Shown here piece by piece: positions 1 through 64,000 of a stretch of DNA of 64,000 bases. The translations under genes were made by a program, and so were the position numbers. The stretch is taken from contig OZ017759.1 in the NCBI GenBank assembly GCA_963969365.1, forward strand, positions 372,001 through 436,000. Direction: 5' to 3'. Numbering within the stretch: position 1 is the first letter of the stretch; every line of letters begins with the position of its first letter. The notes beneath the pieces are model-generated. The model did no database searches. It had not been told where the DNA came from and saw only the letters and a list, made by a program, of their open reading frames with translations. Source of the stretch: Asterochloris sp. CNOR1 (Eukaryota; Chlorophyta; Trebouxiophyceae; Trebouxiales; Trebouxiaceae).

Positions 1-327
1 GTCACCTCAAGAAGCACATCACCATGTCAGGAAGGCAGCGGTACTACGCGGTGCAGGCCCGGGCAAGGGGCAAACGGCCGCTGCAGAGTTGTGGCGGTGA
101 GCTGTCCTGCCAGTCTGCAGATGTTGCTGTCCTCCGCAAAGTTGCAGAGCAGTCTGCCAGCCTGATGTGCGTCCTGCAGCATTTTATGTGCCACTGGTTT
201 GCTTGCTGTTACTCCGCAACATTGCTGTGCGCGGCAGAGCATGCACAAGTCTGGGCGCTCTTTAGGCCCCTGGGCTGTTGAGTGACCTGAGACAAAGGAA
301 CACCTCACAGTGCAATGTTCCTTGCAG
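1..327. other. left edge, no supported gene
   Basis: This stretch lies before the first exon-like segment. Open frames exist on both strands but none has recognisable protein character, and no start codon or splice structure can be tied to the exons that follow. A gene entering from the left edge could have an exon here; I cannot support one. Confidence 0.4.
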
Positions 328-2553
328 AGGAGGAGAAGGACCTCGAGGTCCGCAGCATTGACAGTGCTGGCCAGTGGCACAAGGCTACGGAAGGTGGGTG
401 TGTGCACTTGTCTTGCCAGGCTTACCTGGCATCATGTTTTGCAGGGACAGCGGGGCTATGGCGCTGTCTTGCCAGACAGCAGTAGCTCTGTGTGCTTTCT
501 CTGCACTCAATCATTGCGCCAGCCACACTGGCTGTCGCTGAATGCGCCGCCTGTGTAGAGTCGCAAGTCTACTCAAGCCACTTGTCCTCATGGATGCGCC
601 CGCGGATGCTGCAGTCGTCATATCACCCCACGTCAATGCCTTTGGCGTTCTTGAGGAAGACACCACCGGCGACAAGGTGGAGGGACTGGTGGCTGCCCAT
701 ACCAGGCGCAAGGAGGTGGCCCGTGCTGCAGCAGGGGGTGCTGGGAGGGAGTTGACTGCCAACCAGGGTGCAGGTCAGCTGCTTGCAGGCCTGGTGCCCT
801 ACCATAGACTGCTCAGAGTTGCACGATGTAATGCTGAGCGAGCATCAGCTCACCTGCACCCTGACAAGCCTGCTGGGCGCCCTGCTGGCCATGTGCACTG
901 GCGAGTGCCACTGTTGCTGCCATGGCTGACAAAGCGTTGACACAATGGCAACCCGCCAGGCTGAAAGCACCGCAAGCAGGCTACCAAACAGTCTGCTGCG
1001 AGAGTGTGCAGGTGGGCCAGTGTGACAGGTTCAGTTCTGGTGACTCCATGCCAGGTGACAGGGTTGCGAGCTACCACACTGCAAGGAGGCTAGAAGGTGA
1101 GCTGATGGGCTTGCTGTCACACCCACAAAAGCCTCAACAAGACAAGCCTCTGCAAGCAGGTGTCTCAAAGCTGCCAAAAGCCTGCTGGTGAGCAGATTCG
1201 ATTCTCATGCGACAGACTGCCACTGTACGCCGTAGCAGATGCCAGTGCCCTGGGCAAGCGGGCCAACCAGCAAGTCACAAGGTGTCCAGCGGCAGCGATT
1301 GTTGTGCTTCATTGGTGGGCAGCAGTGATAGAGCTACCTCTCTCTTCACCCTGGTATGAAAGCGCGGTTGATGGAGGACCTGCGTCTGATGTCATGCACC
1401 AGTCCCTGCGGTACAGCTTGGCTTACATAGTGCTGCCAAGCCAAGTCTCTCCTATGCTGGGTTCCTTTCACTAAACGGCTTCCAAGGAGCTGCAGCCAAC
1501 CGCACGCCCTAATCCCTTCTGTGCTGGGGACCTCTGAATTAGCTTGCTTCGAATGAGCTGAAGCCAACCGCCAGCCCCAAGCCCTCCTGTGCTGGGGTGT
1601 TTGCACTAGGGAGTTGCAGCCAAGTGCCAAGCTCAATTGTAACGCTGGGGTCCTTTCACTTAGTTCCTTACTGGGAGCTACGCTAAACGCGACCCTCCTA
1701 TTCTCCTATTCTGGGGTCCTTTCACTGCAGTGCTTCAGGGAGTGGCAGCCACACAGGTTGCGCTGTGGAACGTGCATGTCAACGGCTTGGCGGGCGTTTA
1801 CATATGTGCCTGACCCCTTGGAGCTTTGGCCTGTGCAGGTGCTGGGCGCGAGCAGACGCGCAAGCCCAAGCCAGCAGCTCAGCCTGCTGCTGACCCCGCA
1901 GCCAAGTCCCAGGCAGCTACCAGGGTTGCTAAGGGCAAGAAGGTCAACAAGCAGCCCACAGCTGCTCCCAGCAGCGAGGCAGGCAGCAAGACCGTCAACA
2001 AGAAACACCCAGCCTCTCCCAGCAGCGTGGCTAGCAGCAAGGAGCAGGTGGCTGCCAACAACAACATGGTGGGCCCCAGGGCGACCGCCACAAGGGACCC
2101 AGAGCTGCTGGCAGCCCTGCGGGCCATCATTGCTGGCAGTCCGTCCGCAGCGCCAGCACCAGGGCTGCCAGGGTGCCTCGAGCCCCGGCAGATCTGGCTC
2201 TGGGGTCTGCCAGCCAGCAGACCCTGCTCGCAGACGCCTCAGCACAGGCCAGCAGCGTGGGCGGTCGCGCAGATACCACAGCCGCCCACGCTGCAGCCCT
2301 CAGGGCGGCGCGCAGCACAGCTGCGCGCAGGCCAGCCAGCGAGGCACAGCCTCTTGAGGCAAAGGTGGGGCATGCCAGGGCCCTGCCCATTGCCGGCCAG
2401 CGCCGCGCCAATCGCCGTGCCAACCGTACTGCTGGCGCCGGCCTGCCTAGGCTGATGGCCCCAGCCGAGCAGCCAGTCGTGGCCACCCCTGCTGAGAATT
2501 GCCAGGGTATTCTGGCAATTAGTGCGCCCAGCACTAAGATTAGCCTGCCAAAG
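328..2553 (+). CDS. candidate upstream exons of a low-complexity protein
   Basis: Three candidate coding segments precede the better-supported exons from 2645 onward. The first is 328-393, which reads EEKDLEVRSIDSAGQWHKAT between a TTGCAG acceptor and a GTGGGT donor. The second is about 595-770, an Ala/Val-rich segment containing VVISPHVNAFGVLEED. The third is about 1838-2553, a Lys/Ala/Pro/Ser-rich segment ending at a GTGAGT donor. The third changes reading frame near 2160-2173 with no believable intron there, so it is either decayed or carries a sequence error. The phases of these three segments do not join cleanly. I do not recognise the protein. The stretch 775-1837 between segments two and three is intron-like and holds the minisatellite listed separately. 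Confidence 0.3.
1440..1760. repeat. degenerate minisatellite, about 65-75 bp unit, five copies
   Basis: The motif TGCTGGGGTCCTTTCACT, followed by a short spacer and GGAGCTGCAGCCAA, recurs about five times between 1440 and 1760 with substitutions and small indels. The copies are strongly diverged. The array lies in non-coding, intron-like sequence and just precedes the Lys/Ala-rich exon at about 1838. Confidence 0.7.
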
Positions 2554-2644
2554 GTGAGTCTCATAGTGTCCAAAGCTGCAGACGAAACTTACTGCGGCCC
2601 TCAAGGGAGTTGCCACTGACTGCATGGCACTTGGCTGACTGCAG

Positions 2645-5600
2645 AATGTGCGGCAGGTGGACATTGTTGGCATCAACCCCACCACCACCAACTCTGCGCA
2701 GGAGACCCTGCCTGCCACAGCGCGCTCTGCAGCGCAGGCGCAGGTCATGCAACCCCGCACCCAGCCGGCTGCCCCTTCGTCCTCAGGCGAGCAGGCAGCT
2801 GCGGCTGGCTCCAGCGCCACCAAGGCTGCCTCTGCCCTCCAGCCATCTCCCAAGCAGGTGTGTGGCTGCCTGTGCTGTCTGTGTCTTCTGGGTGGGGTGC
2901 TGCAGAGGTGTGCCCCGCAACAGGCTTCACTGAGGTACGGCTTTGGGCTCAAACCCCTGCGGAACCCTGCTAGCAAACATGCCTGCTGTTCCCAATGAGT
3001 TCCACTGCCGGCATGGGCTGCTCAGCAGGTGCACAGCCTGGTCAACCCTTCATGCCTTTGTGCTTCTGGGCTTGCGCAGCTGCACAGCCCAGTGTCAACC
3101 GTTCACATCTCATGACTGAGGGTGCCGTGTTGGCTCAGGGCTGCTGGCCTGAACGGCTGCTCCAGGATTCCACCATGACAGTTGGCCCTGTTTTGTCCAG
3201 ATGGCTGGCCCTCAGTGCATGCATGACTCAGCTCAGCACCTGGCTGCTGCAGGTGGATGCTGGCAAGGCTGAGGGTGCCACCACACCAAGGCACGTGGCT
3301 GAAGCCAGCGCCATCAACATCAGGGCCCAGCCACCTCCCACGCCTAGCACCCACCCGGACGACGAGCTGTCAGATCTCGCCATCACAGTGTCTCAATCTC
3401 TTCTGGCAAACCATCTTGCCACCACTACTAGTGGCCTGGACAGAACTGGCACTGCCACCAAGACTGGTTCCAACAAGGTGGTGGCCCTGGGCCATGGCAA
3501 AGTCAGAGGATTGCAATGGGATGCAGCTGTGGGTGCATTCCTTGGCAATGTCAGGCCAGTGGGCCTCTTGTGCTGCTTTGGCAATTTCAAGACCACCTGG
3601 CGTCAGACTGTTCACGTCAGCTCTGCTGGTCAGATGCTGAGGTGGATGCCACAGCAGGGGATGCAGGGCTCAACCATTTGCGCGGCAGCAGGCACAGGAG
3701 AGCTTGACTGGTCACTGGCAGCTGCTGTGGCACCTTCCTGGTCTGGTTCCAACATGAGCGATGCTAGTCTGCATGCTTGGCAGTCTATCTGACGTGTGTG
3801 TTGGATACCAGCAATTGCTTTGTCAGCTGGAAAGGGGCACGCTGCTGACCTCCAGCTTGCTCTCTGCAGGTCAAGTCTGATGATTGGACAGCAGCCAAGT
3901 CCAAAAGCATGTGTAGCTCGCCCAAGTCTGCAGGGCCAGAGCCCACTAAGCAGGTCCGCTGCCCAGATGTGGCAACCTTATTCCCTTTGTGCTCTTCATT
4001 TCTCTGGGCACTTGCAGCCCGTGGTTTTGCAGTGCATTCCAGGAGCCTCTTCCTGGTCAATGACGCTCTTGTGTGGGGGAGTCCTCCCTCACCCGGCAGG
4101 TGCAGCAATGTGCTTGGATGACTGCTGTGCTGCAAGGCTGGCCTTCCAGGGACTGCTGCAGGCTGTATGCAGCATTGGTCCAGCATGTGGAAACAGTTGC
4201 AGAAAGCTCTCAGGCAGCCCCTCAGGCGTCAGGATTGTGCTACGGGAGACAACCTCTCCCAGACTCATCTGCACCTGACCATGGCTGACTCAGCATAGCC
4301 CTGCTGCAGAACATGAATGGGGGCCCTCAGCAAGCGTCAAGTGTGCACGTGGCGCCTACCACCCACAGCGCCGAGGCTGGGGATGCACTGGCCAACTTGG
4401 GCAGCCAGCCGCCCGATCAGGCAACAAGTGGCTTGCCCCAGGGGCCAGCAGGGTCCAGCCAGCCTAGGCCAGCCACCATACTGCCTTCTGACAAGGTGTG
4501 TAGCTTAGTGCCCCAGTTTAGCCCATGCACACCCTGGCAGTGCACCTAACTGTCCCCCATCTGACAAAGGCTTGCACATCTGTGTGACAGCTTCAGCGCT
4601 CTGCTGTCTTGGCTGCTGTCAAGTCCAAAGGCCAGGAGCTGCCTGTCGGCATTTGTGAGGTGCGCAAGATGCGGCACGTATGTGCTGTGCCTCCATTGCT
4701 GAGCGCGTGCACCTTCTGCAATGCAGACCACACTGCAGAACGCCTCCATGCAGACCAGCCTTGTGTCCCAAGAGGGCATCGACACCACCTTTGACGCCCC
4801 AGCAAAAGTTCTGGAGTACACCATGATCAATGCCGACCCGCAGGTCGCTCAATTGGTCAATGGGCCCATGCAGATGCTCGTGCAGAATGTTTCAGAGGTG
4901 CCGAGCGCTGCTGTCTGCCTTACCCAGTGGGACTCCACCAAAGTGGCAATCCGTTTGCGCGTGTGTCTGCTGTGCCCTGCCTTGCCTGGCAAGCGGGATG
5001 GCTTTCTGCGCAGCACTGACACATGCTGGGGGCTGTCAAGCCGACCTGGGCTTGGACTGTTCAAGCGCTGGGCAGTGTAGCTGCCCTTCTGTGTGGCACT
5101 GTATTGGAGTCAGGTAGATGCATCTGACTTGAGCTCAGCCTGTGTGCGGCTGCCTGATCTTGTGGTCCTGACCCTGTTGCCACATCCTGTATGCACTGTG
5201 CTGTCAGGCTGCTGACCTTGGGCTGCTGGAGCTGCATAGCACAGCACAAGTAGCGTGCCTTATGATACTTGGGTGCTGAAAAGACTGGCATGAATGTTTG
5301 TTTTGCTGCCTCATGCAGGCGTTGGCCCAGGAGAAGGCGGCCGCGGCACAGGAGAAGCAGCGCACTGCTGCTGCAGAGGCGGCCGCCACACAGGTCCAGC
5401 AGCGCGCCACTGCCGCAGAGGCGGCCGCGGCACAGGCCCAGCAAGACAGGATCAGGCTGGCACAAGACAACACCAGGCTGGCAGCCCAGCTGGCTGAGGT
5501 GCAGGCCCTTAACCTGGAGCTGCAGCGGGCCAGAGCTGAACTGCGCCTGGCAGAGGCTGATGCCTCGCCTGCCGGGGCTGAGCCTGTCTCAGTGTCAGCC

Positions 5601-7060
5601 AAGCCCAAGTGTGCACCCTGCAAGCAGGCACCTGCGGCGGAGCAGCCAGCTGCGCAGAGCCCTGAGGGGCCTGCGTCCTTGGTGAGCAGCGCCTCAACTG
5701 TGGTGCATTTGCCCGGAGAACAGCCCAGTGGTTCCTCCCCATCGGCAGTGAAGCAGGTCGGGAGGAGCACGACCTGCCTGCAGTGTTGAGCCAGATACCA
5801 TGCCAATGAGCAGCTGGGCTGGGCATCTGAGCAGAGCATTGCGCGGGAGCTCATCTCAAGCTTTCTTGTAGCAAGTGCTGGGCAGGCACCGCATGTGCTT
5901 TTGGTTTGCAAGCTGAAGCGCCTGGAGAAGCGGCCCAGCACCTTAGGTGTAGGCAGGCAGTCTGCATTTGGGGCTCCCCTGTATGCCATCTGCTGCTGTG
6001 CGCTGAACTCTTTTGGGATGCAGGCCCTGGAGCCAAAGCAAGAAGCTGCTGCCTTGGTGGCTGTGGACCTTGAGGTCACAGCACTGCAGCAAGCGCCTGC
6101 AGCCAAGGAGCAGACAGCTCTGCAGAATGAGGGGGGCCCACCCCCAGTGGGCAGCACCTCAATCATCAAGCAGCCGACCGGCAAGCAGCTTGTTGTCTCC
6201 TGCCCATCAGCAGTGGAGCAGGTCAGTGGCAGGACTGCCTGTCTTGACGTCTGGTGATGACCTCTTCAGCATTTAGTTGTTTGCCATCTGCACAGAGGGA
6301 TGAGCGTAAGACATGGTCCAGGCTCTGCACTTGAGACGCTGTGAGATGCATGAGCAGCGCATTGGGTTTGTGCATTGAAGCCCCTTGATGCTGCAAGCTG
6401 AAGCACTGTTGCTCGCTGCAGAGTCTGGTGCCACAGCAGTGGGCAGCCAGCAATCTGACAGAGCAGCGCCACCAGCTCGCCTCCCAGCAGCAACAACCCA
6501 CAGCCGAGATACATCCAGCTGTTGCTAAAGCCCCACCCGTTGTGCACAGCCCTGAGGGGGGCGCCCCCGCCAGAAGCATCAGTGGCCCTGTTGTGCGGCC
6601 CAGCACTCCTTCCGCGCCAGTGTCAAACCAGGTCAGTGACCCATATGCCTGCCGGTTTGGTAATCCCCCTCCCCGCTCCTCTACATCCCTTGCCCACAGC
6701 TTGGCACCTGAGTCATGCACTTGTGGAGCTGAAGTCAAGCAGTGTCCATGCAGAATGCATGAATTGCTTGAGCAGACTGTGCCAGGGCGCTGAGCAAGTG
6801 AGCTGAAACACATAGGCTGCAACGCGCTGCAATGCGTGTCTGCCTGGCTGCAGTCCGCCAGGGCACAGCAGGAGCCAGCCACTCCTGTGGCAGAGCAAGC
6901 CGCCCTGCCCTGCCCCCAACAGCAGCCCCCGGCAGCGGAGGAGCAGCTGGCTATTGTGCAACCCCCACCCGCTGGGCACACCCCCGGGGGGGGCACATCC
7001 GCTAAAACCGTGACCACTGTGTCGGACGTCAACAAGATCAGCAGTGCTGCGGCATCAGCG
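2645..7060 (+). CDS. unrecognised low-complexity and coiled-coil protein, ten phase-0 exons
   Basis: Ten exons can be drawn with GT-AG borders: 2645-2857, 3253-3477, 3870-3953, 4310-4495, 4591-4659, 4727-4897, 5319-5756, 6024-6221, 6422-6631 and 6854-7060. Every one is a multiple of three and starts in phase 0, so any can be added or lost without breaking the frame. The protein is rich in Ala, Pro, Ser, Gln and Thr. Exon 5319-5756 encodes a heptad-like Ala/Gln/Glu coiled coil that then becomes Pro/Ser-rich. Exons 5319, 6024 and 6422 end alike (PSAV.Q or similar, before GTC donors), which suggests exon duplication. No family is recognised. The next phase-0 exon downstream, at 7123, encodes dynein AAA2 sequence, so this may be the front part of a chimeric dynein-like gene. 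The last donor (7060/7061) is weak. Confidence 0.5.
5337..5452 (+). repeat. in-frame coding repeat within the coiled-coil exon
   Basis: A GC-rich unit of roughly 48 bp, starting at GCGGCCGC and encoding AEAAA.Q.QQ-type sequence, occurs about two and a half times in direct order inside exon 5319-5756. Repeat length keeps the frame and extends the coiled coil, so copy number may vary between strains. Confidence 0.65.
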
Positions 7061-7122
7061 GTCACGTCACCCTCAGACAGTGCAGCCCTGTGTCTGTGCT
7101 CAGCTGTTCTCGCCGCGTGCAG

Positions 7123-10100
7123 GTCCTCACGCTGGCTGCTGGCGACCGCATCCTCACAACGCCCCAGATCAAGACCGTGTTCACGCCTGACAACCTGAGT
7201 CATGTCTGTCCAGCCACAATGTCCCGTGCTGGCATCATCCATGTGTCTGACTCAGAGCTGGGCTGGGCCCCTGCAGTCGCGACGTGGCTGCAGACCAGGC
7301 GCCCACAGGAGGCAGCTGCTCTGAAGCCGTGCTTCGACAAGTACACTCAGCACATGCTGGACAACACCAGGTGAGGTCTGGGCATTGCACTTTGCAGTGG
7401 CAGCCCCTCCTGCTGGTCATATTCCCCCAGAGAGCAAGGCACCATGCCTGCTGGCGGCCAGTGATTCCTGGCTGAGGCTGCAGTGTTTGACAGCTCAGAG
7501 TGGGGGCCATGCTGCTGTCTGGTACTGGGCGTCCTCTACAGCCATGTGCTTTGAGGAGGCAGGCCAGCCTGCCAGGTGCGGGCGCCTGACAGTAAGCATG
7601 CTCTGTAGGCTGGACCTGCGGCCAGGAGTGGCCACTGAGGCTGTGGGCCAGGTCGGCACCCCCACGACCCTGCTCAATGGCTGTCTCCTTGAGTCCGTGT
7701 GCGCCAATAAATAAGACCCTGGACGGGCTACACATCAAGCGCATCTTCCTGTGCTGTCTGGTCTGGGCAGTTGGGGGGCTGCTGGACGTGGAACGCCGGC
7801 CAGCCTTTGACTCTGAGCTCCGCACACTCTCCCATACTGCCTCCAATAAGCAAGCTGCAGCGCTCATGCTACTGGATCTCCTGAACTGCCTGCAGGCACA
7901 CCAATTGTGCACAAGCTAGCAGGAGCTGGCCCGCATTGGAAGCTGCTGCACACCTGCTCCAGAAGCTCTTGAAGTGCTTGAAAGAGCATCACCTGGGTGG
8001 ACCTGCATCTAGGAAGGATAGTTTCCAAGGCCCATAGTGGGACTGCTGCGCTGGAGCCTGCATTACTGCTGAGCTCTTCGCAAACTGCACTCCGCGCAGA
8101 GCACTGCAAGCTGTGTCTCAACTACTCGTTTTCTGTGTGCACGCAAGCTCTACACCTTGGGTGCTTGCAGGCTGAGGAGACCAACACCACCTTTGGATTC
8201 CTGGTGCATGATGACGCCGCGCCGTGGCAGCACTGGAAGGACTGTGTGCCGTGGGAGCACCCCAAGATGCGGGAGCGCCCCTCAATAGCGCAGCTCATCA
8301 TGCCTGCCCTGGACAGTGTGCGCCACGACAAGCTGCTCATGCTGTGCTACAGTTTCCACAAGGTAAAGCGGTGATGTACTACCTAGCTAGGGGGGGCAGT
8401 TGCAGGCCTGGAAAACAGGCTACCGCCAAATTGTGGGATCCCAGGCAAGATCAGCAGCTGCACGTCGACCTTGCCCAGCAGCCACCAACCTGCACTCCTC
8501 ACACTGCATAGGCTCACTGTGTATGGTCCTGCAGGGTGCCTCTCTGGTGGGCGCGCCTCAGACTGCAAAGACCACAGTGCTCAATCAGCTGCTGACGCGC
8601 TCCAACACAGAGGAGGCCTCCGCAAACACCATCACCTTTCTGTACCTGACAACCCCACAGATGGTCCAGATCAGTGTGGAGGTGAGACGTGCTGCAGCTC
8701 ATGGTCTGCCTGCCAGTTTCCCACAGCAGCTGTCCCTGATTGTGGGAGCTGGCGATGGTGCGCCAGAGGTCTGCTGCTGCTGTTGCCCAGCAGGCCCTTT
8801 GTTGATGCACAGCATCTGCTCTGTTGAGAAGACACTGCTCATGAACGACTTACCTGGCAGCTGCCTGTGATGGCGGTAGCTCAGCCCCTGTGGTCCCATG
8901 CTTCTGGCACACACAGCATCCTCTGACCCTTGCGCAGGGCTCTGTCAAGAAGCGCCACTGGCGCACACTTGTACCCCCTGGCGGCAAGAGCATGACCACG
9001 TTTGTGGACGACATCTCAATGCCGGCCATCACTGTCAACGAATGTGTGTGCCAGCTGCTGGAGCAGGCCAGGAGGCACTTGCTGGAGAAGCTCATCGCAA
9101 ACGTGAAGGTCATCACAGACTGCAGGTGAGGTTGGCAGGGGTGCATGCCAGCTTGCTGAAGGGCTTGAGGGGCAGGGCTTGGTGCAGCTTGCGGGCCCAG
9201 CGTCTTCCATGCTGCCTGCAAGGGGCTCAGCTTGGAAGGCCACAGCTGCATCAGAAAAGCGTGATGAACTCACAAGGGTGTGGCTGGAAGCGCTGGTGAC
9301 AGACATGGTGTCCTGCAGATATGTGGCTGCCATGAAGACCGTGCCTGGCGGCGCCAAGCATGACATCTTGGCCGGCCTCAAGCGCCAGTTCTCCAACGTG
9401 CCCCTGCTATCTGCGACTGCCATCAACAAAGTCTTCAAGGCGCTCGTCAAGGTGCACAGCTGTCTGATCACAAGGCAATGCAGCCTCAGGACAGCTTCGC
9501 AGCCCATCTGCCAGGCGTCTGTGATACTGCAGCTGCGCAGGCTGCAGCAAAGCTGCTTGACTTGTCCCAGTGCTGCTGCCCAGGATGCTTGCCTGCCAGG
9601 CAACTGAGGCGCTGCCAATGCAAATGAGCTGTGCTGATGCCCACTGCTTCTGCTGCTATGCAGGGCCGCTTTCACAGCGACACTTTCACAGCTGACGTGG
9701 TGGAGGTGGCCAAGAAGCTGGTGCCACTGAGTGTACACCAGTGGAACAAGCTGTCCATTGAATTCCCCTACCTTTTCAACATGCGCGAGCTGTCCAAGGT
9801 ACCCCTATCTGTGCCTGTCTGTGCTGCCTGTTGCAAGAGGGAGGTGCAGCAGGAGACCCCATGCTACAAGCACCCTGTTCGAGTTGCTGTGTGCTGTGTG
9901 CAGCAGGTCTTCAACAAGTGGGTCACTCTGGAGGACATTGTCTGGATTAGTGGCGCCATCAGGGAGCTGTGCAAATGCAACATTGTGCCAGATCTGGCCA
10001 AGCAGGTCAATCCAACACTGATCGCCCCAGCAAGCCACTAGAGCACACCGCATCGACATGATCAATTATGTAGCATCTGGAGCTTGGCAGCTGGCAGCTG

Positions 10101-10485
10101 ACACGCAATACCTCTGCCTGCCCCTGCCTGATCTTCTTCCTAGCATGGGCCACAACCCCCTCACCTTGCAGTGCCAGATTAAGCAGCGACTACCTCCAAC
10201 TTGCAGCAAAGTCCTCTGGTCGTGGGCACCCTGCCGTTAGTCATGAGTGCCTGACGCCCCACTCTGCAGCTGTGCACGCATGCTCCTGCCATGTCACAGG
10301 CCGAGGAGCCGCTGCACTCTGTCACGATCCTGGGTGAGCCCATCACTGACACCAGCAAGACCAGCGAGGTCATTGTCGCCGACTCCTCCTTCCATGCGTT
10401 GATGCCCTGCATCCTGCTGGGCAAGCGCGTGAACCACGCCCTGCGGCGCAAGTTTGACAAGGAGTCCCTAACAGCAGTCGGGCAG
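7123..10485 (+). CDS. dynein heavy chain fragment, AAA2 end to AAA3
   Basis: Exons: 7123-7370, 7609 to about 7860, 8171-8362, 8535-8681, 8938-9125, 9319-9451, 9664-9798, 9907-10005 and 10300-10485. The first matches the end of AAA2 (VLTLAAGDRI, then PATMSRAGII). The next resembles the AAA2-AAA3 linker (IKRIFLCCLVWAVGGLLD). AAA3 follows, with Walker A GAPQTAKT of the axonemal TAKT type and Walker B MTTFVDDISMP, then YVAAMKTVPGG and LKRQFSNVPL. Exon 10300-10485 joins in phase 0 but is not clearly dynein. No AAA1, AAA2 Walker A, AAA4-6 or stalk is in the window, so this is a piece of a motor of about 4,500 residues. The reading frame shifts by one base near 7690-7715 with no room for an intron, and the donor after about 7850 is unclear. 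Both point to decay or a sequence error. Dynein identity is firm; function is doubtful. Confidence 0.75.
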
Positions 10486-11238
10486 GTCAATTGCGGCTCT
10501 GCCTGGCGAGACAGCCTCTATCAGACTGCCTGCAAAGTTTGCCTGGGCTGGGCATTTAGGCAGCACGCTGCACAGAAGCCATTGCTGCAGATCTGCTTCT
10601 GAGATGCCCGTCGGCACGCACTGTGCCCCATGAATTTAGCATGCCGGCTGAACTGCTGTCAACTGGTGTGAACACACCTGAGCATCCTCATGCTGAGCTG
10701 GTGCAAGCTGCATTGCATGCCTTGCTGCAATGCTCAGCCATGGAGGGGGAACGCTCCACACCCCAGAGCACCATTCCCAGCCGGCATCTATCGGCACAGG
10801 CTGCCTGCCACCCACAGACCAGCCTCAGGTAGGATGCTGTGGGCTGCCTACCGTGCCCATGTGGCGGTTGCAGGTCACACCAGCCACCTGCTGTGCACAT
10901 GACTACGCCTGCCTGCACAGCGGATGGAGAGTCCAGAGGGCACCTTCACTGCCTGTCTGAGGTGCAAGGCTGAAGCCTCTTACTGCCTGGTGCCTGCAGG
11001 GCTCAGCAGCAGCTGCAAGGGACTCCATTGCCTCTCCTGAGATGCAGGCCTACCCTCAGGGCATCCCAGCTCGTCTGGTCGATGTGAGAGATGCTTGACC
11101 TCTGGCCATGTGTCTGAAAAGATTCATCACCTTGCATGCACCGACCTTGTCCATCAACTGACTTGCTTTTGATGGTGGCTGCAGGCTCTGAGAGAGATTG
11201 AGATCCCCAATGGTGTTGCTCGTTCCTCCCCTGCACAG
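10486..11238. other. intergenic or intronic, no gene seen
   Basis: No coding segment with protein character or matching splice sites is visible. Further dynein exons (AAA4, stalk, AAA5-6) are not found here. Part of 11090-11238 may be the worn edge of the direct repeat that starts at about 11239. Confidence 0.5.
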
Positions 11239-12470
11239 GTAGTGACGCTGGTTATGTCTTACGTCGAAAATCCTGTTTGCGGCAGCTGCTCTTTGCAAGG
11301 CTGAGGCTAGAGGCCACCTGCTCAGTATGTTGACCCTGCTACACCAGTGTGCTCTGCCCGCGCAATCATGGGTCTGGGGAAGGACACGCTTCACCCTGCT
11401 GCCTGCAGTGCCATGCACTGGGGCATGCGCTCCTGGAGGAGCTTGAGGAGCTGGAGTAGCAAGAAGCCGTGGAAAGGAAACACTCATCCACAGAGTCTTG
11501 AGCCACCAAGTGTCCCCCTTCTCCGGCCCAACTTCATAATAACTCCCATGGTCCCGTTGCCTGCTGCCCACAATTCTCTACACAATGATCAAGCTCTGGA
11601 TGATTGAGCCGTTGAGACCTGGCAGACCATTGGAAAGACTCTCTACACTTTGAGAGAGGCCAGCAGCGCCGCTGGGTTCACACCAGCCACGCATTCTAAA
11701 GAGGGGTGTTCATGCTGATGGTACCATGCTGATGGTACGACCGGTAACATACCCGCAGCAATGACTCCACATAGGGTCACTGCTGGAGCTCGTTCCCACT
11801 GGTGGTGACACTGATGATGTCCTATGGAAGTCGCTGCGCAATTTGGCTGCTGTCAACAGGGCTGGCGTTGAATGCCACCTGCTCAGTCTGCTGATCCTGC
11901 TTCAGCAGTACACTATGCCAGTGCGCAATAGGGGGGGCCCAGCATATCCAGGAGCTCCTTCCAGTGCACATTGTGACAGTGGGTGGGCTCCACATGTGTA
12001 CTGTACAGCCCCTGGAAGGCACTGGGGATTTTAATTGCTGTCATAGCCCACACTAAGGGAGGAGCTCAAAGCATGTCCCAGGGCCTCTCTGCCCTTGAAA
12101 CTGCTACTGTGTTGCTGATGCTTGAGTGGGCACCACTCTACCTTTACACCACCACTGGACATCACCCACATGTATTTAAAGAGTCCAACGAGCAGATCCC
12201 TAAATGCACCAGGCTGTCTGGGTCTGGAGCTTGTGTCACTGCTGCCCCTCAGCAGCAGAGCTTATTGCTCACGGCTGAATCATTGACACACGTGAAACCA
12301 GACAGACCTTTCAAGAGATCCACCTCCACAGTTTGAAAAGAGGCCAGCAGCGCTGGGCAGTAGTTCACAATTGTTGCAACAGCAACGCACTCAAATGAGG
12401 GAATCTCATGTTGTTGGTAACATGCCAACAGCAATGTTTCAACACGAGGTCGCTGCTGTTGCTGCGGTAA
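11239..12470. repeat. two diverged direct repeats, about 560-670 bp each
   Basis: Unit 1 (about 11239-11795) and unit 2 (about 11803-12470) align in order along their length. Shared anchors include GCCACCTGCTCAGT followed by a CCTGCT block (11313 and 11876), a GAGGCCAGCAGCGC block (11656 and 12340) and GGTAACAT followed by CAGCAATG (11742 and 12416). They differ by many substitutions and indels. No transposase, reverse transcriptase, terminal inverted repeat or target-site duplication is evident, so I assign no mobile-element family. Unit 2 ends about 30 bp from the RPS26 stop codon. Confidence 0.7.
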
Positions 12471-12501
12471 ATTTCAATAGTGCAGGCTGACAGCCAAGTG
12501 C

Positions 12502-14348
12502 TCAAGCCCGTGGTGGGCCGGCAGCCCCTGCTCCAGCTCCCTGCTGCTGGGGGGGCGCCTGCTGCTGCTGCCCACCCTGGGGGCCGTCACGGTTCTGGGG
12601 CCTGTCGCCGCCCGGCCTGTACCTCTTGGGAGGCTCGCGGTTGCGGCGGTCCTTCACGGACCTCACACGCACAACCTGCAGGCACCAGCGACGGGTTATT
12701 CAGTATATGTGCTCGACATAATGAATGAAGCAAAGCTGAGGCACACTACACATTGATGAGCCAGCAGGAAGGCTAGCCACTGCTTTGGTACGATGCAAAA
12801 GCCTGCAGCACGGCCAACATTAGGAAATTACTCAGAGCTCAGAGGCACAAGTGCAGCCAAGTCGCCCGATAACAAATTTGCTGGGCACAAGTGTGTTGCT
12901 GGGATGGTCTGGCACAAGCCAGGCACACCCAGCAGGACTCCAGGCATAGCCGGAAGATGGCTGTCCCTCTCCTAATGTTCTGGCAGGCTGCCAGTGCAAG
13001 TAGCACATGGGGTAGTTGATAGAGACAATGTCAAACAACACATACACGGGGACCGCCTCCAAAGTAAAGGGTGAAGTGCAGCCATGCGTGCCCTATTGGG
13101 GGATCGAGCAGCCACTCAAACTTGAAACGACTGAGTTCCTGTTGTGAGTACCCTGCGCCTGTCACACAGCATGCTGTGCTTCCAAGGCCCCTACAGCCGC
13201 ACTCCATGGAGAGGGGCAGATGCTTTAATGTTGCATGGGACCAGGCTGAAGGAGTACTTGCCCCATGCTGCCAACAGCCTCATGTAAGGCTGCAGCACCT
13301 CTGCCAGCACAAGTGTTGTGCAGGAAGGTCTGCACACCCAACAAGAGAAGCTCAGGCACAGCCAGCTTTGCAGGGCTTTACTGGGCCTCCAGCTGGTCAC
13401 TGCTGACGAGACATTGGCCCTGATCCTTGCCCCTCAGTGGCCTTTTGCACAGAACCAATCTGACGGATGCTTGGGCGCAGAGCAGTATTGCCGCTCTCAA
13501 TAGATGCCACAGACAGCCACTTCTGATCCCGCAAGCTGTGCTAGACACCAGGGGGCCCAAAGCGCTTCTGTGGAGGCTGCATGATGTCATGCCAGCCTGA
13601 ACCACCAAGCAGCACCAGGACAAATGGCAGGCAGGCCCCTCCCTGTTGCCCGCCTGCAGGTGCACCTGCTCATCTGCTGGCGGCACTGCTGCAGGCCACA
13701 CCTCATCACCTGCACCTGCTGCACTCAGGGGCTGCCTGCTGCCTGCCGCTTTGAGAAGCGCCTAGGGCTGCAGCTGCCCAATGTGGTTCAACCCCCCAGA
13801 AATTGCCCACAGTCCCAGCATTCACAGCCTACTGTGTCAAGCCAAGCATCCCCTGCCATGGTAAGGCCTCAGCCCTGACCAGGGGGGTTGCACCCCCAAG
13901 CACCAGCCTTGGATCTCACCTTAGAGTGAATAGCTGCTGAGACGCAGTAGTACACCTTCCTGTACAGCTTGGGCAGGCTGTACTGGTCGATCACGGAGGC
14001 GTCCTGGATATCCCTGATGGCTGAGGCATCCACAATGTTCCTGACAATGAAGCGCTTGATAGCCTTGTCCTTGGGTACCTGCAAGCAGGTAGCAATATGA
14101 GGCTGCTGCTGCTGCTGCAGGCTGCTGAGCATAGGCACGCTGTGCACGCCTGAAGCGCTGATATCAGAGGCTGCGCACTCACCAGGACACCAGACGCCTC
14201 ACATCTCACTCGCTTGACCTGCATGGGCATCCCAGGGGATTGAGCTGCTGTCTGGAGATAAGGGGTGCCAGCACAGACAAGATGCGCAGGAACTTACATG
14301 GCCCCTGCCATGCTTTGCACGTCCGTTGTTCCTTCTCTTTTTGGTCAT
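12502..14348 (-). CDS. RPS26: 40S ribosomal protein S26 (eS26)
   Basis: Component of the small ribosomal subunit near the mRNA exit channel. Four exons on the minus strand: 14298-14348, 14183-14218, 13920-14078 and 12502-12675. All are multiples of three (420 nt, 139 residues). The start gives [17 protein letters not shown]. Then come [12 protein letters not shown] and [19 protein letters not shown], both hallmarks of eS26. The last exon begins [18 protein letters not shown] and ends in a Gln/Pro/Gly/Ala-rich tail finishing PPRA. Length is slightly above the family norm because of this tail. The second cysteine of each CxxC pair found in plant and animal eS26 is replaced: RCEAS for RCxxC, and YCVSAAIH for YCVSCAIH. 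The first exon ends with a textbook GTAAGT donor. Identity is near certain. Confidence 0.96.
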
Positions 14349-14497
14349 TATGCAAGACCGCTCCCTCAGATCGCGGCTGAAGCGTCTGCAAATGGGCTGG
14401 GCAGACGGCGGCCTTGACCTAAAACGGATGACCGTCTGACAGTTTTGACCATGTAAGTTTGCTGGTGTTTAAAGCTGGAGTATGTCAATCGAGGTGG

Positions 14498-17400
14498 TCA
14501 TAGCAGCTCCCAGTCTCCGCCCTCATTGCTGTTGCTGGCCTCTGATACCTTCTCCTGTGCCTCCCAGTCAGGAGCGGAGCCTTCAGCAACCGACAGAAGT
14601 GGGGCCCCCTCAGAGGACATCTCCAGCTGCTTGAGTCTGTGACAGAGGTCCTGTGCATCATCTGCAGGGCAGCATTTCAGGCCTCGAGCTTGCAAACTGC
14701 TGCGCGGGCAGCAAAAGCACAAGCAAAGTTCACCTCTGGCCTTGCAGAGGAAGCCAACGGCCAGGGAAGGGTCAATGCTTGCTGCTGGCATTGCGCGCAG
14801 GTCATGGCACCAATAGCTGTCGGTGTCCCCAGCCTGCGCTGCCACCTGCAGGGTGAAGGATCACAATGCTTGGGGGGTCTCTTATGGGTGCACTGGGGCA
14901 GAGTCCCTGTTTGACAGGGTCTGGTCGTCTCCCCTCTGCATGGCCTGGCCTCAGTGCTGAGTCAAGCAGCAATGCCCAGCCATGCATGACCCTGCAGGGG
15001 TTGCAGACTGGGCAGGCACTCACGCAGCGTAGTGCCGACTGCCCTCAGGTCTTGGCGACAGACGGGTGATGCTTGCACATCTGCCCTGGAAAGGCGTGCA
15101 GCCCATGCTGCGGCTGTGGCTTGGGTCCCCACACCACTTGGAGCAACAGCAATGCAGATTGTCCACCGGAAAGTCACCTGGTGTGCCGCCTTAAGGCCAG
15201 AAGCAGCAGCACTTTACTGGGGTGCCCTCAGTGCGGAAGTTGAGGTTCCAGTCTGCTGTTATCTGACCTGCTGTGACTCGTGGGGGTCCAAGAACACCAG
15301 CTGGTCTGTGAGATGCCCCACAAAGTAGAGCGAGGAGGAGGGACGGCCCCCCACGATGCCCATGCTGTGGGGCCACGACAAGACTGCTTGCAGCTGGGGC
15401 ACATAGCGTTGGTCGATCTGCACCACAGGGGAGAGGAGAGCTGGGACTAGATGTGGCAGGGGCCAAGGGAGTGTGCACCAGAACTGAGGCCCATGTATGC
15501 GCCAGCAGCCAGGCAAAGCAGAGCCAGTGTTACCTTGCAGCTGGGGGATGCAGCACTGTGTGACCTGCTTGAACAGGAATGGCAGCAGGATGATGCAGTA
15601 AACACAGGGAAATTGGTGGGCCTGGGAGACGCAGCTCTGAAAGCAGTGCCAAAGCCCAAGGCAGGACGGGCTAGGCTTGTGCGCAGCTCGCGCGGCGCAG
15701 GTATGCAGCTGGACAGGCACTGTCCAAAACATTTTCTCCTGCGTTTCAACGTGTGCAGCAGTCAAGGAGCAGGGTAGCTGCTGCGCACCTTTCCTATTCC
15801 CAGGACTAGGGGTACAAGCACCAAAAGAGCATTACAAGCCTGGTCATTCATTGCGCTGAGGCCGGGGGAGTCAGCTTCTGGGAAGTGGTCTAGCAGTCTG
15901 CAGGCAGGCACAGCTGTGACAATTCAGAACCTGCCCCAACTTTGTGTGAGCATAACCAGGGCTGCCTGACGCCCTCAGGGAGTAAAAGCAGGGGCAGAAG
16001 CAGGGCTGCACAGCAGCAGTTTAGCGAGCAGGGCCAGAACTAGATGTCCTCCTGCATATCATCCTTTCTGCAACAGGTTTCAGACAAAGTTAAAGCGCAC
16101 CACTGCCAGCAACTCTGCGCCTGGCACCCTTTTGGGCCCGACATGCACCACCACGAGCAGCATCGAGAACACACAGCCCACGCAGCCGCTCACCCCGTGG
16201 TGTATAACACCGGCGCTCCGCCACCGTTGCAGCCCTGCTGCGATACAACATACACGTGCAGGCCGCCGGGCTGCAGGCGGTTGACTGCATCCTTGAGGGT
16301 TTGGCACAGGGTCCAGGGGCCCAACCACTCCCCTGGGCGAATCCTGCAGCCAGGCAGCAATTGCCATCGCAAGCAGACGCACCGGCAAAAGGCTGATCAG
16401 TGCAGCTGCACCTCTTGGCACAGAGGCACGGGCCGCAGCAGCAGGCGCAGTGGTTCTGGACAGGAGGCTGCACAGCACAGCCGCACAGTCTGGTACGAGC
16501 TGAAGCTTCCGCCCGCTTGCCAGTGCGAATGCTGCAGCCATGGCAGGCCTTGCTTCACTGCCTGCTCGCCAGAGGCCAGCACAGCAGCCCGATGTGCAGG
16601 AGAGTCCAGTGCCTCAGCCACGCCCCCTTCGTAAGCAATGCCGGAAGCCTGTTTCAGCTTTTGGCACCGCCTGAGAAGCTGGACTACAAGGTGATCCCCA
16701 CGTGTTTCAAGCACCTGCTACTGTTGCCTCAAAGCAGTGCAGGCACGTGCTACAAGGCTCCAGTAGCAAGGCGCATAGGGTGCTTCAAGCCCTGTCCAGT
16801 CTCAGAACTCCTCTCACCCATGGCGCCGCCCAATGGCGCACAGGTTGTGTACAGAGAAGTGGTGTTGCTGCTCAGGGCTGTCCCAGAACCACTTCAGCAG
16901 GCGCGACAGGGGCTCGGGGCATGGCCGCTGGCGGGCCAAGCACATGCTCGAGTCCCCTGTTGGCTCGGGCCCCTCGCAGCAGCTCTGAGTGGGGCCAGGC
17001 CGCCGCCAGCTGCGCCCCAGGCTCAGCACCAGCAGGGCCTGGGCCAGCAGCATCTGCCCACTGCGCAGCGTGCAGCCCCAGCCGACGTCTGATGACAGCC
17101 CAGATTCCCCTGCAGGCAGGCATCCTTCGCAGTGAGCAGTGTCTGGGCCAAGTAGTGGGTGCCTCTTGGGCAACCTGCAGCCCCAGCTGATGTCTGATGA
17201 CAGCTCGCAAACCCTGCAGGCAGTGCACCATAACGGGAGGCGGCAGGCGTCTCAGCACCAGCAGGGCAGCGTGAGTCCGCTGCGCAGCAGGCAGCCTCTA
17301 TCAACCGCTGAAGGCCCGGGCTTGCCTGCAGGGCGAGTGGCAGCAAGCTCGCTCAGCAGGAGCAGAGCTTGGGCCACAGGCACCACCAATGTCTTGAGTA

Positions 17401-18252
17401 CTGCATCAAGTGCACCCCCAGCCACTTGTCCGATGGCAGCTCTTGATGCATGCACAAGCCGTACCACGACAGCAGGCCGCACACAACCCTCAACACCAAC
17501 AGCGCCTGGGCCTGTGTGACCTGCTGTGCAGCACACAGCTTCTGCGACAGCTGAGTGCCCCAAAAGTGCACCACAGCAGTTGGCGCAGTCTCATCGCCAA
17601 GCTGCAGGAGCGCCACTGCAGCTCGGCCTGCTGCGCTGGGCTTTCATGAGCTCCCAGAAGACTGTACGTGGTGAGTCCAGTTTGCGGCGCATGATCTGTT
17701 TGCGAAGGTTGGCAATGGCCGCCTGGACTACTGCTGCTTGCTGTCGCCATCCTGTCCAGCAGACCCTAAGCTGGCAATGACTGAGTCAAGGCTCGCCTAT
17801 CGGGGGAAAGTTGTTGCGGTATGTCATCCAGATCCTGGAGCAAAAGTCCTCCATGATGACGGCCACCTGCAGGCCAGGCTGGCAAGTGGATGCACCCCTT
17901 CACGCTGTGCCAAGAGCCAAGGACAGACCCCAGCCATGCCTTGAAGCCAGGAGCAGGGCCAAAGCGCCGTGTCTAGAGCTTGTCATGCAGCAGGCCTCAG
18001 GAATGCCTGCCTTGCCTGCTTGCATTTTGCAGGCACTTGCATTGTGCAGGCAAAAGCACTTGCAGATGCTCGTGCGCTCCCCTCCCACTTAGCATGCCAG
18101 TTGGCATGCAAGGCAGCAGCAGGCGCTCCTGCAGCATCTTGTGTCTGTACCTGCGCCTCATGCTGTCCTTCTGAGTTGGCGCTCAATGGGTACTCTGTGC
18201 CCAGCAGGAACAGCACGGTCGCAGCGGGCACTGTGAGAGGCGAGGAGGTGCC
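14498..18252 (-). CDS. ATG4: autophagy cysteine protease ATG4, N-terminal exon not found
   Basis: ATG4 cuts the C-terminal tail of ATG8 and releases ATG8 from phosphatidylethanolamine. Exons, 5' to 3': 18151-18252, 17797-17866, 16818-17109, 16194-16343, 15789-15855, 15268-15417, 14734-14845 and 14498-14661. Phases agree throughout (1,107 nt, 368 residues). Motifs in order: VLFLLGTEY; SRIWMTYRNNFPPIG; the active-site Cys in SSDVGWGCTLRSGQ; FSVHNLC; RPGEWLGPWT; LLVLVPLVLGIG; MGIVGGRPSSS; the catalytic Asp and His in VFLDPH; and the family element SIDPSLAVGF. The catalytic triad is intact. The protein ends DWELL, a likely ATG8-interacting (LIR) motif, as in animal ATG4B tails. The intron after 17797 uses a GC donor. 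The exon with the start codon lies upstream of 18252 and was not identified. Confidence 0.93.
15535..15615 (-). repeat. probable diverged copy of an ATG4 exon edge in the intron
   Basis: On the minus strand this stretch reads ...FKQVTQCCIPQLQ before a GTAACA donor-like site. That resembles the start of the true downstream exon at 15417 (IDQRYVPQLQ). It lies about 150-190 bp upstream of that exon inside the same intron. The likeness is short, so this is a weaker case than the array at 17130-17600. Confidence 0.4.
17130..17600 (-). repeat. array of diverged copies of the ATG4 active-site exon start
   Basis: The true Cys exon begins at 17109 (reading leftward). Upstream, inside the intron, similar starts lie at 17213 and 17325, each after a CTGCAG acceptor and spaced 104 and 112 bp. 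More worn copies lie around 17355-17455 and 17480-17600. The first copy keeps the string GAGCTGTCATCAGACATCAG against GGGCTGTCATCAGACGTCGG in the real exon. Others keep GCCCAGGC.CTG.TGGTG-type pieces. None keeps a usable reading frame for the active site. They look like old tandem duplications of acceptor plus exon start. Confidence 0.75.
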
Positions 18253-20129
18253 CTGCAGGCAGATGCCCAAAGACTATGAGACAGGCAGGCAACAGTGTGC
18301 TGCCCAATGCACCAGCAGCTGCCATCACAGTGCTCCCAGAGTCCCACATGCAGGCAGAACTGCAGTGTCATGTTCTGCTGCTGTGGCAGCCCGCATTTTG
18401 CGTGGGCGGCAATTTGAGCCTTCAGAGATCAGCAGAACTGGCAGAGAGAGCAGATCTTCATGGACTGCCTCAAATCACACCTGGAGGTAGCCTTGAAGTC
18501 TTCTTAGGCCCATGGCATAGGCTGTCTCAGCCAGACCAAGTCTGAACTGGCGCCACACACTAGGTGGGTTCCTAGCTGAGTCAGAGCTGCCTTGATGGAA
18601 GACATTCACAGCATTGTTGGCCATCAAAGCTCCGCAGCGGAGACAGAGCTGCCTGCTTCAAATACAGGGCTAGCATTTCAACGCTGAACAGCCCGTGTCA
18701 GCTGGGGTTTCGTTCAAGCACAATCATCGATTTCTTGACTATTATTATTGTTATGAGCAATCTCTTGATCTGAGCTGGCTTGAGTGAGCATATTGACACA
18801 GCTGCAACGCTGCAGCCAAGATCATCAGAGGTGACTGGAGATGAGGTTGCTGGCCAGAGTGCTTGGGGCTTGAGTGAATGCTTGATTGCATGGTGTGCAG
18901 ATTGCCTCACAGGAGGTGCTGCTGGAGGCCAAATGCTCCATGGAACCAATACTCGTACACCTGTTGGTCATCTGCAGCACCTGTGGAACGGCATGAGTTG
19001 CATGCTGGGCTGACTGGGGTCAGGGCGGATTGGGGGGGAAGATGGGGTGTGCTCCACGGTAAGGAAGTCAAGCTGCATGTCGCTGTGGGGCTGCTCACTC
19101 GGGCTGCAATTGCTTCGCACTAGCAACAGGTTGCTTGTCCAAGCTCTGCAATACAATCAGTAAGGGTGCATGGGGGAGTGCTGGACCCGCGGCTGGCACC
19201 CATGGTTAGGCAGTCATTCCCGTTGCACAGCAGCACAGCGCCTGCTGGCGCAAAGGTGTACTACAGCACAGCATCCAGTGCTTTCGCACCAATCACAATT
19301 GAGAGCAGCGCCTTGCAGGCCATGCTCAGATGGGGGTGCTGTCCTGAACAAAGGAGGGCAGGCTGCCCACAAGCAGCTGTGTACCGCCTTGTCTAAAGCC
19401 ACATTGTCCAGGACAGCAGCAGTAATGAGGGCATGAGGAAGCATTACTGACGATGTTGACCACTGATAATGGTAGCAGCTTGCCAGGTGGTGCTATGTTG
19501 AGAACATTATATAGTTCGTGCATGGCCTGGGGGCACACCTTGCAGATACAGCAGTCTTGATGATGCTGGACATACAGTTGACTGTCCCGCAGCCTGAACA
19601 GTTCGTGGCAGGCCAGCCAGGGCTGACAGAGATGGGCTGGACTGTCTGGGAAGGGGCTGCTCAACTTGCGGGTCATAGCATCGAACAGATCTGGGCCGCA
19701 CTGGCTTGCTCTGGCCTTGTTCACAGACAGGTTCAGGTCAGGGTGCTAGGTGTTGCACATCTTGACCAGTCTGGCCTGCCAAGACTCAGACATCATTGCT
19801 GAGAACCATATGGGGAAGGCTGCAAGACCAAATGGACTGACAAACAGAGGTGTGCAGCCAGGCTCCAAAAGTCTAGGTCAGATGACTATCTGATTGCACA
19901 CTTTGCCTGCTTTCGCCCAGGGCTTGCAATTGCAAGGTCTGATCTGCCCTTGATCCCTGCGGAGTGGTACTTGTTGGCGTCCCAGGGTAGTGTAGAAGGG
20001 CCAGTCGAGAGCTAGGCACCCCCATGGCTCCGTCCAGTAAGGAGAAGAAGGGCGGGTGAGGGGCAGACCCACACGATGCTCATGCACAGAGGGACAGTGC
20101 AGTAGCACATTGGTTGCGCGCACCTGGGG
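18253..20129. other. region between divergent ATG4 and VHA-A genes
   Basis: This holds the promoter and missing first exon of ATG4 on one side and the VHA-A promoter on the other. Apart from a minus-strand open frame at 19326-19724 I see no gene. The region around 18730-18770 is locally AT-rich (TATTATTATTG), unlike the rest of the window. Confidence 0.5.
19326..19724 (-). other. unrecognised open frame, possible gene or element remnant
   Basis: A 132-codon frame contains a Cys/His-rich patch (HHQDCCICKVCPQAMHEL) and has less biased composition than most shadow frames here, which makes it slightly more protein-like. It has no recognised domain, no convincing start context, and no matching splice partners nearby. 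It could be chance, a decayed gene, or a worn mobile-element piece. Confidence 0.2.
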
Positions 20130-20137
20130 TATATAAG
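20130..20137 (+). promoter_or_regulatory. TATA box of VHA-A
   Basis: TATATAAG lies about 45 bp upstream of the proposed ATG at 20177 and on the same strand. That spacing would allow a short 5' leader from a start site near 20160. It supports placing the first VHA-A exon here rather than farther upstream. Confidence 0.6.
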
Positions 20138-20176
20138 GAAGCTGCCGTATGGGCCCTGATTGCAGTCTGTGGATGC

Positions 20177-26776
<6,600 letters not shown>

Positions 26777-27189
26777 TGCCTTCTCTCATGTACTCTTGAG
26801 CACACAATGACATCAATGAACTTCTGGATCAATCTGCCTGTCCACACAGCAGGCTAGGCAGCCATTATTGTTTGCTTTCCTCTGTCCCATTCACAGTCTA
26901 CTGCATGAAACATGATCCAAGGTTGTTACACAGCAAAGTCAGGACGCAGAAGTTTGAGAGTTGCGTAGGGCCTGCTTACTAATTAGGGCTACTTGACAGT
27001 GCGGCTCCAGCAGAAACAGTGATCTGTGCCATCGGTGCTGTCCAGCTCAGTCCCCAGAAATCAGGTACGAAATGCGCTGGCCGAAGAGGCCTGGCGTGTT
27101 TTGCTTCTCTGCTCATGCCACCCGCCCAATTCCTGTGGTGCTGAATGGCAATCTCCGGGGTTCTGCAGTCACCTGAGTCCTCAGCAGCG

Positions 27190-30162
27190 ATGGCAGATGC
27201 CAAGGAGAGTGCTGTGTGGAAGACTGCCAAGCCCTTCATCAATGGAGGCCTCTCAGGCATGGCAGCCACCTGCATTATCCAGCCCATTGACATGGTCAAG
27301 GTCCGCATTCAAATTGGCGCCCAGGGCACGCCGGTGAGTCTGGCTTGATGTCTGGGCAACCAAGCTCAGCCGGCAGACTTTGCGAACATCCATCACAGCG
27401 GCACCTGCCAGCCACCGGCTCTGCTGCTTTCGGCTTCCCCTCACTGGAGGCGGCGGACCGCATGCGCTGAGCTGGCATGCCACAGGTCACCGCCATGTGG
27501 TTTGGTCAGCCCCACATGTGCACACAGCGACGGCGGCAGGCGCCTCAGAAGCTGCGACAGCACTCCTCGACAGAGGCAGTCCCGAGACATGCCACCAGGA
27601 TCTCGCTCTCAACTTCACGATCATGCCAAGCATTGCTGCCAGGCCCCATGAAGCTGGCTGCCAGACCCTTTTGAGCAGCGGTGTGCTCACCCTTACCCTT
27701 GACTGCTGCAGATCAAGGTTGCCCAGGACATCATTGCCGCAGACGGTGTGGGGGGCCTGTATAAGGGGCTGTCAGCCGGCCTGCTGAGGCAAGCCACCTA
27801 CACAACTGCCCGCCTCGGGTTCTTTGGCATCTTTAGTGACGAGCTGAAGAAGAGGAATGAGGGCAAGGTGGGCCCTTGAAGAGCTGGACATGTGTGCCCA
27901 TGTGAGGAGGGCTGCTCCTTGGGTCAGTGCGGGCCTGAGTAGGCCGCGCTGCACAGCTGGCCTCTCAGCATATGCTTGTGCTGGGCCTGTCGGAAGCTGC
28001 CAGGCCACTGCAGACTAATGGCTCCTCAGGCCAGTGCAGACGCAGCTGACCAGCTGTGCGGGGGTGCTGTAGCTGCACACAACCTGATGCATGCAAAGCC
28101 TGTGCACAGCATGTAGCCCAGGGGCACCCTTGAGGGGCCAGCTCAGGAGCTGTGCATCTTTAGAGACATGTATGGTCGCACCGCTGGTGCAAGGGGCTGA
28201 GCGTCTGTGTCCGCAGGCTGCTGGCAGGCCTGCTGGGGTGCGTCTGACCCAGATGCAGCAGTGCGGCGGCTGCTCTCCTGGTGCAACTCCTTCTCCTCCA
28301 GCGGTCCAGCACAAGCCTCCTGGGGCGCCAAGGCATGAGAAACATAACATCACACCTGCAGTCAAGCCTGCTTTATATGTTGATGCAGGCATAGCTGCAC
28401 CAGTGGCGCGATCCAAGATACTGTGAGCTCAGCTCAAGTGAAGCCTGCAAGTTGACTCAGCAATTGTTTTGAGAAATCAGCATTGTAGCCCACAGTCCAT
28501 CCTTTGTGCCCTGCAGCCCATCCCCCTGTACCAAAAGGCCGGCGCCGGCCTGGCTGCGGGAGGCCTGGGAGCTCTGGTGGGCTCCCCCGCCGACCTGTCG
28601 CTCGTCCGGATGCAGTCCGACTCCACCCTGCCCCTCGAGCGGCGCCGCAACTACACCAGCGTGACCAACGCGCTCACCAGGATCGTGAAGGACGAGGGCG
28701 CCATGGGGCTGTTCAAGGGCGCGGGGCCCACAGTCGTCAGGGCCATGGCCCTCAACATGGGCATGCTGGCATCCAATGATCAGGTGGGTTAGCTGAGAGG
28801 CTGGCCTGCTGGCTCTAGGGGCTGCTGATGGGTTTCGATCCAAGAGGCGGGATACCAGTGTGCAGGCCAGGGGGCCCCACATGTCATGCTGGCCTGTCAT
28901 GACCAGGTGAGGGGCTGAGAGGCTTGTCTTTTGTGCTGTTGTTGTGGCTTGCTGGCTTGCAAGGCTGAGGGGTTGCTGACTGTCATGAGTGCTAAGGGCG
29001 AGACCCCACCGTCAGGGCCATGGCCCTAAAGTCACGCTGGCCTCTCTGAACACCTTGGGTTGTTGACTGCTCTGAGAGGATGTAGGCCGTGAGACGAGGG
29101 GCCAGCAACGTGCCAGGTGTGTGGCCTCTGCCTATTGCTGTCTACCTCAGATGGCGGAAGAGACATGCAGGACCTGCGCCTCAACCCATTGGGCTCCATG
29201 TCTGCTCACCCCTACTGAGCGCTGCTCTGTCTGCAGGCCAAGGAGATGCTGGCTGAGGCTGGCGTCAAGGGGCAGACCAACGTGGTGGGCGCCGCCTGCA
29301 TTGCCGGATTCTTCGCAGCCTTCTGCAGCCTGCCCTTCGACTTCATCAAGACACGCATCCAGGTGGGGAGCAACACTGCCCGTCACTTACCTGCTTCACT
29401 CCTGACGACCACTTGCTGCTGCCCTCAGCATGGGCACCTTGCCTCTTTTGATGGCTGAGCAGCACTTAGTGCAGATCGCCGCAGGCACCAATGAGGCTGG
29501 TGCTATGTATGCGAGGGCCCTCAACTGTCATCAGCAATCCATGCCCTGGAAGAGTGCCATGTGACACAGCCCAAGCCTCCTGCACTCTGGTGCAGTGGCC
29601 TGCTGAGACCTGCCTCTGCAGGAGCAACTTGCTGCACGCTAGTCGTCCTGAACTTCATTCATTGCCTGCTGCCGCAGAAAATGGAGAAGGGCCCCGACGG
29701 GACGTACCCATACAAGAGCCCTGTTGACTGCGCCATGAAGACCTTCACCCAGGAGGGCCCCCTCAAGTTCTACACTGGCTTCCCTACTTACTGCTTCAGG
29801 TGGGTTGGGGTTGATCACAGGTCTGTGCATGTGTGCTTCAGCAGGGGGCTCATGACCTCTGCTGCCAGAGCCTCCATGCTTATTTGGAACTGGGTCAGCT
29901 CTGGGGGGCTCGGCATGCCTTGCGTCGCGCATCTCCAGACCAATGGCAGCATCTCCAGACCAATGGCAGCACTTACTGCAGCCTGCTGTGTTTGCTACTG
30001 GGTTGCCACCTTCAACCACCAGTCAGCAGCCTGCAGTTGAGTGACTGTTGAGCAGCATGTTCATTTGTTCCTGTCGCTGCCTGCAGGATTGCGCCACATG
30101 TCGTCTTCACCCTGTTGTTTGCAGCCGCGCTGCCCAAGCTCGAAAAGAAGGTTGGACTCTGA
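27190..30162 (+). CDS. DTC: mitochondrial dicarboxylate/tricarboxylate (oxoglutarate-malate type) carrier
   Basis: An inner-membrane exchanger of the SLC25 family that swaps oxoglutarate, malate and related acids. Six exons: 27190-27333, 27712-27867, 28517-28783, 29237-29362, 29678-29799 and 30087-30162. Phases agree (891 nt, 296 residues), the usual family length. The start MADAKESAVWKTAKPFINGG is chosen because the first carrier helix follows directly. All three carrier signatures are present: QPIDMVKVR, SPADLSLVRMQ and LPFDFIKTRIQ, the first helix of each of the three repeats. The end is PKLEKKVGL. The closest named types are plant DTC and animal OGC (SLC25A11); exact substrate range cannot be read from sequence. 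It lies about 410 bp after VHA-A on the same strand and is convergent with NUP155. Confidence 0.94.
28855..29060 (+). repeat. two diverged copies of the 3' end of carrier exon 3
   Basis: The exon end (GGGGCCCACAGTCG through GATCAGGTGGG, ending 28783) recurs as GGGGGCCCCACATG through GACCAGGTGAGG, ending 28906. It recurs again at about 28990-29060 with GTCAGGGCCATGGCCCTAAA. The intron sequence after the donor (GGCTGAGAGGCT) was copied too. Confidence 0.7.
29934..29975 (+). repeat. 20-bp tandem duplication in the last carrier intron
   Basis: CATCTCCAGACCAATGGCAG occurs twice in a row, nearly or fully identical, so it is young. It lies in the intron between 29799 and 30087. Confidence 0.7.
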
Positions 30163-30368
30163 GTCAACATCAGTGGTGCACGCTGACAGCTCTGGCCATC
30201 TGACACTATTTTTATGTGCTTGAAATGCTTTTTAGGACCCAGCTTAGTCACTGCCCCGCATGCCCCTGTGACCAGATCTTTGAAACATTCTGAGCCTGTA
30301 CTGATCCTGTTCCCAGCACAACGCCCACCCGCTACTTTGTTTGTGGAGTGCTGTCAACTAGGACCTGC

Positions 30369-30376
30369 TATAAAAG
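30369..30376 (+). promoter_or_regulatory. orphan TATA-box-like motif
   Basis: TATAAAAG on the plus strand, with no open frame of note after it. If used, it would start a transcript antisense to the 3' end of NUP155. It may equally be chance. Confidence 0.2.
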
Positions 30377-30443
30377 GTGTGGCATCGTTCAGCAGAGCTG
30401 CAACGTCCAGATGCCTGACCGCAACATCCAGGAGCATCTGCGA

Positions 30444-30448
30444 TGTAA
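30444..30448 (+). terminator. possible TGTAA polyadenylation signal for the carrier
   Basis: TGTAA is the usual poly(A) signal in chlorophyte algae. This one lies about 280 bp after the carrier stop codon on the same strand. A five-base motif arises often by chance, so the call is weak. Confidence 0.3.
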
Positions 30449-30587
30449 AGGCAGAGCAAAGTGGCAATGAACACCCCTATTGCTGATGGTCAAGTGAAAC
30501 ATTGGTTTAAGTCGGATGGCAGGGCATTGCCACGAGCCGTCAAGTCAGAAGCATTCATTCAAGGCAGTGCGTCAATGTTTGTGACAT

Positions 30588-33500
30588 TCAGGTGCTCACA
30601 AACCTTCTGGCAGCATGGAGTAGGGAGGGGAACTGGTTTTGCCTGAGAGGCCGTGGGTGCCTGATCTCGGCGTCCTGTTCCTGTCTGTCAATCAGCTCCA
30701 CAAGATCATCTAGCGCGGCAACCAGCTCATTACTGTCAGGCAACGACAACTGTGCCGGAGCGGTGCGGCGGTAATGATCGATTTTTGACCTCAGGTCATT
30801 GATCTGCAGCACCAAGAAACGCCACAAGTCAGTGCCAGCATTGGTGGCGCAGCATGGCTATGCCTGCAGAGAGGACTGCACAGTGCAGTGCCATGCTGCT
30901 TCAGCCAGTCGTCGACTCAGGCGCTGGCCTTGCTCAGACACATGCCAACAAGCCATCTGAATACACAGAAACGCTTTACGGTAGCGACTCACCTTCTCAT
31001 CCCTCTTGTTCCAGGCCCAGGCCTCGCTCATGCGGATGTCATCTGTGGTGCCCCGCAGGTGCAGCAGGCGCACACGGCTGTGCATCAGGCGTGCCCGCAT
31101 GAACGGCTCCCTGGCCTCCTGGCCCCCCTCAGGGTCCCCTTGCTGGCGCTCCAGGAGGGCGTCATATGCACGCTCCACTTGGGTCAGGCCAGAGTCCCGG
31201 TTGCCCTGGCTGGGCCCCATGACCTCGCGTGCCTGCAGGCAGAGGATTCCAACATTGCATGTGAGGAGACTGTGTGCAAAGCCACAGACAGCCAGGGTGG
31301 TGGGCTGCATTCCTGACAGTCCAGGCCGACCCCCTGTGCCTCGCATGCCTGCAGGCAGCGCCTGCACGCTTGCTGAAGCATCTAGAAACTGGGTTGTGGG
31401 TGTGCCGGAATAGTGCACTTGCCGGCGGGCTGGAAGCTGCATGCAAGTCGCTGCATGCAAGACGCTGCACTGTAGTGCATGGGAGTGCTGAGTGGCTGAG
31501 GGGACCCTTCCAGGCATCCAGACAGTGACTTCGCAGCGCAGATGTGCAGCCAACAGTCTGGGGCTGCAGCCAGGGCTGGAGAAAAGGGTGTGGGATCCAC
31601 GCAGCAACAGCAGCCCTCCACTGGGCTGCTTGCACAAGGCTGGGCTGCTTGCACAGCTTGGAGTCCCCTTCCAGCCTAGCAAGCCCCGACCTCACACAAC
31701 CCAGTGCCTCTGCCACCACTGCATCCTGCGCCACTCCTGCCCTTCCGGAAGCCAGCAGCGGCCACATCCCAGAAGGACTGCTGCCAAGCCCTCCCTGTGC
31801 GTGCATATGCATGCTGCACAGCAGATGGTGCTTTGACAAATGCTAGCACTATCTCTCCAGCCCCACACATATGTACATGCCCTTCGCAACACCAGGGCAT
31901 TCCCACCAGCTGCATGCTGCCTGACTCCAAGCCCGTTCTCGTTGTGACGACAGCACTTCCTGGCAGCACTGCTGCAGCATCCTCACAGGGCACAGGGGTG
32001 ACATGCACAGATTGTTGTGCTGTGTTTTTTGCCCTACAGACACCTCCTTCGCACAGCAGACTCCTCTGCCCCTGCCCGCACTCACCACAATCAGTGAGTC
32101 CACAACGGCTGCATGCTGTGCAACTCCAGGCCTGTTCTCAGCTGGCGGTGGCCACCGCCCAATGGCCAGCTCCTCCAGCCTCAGAATCAGGTGCTCGAGG
32201 GGCATGGCCCACTGGTGGATGTGAGGGCCCAGATCGCGCAGGCGCTGCAGCACTTCCCCAAAGGCTGCCTCTGCTTGATCAGGGGTGCATGCGCCCTCAC
32301 GAGACGCCAGCATCTTGGGACCCTGCAGCGCGGCCGGGCACACGTTGTTGGATGACGCAATGCAGACCTGCAGCGGCTCTGCCAGAGGCTGCCTCTCGGG
32401 GGAAGTGCCCTTACAAGACGCCAGCATCTTGGAACCGGTAGGCATGTGGTACAGACCAGGCGCTGGAGCACCTTGCCAAAAGCTGCCTCTGCTGCACTGC
32501 AGGTGCCCTCCTGGGGGGGGCTCAGCAGCTTGGCACCCTGAAGGTCAAGCATGAACAACTCTGGCTCCAGCATCGACCCCTCTCCACTTCCACAACGAAA
32601 TCATGGGCCCAACAGAACCCACCTGCAGGAGGTACAGCTTCCACAGCTCCTGCAGGTCTCGCGGCTCCAGGCGGTTCCCCTGCCCGGCCGCGTCGGCCAG
32701 CTGCAGGCACACGTCCCAGTACCGCTGGGGCACTGCCACCGAGTACAGCTCCTGCAGCTCCATCACGCTGCACTCCACGGCGGCCAGGGCCCTCTGTAGG
32801 GCCGGCTTGGAACCCTCATCAGCTGTCTGCAGGCAGACATGAGGGAGATGAAGGGGGTTGAAGAGTCACTCCAAATGAGTAGAAGGGGTTGGATGTTTGG
32901 GGCCAATGATGGGCCGCCAGGGTGTGTGGCAGCTGCGTCTGCTTCCTGCAGGCTCAGTTGGGACGAACTGTGCAGGGGATGCAGCCAATGGAGCCTGACA
33001 GGCGGAGCACACATCCCAGCCAGTTCAATATCTCACTGCCATTGACTACTGCAGGCTGTCATAAGAAGACAAGACAAGAAGCACAGCAGGCATGCCTGTC
33101 CTCCTGTGCTGCAGCACAGCGCACCTCAGGCAGGTCACTGCACTTGTATGCCCACCCAGTCTGTGAGCCTGTGGGTCACTGAACCCCGTTGCAACTACAC
33201 ATGCAGGCCCCGGCAGGACGGCCAGTGGTCATGGCAGAGTCGCCAAGCCACTGCAGCCCATCTGCTACTCCTGCCACCAGCACTGTGCAGGCTACGTTGC
33301 CAAGCCCCCCAGTCCCAATGCAGCCCAGCAGCGCCCTGTTCCTCTGCACAGGTACATATTCCCATGGCCACTGCAGCCCTCAGACCGGCAGATCTCAGGC
33401 AGTTGGCAGTGACCACTTGCTGATGCAGTAAGTTACCACGCCTCTGAGGCTCACTGCTACAGGGGCCCCTGCAGGACAGCTCATCCTCCTGGATGCTTTC

Positions 33501-36500
33501 CTTCTGCTCACCTGCAGGTCACTCCTCAGGCGCTCTGCAATGGCCATCTGCAAGTCAGCGCTCTGAACGCGGCACTCCAGCGCATCCTTCCAGGCATCCC
33601 TGCCGGAGTCATAGGCCTGCAGGGACGACAGGGGGACGTTGGACCCTGACCCACCAGAGTAGGCCTCCATGAGCCACACATTCATTTTGCCTCCCCTCCA
33701 GAGCCATTTGCCTGCAAACCTTAGACATTGCCGCATTCAAACCAACTCTGGCCCAGTCAAGGAGACAGGGCTTGGCGCCCCTGCCGGTCTGTCACAACTC
33801 AGCCACTCTGGATGCTGCTCCCTGTACCAATGGCAGACACTTGCGCAAGGTGTGAACTCGCTAAATCCACCCCTGTTTTGTACTGTGGGCAGGGCCTGCT
33901 CCTCAACACAGCGCCTCTTCCAGCATTGCACAGCAGACACACTTCTGCTGCTGCTCATGCAGTCAGTCGAAACACAGCCAGGCCCTGTGCTGCTCGCTGC
34001 ACAGAGGCGCCCTTGAGACAGGAACAAGGACCTTTGAGGGTTCCACACAACCCTCTGTTACCTCTGCTCGTGCATCCCGCAGCCAGTCCCTGCGCTGCTC
34101 GATGGGCAGAGCCTTCTCCTCAGGGGGCGCAGGGGCCAGGGCCAGGGTCTCCCACATCTTGCCCGCCCGCTCACGGGCAACTTGAATCGTCTGCGTGGGC
34201 TGGCGCATCGCCGTCGCATCCTCCGCCTCTCGGTGGTACAGCCTAGCTAGAGCCTCCACACACACCCTCTGCAGCAGGCAGCGCTTGTTCTGTGGCAGGC
34301 AACAGATGGGCAGGGGAGTGGGCAGCGACAAACACAAGCGTCAGGTTGCCAGTCAGCACAAGACCCTCACGCAGATTCTGTGCAGGGGCAAGGTGTGGGA
34401 TTACTGAGGACTTGTTGTGGAGGCTGACACAGGGCAGCGGCCTGGTCCTGCTGCAGGCAGCAAGAGGTGCAGGCAGGGCCGTGCCAGGGGGTTAGGGGTT
34501 GAAGACTCACACATGAACCGCTGTCCTGACATGGTGGGCACAGGCATCTCAGCACTGATCTCAGTGGATGCCCTGACTGCTGATTATGGCTTCCTCACCC
34601 TTCCCAGCAAGCCCATAGGGGGGCCCGCCATAGGATCGTTGGCACAGGGAAGTACTGGTCGATCTGCGCCAGGCCCACTCATTGAATCAGCTTTGCCTCA
34701 GGCAGCCCCTGCTGTCCCTTCCACATGTGCCTGACTTGGCGTAGCTTGATGCTGTGCTCCCCCTCACCTGCTGACGGTTGAGCTGTTGCCCCTCTGGCAA
34801 CTCCCCGTTGCTCTGCACACCGCCGCACTGCATGAGATGGGTTTCAATGCGCTTCTTGCCCGTTCTCCCGGACTGGCGCGCCGCCTCGATGAGGTCCTCC
34901 ACCGCCCCCATCTCGATCAGGACGCTGAGCACCTCCTCTTGCAGCAGCGTGTCCTTGGCACTCTCTGTGATGTCCTGCAGGGCAAGTATGGGGTGTGTGT
35001 GGGTGCCCCCTGACAGGGAGTTCTTGCAGATTAGGCTGTGGTTTGGCAGTGCAAGGGGCAATGCTGAGCACCAAGTCCTGCAGCAGGGTTTCCAGGACAC
35101 CACCTTTGGCAGCAGAAGATTCCCGAGGCACACTGGGCAATGTACTGGATGGCCACTCGTGCATGTCATAATGCCAGCTGGCACCTTGATACTCACGGCG
35201 GCCAAGCAGGACATTGCAGAAGATGCACTGGGAAAGTCTGCTGCATGCTTTTCATCTGCAGCAGGGGTGCTTGAGCAACCCCCCATAGCATGCAACAAGG
35301 CTGGAGGTCGTGTGCACATAGAAGCCTCGCAAAAGTGCAGGCAGCCAAGACCGCGCAGTCCCTGTGCTGCGCAGCTGCCCGACCGCAGTCTCATGGCACA
35401 GGGACACCGCCGTCAGCATGCTCTGGTAGGTGGGCCTTTGGTGTTGCACTACGCTTGAGAATTTACGAGGGGCGCTATGCAGCAGGCCAATCCTTGAGGG
35501 ATCACATATGCGTCAGGCAGGCCATGATGCTGTGAGGCCCTTGCAGGTCTTTGCTTTGCTGTCCAGCCTGCCTGTCACGAATATGGCTGTCCCTCATCAT
35601 GCACTGACCGGGGCCTGTACCTGCCCTACTCCTGCAGCAGCCTGGCTTGGGGCAGGTGGCAAGCAGACACAAATGTGTGCCCCTGCAGCCCCCCTGCACG
35701 CTGCCATCCTGCAGCCACTGAGCTGCTTTGCCTCTGCAATGCAGGTGCCCCTGCTGGTGAATCTGCAGAAGTCACCCCTCTGCTTGCAAAGCTGGGCGGG
35801 TGGGCAGCTTTGCAAGAAGGGGAGTGGACCCCCGCATATTCACCATCATGCAGCTGGCGCAGGCCAAGGCCAAAGCGCTGGACTCGGCTGAGCGCAGCAG
35901 CATCCCTCTCAGCACAGTATTCAAGGTAGGCAAGGAGGGGTGCATGCCATGTAAGGCAAGCAATTCCAGGACCAGCTTGTTGGGTTCCACAAGGTCAATG
36001 GAGCCTTGCTTAAAGGCGTATGCAGGCTCCAGCCAGTAGCACAGCACCTCCCGCACAGCTCTACACAGCAGGGTCTGTGTTTGCCATGCCCCCTATCTGA
36101 TGCGCTGAACACTTTTGAGGGCTTTGCCAGTTGCATGCATCAAAGTGCAGGGTGGCATTGCACCAGAGACGCCAGAGATGAATGTCCCGCTTGAATGGTC
36201 GTAATGTTGAGCCTGCAGTGTTAGTCGCCTGCAAGTCAGCCGCCAGCTGTAACATGCCGTGGTGGACTTGCCCACAGACTGAGAGGAGCCCTGCCGTGAA
36301 CGCCTTCATGGGCAGGCCCGACCGCTTGCCACAGTGTTCACCTGTGGTGGTGCTCCAGCTGCCCTGGGAACCCTGCTCATGGCAGTCCTGGCCACGCTGC
36401 TCATATTGCTCTGGCCACCCTGTACTCCCCGGTCGTCACGACCAAAAAATGCAGACCAGGCAGAGCAAGTATGACCAGGTCGGCCAGGGCGGCTACTTTT

Positions 36501-39500
36501 AGTCATCCCACCCTGCAAGTGAGAGCCATGCAACTTTTGCCAATGCAGACATCAAGTGTATCAGCAACAATGTCAAGGACGCAGAACAGTCTGAAGATCC
36601 CCCCAGCGAGCCGGCTGGTTCATGTGAAACAAAGCACCTCAAACACCACAGAAAGGCAGATATGAATCTCCAACAGCACCAGGGGCAAATTGCAGTCAAC
36701 TGTGTTGGAAGTCTCCTTGGCATTGCTTCACAAAAGAAAACGCATCCTCTCCCAGCCACGTGCATAGGAAAATGTGCTTGCTTTGGAGATGGAGTCAGGA
36801 CTTACAGTGCCACGCTCTTGCTACACAGACAGAATCCCTGAGCAGGTTGATTAGACAAAGCAAGCAAGCAGGCCCTCTGCCAGGGAGACAGTTCCCGATG
36901 TGCTCTGGTCGGGATGGCTAACAGATTGGGTCCTCAGCATCTCTGCTACCTTGCAGGCAGCATGCATTTTGCACTAGTCTGCCTAAATTGCCTTCGGGCA
37001 GACCAATGCAAACACACGCTGCCTGCAGTATCACTCTACAGCAGGGACTCCGCATTCATCTTTGTGAACAGATCCTATCACCCTGTCTTGAAGCGCAGCA
37101 CAAGACGCACGGCAAAGCCTGGAGCACTGAACGTCCCTAGCTGAGACCTCCCCATGTTGGCAGTTGATGCAGCACTGCCTTCTTTACAAGCGCCTCCCAG
37201 CACTTTTGTCTATGCATATCGGGTGCCCCAAACATTCAATTGCCGGCTCCACTCTCTCAACAAGGAGGCTGTTTTGCTTTGAGACGCAAGACACCTCTGG
37301 CAGAGGCCAGGCCGCACCCATGACTTGTTGCACAGCATGCGCTCTGCACAGTCTTGGGAGCTCTTGAGACTGTGCATGCTACCAAAGGACTCTGCGAGCA
37401 GTGAGTCCAGCACACCCTGCCGGACGACGAGCAGGTTTCATCCTCTAAAACTGGACCCAGAAACCCCTGAGGCAGGGACTTGGCCAGGGCCTCATGCACA
37501 GAGAACAAGCACTATTGCTGACCTGTTTCCTCTGATCAAAACACATCCAGCGTGGAGCACTGGAGCCTTACCCAGATTCAGAATGCTGAACATGTCTGCT
37601 GCTTGCTGACCCATCAGCTAACAGCCACTTTTAACAGGGCACAACTTGACGATGCTGGACCTTCTGGGACTTCCCAGATCTGCCAGCATCCACCTCAAAC
37701 CCCTTTGTATCCTTCTATCACACATCGCTCAACTATAAAGCCACAACAGCACAGCGGCCCAGTCAGCGCTTCAGCCAGCGCTGCACTAGGTAGCTGTGCT
37801 GTATTGGCAGTGTAGCATGCATGCATGGTTTGAAAAGTCTACCTCATGCCGACGGGAAGATATGGAGACCATGGCGCTTCAACAGGACGGCTCCCTGCAT
37901 GACTGGCGGGAGCACACGCCACTTATGCAGGCAGCAGTCACGTTGGAGAGTGAGTAGACCTGCGAGGGTACATGCTACAGGGACCAATCTTCTGACAGTG
38001 CTGAATGAGCCATTCTCTGTGCTGGTGTGTCAGGAGGACTTCTGCTAGTTAAGCACAGTGCCAAAGGACAGACACCGCACCTTTCCAGCATCAGCCGGTG
38101 CCATACAGAAAGGCGGGCATCTCATTGGCTTACGGTGGATTTATGATTGACACTGGAACAGACACAAACGCAACATCAATGCGTCATAGAGTAGATGCTC
38201 AGCGTGTAGGCCGTCATTGTGTGTCAGCCGGTCACAGGAGGTCCCGACAGCTACAGAGCACTTTCTCAGCCTGAGAAGTGCTCTGCAGGCTGTCTACTTC
38301 TGTGATACGGTTGCAGACATCCAGGGGTAACTCAAGTGTGGTGATCCGCAATGCTTCAGGCACCAAGCCTGTTCTGCGCAAGATATAAACAAGCCTTAGT
38401 ATCACATGCCCTGCCACAGTGGTCCTATTGCGGTGCTCCTGAGCTGGTTAGGGACATACAGCCTGCAGAGCACTATCTCAACCTGAGAAGGTGCTGTGCA
38501 GGCTATTGACATTTGTGACCTACTCAGGAGCACCCAGAATAGCGTAAGGGTGGTAAGCTGTAATGCTTCGGAAATCAAGCCATTCATGCACATATAAGCT
38601 GTGTACCAATGCCCTGCCACCATGGCCTTACCAGCCCTGGGTCGCTGATCTGGTCATGAATAACAGCCACCGTGCATGTTCTATTTAAGAATGAGAAGGT
38701 TTTCTGCAAGCTGTCGATTCTGTGAGCTGGTCACAGAAAGGGATAGCTCAACTGTGGTGATATCCAGAGCTTCAGGCAGGTCTGCACAGAAGACATTCTG
38801 CAAGCCATGATGTCACATGCCCTGCCAGACTGGCTCCCCCAGCCCAGTGCACCTGGCTCTTGCCATCCTCAATATCACCTAACACCTTTATGCAAGACTC
38901 CCCCCATGAGCAGGTACAGGGCCTCTCCTGTCCCCCCTGTGCAGCATGTCCAGCTGCTCCTGCTCAGCAGTTGTGCAGCATCCTCTGCAGGTGGCTTCCT
39001 CACATGTATCCGAATCAAATATGTTGCCCTGTGTGCAAATGAGGCTGTCGCCGCCAAAGTGCCACAGTGTGCCCTCACATTTCTGCAGCGACCATGCAGC
39101 TTGATGACATCAGAGCCATCACTGGGTCCTGGCCCTGACCTAGTCTACTTGCTGGTGCCATGCAGCCTGCGAATACCCAAACCACCACAATTTTCATTGT
39201 CCACCTGGACCACCTGCCTCTCCACAGTCACAGGTGACACTGTGACCACAGAGGAGCTCTGCCCGCCTCTGTCCCTTGCCTGCAGGCACGGCTGCAAACC
39301 CACATCTGACACTGATGCCTCAGCTTGACCCCTCTCTCTCACCTGCACCAGCTGCCTTAGGCGCTGCTGCCTGGCCAGGGGGTTCTGGATGAGCTCAGCA
39401 GGGATTGCGTCCTGCGCCTCCTGAGGGTTCCTCAAACCCTTGACCAGCTGCAGGAGGGGACCGTAGCACTCCGAGATGCGCCTCTGCAGGCAGACAACAA

Positions 39501-42500
39501 GTCCGTCAGTACCGCATCAAGATGACCAATGCGGGTTTTGCTGCTGACACACCCATGCGCGAAAGGGATGATGTGGTCTTGTGGTCTTGGACGGCAGGAA
39601 GAGCAAGGAGTCCTGCTGCAAACCCCAGTGTTTAGGACTTCAGATGTCTTGTGACCGCCAAGCTGAGGCACGTGGCAGCACCAGTGACCCTGCCTCTGCA
39701 CACGGCCCAGCATGATGCTGTCCCAGCCTTGCTTGCCAATGTCAGCTCTGTGTTTGTGCAGCCAAACAGCAGCCCAGCTGTGGTGCCTTCCACATTGCTG
39801 CTTGCACAGGCTGGCAAGCCTGACAGGGTGCAGACGCCTGCGCGCCTCTGTAGCTATGCCTCTGCCTGCAGAGGGACAGCATTAAACCCTAGATCCTAAC
39901 CGACTGGAGATGCCCCTATCAGTGTGCAGGGCTGGGATACTGAACCGATGTCTGCCACTACCCCTGTCAGGCATGATCAGTTTCAAACCAAGCTTGCTCG
40001 ATTGCCCAAAAATGTGTCCGGCCACGCCTGAAAGAAGGTGTGCAAAGCATCAACGCAGCTTCACTTTCCAGCCGTCGCCTGGGATACCAGCATTATGTGG
40101 CATCCAGTGATGCTGCTGAGCCTCCGGTCTGCTGTGCCTGCTGTCCTGCACCTGACCTGGTTGTGCCCTTATCTGCAGGACTGTATCCCTGCATCTTGAC
40201 CCTGACTGACTCAAACGCCCTAGAAACGGACCTCGCGTGGGCTGGAGCCTGCACGCACCCGCCTGACGGCTTCATTGACAATGTAGAACACGACAAGCTG
40301 GCCCTGGTAACCCCTACCTCACGCAGACTCCGGACCTCCTCTCCCGCCTGGAAAGCCATGCTGAGAGGGACACTGCTGCGGCCGGCCGGGTCCAGCGCCT
40401 GGGCCTTGGCCTGCGCCAGCTGCACAATGCCTGCCCACCCGCCCAGGTTCGCTAGAAGGGGTGTAACCCACTGCAGGTCCACCAGCAGAGGCACCTGCAG
40501 GCACAGGCAAAGCAGCTTGGGGGCTACAGGACGTCAGCGTGCGAATGCACCTCAGGGGGGCACATGTCTGTGCTTGCATTGCGCTGATCACCTGACGCAA
40601 GCCAGGCTGCTGCAGGATACAGGCATGTATGGCCAATGCTGATGCCTGATGAGGAACAGCCACATTTGTGACAGGCACGCAGAACATCAAAGCCACGACC
40701 TGAAAGACCCTTTGAGATTTGCGGCCTGCCTGGAGCATATATGATCCCTCAAGAGTTGTTCTGCTACGCAGCACCCTGATAGTATGTCAAGCAGAGTGTA
40801 CCTTGGAAGACCTACCTCGCAGAGCATGTTCACAGCAGCATCCCTGTGCTGCGCAGCTGCGGACGGGGACTGTGCGGTCTCGGCTGCCCGCACAAAACGC
40901 ATGGCATCTGCGTACACCCGATCGCCAGCCTTGAAGATGGCAGGGGCCACTGATGCCAGGTCAGTCGCCAGCCCTTTCGCCCGCTCATCTGCAGAGCACA
41001 GGACAAAATGATGAGTGTGTTGGTGTTGTTTGTCATTGTTGATGGGTTCTTGTTGTCTCAACGCTGTCTCTGGTAGCATCTGGATGAGTAGTGGGGGCAG
41101 TGGAGGCAACTGATGCCAGGGTAGAGACCATGCCCGTTGCCCAGTTGTCTCTTGCCGCTGTTCACTGGGCTCACGAGCGACAAAAGGACTGCAGCACTCC
41201 GACCCTGTAAAGCCACACGTGGTCGATCCAGAGACAGTGTTGGTGGACGCGTCATGGTGTGCATGCACCACAGTCTGCGTCATGAGAGATGTATCATGAA
41301 TCGCTGATGCATGATGCACACCAAGATGCAGGCAGACCCTAGTGGATATATGCCATGACACGTCAATCACCACAGCGCCTCAGGAATGACCGCCTGTGGC
41401 TTCACAGAGCTGAGAGCTGCACTCCGACTGGTCAGTGAGAAGCCCGTGTATACAAAGCGTGGGGCCTGCGAGCAGTGCCCTTCTCTGGGCTGTCAAAGGC
41501 GCCTGGTTGGGGTGCCATCTGTTGGCTCCCCAATGGTTCCTCTAGCGAGGAAGCCCGCGTGGCTTCCTGGTTGGAGACACCAACGAAGAGCCGACAGGTG
41601 GCATCCCGGACAGCCGGGTTTGGCTGCCATGACCACAGGGGCCGGCTATGGTTGAATGCCACCAATGCCGGGTCAGTGATCAGGCCCAGTGAGCCCAGCG
41701 TCTGCTGGGGATGGTGCAGGCTCTGAGGTGAGTTATTTCCGTGTGCAGCATCAGGTCCAGCATGGAGCACTCTGAAGCAGTTTGCTGCAACCATACTATC
41801 AGTGTAGTAGACACGCACACTGCCTACGCCTGCTGACAGGTACTCCAGGATGGCCATCATCATCCTGTTGCTGATAATGACTTTTGGGCAGCCTGTGCTG
41901 CTAAGAAGCAGATGTCAAACGACATCCTGACAGCATCAACATGCAGAGGGGAGAGATGTGCCAAGGGCTGGCCCCAACAGCCTGCCTGGGCTCGTACAGC
42001 TGTGGACACCAGAAAGTCATGAGGAACAAATGTGTGCTGCGCTCACCATCAGGCCGCAGGTGGACTGCCCCCAGCCTGGCTGTCGGCGCAGCACACATTG
42101 CCCATGACTATCTGGTGATGCTGGAGGAGCACCCCCGGCTGTGTGACAGCTGCAGAGGGACACAGACACAGACGACTGCCATGCAAAGCAGGTGTGGAGA
42201 ATGCTGTAACACTCCCAAGCCTCAAAAGGCAAGCATATGCCGGCACGCTGCACTCAGCTGAGAGCCCAGATGTTGCTGTGTGCTTGTCTAGTGATGCTGG
42301 AGGGGCTAGCGGGCTGAATGCCCAACGTGGACGGACCTGACATGGCATGCAGAACTCCCCCAGGTTTTCAGCACTTGTCACGCTTGTCCGCTGACACTGA
42401 AGGGGCAAAACGGTGGATGGCGAGAGACGCAGAATGCTCTGCTTGACGCGCAGGCTACAAGTCGGCTGGACCCACCCCAGTCACACATGACAAGCAATGA

Positions 42501-45500
42501 GAGAAGATTTGAGCTGCGGTCAGCCTGACTCTCAGCGCAGCTCAGCTCCTCCCACTCTTGTCCAGTGAGGCTAGAGGGGCAAGCAGGCTGGGTCCCAGTT
42601 GTAGATGGCAAGAGGTGCATACTGCACAAGTCAACTGGACTACCCTAGACACACATGACAGGCATGCATGAAGCAGCTGAATGTCAGGCTCGGCCTGACA
42701 CTCAGCACAGCACAGCCCCTCCCAAGCTTGCCCAGCGAGGCTGGAGGGGAGAGCAGCCTGGGTGCCAGGTGTAGACCGCAATATTATGGGGGAGTCAAAA
42801 GCTGCGCTCAGCCTGAGGTCAGCCCCTCCCAAACTTGCCCAGTGAGGCAGCAAGCTGGGTGCCAGGTGTTGATGGTAAGAGATGCAGACTGCACAAGTCG
42901 GGTGGACTGTCAAAGACACACATATCAAGCATAATTTGGTCAGACTGAAGCTGCACTCAGCCTGTCTCTCAGCGCAGCTCAACCCCTCCCATGATTGTCC
43001 AGTGATGCCAGAGGGGAAAGCAGGCTGGCGCCAGGTGTACATGACAAGAGCACACTGCACAAGTCGACTGGACCACTTCAGACATACAAGACAAGAAGCA
43101 TGTATATGCAATCATACCTGCGCTCAGCCTGACTCTGAGCGCAGCACAGTTCCTTCCAGGCTTGTCTGGTAAGGCTGGAGGGGCAAGCAGGCTGGGTGCC
43201 AGGTGTAAATGGCAAGAGACGCAGACTGCACAAGTCGGCTGGACTCCCCCAGACACACATGGCAGGCGTGGATGAAGCAGAGCTGCGCTCAGCCTCTTCC
43301 ACGCCTGCCTTGCATCGCTGGACTGGCAGGCAGATTGGGTGCCAGGTGTAGATGGCAAGAGATGCAACTGCTGGACCATCCCAAACCACATGAGAGAACG
43401 CACGACGGACTGTTCAGCAGCGCACAGCCTAGCTCTAAGCACAGGAGAGCACCCTCCCTGCTTGTCTGGAGGTGGCCGCAGAGATGATGCCGGACACAAT
43501 AACCTCTGTAATTGGCAACCACTATGCTGCCACCTCAAACACACAGAGATGCAGCCTCAGCAGGGCATGGCAGGCTCTGCCACATCATCCCAGTTTTGGC
43601 AAGACAGGCAGACGAGGCCCTTCAGCTGGCTCTGGGCACAGGACAGCCCATTGCATGCATGCCTCAAGAGGCTGGATGGGCAAGCAGGCTGGATCCCAGA
43701 TGCAGAGGGCGGAGATGCAGACTGATGCCCTGACATAGCGTGGCAGGCTCTGCTGAACCACCCCAGATGATGCCAGACAAACACAAGCAGCTCTTCAGCT
43801 GCGCTCAGGCCTGGCTCTGGCGGATGATGGCATGTGCATCCTTGCCTGGTGATGCCACAGAGGCAACCAGCCTGCATGCAAGCTGGTCATGATGACAGAT
43901 GTGAGCTGCGGCCCTGACAGGCTGCAGGCTGCCATGGGTTGAGCACCTAGGGCAAGGCAGTGTGCACGCATTGCAAAAACAGTGCGGGCATGTTGCCTTG
44001 CATGAGATGCCCAGACCCATGTCATTTTTGCAGGGGATGCTGGAGAAGCACCCCAGCTGGGTGACACAGCTGCAGAGGGCCACTACACAGGCGACTGCCA
44101 TGCAAGGCAGGGCTGGAGAATGCTGTAACATCCCAAGCCTCAAGAGATAAGCATATGCAGGCACGCTGCAATCAGCTGAGAACAAGACTATCGCCTCACG
44201 CTTGTCGGGTGATACTGGAGGGGCATGCAGGCTGGGTGCCAGACATGGATGGACCCGACATGGCATGCGGAACTCCCCCAGTCTGCACAACATACCAAGA
44301 ATCTGAGTGCTCAGCTGTAGGGCAGCTCTTTTCACGCTCGTCTGGTGACGTGAAAGGGGCACGGTGATAGACGGCATCAGATGCAGAATGCCGTGGTGGC
44401 AGGGCGGGGCACAAGTTGGCTGGACCACCAAGTCCCACAAAAGAAGCCGGGGCAGGGTTTGGTAGCTGCGCTCAGCCTGGTGCTGAGCGCAGCACAGCCC
44501 CTCCCAAGCTTGTCCAGCGAGGCTGGAGGGGCCAAGCAAACTGGGTGCCAGGTGTAGGTGGCAAGAGATGCACACAGCACAGGTGGGCTGCCAGCCCAGA
44601 CACAGACTAGCCCAGACACACATGACAAGCAAGAAGGCATTGAGCTGCGCTCAGCCTGACTCCGAGTGCAGCACAGGCCCTTCCAGGCTTGTCTGACAGT
44701 GCTGGGGAGGCAACCAGGCTGGGTGCCAGGTGTACATGGCAAGAGGTGCAGACTGCACATGTCGGCTGGACCACCCTAGACACAGATGACAGGCGTGGAT
44801 GAAGCACGCAAGCTGTGCTCAGCGTCAGGCTGGCCCCTCCAGCCTCACCAACAAGCACGGAGAAGGGTCTGTGCTGCGCTCAGCCTGACTCGGAGCGCAG
44901 CAAAGCCCCCTCTGTGCTTGTCTGGTGAGTGTGGAGGGCCAAGCAGGACGGGTGTGGATGGCAAGCAATGCAGGCTGAACAAGCCGGCTCAACATCTCAA
45001 ACCACACGAGAGATGCCACCAAAGTTGCGCTCGTCCGCGCTCAGCTCTGAGCGCTGGAGAGGTGCTTTGGTGCATGTTTAAAATGGCAGCAGTATAGGTG
45101 CCAGATAACAAGGACAGAGTTGCAGACTGACACCAAGACAGGGCGTGGCAGGTTGTGCTAGATCACCTCAAGATCTTTGCTGAGACAGGCAGGGGAGGCC
45201 TTTCCGCTCTGCCCATCCTGCCAGTGGGCACAGAATCGGCAGCTCCATGCTTAATTGAAAAGGTTGGAATGGCAGAACCGACGCCAGCTCTGGATTGGTT
45301 CCAAGATGCAAATCAATGCCTTGCCGGGGCATGGAAGATGTTGCTGATCCACCCCAGACACCTCACTGGACAGAAAGGGAACGCCGCTCAGCCAGGCTCT
45401 GAGGGCAGGAGGGCATGTGCATGTTTGCTTGGTGATGCCAGAGAGACAATCAGCCTGCATGCAGGCTGCTCGTGGTGACAGATGTGGGCTGCGGCCTCTC

Positions 45501-48500
45501 TGGAGCATGCGCAAGGCACCCAGCCGCCCTTTCCTGCTTAGACAAGCAGGGCAAGCCTGCAGCAGAACAAGCTGAAGCCCAGCTTGTTATGCTCAACCGG
45601 CCCTTCTCATCTGAAGGTGGGCGGCAAAGGTCAGTCTGTGCAGGTAGCTGAACCTCGCCGTTCCTATAGACAGCATGGCCAACCTCAGATGCATCAAGTT
45701 GAAAGAAGTTGAGAAGCTATGTGTTGCTGTACCAGAGCATCTTGTCTGGTGCTGGATGGCAAAGGTGACCTGTATGCGCGTCCCAGCAGCCACCTGCTGC
45801 CACCAGATGTGTAATCACAACTGGGCCTGCTGCTTGACTTGGGCCAGACAGCGCGCTGCCAGGGCTTGTCAGCCAACCTTGTAGCAATCACAGGGAAGCT
45901 GCCCTCAGGGCCCAGCTGCGCAAAGTGTTGCTTGTAGTGCAGGATGCAATGTGGGCCACCGCAGATGCGGCTGGACGGCAACGCCGGCTGCATGCATGCT
46001 GTACAAGCCAACATAGTGAGTCCGGCTGCTTCTATAGGGAGACAGGAACCTTGCCAGGACACGCCAGCCGCTTGCTGAGTCACTCAAAATGGCCCAAGAA
46101 GGACAGTGGGGAGGCGACCTCGCTCACAAGGCAGCACTGCTTTGTGAGGGAGGACACCGTCCTCCCTGTCCTCTCCTGGCCAAGCTTTGCTGCATGACAC
46201 AGTCATGCAAGATGCAGCTGGAGCGCTGCCAAGGGCAGGACATGCAGTCTGCTCAGGCCTGGTCAGCAAGCAGAGCTGACACGTGAGGATGCACACAGCT
46301 CCGCATGCAGGGTCGCATCGCGCTCCTACCACCTGGGGAAGGTGCAGCGCAGAACAGGCAGATGCAGCCAAGCGATCAGGGTCACTACCCACAGTGCGTC
46401 CAGGAGTCATGACCATTCATGATCCTAACATGACGCAGGCAGTGACCCTTGCTGGGGCGCACCAGCAAACTTCACAGAAGTCAGTCACCCACAAGCAAGC
46501 AGCCGTGAGGGGTCAGGATGCAGGTGGCATTGCTCTGACTGCAGCATGACCGCCCTTCCTGCCAGCCCAGCTGAAGCCGATGGTCCATGCTGGCTGTGTG
46601 CAAGCTGTGCACGGCCATAAAAGATGGGCAGCTTTCCAGGTTGCAGCTCCGTGGAGACTGGCATCCGCCATGAAGGGATGCATAGAGCTCACAGCTTTGC
46701 CAGGGGTGGCCAAGCCAGTGAGCCCATAAGAATCCCCAATGAAACCCTATGGCTCGTCTCCACACTTCCCACATGTGTTCAGGCGTTGGATGCCACGGCT
46801 GGCTTGCCACCCATGTGCCCTCGACACACACCAGCCATCTGGGGCCAAGCCTACAGGTAGCCGAGTCTGTTCCAGGGCACACTTGCGTCCCCACTCGCCT
46901 CAGGCCACCTTCCTGTTCAAGCTGCAACCTGCAGTATCCAGCCTTGCCGGACCCAATTAAGCCCACCTGACGCCCCCTGCTCCTCATTGAGCAGCGCCCA
47001 CATCAGCGTGTGCGCCAAAGTGTCCCCATCCCGCCTCACTGCCCATGACTGCAGAGTTGTGCGTGCCAGCGCAGCACGTTGCTCCTCATCAAGCTTTACG
47101 CTCAGCAGGTGCACTCCCTTGTGCTGCAGCACCGCCAGCAGGGACAGGCTCTGCGCGATGCGCTCCGTCAGGGCCAGCACCTGCTTCAGGCTGCAGGCAG
47201 GAGTCAGTACACGTCAGTGCCTACAGTGCCCCAGGCAAGGGACATCGCATGTGGTAGGGCCAGTCCTTGATTCAAGCTGCAGGCGCAGAGGGGTAAATGT
47301 GATGTCAATCGTGCATCACATCGATCCTGGCAGGCGCACGTGTCAGAATCTGCAGTCTGGCTGCAGGCAGTGCCAGCAGACAGTGCACAGCACAAAAGCC
47401 AGTCCTGTGCGCTGAGAATTTCATGAACGGGCGTTTTCTCCATGTCTGAGGGCACTTTGACGCAGTGCTGGTGAGCAAGCAGGCATGGTCCAAAGCAGAT
47501 GTTGCAGAAACTGAAGCAAGTGCTGCACAGTGGCCTGCTCACATGTCATTGAACAGACTGTTCAGCAACAAAAGGACTGCAGGACTGCTGCCTGGTCCCA
47601 AGGCAGCACAAGTCAGCAATGCCCCTGGCCCCACTTTCGATTGAGGAATGCAGAGCTGGGTCTTGTACAGCCCACCTGTTGAGCTCCTCGTGCCTTGCGC
47701 TGGCAATGCGCCGCCGCTTTGCGGGGCTCTCCCCGGGATCTTGCTGCTGCAAGCCACGAGCCCCATGCCACTGCAGTTGGGGCTGCGCCTGCCTGGGTGG
47801 GTTGCGCAGACGCTCTTCACGTACATGTGCAAAGCGTGTGAGGAAGGCGGCCAGAGCACGGAAGTGCGAGTGCAGCGCCTGCAGGCAGTGCCAAAGATGG
47901 TGAACGAGCGCCCTGGGATGAGCTTGTGGAAGGATGACAGAGCATTTCGTCATGTGGTCAAGCGATCAGCCTGCTAAGCAGCACCATCACAAGCCTCAGC
48001 CGTGCTGCCTTGCCAGGAGCCGCCCCCCCCCCTCTCGCTGCAAGCACAGCTCCAGCATGTGTCCAGCAACAAATCCTTGGGACCAGCCAGCAGGGCAGAG
48101 TGATGCAGCACTTCCCCTGGCTTTGTGGGGACAGCCCAACCTTCAGCTGCAAGGGTGCCTTCTGACATGAACAGCCCTGAGCAGCATGTGAACAGCAACA
48201 AGCCCTGCCACCCAGCAAGCAGCACAGCACAGGGCATTGGAGGGGGTCACCGACACTGCCTGTCGAGACGGCACAACCCTCAGCTGCACGGGTGGTCCCA
48301 GGACATGCTCCTCACAGGCTGGCACAGCAACATACCCTGCTGGCCAGTCTGATGAGCAGCGCAGCCCACAGCAGAGCTCACCTGAATGGCTCCCAGAGAC
48401 AGCCCCACCTCCAGCTGAAGGGGAGCCTTGCCACTGGGGACAGCCCCGATGGCCCTGAACAGGTTGACTTCATCCAGTGGGCGCGCCAGCCTCTGGAAGT

Positions 48501-51500
48501 ACAGGCAGATTCCCCGGAAGGCAGGGGACCAGTCCTGCTGGTCATTGGTGACCACCTGCAGGGGAACAAGAACACCTATTTGTGGGCCTTGCTGTCAGCC
48601 TGGCACAAAGGAATGGAATAAGCAAAGCCTGGGAGATATCAAGATTGGGATAGCAGGCAACCACCAGTATCAGCAGGACAGAATCCCGGGTCTAGATTCT
48701 TCCAATCACAACTTTGGTGAGGCTATCCTGGCAGACCTTCAGTCAGCGGCAAGCTGTCAGGGCTTGACGACAGACCGCCTGAAAATTGGCAAACAGGCCC
48801 AGCCTGACCCAAGATGGACGAGGCAGCAGAGGCATGTCAGTAGAATCCTGAAGCAATCAACATCATCACTTTTTGTGCGAAAGCACTCCAAGGCACTGCC
48901 TGTCAAGTGCAGCCCAAGCAGCCCTTGCTTGGGTCGCATCATGCACGCAGCAGGGCATTGAAGGATGGCAGAATAAACGAGTCAATGCGGGCAGGGCAAC
49001 TCGACTGCCTGTGCTGTCACACCGCCTGCAGGCAAAGCTGTTGCTGCAACAGCCGACCACAGATCCCTCAGCACACAGTCCCTGCCCCTAGCAGCCCCCT
49101 GTCTCCACAGAGTCGTGCCCCCAAAGCTGCGCTGTGTGCCAGCAGCCTCACACCGCTGTGTGCCCGCAGCCTCACACCTCACCCCAAACGAGGTCAGGGC
49201 CTGCCCTGACTGCTCCTTGGTGGTGGCCTCGCCACCCAGGTCTGGTGAGGGGTCCTCCAGCAACTCACGTGCCCTCCTCTGCACAGCCTGCATGCAGGCA
49301 GCCAGACTCATCTGTACGCGGCTGCTTGGTGCCTTCTGAATTGCAGAGCACAATGTGCAGCACATGCATGCAGCTCTTCAGCCACAGGGTGCCTAGCCAG
49401 CAGAGTGTCCGGCTCCGCCTGCAATGCCATCTGCAGGCCAGAGCTGGGGGTGCTGACGGCGCAGTGAATGCATTCAGTCAGTGTCACATCTGGCCTGCAG
49501 GGTGTGCAGCACCAATTGGCACACCCTGAAGCCCTGTGTAGGCGCAGGTGACACATTTTCAGGTCCTGCGCAGCCCCCATGTAACACCCCAGAACTGCTC
49601 AGGCACTGGGAAGAAGCTGCACATCTTGGCATGCAGATGGTCGTGTGTCATGCCACAGGCCAATGGGTGCCTGCTTCGGTCAATTCTGTGGGCGTGCTGC
49701 ACTCCTTGTACATGTGGCAACCCTTCCACAGTTCACCAGGACTGACCAGCGCTGCTTCAGGGCACTGATACCCTGTGCAGCCCTCATGCCTCACCGCAGG
49801 AATCCCCTCCTCAGCAACAGCCAGCTGCACGGCCATGGCGCACCCCTCAGCAGTGCCACACAGCTGGAAGAAGCCCTTGATGGAGTTCATCTGGTTGCGC
49901 TGGATCATGTGGCGCAGCAGCTCCACTGGGCGGTGCTTCACAATGCCCTGGACCGCTGATACCCTGTGCAGCCCTCACGCCTCACCGCAGGAATCCCCTC
50001 CTCAGCAACAGCCAGCTGCACGGCCATGGCGCACCCCTCAGCAGTGCCATACAGCTGGAAGAAGCCCTTGATGGAGTTCATCTGGTTGCGCTGGATCATG
50101 TGGCGCAGCAGCTCCACTGGGCGGTGCTTCACAATGCCCTGGACCGCTGCAGGGCTAGACACAGAGAGTCAGCATGCCAAAACGTAGGCAGGTGGGCCAT
50201 CATTGGGCAGGCAGATTTATTCAGCAACGCTTCACGAGGCCCTACTCTGCTGCAGCAGCACATGGAGGTGGTCACGGGGTATTGAAGTTTAAGGTCAGGG
50301 GCGGTGTCAGAAATCATGCCACCCCCGCTGCTACAACCACATACTGTCTAAGAGCAGTCAGCTCCTGCAGTTGCTGTGCTGCCTGCAATGGTGGCGGGTA
50401 AGGATTTGCAGTGAGATTGAACTGCAGGGCATAGCACACAGATTGCCAGAGGCCTCAGAGAGTTGAAAGCGGTAGATCATGCTGGCACTGCTTTTTGCAC
50501 AGTGCATTGTTGCATCCCCTGCACATTCTAGAGAAGAGTGCCAGCAAGCCACAACAGCAGACTCAGGCCAATTCTGAAAACAGTCTGGATTGTCACTGAA
50601 GCACCACACCAAGCCCTTCCACATGAAATACCTGCAGAAGGAATTTGAGACCCAGGCCGCCTGCTGGGCCACTGGCATGAGCTGCCCAAGCTCACAGAGG
50701 ATGCAAGCTGTAGCCTCCGTTCTAGCACCTCAAGCTGAGCCCTCTGTTCTAGCACCTCAAGCTGAGCCCTCCCCTGAGTCGCCGCAACAAGTGCCTGCTG
50801 CAACAAGCAACTGCCGGCCGAGCCCACCTCCGGTGCCCACTGCCTCATAGGACTGCGGGGGCAGCATGTGTTGGGTCGCCAGCTCGGTCTTGAACTCATA
50901 GTTCCCCACTTCGGCCGCGCGAGGGGTACCCAGAATGTTGGGAACGATGGCCTGCACAATGCCTGCAGCACAGCAGACACAGCCGGCATGAGGAATAGGC
51001 ACTGACAGCCTCCAGCCAAGCAGCCATGACAAAGCCCTGGCGTTTCCTCAAACTTGATCTAAGCATCACACTGATTCCAACCATGTTGCAGGAAACGACA
51101 AGAGTTGGCTGGCATGACCTCGGATCAGGCTGGGCCTGCCTTACCATGAACTCAGGCCTTGTTGACATGTTCTGGCACCATGTCACTCACAGACACCCGT
51201 TATGGGCCCTGGAGCCCCTCCCCTTTCTCCCCTATCAAGTGCAGCCGCAGCCTCTCGTGAGTCAGTATTGGCATGCACGCCACGCACAGTGTCCCTGTAT
51301 GCCAAGCACGCAACTGCCAGCCTCTGCACGTTGTCACAGCACCCGGCAAGGCAGCAGCCAGCAGGCCCTTGCTCACCCCTGACGCTGGTGGTCCCCTTGT
51401 CCAGCGCTGCCACGGTCTCCCTCAGGTCAGGGATGGCCTGCTGGGAGCCCAGGCCAGCCTCTGTGGGCCGCGAGAGGTCCTTGGTGACGACCAGGATCCT

Positions 51501-54500
51501 GCTCTGAGTGCCCTGCTCATCCACATCTGACATCACGAGGGTGCCCCCCTGGTAGCAGGCAGCCGACACATTCAGGCCCCTACAGGCAGGAGTGAGCCTG
51601 TGATGTGGGGGCTGGCATGAAAGGGGATGCCTGCTGACCACTAACAACACTGATGACAACATGTCTCAAAGCCCCTGCAGGCACACAAGCGAAGAAACAG
51701 TCCTGTGGGTGCTGCCTGAAGGTCAGCCTAGTGAGATTTGCAGGACGTCCCTGCAGGTAGAGCTCGACGAAAGGCTGAGGCAGATCTGCATGCTGAGCAG
51801 CCCACCTGTTGTCATCACGCAAGGGCAGGAGCGGGTCTCTGGCCGCAAGCAGGGAGATGCTGTCAGGCTTGGGACGGTCATTCCCACGCAGAGGGAGGGT
51901 GGTCCCAAAGTATGCGCGCCGACTGTCCTTCGTCAGAGCCATGAAGAGCAGCCTGCAGAAGGGGGGAGACAAGCCTTTACAAGGCATGCTATGGTCCTTC
52001 CATGCCTCAATCTGGGCGCTGGGCCTTCCTTTGTCAGAGCCAGCATGGTAGTCTGCACAGGGAGAAAGGCTAGGGCTTCATGTAAGATGGTGAGGTGCCT
52101 GCCGCCTTACTAAGCGCGCCAGGTGGTCTCAGTCATGAGCATCAGGAGCTGGCTGCACGGCAGCAGATATCCAGGACACGTTCAAAAAACAAGCTGAGGA
52201 GCCTGTATCCTCCAACAGATGCACTGGCAACAAGCCATTGGCCAGGTCAGGAGGCCAAGCAGTACACGTCTGCATGTTGCCTGGCAAGCAGGAGCAGCCA
52301 GGCCCAGCCATGCAGCTCAAATGATGCAGGCCATGCTGAACTAGCCAGAAGCCTGCTTCCTGGGCTGAAGCCCCAATTGTTGCAGGCCTGACCAGCACAC
52401 CTGTGGTGCTCAGTCTACAACATACACACCTGCTACCACACTAGCAGCTCTCTGTGCTGGGAACTGGGATGTGCTCGCTGCTGTTTGCAGCAGCACCTTG
52501 GCCGCATGAATCGATGCGCTGTCAAGGCAGGCAATGCCAGGTCCCACCCAGTAGGAGCAGCTGAGAGATGCAATGTCAGACCAATGATGCACATGCATTT
52601 TTGGCCAAGATGACGCCTTATATGTCCAGGACAATCAGACATACCCAAGGCTTACCTTCATCCCTGCCAGCATCACCTCAAAAGATGTTTTGAATACTCA
52701 TGCCTGCATCGCACCCAGCGCACCTGGAGCTTTCTGCCTTAGAAATGGGTGCCAGCATGACAATTTCAGACTTGCTCTTCTCCTTGAAGATGTCGCGGCC
52801 TGCAGGGCAGCGCAGAATGTCTTTACGGCTCATACCACAAGCAAATGGCTGTGCAACAGATGCTGCACATGCTGCAGCGCAGCCTGTGGTGTAGCTGACG
52901 CTGAAGCATCGCCACTTGGCAGGCGTGCATGCAAGCGTTTAGTGACAGCAGGGCGCGGCAAGCCTTTTGGCCAGCAGGCTGAGTGCAACCACGCCATCCA
53001 CAGGCAATCACAGGGCAGCGCTGCAGACATCACTGCTCAAGCACAGCCCCCATCAGCCAGCAGGATCTGAGCCACATCAAGCGACACCAAGGTCACAACA
53101 GAATTATCAGGGTGTGCTGTCCAGTCACCTTTTGTGTTGTTCCGAGCTGCCTCAGCCAGGTCCTTTGTGGTATAGAGCTCACTTGGCTTGCCTGTGCCGT
53201 CTTTTCCCAGGTCATACACCTGAAGGACAACAGTGTCGGTTGCAGTGCCCATCAGGCTAGTGCAATCACAGGTGGCTGCAGCTTTGCGCTGAGTGGCAGG
53301 CAATGCTGCCATGACCTGAAGGGCCAGCACTTCCATGTAGTGGTCTTCAAGGGCATTCGTGGTCAAGCGCTGCATGGCTGAATCACATCGCAGCTTACAT
53401 TTGATAATGATGATCATGCAATGATACAACCCAGCATCTCAGCTGCCGTTACCTTGAGAGGAGGCCAGCAGTGTCATGCAGGTTACAGCAGCCATATCAA
53501 GCTACAGCAGGCGCCTCAGAGCATCCAATCAAGGAAGCCCAGACAACAATGACTGACGGCTACATACAGTTGCCCTCTGGGGGCTGTAGGCTGACAATGT
53601 CATGGGCACGCCAATGACTGCAGTGCCCATGGCATTGTCCCTGTCTGCAGCCCCCCCAGGGCAACTGCATGATTGCAAAGGCCATCGCATCATGATGCAC
53701 ACAGCAGTCCCTCCAGTCACTTCAAGATCATGACACGCATATCTACCACTGAGGGCCAACGCGGTACATTTGACCGAGGGACTGCCGCTGCAATCACCGA
53801 CAGCATCCATGCACCAACAGCTGAGATGCGATGCTTTCAGCTTCAGGCTGCCGGATGGCAGCGAGTGAGAGGCACTTTGACTCCCTTTCAGATGCTTTGA
53901 GACAAAAAGTCTGCATTAAGAAAGTGCAGGGGATCAGGTTGCCTCAAGCTGGGCATGTGGCAGCTCTAGCAGGTCCAGTTAGGGTACACACAAGATGCTG
54001 GTGACGGCCCCTCCTGAGTGAGTCTCATATTGCAGATGTAGCAATTGTGCGAGCAGCCCACAGCAAACCTGGCAGACACAGGCCACCACGCTCTTCACAG
54101 CTTTGGAAGCTGGCTGCCTGATAAATTTAGAGACTCAGAACACATGCCAAGGGGCTGCTGCATATGATGCCTGTGCAGGAGCAGCCCCATGCTGGCAGCA
54201 GGAGCAGCTAACCTGTGTTTGCCAAGAGGCCCCTCACCAAAATCCTCAGTGGCTTTCATTCGATGAGGAGATGGGGGACAGACCTCGCGGCAGATACATG
54301 TCAGCATGCTTCCATCGCCGGTCTGACGCTTCATGTCACAATGGCGTGCCGCTCTGCTTCTGAGATGGTCTTGAGCAGACACAGCGTGATGCACTTGGTA
54401 TGTGCAGACCTGTTGCATCAGGCCCTCTCAAAACAGGCTCCCGGTGAATAGAGGCCAGCAGGCTCACAACCTCAGGTCGCTGTAGCTGAGGGCATTGCAA

Positions 54501-57500
54501 GTGTTGATAACAACAGGGGCAGCTGTTAAACATCTTGTACCCATCTGCACATACATGCGCTGGCAACCACATGCTAGACAGTCATGCGATAATTTGTCAG
54601 CTTGCTGAGAAGCTGACACTGCAGCATGCTTGCCCGCGCATTGTTGCCAACCTCTGAATGGCTCCTTGGCAGGGTACCATATTGCAGTGCAAATCACTCC
54701 ATGATGACATTGCTGACACTTGGCCTGAACTGAGTGCACCTGAGCCCGCTGAGATGGCAGTGAACACCAGGAATGGACAGATTCATGTATGGGACCATCA
54801 TATAGCTTGCAGGCCCATATCTGACCACCGTATACATTGCCAGAGGTGCAGCAGGGTCACGCAGCAGGGCTCCTGGCAATTCTGGCCCATAACACTTCCA
54901 GCGGCAGAGCGCTGCCGGTGGGCGTGCTTGGCCGCACAATCAGGAGGACTGCTGCAGACCCAATGCAAAGCCACTGGCAGGTGCGTGGCAGTCAATACAG
55001 ACCTGTAGGCAGCCTCAGGATAGTGCACGGCAGACACAGGCTAGCACCTTACTTGCTGCAGGGCCCTGCGCCTGCCGCAATGCATGACCACCTCCATGCA
55101 CCGTTTTCACTGAGCCTGTTGAAGAGGGCGCTGCGGCTTGGGACCTGACTGGACAAGGGAGCTCTTGCGAAGCTTGCAGGTCTGTGCTTGGGTCTATTGG
55201 CAGAGTCCTTTGCACACCCAGCCCTGTGCAGGGGCAGCCCAAGCGCTCAGCGGGCCCGTCACAGCAGCAGCATGACAGCATGCAAGCTCAGGACAGGCTC
55301 TATGGTAGTCACAGTGCAGTCCGATGCCACCCGCAGGACCCTGCAGCTGGCTGCAGGCTGCTCTGCGTCACCATGACAGCCTGGTGTTGACCTTGTTAAG
55401 TAGTTGAAGACAGCAAGCCATGCGACAGCTCCCTGATGCAGCACACTCAAATCAAGCAGATCATATGAGCAGACTCAGGTCTGGCAACACACAGGCTGAA
55501 TTGCTTCTTCCCCTCAGCTCTAAAGCAGCTGGTGCTTTGAACAGTGCTATTCCCAGGCTGGAAGACATGCAGAAAGGCGGAGACTGACCATGTTGCAACA
55601 TGGTCAGTCTCCGCCTTCCAGCTTGACTTCCAGGCCGGAACACCCTCTGTACTTTGGCTTGACTCTGCCTGATGGCTGAGCTCACAAAAGGGCTTTCTTC
55701 CTGTAGCCGCCCTGCCCATTGGCCTGCAGCCCAACCCACACCGGCGGAGCGCCTACTTCTGGGGTTGTCCATGCATCAGTGTGTGTGTCCCAGCAGGGCT
55801 GCTGTGCTGGCTCCCAAGGTGGCTTGCAGCCGCAGCAGACGATGGGCGAGCTCTGATGAGGATTCCTGCCGCCAGGGGCCACCACGTCTCCTTGCTGTAC
55901 AGTGCCGCACCTGGGTGCAGCTGGCTGACATTATCAAAGAGGGTTGCCAACGAGCCAGATATGGTGGGTGAGGACGCCACAGACGCAGGATGACCATACA
56001 CATACACAGGGTCACCCTGTGTCTGGACATGCACGCCAGCCATGTTTGAGAAGACCTGCATTTTGCTGCTGCTCACCCGGCTCACAGGCTGCTAGAATCT
56101 GCACCCTGGGCAAGGGTCTGGTTGAGGACGTACAGCCCGTGGACCCAACAGCATGCGCAACCCCCAATGCCATGCTGCTGTCAGGGCCGCTGCTGCAGCG
56201 CACCGCTTGCAGCAGGTTCGCCGCCTGTCAGATGGAGGTCGGAAGCCGCTGCCTTCAGCCACCCCTTGTCCCTTGAAATCAGCCGGAGGGAGGCTGCTGC
56301 AGTACCAGCGCCCGTGTGGACATGCCACGCAGCCCAGACACTGCCCAAGGCCCTGACATGGCCTGAACCTGGAACAGGCTGACAGCCACAGGCTGCTGCA
56401 ATGCCAGAGCATGCCTCAAACTGCACTGGAGCCCAGCAGGCCCTGCAGCCCAGACGTGTCTTATCAACGCCTGCAGGGGCCTTGCCGCCAGGCCCCTGCA
56501 GGGGTTGCGAGACACATCTGGGCTCTTATGTGCACAGTAAGCATTCCTCTTGGAAGCAAATTCCTGGCAAGCCCGGCTGACCCCAAGTTGTTACAGATCA
56601 CTGGAAAGAGAATGAGAGCTGTGCTGTCTGTGGGTCGCAATCACTTTTTACCACTGACAGGGGCCCAGCAAGCTCAATTGCTATTGGGTATGTGTTGACC
56701 AGAGCAAGCCACTTGAGGGTTGCAGGCCAATGCCACCATGCTCAACCTTCTTCACACGTGCAGGACAATGAAACAGCTGCAGCACTCCCGAGCAGCCAGG
56801 AGCACACCGTGCTGCAGACACTGAAGAGCATGAGGGCCGCACTGAAAGAGCATGGATTGCTGCTCTGGAAGAGCATGAGTGTCCTACTGGCGTGAAGCTG
56901 ACCCGTACAGCACCTCAGCAAAAGGCAGCACATGCCTTGCCCAGCTGCTCTGCAGTTCACTGTTGCCCTGCCTGCCCACAGACCATGTTGTCCCCCAGGA
57001 CCTGCCCTTCACGGTTCCCACTAACCATGACCAGCTGCACAAGATCCTGCAACTTGAGCACACCAAAAAGTGGGTCTGTCTGTGCCACAATAAGCACCAG
57101 CACATCAACATAATGGCCCACCAAAGCCCTGCACTTGGACAAGAGGTCCTTGACATCTTACCAACCACAAAGCCCTGTACACTGACCTTGAGCAGGCCGT
57201 TGACGTGGGCCACATACAGCAGGTTGCGCTCCCTGTCCATGGTCATCGTCTGCACGGATGCCCAGCTAAGCCACTGCGTCCTGACAAAGCCGGGCATCAG
57301 GTCGCGCCAGCCAGATGTCAGATTAACCTGCAGGCAGACAGGAGAGCCATTACAAGCAGCCCTCTGCAGTCTGAGGTGGATATGTAGACGGGTTGCTGTG
57401 TGCAATCGGGGGCCTATGCATGTCTTGACTGCAAAGCTCACAGTCAGCATCCCGCTGTGCCTGCTGCACCAGTGGCCGCCTGCCACCCCTACCAAATGAG

Positions 57501-60019
57501 CTACACTCAAATTTGTTGGGTCTTCCTGGAGGCTGCTTCGAAATGTGCATGAGGGGCGAGTGGTGGTGGTGTGCTGCAGCCGCCATGCGGCTCACCAAGG
57601 GGAAGTGGTTCAAAGGTCAGCCCAACTCTGCTGCAGCCTGCCAAGATTTATGTCACTGGCACGACGCAGCCCGCCGAGGACCTCCAGACTCTCCTGAGCC
57701 TCTCAAAGCATGTGAGTGGCTGCAGGCGGACACGTCCCTCACCAGACGCATGCTGGGGTGGCCTTTGCTGTGCTGCAGCTCATAGAGGTGCCCATCATTG
57801 CCCCCCAGGAAGAGGCGGTCCCCCAGGGTGGCACTGCAGCCCATGTAGATGAGGCAGCTGGGGATGCGGTAACCCATGGGCTCCACCAGCTGGAAGTAGT
57901 CCCCATTCTCAGAGTGGTCGTTGATGGGCTGCAGGAAGAGGCGGATGATCTGCAGGGCAGGGCGGCATGGTGGGTCAGGCACAAGGTGGGGCTGCTTGCA
58001 TGAGTACATGCCTGTGTGGGTGCGGCTGCTGAGGGGCTGCACGACAAGGTGGACGACCTGCAGGGCGGGACATGAAGGCAGGTCAATCAGGCTTGGTACA
58101 AGGTGTGCTGCCTGGTTGCCTGAGTGTCTGCTAGAGAGTGAGGGTGATGATGAACTGCTGGAAGAGGTGTATAATCTGCAGGGCAGGGCAGGAAGGTGTG
58201 GCAAGCTGGGCTAGGGATTGGGAAAGCTACTTGCTGCCTGAGTGTGACAGCCTTTGCTGGCGGCTGCAGGAAAAGGCAGATCATGCAGGGCAGGGCCATG
58301 CGGAGCTGAGTATGACTGAAACAAGGCGTGTGTGTTTCCTGGGCGATGAGTGGCCTGCGTCGGGCTGGGAGGATCTGCAGGGAGGGGGTGGCAGAGATGG
58401 GTAGATGTGCTGACAAGTTCAGGAGGTGGGCTGCCTCCCCATGTGCAAGCATTGCTGCATTGCTTGGGCCCTTGGATCAGCGCAGGAGTGCAAGTGGGGT
58501 GTCCTGTGAATGTGCGGGCAGAAGGCGCATGTGGGCTGAGGCGTGGCCAGCAGGCTAGCGACTGGTGATGGGCAGCCATGCAGGCGGGCAGATGATACTG
58601 AATGCTATGTGGCGCGCAGGACAGCAGGAGGTTGGCAGGCGGGCTTGACTGCAAGTGGGCTGGCAGCCAATGCAGCAACTGGGGGTTTGCTGCACTCTGC
58701 ATGCAGAAGCCAACATGTTTCACCCCAGTACAGCAGTCTGCTGGCAGCCAGACTTGGGCAGGACACGGCAGGCACAGGCGTGGCGTTGTTCCCACCTCTG
58801 ATGCTGTGCAGACGACCAGCGAGAGCTGGGCAAAGTTCCGCAGACCCCGGGGATTCTTTGTGAGGGCGACATGAGTGATGGCCTGCTCAGTGCTGGACCA
58901 CTCCATGGGCTGCTCCTGCCTACAGTGCATCACGAGCAGTTACCATCAGCAAGAAGCACTGCTGTTGCATAGCAGTGAAGAGGGGCCCCAGATGCAGCAA
59001 CAGCAGTCTTGCAGTTGTAGTTGCAGAATGGCCTTCAGCCCCTGCCGAGAAGCAACCATCGGGCTGTGTGCCCTGCTGATTGGCTTCAGCCCACCTGGTG
59101 GGCTATGTCAAACAGGCCTCAACAGGCTGCCAGCGTTGACTCAGCCTCAAACAGGCATTCAAGGTGCCAAAGCAAGACCTTCTGACCAAGCCTGCATGCA
59201 GGAAGCAGCTGGGCTTTGCCCTGCCTGGGACAGGCTGTGCTGATCGAGCCTCAGAAAGCTGGCAGCCTCAAGCCCACCTCTCAAACCTTGACACAACAGC
59301 CTGGTGTGCCAGGACAGGGTTCCCACATAAGCTCCTTTGCAGGAAGCAGGCGGGCTTGGCCCCGCATGTGATGGGCTGGGCAACACAGGCATAAACAATT
59401 AAGCTCAGGTGACATTTGGCCAGCACCCACCTGTCATAGTGCCACATAAACAACCTGTTGTCGACTGCAGCCCAGGCCATGCGCAGCTCTGGCAGAGCCC
59501 CCATGCGCGAAGAAGCCTGGGACTGACCATATGCCAGCTCCACTCTGTCTGGGACCTGGAACTTTGTGCCAGGCTCTGAGTTAAGGGGCTCAGGCCACTG
59601 CAGCAGCAGCAGCAGGCAGCGAGCTCACCAAAAGAGCAGATCAATTACTGGATGCATGGCTGCTGGTGCATGATCAACATGCCCACGATGGCCACAGCAC
59701 TGTGCACACTGATCAGCAGCAGAGGAGGGCCACAGCTGCTGCAAGCATGCTGACACTGGAAGATGCATGATTAGCAGCGCAGCATGCAGTGCACTGCTCT
59801 CGCCTGACTGTCTGTGACTGCCTTCTCGTCCTTTGCCTCTGTCTTCAGCAGATCCAGTAGGTCCAGGGAGGAGCCATCCTGGCTGGCAACCTGGCGCACG
59901 CTGCTCCAGGCATTGAACACCTGATTCAGGTCATCGGCACCAGCCACCTTACCAATAGGGCTCCTGGTGCGGCTCTGCAGGTAGCGGACATCATCCTGCC
60001 ACCGGCTGGGCACCGCCAT
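30588..60019 (-). CDS. NUP155: nuclear pore complex scaffold nucleoporin NUP155
   Basis: NUP155 is an inner-ring scaffold protein of the nuclear pore: an N-terminal beta-propeller followed by an alpha-solenoid. There are 25 exons, 5' to 3': 59804-60019, 59431-59597, 58796-58919, 57743-57949, 57187-57327, 53129-53219, 52724-52799, 51806-51952, 51377-51579, 50828-50962, 49986-50146 (or 49795-49955), 49183-49287, 48382-48555, 47676-47878, 46967-47190, 40816-40988, 40318-40494, 39343-39483, 34768-34974, 34062-34289, 33512-33616, 32623-32826, 32086-32322, 30993-31232 and 30588-30803. All phases join (4,302 nt, 1,433 residues; plant and animal proteins are about 1,390-1,460). Landmarks: LPELRMAWAAVDNRLFMWHYD, VYDLGKDGTG, KHRPVELLRH, LAQAKAQALDPAG and LYSVAVPQRYWDVCLQLAD. 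The first intron uses a GC donor. An in-frame ATG at 60040 is an alternative start. Exon 11 is duplicated. Confidence 0.95.
32365..32537 (-). repeat. two diverged copies of the NUP155 exon 23 start
   Basis: True exon 23 begins at 32322 with GPKMLASREG. Copies begin at about 32437 (SKMLASCKGTS) and 32537 (GAKLLSPP, later AEAAFGKVLQRL in a shifted frame), spaced about 115 and 100 bp. The copy at 32537 follows a CTTCAG acceptor-like site. Both now lie in the intron between exons 22 and 23. Confidence 0.8.
35290..36040 (+). repeat. inverted diverged duplicate of NUP155 exons 16-17 and their intron
   Basis: Read on the plus strand, this matches the minus strand of about 40230-40950. It contains the end of exon 16 with its GTAGGT donor (near 35426), the intron, exon 17 (QLAQAKAKALD against QLAQAKAQALD) and following intron sequence. 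It lies in the opposite direction to the parent gene, inside a later intron, so it cannot contribute to the NUP155 message. The copy differs at many positions and includes an extra stretch near 35815-35850. Confidence 0.85.
38226..38830. repeat. three tandem copies of a 205-bp unit
   Basis: The anchor ATGCCCTGCCA recurs near 38406, 38609 and 38817, about 204-207 bp apart. Each unit also carries GAGAAG..TGCTCTGCAGGCTGT-like and GGTGAT..GCTTCAGGCA-like blocks. The copies are well diverged. No coding role is seen. Confidence 0.75.
40989..46966 (-). other. largest NUP155 intron (6 kb)
   Basis: An intron between exons 15 and 16, mostly filled by the satellite at 42080-45530. The flanks (40989-42080 and 45530-46966) have open frames such as 41432-41863 on the minus strand, but none carries a recognisable domain or fits the splice pattern. 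Confidence 0.8.
42080..45530. repeat. intronic satellite, about 165-175 bp unit, with higher-order duplication
   Basis: A unit marked by CTGGGTGCCAGGTGTAGATG, GCTGCGCTCAGCCTGA and CACAGCCCCTCCCA recurs a dozen or so times (for example near 42587, 42752, 42856, 43023, 43190, 43333, 44537 and 44720). Unique-looking flanks are also repeated: about 42110-42360 matches 44030-44290, and about 43740-43930 matches 45310-45520. So a block of roughly 1.5-1.9 kb was duplicated as a whole, with different unit numbers inside. The units are not identical, so the array is not brand new. There are no uniform short repeats with unique spacers. Confidence 0.85.
49765..50146 (-). repeat. 191-bp tandem duplication containing NUP155 exon 11
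   Basis: Exon copies A (49986-50146) and B (49795-49955) are both 161 bp and differ at one base that I can find, giving Tyr in A and Cys in B. Copy A has a CTGCAG acceptor and copy B an ATCAG acceptor; both have a GCG/GTGAGG donor. The duplication also carries about 30 bp of flanking intron (near 49765-49794 and 49956-49985). The near identity implies a very recent event or a polymorphism. Confidence 0.93.
55574..55617. repeat. perfect 44-bp palindrome
   Basis: Two 22-base arms, AAGGCGGAGACTGACCATG... and its exact reverse complement, meet with no spacer. The flanking bases do not pair, so the symmetry stops sharply. In RNA it would fold as a perfect hairpin. Confidence 0.95.
56447..56524. 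repeat. 78-bp imperfect hairpin
   Basis: The left arm (56447-56481) and right arm (56491-56524) are near reverse complements around a 9-base loop. The inner 12 pairs (CCTGCAGGGGCC with GGCCCCTGCAGG) are perfect. The outer arm has a few mismatches. It could be a small-RNA precursor or a worn foldback element. Confidence 0.8.
57960..58374 (-). repeat. four tandem diverged copies of the NUP155 exon 4 start
   Basis: The true exon 4 begins at 57949. Upstream copies begin at about 58057, 58175, 58282 and 58374, so spacing is roughly 108, 118, 107 and 92 bp. Each follows CTGCAG or a close variant. They match the exon start ATCATCCGCCTCTTCCTGCA with increasing divergence upstream. Copy 1 reads VVHLVVQPLSS against IIRLFLQPIND. 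Confidence 0.85.
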
Positions 60020-61415
60020 GCCAGGGCCAGCAATCAACAAGTCAGCAATTTGCTAGATTCCGTGCAGGGCACCATCAACAACGATCAGCAAAGCATGAGG
60101 CCCGCTCTCCTCTTGGGTCAACATGTCCTGCCTGACATCAGGTCAATTCCTTAAAATTATCACCAGCATGCATGGCCATGTCACCCGAAGATCTCCTGCC
60201 TGATCATCCTGCATGTCAGGCAAGATGGAGGGATTGCAGAGGTGGGTACACAGCTGCTGACCACTAGCAACACTGCTGTGCCTCCACCTGAGGGGCCAGG
60301 CCCGAAGTTGGTGGATGATTGCCAACCTGAGTAGGTCTGCAACAATGGCTGAGTGGGGCGGTGCTTCACACACCAGCCAGCATGCGTATGAAAGGCCAAG
60401 GGGTGTCGTGCAGCTCCAAGTCCACCTGCTGCCTGCGCCTGGGCTCCCCAAGGCAATCCATGAACACAGCAAGTTTGCCCAAATGAAGTCTGTATCCCAT
60501 CATGGCCACCATGGCCATGTGTCTGTGCTGCAGCCTGCTGGCAACTGTGGCCCGAACGCTGCAGTTTGGAAACTTTTCATCAGCTGCCTGTGACCAATTT
60601 GACAGACGAGCAGCTCCAGCTCACCTTCCTCACGATCATTGGCAGTGGCTATCGTGCGCGGCAGCCTGCAGCTGGAGCTGATTGCCGATCAATCACCCTA
60701 AGTGCTCAGCCTGCCATTTGGCCACCTGCAGCTGATTTTTTCACTGCAGAATGGTCTGCTTTGGACCCTGCATATGTGCAGGGCTGTGTATGGCCTGTTG
60801 CTGTGCCTGTTATTGCTTTGAGCCTCCTGCATGGGCAATGCCAGGCTTCTCGTGCTTGAGGGCCCTCCCACCTCAACATGCAAGTAGAGCTTGCCTTTCA
60901 GCAGGACCCTGGTATAGTGCAGACCATCGACAAGAGGTGGCTCAGATGACTGGCATGCCAGTCAAATGGCGTTTAATATTCAAGGAGATAGGTCAACCTG
61001 CACCGGCTGAGCAGCGTCGCTTGCGTTGCCTGAAGGACTGAGGCATTGCCGCATCCTGGAGCCGCATCACTGATAGGTGAAATTAGCTGCGCAATCAGGC
61101 AGGCACAGCTAGTGCAAGATGGCAGCCACGATGCAGAGCATGCAGACAGCCCTTCTGGGGGAGCCCAACTTGGACCTCAAGATGCCAGGCAAGCCCTGCA
61201 GAAAGCTGTGCCTTGCAGAAAGCACGCATGCAGCACAGCACCCTCTGACTGCCGCACGCCACTGATGAGCACCATAGCAGACTGCTGCAGCAAGGCGCCA
61301 CCTGCCTGCTGCATCCCGCCAACCAGCACTACCTCTGACAGAAACCTGGCGCACGTCGCCCTCTGCCTGCTGCATCCCACCGGCCAGCAGCCGACCTCCC
61401 CATTCAGCGCTGCAG
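60020..61415. other. divergent promoter region between NUP155 and the EF-hand gene
   Basis: The start region of NUP155 (leftward) and the first exon or exons of the EF-hand gene (rightward) should lie here. I could not identify the rightward start exon. A short direct repeat (CTGCCTGCTGCATCCC followed by CCAGCA, near 61305 and 61362) precedes the first recognised exon. Confidence 0.5.
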
Positions 61416-64000
61416 GCTACACTGGGTTCTGCGCGGGCCTGTCGGAGACCTACGCCAAGACCCCCGTCCCTGCACAGCTGATGGCTAAGGTGCCTCCCTC
61501 GGATACCTACCTCTTCACTCGCACTCAGGTGCCCCCAGTGACCACGCCCACCAGGGACCCCTGCAACTTCCCTGAGACCTACAAGCCCCGCCATGAGGCT
61601 GTGAACCTTTGGGCAAGCCTGCAGACCAAGGGTGAGTCCAAAGCTGACAGGGAGCCAGCTCTGGGCCACACACATGCACCTGGCAGGGCTGGCTGTCCTG
61701 GATCTCACGACAGATGTATGTGCTGTGCATATCAGCCACAACTAGGGCCCCTGCCTGCGCTGGAGCTGTGCTGCCTGCAGCTTACGTGCCTGTGACTCTG
61801 TGCCCCAGCCTGGACCCACGACAGGTGCTTGAGCAAGCCAGAGGCTGTTGGGCCTTTCCTGTGACATGCCCTCCCAAAATGCCATTCTGAGTGCTTCTGA
61901 TTGCAATCCATTCATCATGAGTACCCTACATGCAACCAGGGCAGTACCAGCCCACTCACGTACCACTGTGCTGTCTGCCCTGCGTGTGCAGGTAGCCGCT
62001 GACTGCTCAAGGTTGTCGACTGCTCAGCCTGTGCTGTCTACTGCTGCAGGGAAGCAGGACAGTGCCAAGCCGCCGACGAGCCACCTGGCCCTGGGGGACA
62101 GCCGCATCAACCCCTTCCACACCAGCTACCACAGCGACTTCTCCCCTCCCTTCACATGGCAGGCAAGCCTGGCAGCGGCACAGGATGCTCCTGCAGAGGG
62201 CTTCTGCATAAGCGCTGGAGCTGATCGCCCCTTGCAGCAACAGAGAGGGCAGCAGAGTGATGCCTGAATACTCACATGTCAGGCTGCAGACCCCGAAGTA
62301 GTGGGGAGGAGCTGCTGCAGATTTGCAGCCAGCTGGCGCCGACAGCAATACGCTCAGCAACTGCTTTACCAGTCAGACAGGCATCTCATGTCAGAAACAT
62401 TGCGCCTTGGCAGCTGGGCAGCACAGCTTTGCAGAGTGCTGGCTGATGGTATGAGGTTCGAGCCAGACGGCGTCAGCCCAGCCTGCTGGTTGCTTGCAGC
62501 CATGGCTGCCGCAGCCATGCAGCAGCATTGCTGTGCAGCCATCTGCTCCACCCCCCAGGGTAATCAGCAGGGCTCCTGGCTGTGCAGGCGCGGATTCGGA
62601 GTCCCCTGCGAAACAAGATGCTGAAGGATGTGGCGAACCTGAGGGACGTGTACAGCAGCGCCTTCCAGCGAGTCGGAGAGTGAGTCTTTGAAGTGCCTGT
62701 ACTCGTTGGGCAGCCTGGGGTGAGAGCAGGGAGCAGCCCAGGACGGTACTCTGTGGGAAGGTGTCGCTTTGCCTCCAGGCAGGGCTAAGCACATGAGTCC
62801 CGGGACTTCGCAACACAGGTACAGCTGGGTTGTTACCAGGGCTGCTGCATTGCTTCCAGTGAGGGAATAAGTAGGTCCTGGGGTCGCCTATTGATTGTGG
62901 TGCAGCTATCCCTGTCCCCGTCTGCATTGCGGCTTTCAATGAGTGTATCCTGATTACTGAGGTGCTACTTCTGATATAGTGTGTGTTGCAATTCACTTAC
63001 TGGGTGAGCTGATGACTGGTGCCTGGTGCTGCATCTTGAAGCTGCGATGGCTGTGCAGGAAGAGCTGGCGGCACATCGAGCTGTTTTGTTGCCTGCCTGC
63101 TGCCGTGTGCCGTGTGATGCTGCCGCATTCACCACCACAAGTGAGTCAGTGCCTGCTGGCTGGTGCAGGAAGAGGTTGCATGACATGATCCAGCACATGA
63201 CAGAGCGCTTGGCAGGCAAAATTGGCAACGCCAACAACAACGCCTTCATGCTGCGCAAGCTCTTCAAGATGTACGACACTGCCAACACAGGGCAGGTGAT
63301 CAGATCTGGGCACACGTGGAGCCCTAGAAATTCCTATCTTGTATCCAGCAGCCAGCTTGTCCCAGGCGGTGGATGCACAGGTGCTGAAGCAATGGCCAGC
63401 AAGAGGCCAAGACAGTATGACCAAACTCCCAGCAGCCAATGAGAAGTATGGTGCCTGCCTGCAGATTGAGATTGAGGACTTTCGTGCAATGAGCGAGTCC
63501 TTTGGGATGCAGCTTGACGACGACTCCCTGCTGGCGCTTTTCTCATGGGTGAGCACCTGAGCCACTGATACACTGATGCTCAATAGCACTGATGCTTTGC
63601 CTGATGCTGCTGTGCTGCTTGGATCAAAAGGTGGTCGCTGCACCCCCTGCAGCATGGCTCCCAAAGAGAGGCACCCCCGACAGGCTGATGCCCTTGCAGC
63701 TGTTGCCGGGGGAGAGCACCTGCTCATTGTACTACTAGTGCCCTGGCGTTTGCTGCAGTGCCGCTCTGTCAAGGTGCTGTTGCATCCCCTGCAGCAGAGC
63801 ACCTGGCAACAGGCAGCCTGCAGCCTTATGACCTCATAGCTGTCCTGTACCTCTTCGATGCTTGTCCCTGCAGCAAAGGCCGCCCTGCTGGTCCTGAGCC
63901 CGCCTGCTGGCTGCCCAACTCCCAGGGGACAGCAAGCCGTCATGCGGGCTCTTCCTGGTGTTCCTGAGCCTGCCCGTTGCCCTGCCCCTGCAGTACGACC
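61416..64000 (+). CDS. EF-hand protein, probably axonemal, partial at the right edge
   Basis: Six exons: 61416-61631, 62050-62162, 62588-62679, 63169-63295, 63465-63548 and 63994 onward, leaving the window. Phases agree. The N-terminal part has GYTGFCAG and a Pro/Tyr/Phe-rich segment with NPFHTSYHSDFSPPF. This style is common in small proteins that bind along axonemal microtubules. An EF-hand follows: KLFKMYDTANTGQ across a splice junction into IEIEDFRAMSESFG. The loop has Asp at position 1, Gly at 6, Ile at 8 and Asp at 12, so calcium binding is plausible. The intron after 62162 uses a GC donor. The start codon lies upstream of 61416 and was not found. The EF-hand is firm; the axonemal role is inferred. 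Confidence 0.75.

What the first reader, a model, noticed from the sequence alone, without database searches (positions are those of the whole stretch)
14498..60019. Recurrent tandem duplication of exon edges, often with a 90-120 bp step, in unrelated genes
Introns of ATG4, VHA-A, the carrier and NUP155 all contain worn tandem copies of a neighbouring exon edge together with its splice site. Where several copies occur, starts are evenly spaced: 104/112 in ATG4, 103/100 in VHA-A exon 9, about 108/118/107/92 in NUP155 exon 4 and about 115/100 in exon 23. Both acceptor-side and donor-side edges are copied. A shared unit size across unlinked functions suggests one local mechanism acting repeatedly. 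Duplicating an edge adds a spare splice site and leaves the old exon piece as intron, which matches the proposal that tandem duplication can lengthen or create introns.
Basis: partly seen in the sequence, partly recalled or inferred. Interest (0 to 1): 0.88.

Follow-up and report, generated by a model that had tools for sequence, protein, structure and literature searches.

The report
Exon-edge tandem copies inside introns
Introns of several unrelated genes here hold worn tandem copies of the neighbouring exon's edge, best read as small local DNA duplications whose outer copy ended up inside the intron, a readable record of how introns grow.

Summary
The copies are real. In 64 introns of 7 hand-pruned gene models, the intron matches its own acceptor-side edge better than every other intron's edge in 11 of 64 cases and its own donor-side edge in 7 of 64 (about 1 expected each; reverse-complement control 1 and 1). 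Of these 18 best matches 14 hold at least 10 exon bases; 4 are mainly splice-region sequence. The copies look like dead sequence: mismatches are even over codon positions, with indels. A young 191-bp duplication in NUP155 (99% identical, 3-nt CAG at the junction) shows the process nearly fresh.

The shared 90-120 bp unit is weak: 17 hand-collated arrays step 86-219 bp and 7 fall in 90-120. In rice, tandem duplications are enriched at 50-200 bp, so no special ruler is needed. The concentration at exon edges roughly fits uniform placement plus slower decay when one copy is a constrained exon.

Verdict: ordinary small tandem duplication across exon-intron boundaries, tolerated if the exon-proximal splice site stays in use; introns lengthen. 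No intron creation was seen. The kind is known (potato RdRp); density and repeated arrays are the interesting part.

The parts
23635..23872 (+). VHA-A intron 8 / exon 9 acceptor-edge array: two copies (edges 23641, 23744) before the true acceptor at 23844; steps 103 and 100
   Evidence: intron also repeats with itself at 104
57922..58390 (-). NUP155 intron 3 acceptor-edge array: true exon start 57949, copies at +108, +226, +333, +424
   Evidence: TRF period 118
17022..17512 (-). ATG4 intron 2 acceptor-edge array: true exon start 17109, copy 17135-17223 at +104, shorter pieces at +229, +330, +341, +467
   Evidence: TRF period 105
32238..32543 (-).
47170..47370 (-). NUP155 intron 14 acceptor-edge copies at +86 and +170 of the exon starting 47190
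49765..50149 (-). Youngest event: 191-bp tandem duplication of NUP155 exon 50146-49986 with its donor; second copy taken to lie in intron 11
   Evidence: 99% identity over 194 nt; junction read
48124..48429 (-). NUP155 intron 13 donor-side copies (steps about 131-137) of the exon ending 48382; best match stops 16 nt short of the donor
31223..31358 (-). NUP155 intron 23 acceptor-edge copy at +116 of the exon starting 31232 (20 nt, 10 of them exon)
31691..32139 (-). NUP155 intron 23 donor-side copies at 199 and 390 from the exon ending 32086
28715..29044 (+). Mitochondrial carrier intron 3 donor-side copies at 124 and 279
22560..22777 (+). VHA-A intron 7 donor-side copy at 157
24880..25091 (+). 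VHA-A intron 11 donor-side copy at 185
26086..26347 (+). VHA-A intron 13 donor-side copy at 219; match stops 10 nt short of the donor
16337..16546 (-). ATG4 intron 3 acceptor-edge match at 189 (weak, only 7 exon nt)
63048..63174 (+). EF-hand gene intron 4 acceptor-edge match at 109 (weak, only 6 exon nt)
34924..35093 (-). NUP155 exon at 34974: near-edge exon piece (positions +20 to +51) copied 139 nt upstream
33975..34111 (.). Intron-only tandem pair, step 105 (no exon involved)
59197..59381 (.). Intron-only tandem pair, step 141
61229..61398 (.). Intron-only tandem array, period 61

Best explanation
Small DNA tandem duplications (tens to about 200 bp), most likely from repair of closely spaced nicks or staggered breaks, strike these genes at roughly uniform positions. 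When one spans an exon-intron boundary it copies a splice site plus a slice of exon. The exon-proximal copy of the splice site stays in use, plausibly because exons are recognised as units, so the protein is unchanged and the outer copy becomes intron. The outer copy then decays without constraint. Re-copying of an existing unit gives the evenly stepped arrays. Edges stand out because one partner is a constrained exon, so the pair stays recognisable longer than two free intron copies. Shown: the copies, their excess, their tandem layout, their decay pattern and one near-fresh event. Inferred: the repair route, which splice site is used, exon definition, and neutrality of the lengthened introns.
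For: Own-edge excess 11 of 64 and 7 of 64, reverse-complement 1 and 1; 14 of the 18 best matches hold 10 or more exon bases. Local self-matches: 70 windows versus 0.5 expected at score 34 or more; 32 merged events at score 33 or more, 15 of them exon-intron pairs; 69 ungapped segments versus 2-4 in six shuffles. Mismatches between 10 copies and their exons by codon position 31 of 138, 22 of 137, 33 of 137 (p = 0.22) with 10 gaps (which corrects a wrong ATG4 frame). Edge-array steps modulo 3 are 4, 6, 7 of 17, whereas exon-exon repeats, at a few places in one low-complexity gene model, have distances 42, 51, 84 and 378, all multiples of 3. The 191-bp event: 99% identity, CAG at both ends of the unit, good acceptor CCCTGCAG before copy 1 only, both donors intact. 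Edge arrays to intron-only arrays 12 to 5 (my grouping, units of 40 bp or more) against about 2.6 (unit 105) to 4.3 (unit 150) expected from placement and a 12% retained visibility. Rice: tandem duplications highly enriched among 50-200 bp mutations, attributed to repair of adjacent nick sites.
Against: No RNA data, so site use is inferred from the gene models and from conservation of the protein. Four of 9 exon-matched acceptor copies still score at or above the median true acceptor, about 10% expected under 20% neutral decay, which hints that some outer acceptors are kept. The visibility sum rests on an assumed 20% extra divergence. Only one junction is young enough to read, and an assembly error could mimic that pair. 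Gene models are my own and unverified by transcripts.
Confidence: 0.8

Rival explanations
1. A lineage-specific mechanism copies about 105 bp at exon edges (a ruler), for example one tied to splicing or nucleosome size.
For: 7 of 17 edge steps in 90-120 bp, p = 0.03 against a flat 60-220 range, 0.003 against 60-300 and 0.0004 against 60-400; bump at 100-120 in 5 of 26 arrays.
Against: 10 of 17 steps lie outside: 86, 124-157 and 185-219; half-distance copies are not seen for 157, 211, 219 or 141; intron-only tandem pairs occur too with 61, 105, 141; the edge bias is roughly explained by visibility.
Confidence: 0.1
2. The outer copies are functional: alternative acceptors or exon starts kept by selection, for instance to make non-productive transcripts.
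For: Copied acceptors in VHA-A intron 8 (2 of 2) and NUP155 intron 3 (3 of 4) score 13-15 bits, as strong as true ones; 4 of 9 exon-matched copies at or above the true median; intronic CCTGCAG 48 versus 22.9 expected.
Against: Exon parts decay evenly over codon positions with indels; donor copies show no retention; 10 of 12 placed acceptor copies would shift frame or meet a stop if used, which fits only a non-productive role; the reverse complement CTGCAGG is also enriched, 38 versus 22.8; the acceptor excess rests mainly on two arrays of non-independent copies.
Confidence: 0.07
3. The matches are chance similarity from a CTG/CAG-rich genome and a strong shared acceptor motif.
For: The acceptor consensus CCTGCAG is strong and common, and 4 of the 11 acceptor winners hold 0-7 exon bases.
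Against: Other introns' edges carry the same motif and lose; exon-only edges still give 6 of 64 and 6 of 64.
Confidence: 0.02
4. Introner-like or transposable elements inserted with duplicated target edges.
For: None found here; introners are reported in 5% of species searched (PMC9860276, start of abstract in a search listing only).
Against: The copied sequence is specific to each locus; apart from the 42-45.5 kb zone, one inverted pair and self-palindromes, no pair of far places above 50 bits was found in the window.
Confidence: 0.01

Closest known systems
Intron gain by tandem duplication crossing an intron-exon boundary, potato RdRp (PMC4974935; passages read, including most of the abstract)
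   Same: The duplicated unit holds the 3' part of an intron and the 5' part of the next exon, with splice signals inherited from the parent.
   Different: There a new intron arose by activating a cryptic donor; here the outer copy is absorbed and the intron lengthens, often more than once.
[quoted passage not shown] not held; known here only as cited in PMC4974935 and PMC3443670)
   Same: Short internal duplications covering intronic and exonic sequence.
   Different: No intron creation shown here; I could not compare rates from the text.
Small tandem duplications from repair of adjacent nicks in plants (PMC7971508, passages and the whole of section 7; Vaughn and Bennetzen 2014 and Schiml 2016 seen only as citations there)
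   Same: Direct tandem copies, enriched at 50-200 bp; the share of events that are tandem duplications falls from 70% to 5% by 200 bp.
   Different: Those are insertions compared between rice varieties genome-wide; these are mostly old and seen at exon edges in an unnamed eukaryote.
Tandem duplication at staggered breaks by CST and Pol alpha-primase (PMC8355091, start of abstract and passages)
   Same: A break-repair route to small tandem duplications.
   Different: Shown in mouse and human cells; not tested here.

Membership tests
Boundary-crossing tandem genomic duplication | Copy contains both intronic splice-site sequence and adjoining exon | tested here: met
   Met in several arrays: NUP155 intron 3 from -14 to +28, ATG4 intron 2 from -10 to +79, VHA-A intron 8 from -6 to +38, VHA-A intron 7 from -57 to +4. 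In others the visible match stops short of the site, e.g. VHA-A intron 13 and NUP155 intron 13
Boundary-crossing tandem genomic duplication | Direct, head-to-tail layout at one locus | tested here: met
   Same strand, reverse-complement control at chance; near full-period homology in ATG4 intron 2, NUP155 introns 3, 11 and 13
Boundary-crossing tandem genomic duplication | Excess over chance with matched composition and motif | tested here: met
   Swapped-edge null
Intron gain by tandem duplication | A new intron exists that relatives lack | not testable with these tools
   No genome held; no relative of the queries in viral contigs; genome contigs gave none for the carrier and, in the 80 loci shown of 545 matches for VHA-A, bacterial and archaeal records only
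Nick/patch-repair tandem duplication | Unit size mostly under about 200 bp | tested here: met
   16 of 17 hand-collated edge steps are 86-199 bp, the other 219
Nick/patch-repair tandem duplication | Junctions with little or no microhomology (feature recalled, not from a call) | tested here: inconclusive
   One readable junction, 3-nt CAG
Mutually exclusive or alternative exons | Copies under coding constraint (third-position bias, frame kept) | tested here: not met
   Even codon-position mismatches and 10 gaps in 10 copies
Introner elements | Shared sequence between introns of different genes | tested here: not met
   No far pair above 50 bits outside the 42-45.5 kb zone, one inverted pair and self-palindromes, in this window only

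The most novel reading that the evidence does not exclude
In this lineage introns grow mainly by repeated small tandem duplications rather than by transposons, and exon edges act as slow-decaying tracers that let the rate be measured. In some arrays the copied acceptors are kept strong by selection, so tandem acceptor ladders would be a working feature of splicing rather than wreckage.
Probability: 0.15. Interest if true: 0.75.

Novelty: new variant of a known kind. Interest (0 to 1): 0.5.

Why it matters
To my knowledge (recalled) intron growth is usually credited to transposons. Here 13 of 64 introns show an own-edge copy with at least 10 exon bases, and because one partner is a constrained exon the pairs stay readable after intron-only duplications of the same age would have faded (simulated). 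That gives a way to count local duplications per intron and date them in any genome with good exon annotation. It also suggests that lengthening comes at once when the duplicated unit crosses an edge and the inner splice site keeps working.

Tried and rejected
A shared unit length was tested with the step list, a half-distance search and an any-unit array scan, and was not upheld as a narrow peak. In one search, 8 of 11 pairs show no half-distance copy, NUP155 intron 13 and the carrier show weak ones (4% and 3% of null as high), and NUP155 intron 11 is uninformative because the shifted segment overlaps itself. TRF at relaxed settings found periods 51, 61, 68, 105, 118, 137 and 191 among those of 50 bp or more, none in five shuffles. 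The chance-motif explanation was tested by swapping edges and dropping splice bases and rejected for the long matches. The functional-exon explanation was tested by codon position; one search used a wrong frame for ATG4 (29, 23, 34 mismatches) and one search corrects it (31, 22, 33). Retention of acceptors was tested twice: a hand-picked set gave CTGCAG kept in 5 of 8, p = 0.017 (counted by me, p); the exon-only set gave 4 of 9 at or above the true median with Mann-Whitney p = 0.15, 0.05 or 0.016 for assumed divergence 0.15, 0.20 or 0.25. I treat it as a hint only; donors showed none. In one search two copies (EF-hand gene intron 4, ATG4 intron 3) were scored at a misplaced edge and should be ignored, and the ATG4 peptide printed there is in the wrong frame.

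Gene models: the first gene finder over-predicted; the second was pruned by hand. Before counting I regrouped its two minus-strand genes into one NUP155 model and one ATG4 model and dropped: the NUP155 first exon (60639) and small pieces at 57128, 55055, 45454, 42098, 39279 and 36820; the minus-strand pieces from 30803 down to about 20.7 kb and those at 12675 and 10993; the carrier tail beyond 30150; and the first or last small exons of the two plus-strand genes in 0-11.5 kb. Three NUP155 introns of about 4-6 kb probably hide exons. The region 41.5-45.6 kb (a dense degenerate repeat) was left out of the diagonal and window scans (lower limit 41.9 or 41.5 kb). Edge steps used are my one-per-array choice; they include weak arrays (EF-hand gene intron 4, NUP155 intron 7, ATG4 intron 3) and omit the 27-bp VHA-A intron 5 repeat and the matches at 277 (NUP155 intron 10), 533 (NUP155 intron 11) and 465-466 (first plus-strand gene). 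The visibility simulation used 13 of the 15 exon-intron pairs. The far-side exon edge, a further control, won in 3 of 57 and 1 of 57. The 12-to-5 count leaves out two 27-bp repeats and intron-intron pairs that belong to edge arrays.

Searches for relatives gave nothing useful: carrier in genome contigs and viral contigs, VHA-A in viral contigs; VHA-A in genome contigs gave prokaryotic records in the 80 shown. Paper searches for intron lengthening by such duplications showed no direct report in the listed titles; most listings were capped (for instance 15 of 484) and the library holds open-licence papers only.

Full report
What was asked.

Gene models. The window is 58% GC (base counts) and no whole genome is held. 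I trained a simple exon chainer on clear exons and pruned its output by hand. Pfam supports NUP155, ATG4, the mitochondrial carrier and VHA-A, plus a dynein-type AAA gene (7.6-11.5 kb) and an EF-hand gene (61-63.6 kb) whose matches lie just under Pfam's cut-offs. Joined NUP155 exons match solved NUP155 chains (best 1.6e-42). The best solved match of VHA-A is 7uw9_E, which I recall as a plant enzyme. The test set is 64 introns of 7 models, median 434 bp.

Is it more than chance? For each intron I scored the best local match to its own exon edge and to the edges of the other introns. Own acceptor edges win outright in 11 of 64 introns and own donor edges in 7 of 64, with about one expected each. 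The summed excess is 9.2 and 10.3 standard deviations, with none of 20000 permutations as high; reverse-complemented edges win in 1 and 1 of 64; far-side exon edges in 3 and 1 of 57. Using exon bases alone the counts are 6 and 6 of 64. Looking at the 18 winning matches, 14 hold 10-70 exon bases; of the other 4, two hold none and two hold 6-7. So 13 of 64 introns carry a clear exon-edge copy. A scan of 60-nt windows against the next 420 nt finds 70 windows at score 34 or more versus 0.5 for random places, and 32 merged events at score 33 or more: 15 exon-intron, 12 intron-intron, 3 exon-exon and 2 outside the models.

What the copies look like. Four arrays show homology over nearly the whole period, as head-to-tail duplication requires. 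Ten copies differ from their exons by 31, 22 and 33 mismatches at codon positions 1, 2 and 3 (138, 137 and 137 sites, p = 0.22), with 10 gaps: they decay like free sequence. Step lengths show no preference for multiples of three (4, 6, 7 of 17), while exon-exon repeats, all in one low-complexity gene model, have distances 42, 51, 84 and 378. That contrast is what one expects if edge copies are spliced out and exon copies are translated.

The youngest event. In NUP155 a 191-bp unit is repeated at 99% identity over 194 nt. It starts at the last CAG of the acceptor and runs through the 161-nt exon and the first 30 nt of the intron to another CAG. Copy 1 keeps the good acceptor; copy 2 is preceded by a poor one; both keep the donor. 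Using copy 1 and its own donor gives the normal product and puts copy 2 in the intron. An assembly error could mimic this one pair, but not the decayed ones.

Unit size. One step per array gives 17 values from 86 to 219 bp, median 124, with 7 in 90-120. Whether this is a peak depends on the assumed range (p = 0.03 for 60-220, smaller for wider ranges). Eight of 11 pairs tested lack a half-distance copy, so most long steps look like real units. Arrays of any kind run 14-378 bp (26 arrays, not all independent; 0-1 in six shuffles). Rice gives a ready comparison: tandem duplications are highly enriched at 50-200 bp, and their share of events falls from 70% to 5% by 200 bp, attributed to repair of adjacent nick sites (PMC7971508).

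Why edges? If units fell anywhere, boundary-crossing starts would be about 0.31 to 0.51 of intron-only starts. Adding 20% divergence to the exon partner leaves on average 12% of 13 edge pairs detectable. Together these predict about 2.6 to 4.3 edge arrays per intron-only array; I count 12 to 5. The sum is rough, but no edge-seeking mechanism is needed.

Why tolerated? The exon-proximal site is taken to be the one in use, because the outer sites would add sequence that mostly shifts frame or meets a stop (10 of 12 placed acceptor copies) and the proteins are conserved. This is what exon definition would give for both acceptor and donor copies; it is inference. Introns with winning matches are longer (median 539 versus 378 bp, p = 0.003), partly because longer introns offer more room for a match.

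Loose end. Copied acceptors in VHA-A intron 8 and NUP155 intron 3 are as strong as true ones in 5 of 6 copies, and 4 of 9 exon-matched copies reach the true median where about 10% were expected. The set is small and not independent, and donors show nothing of the kind. I leave this as a hint.

Place among known things. Boundary-crossing tandem duplication is known from potato RdRp, where it made a new intron (PMC4974935, passages), and tandem duplication is a recognised source of introns (PMC3443670 and PMC2891723, passages). Here the outcome is lengthening, often repeated, in four unrelated genes of one 64-kb window. My searches showed no direct report of that outcome in the titles listed, but the listings were capped and cover open-licence papers only.

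Noticed in passing
42000-45600: Dense field of degenerate direct repeats (pairs mostly 68-92% identical, spacings from about 107 to over 1000 nt) inside a large NUP155 intron; nothing recognised by eye in its open frames, origin unknown.
   Followed up: partly
35296-36034 and 40240-40933: Decayed inverted duplication (68% over about 750 nt): a stretch covering NUP155 exonic sequence reappears on the other strand inside a later NUP155 intron.
   Followed up: partly
55558-55633, 53563-53671, 56447-56524, 41186-41425 and others: 14 near or self-overlapping inverted repeats versus 0-3 in five shuffles; possible fold-back duplications or small elements.
   Followed up: partly
20540-20550: The VHA-A exon ends CAG followed by GCAAGC and the model splices there: a likely GC-AG intron.
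   Followed up: no
38247-38833: Direct repeats at 211 and about 411-421 nt in a long NUP155 intron, with an inverted match between two of the copies as well.
   Followed up: no
1935-2041 and 5335-5443: Tandem repeats of 51 and 42 nt (17 and 14 codons) inside predicted exons of a low-complexity protein.
   Followed up: no
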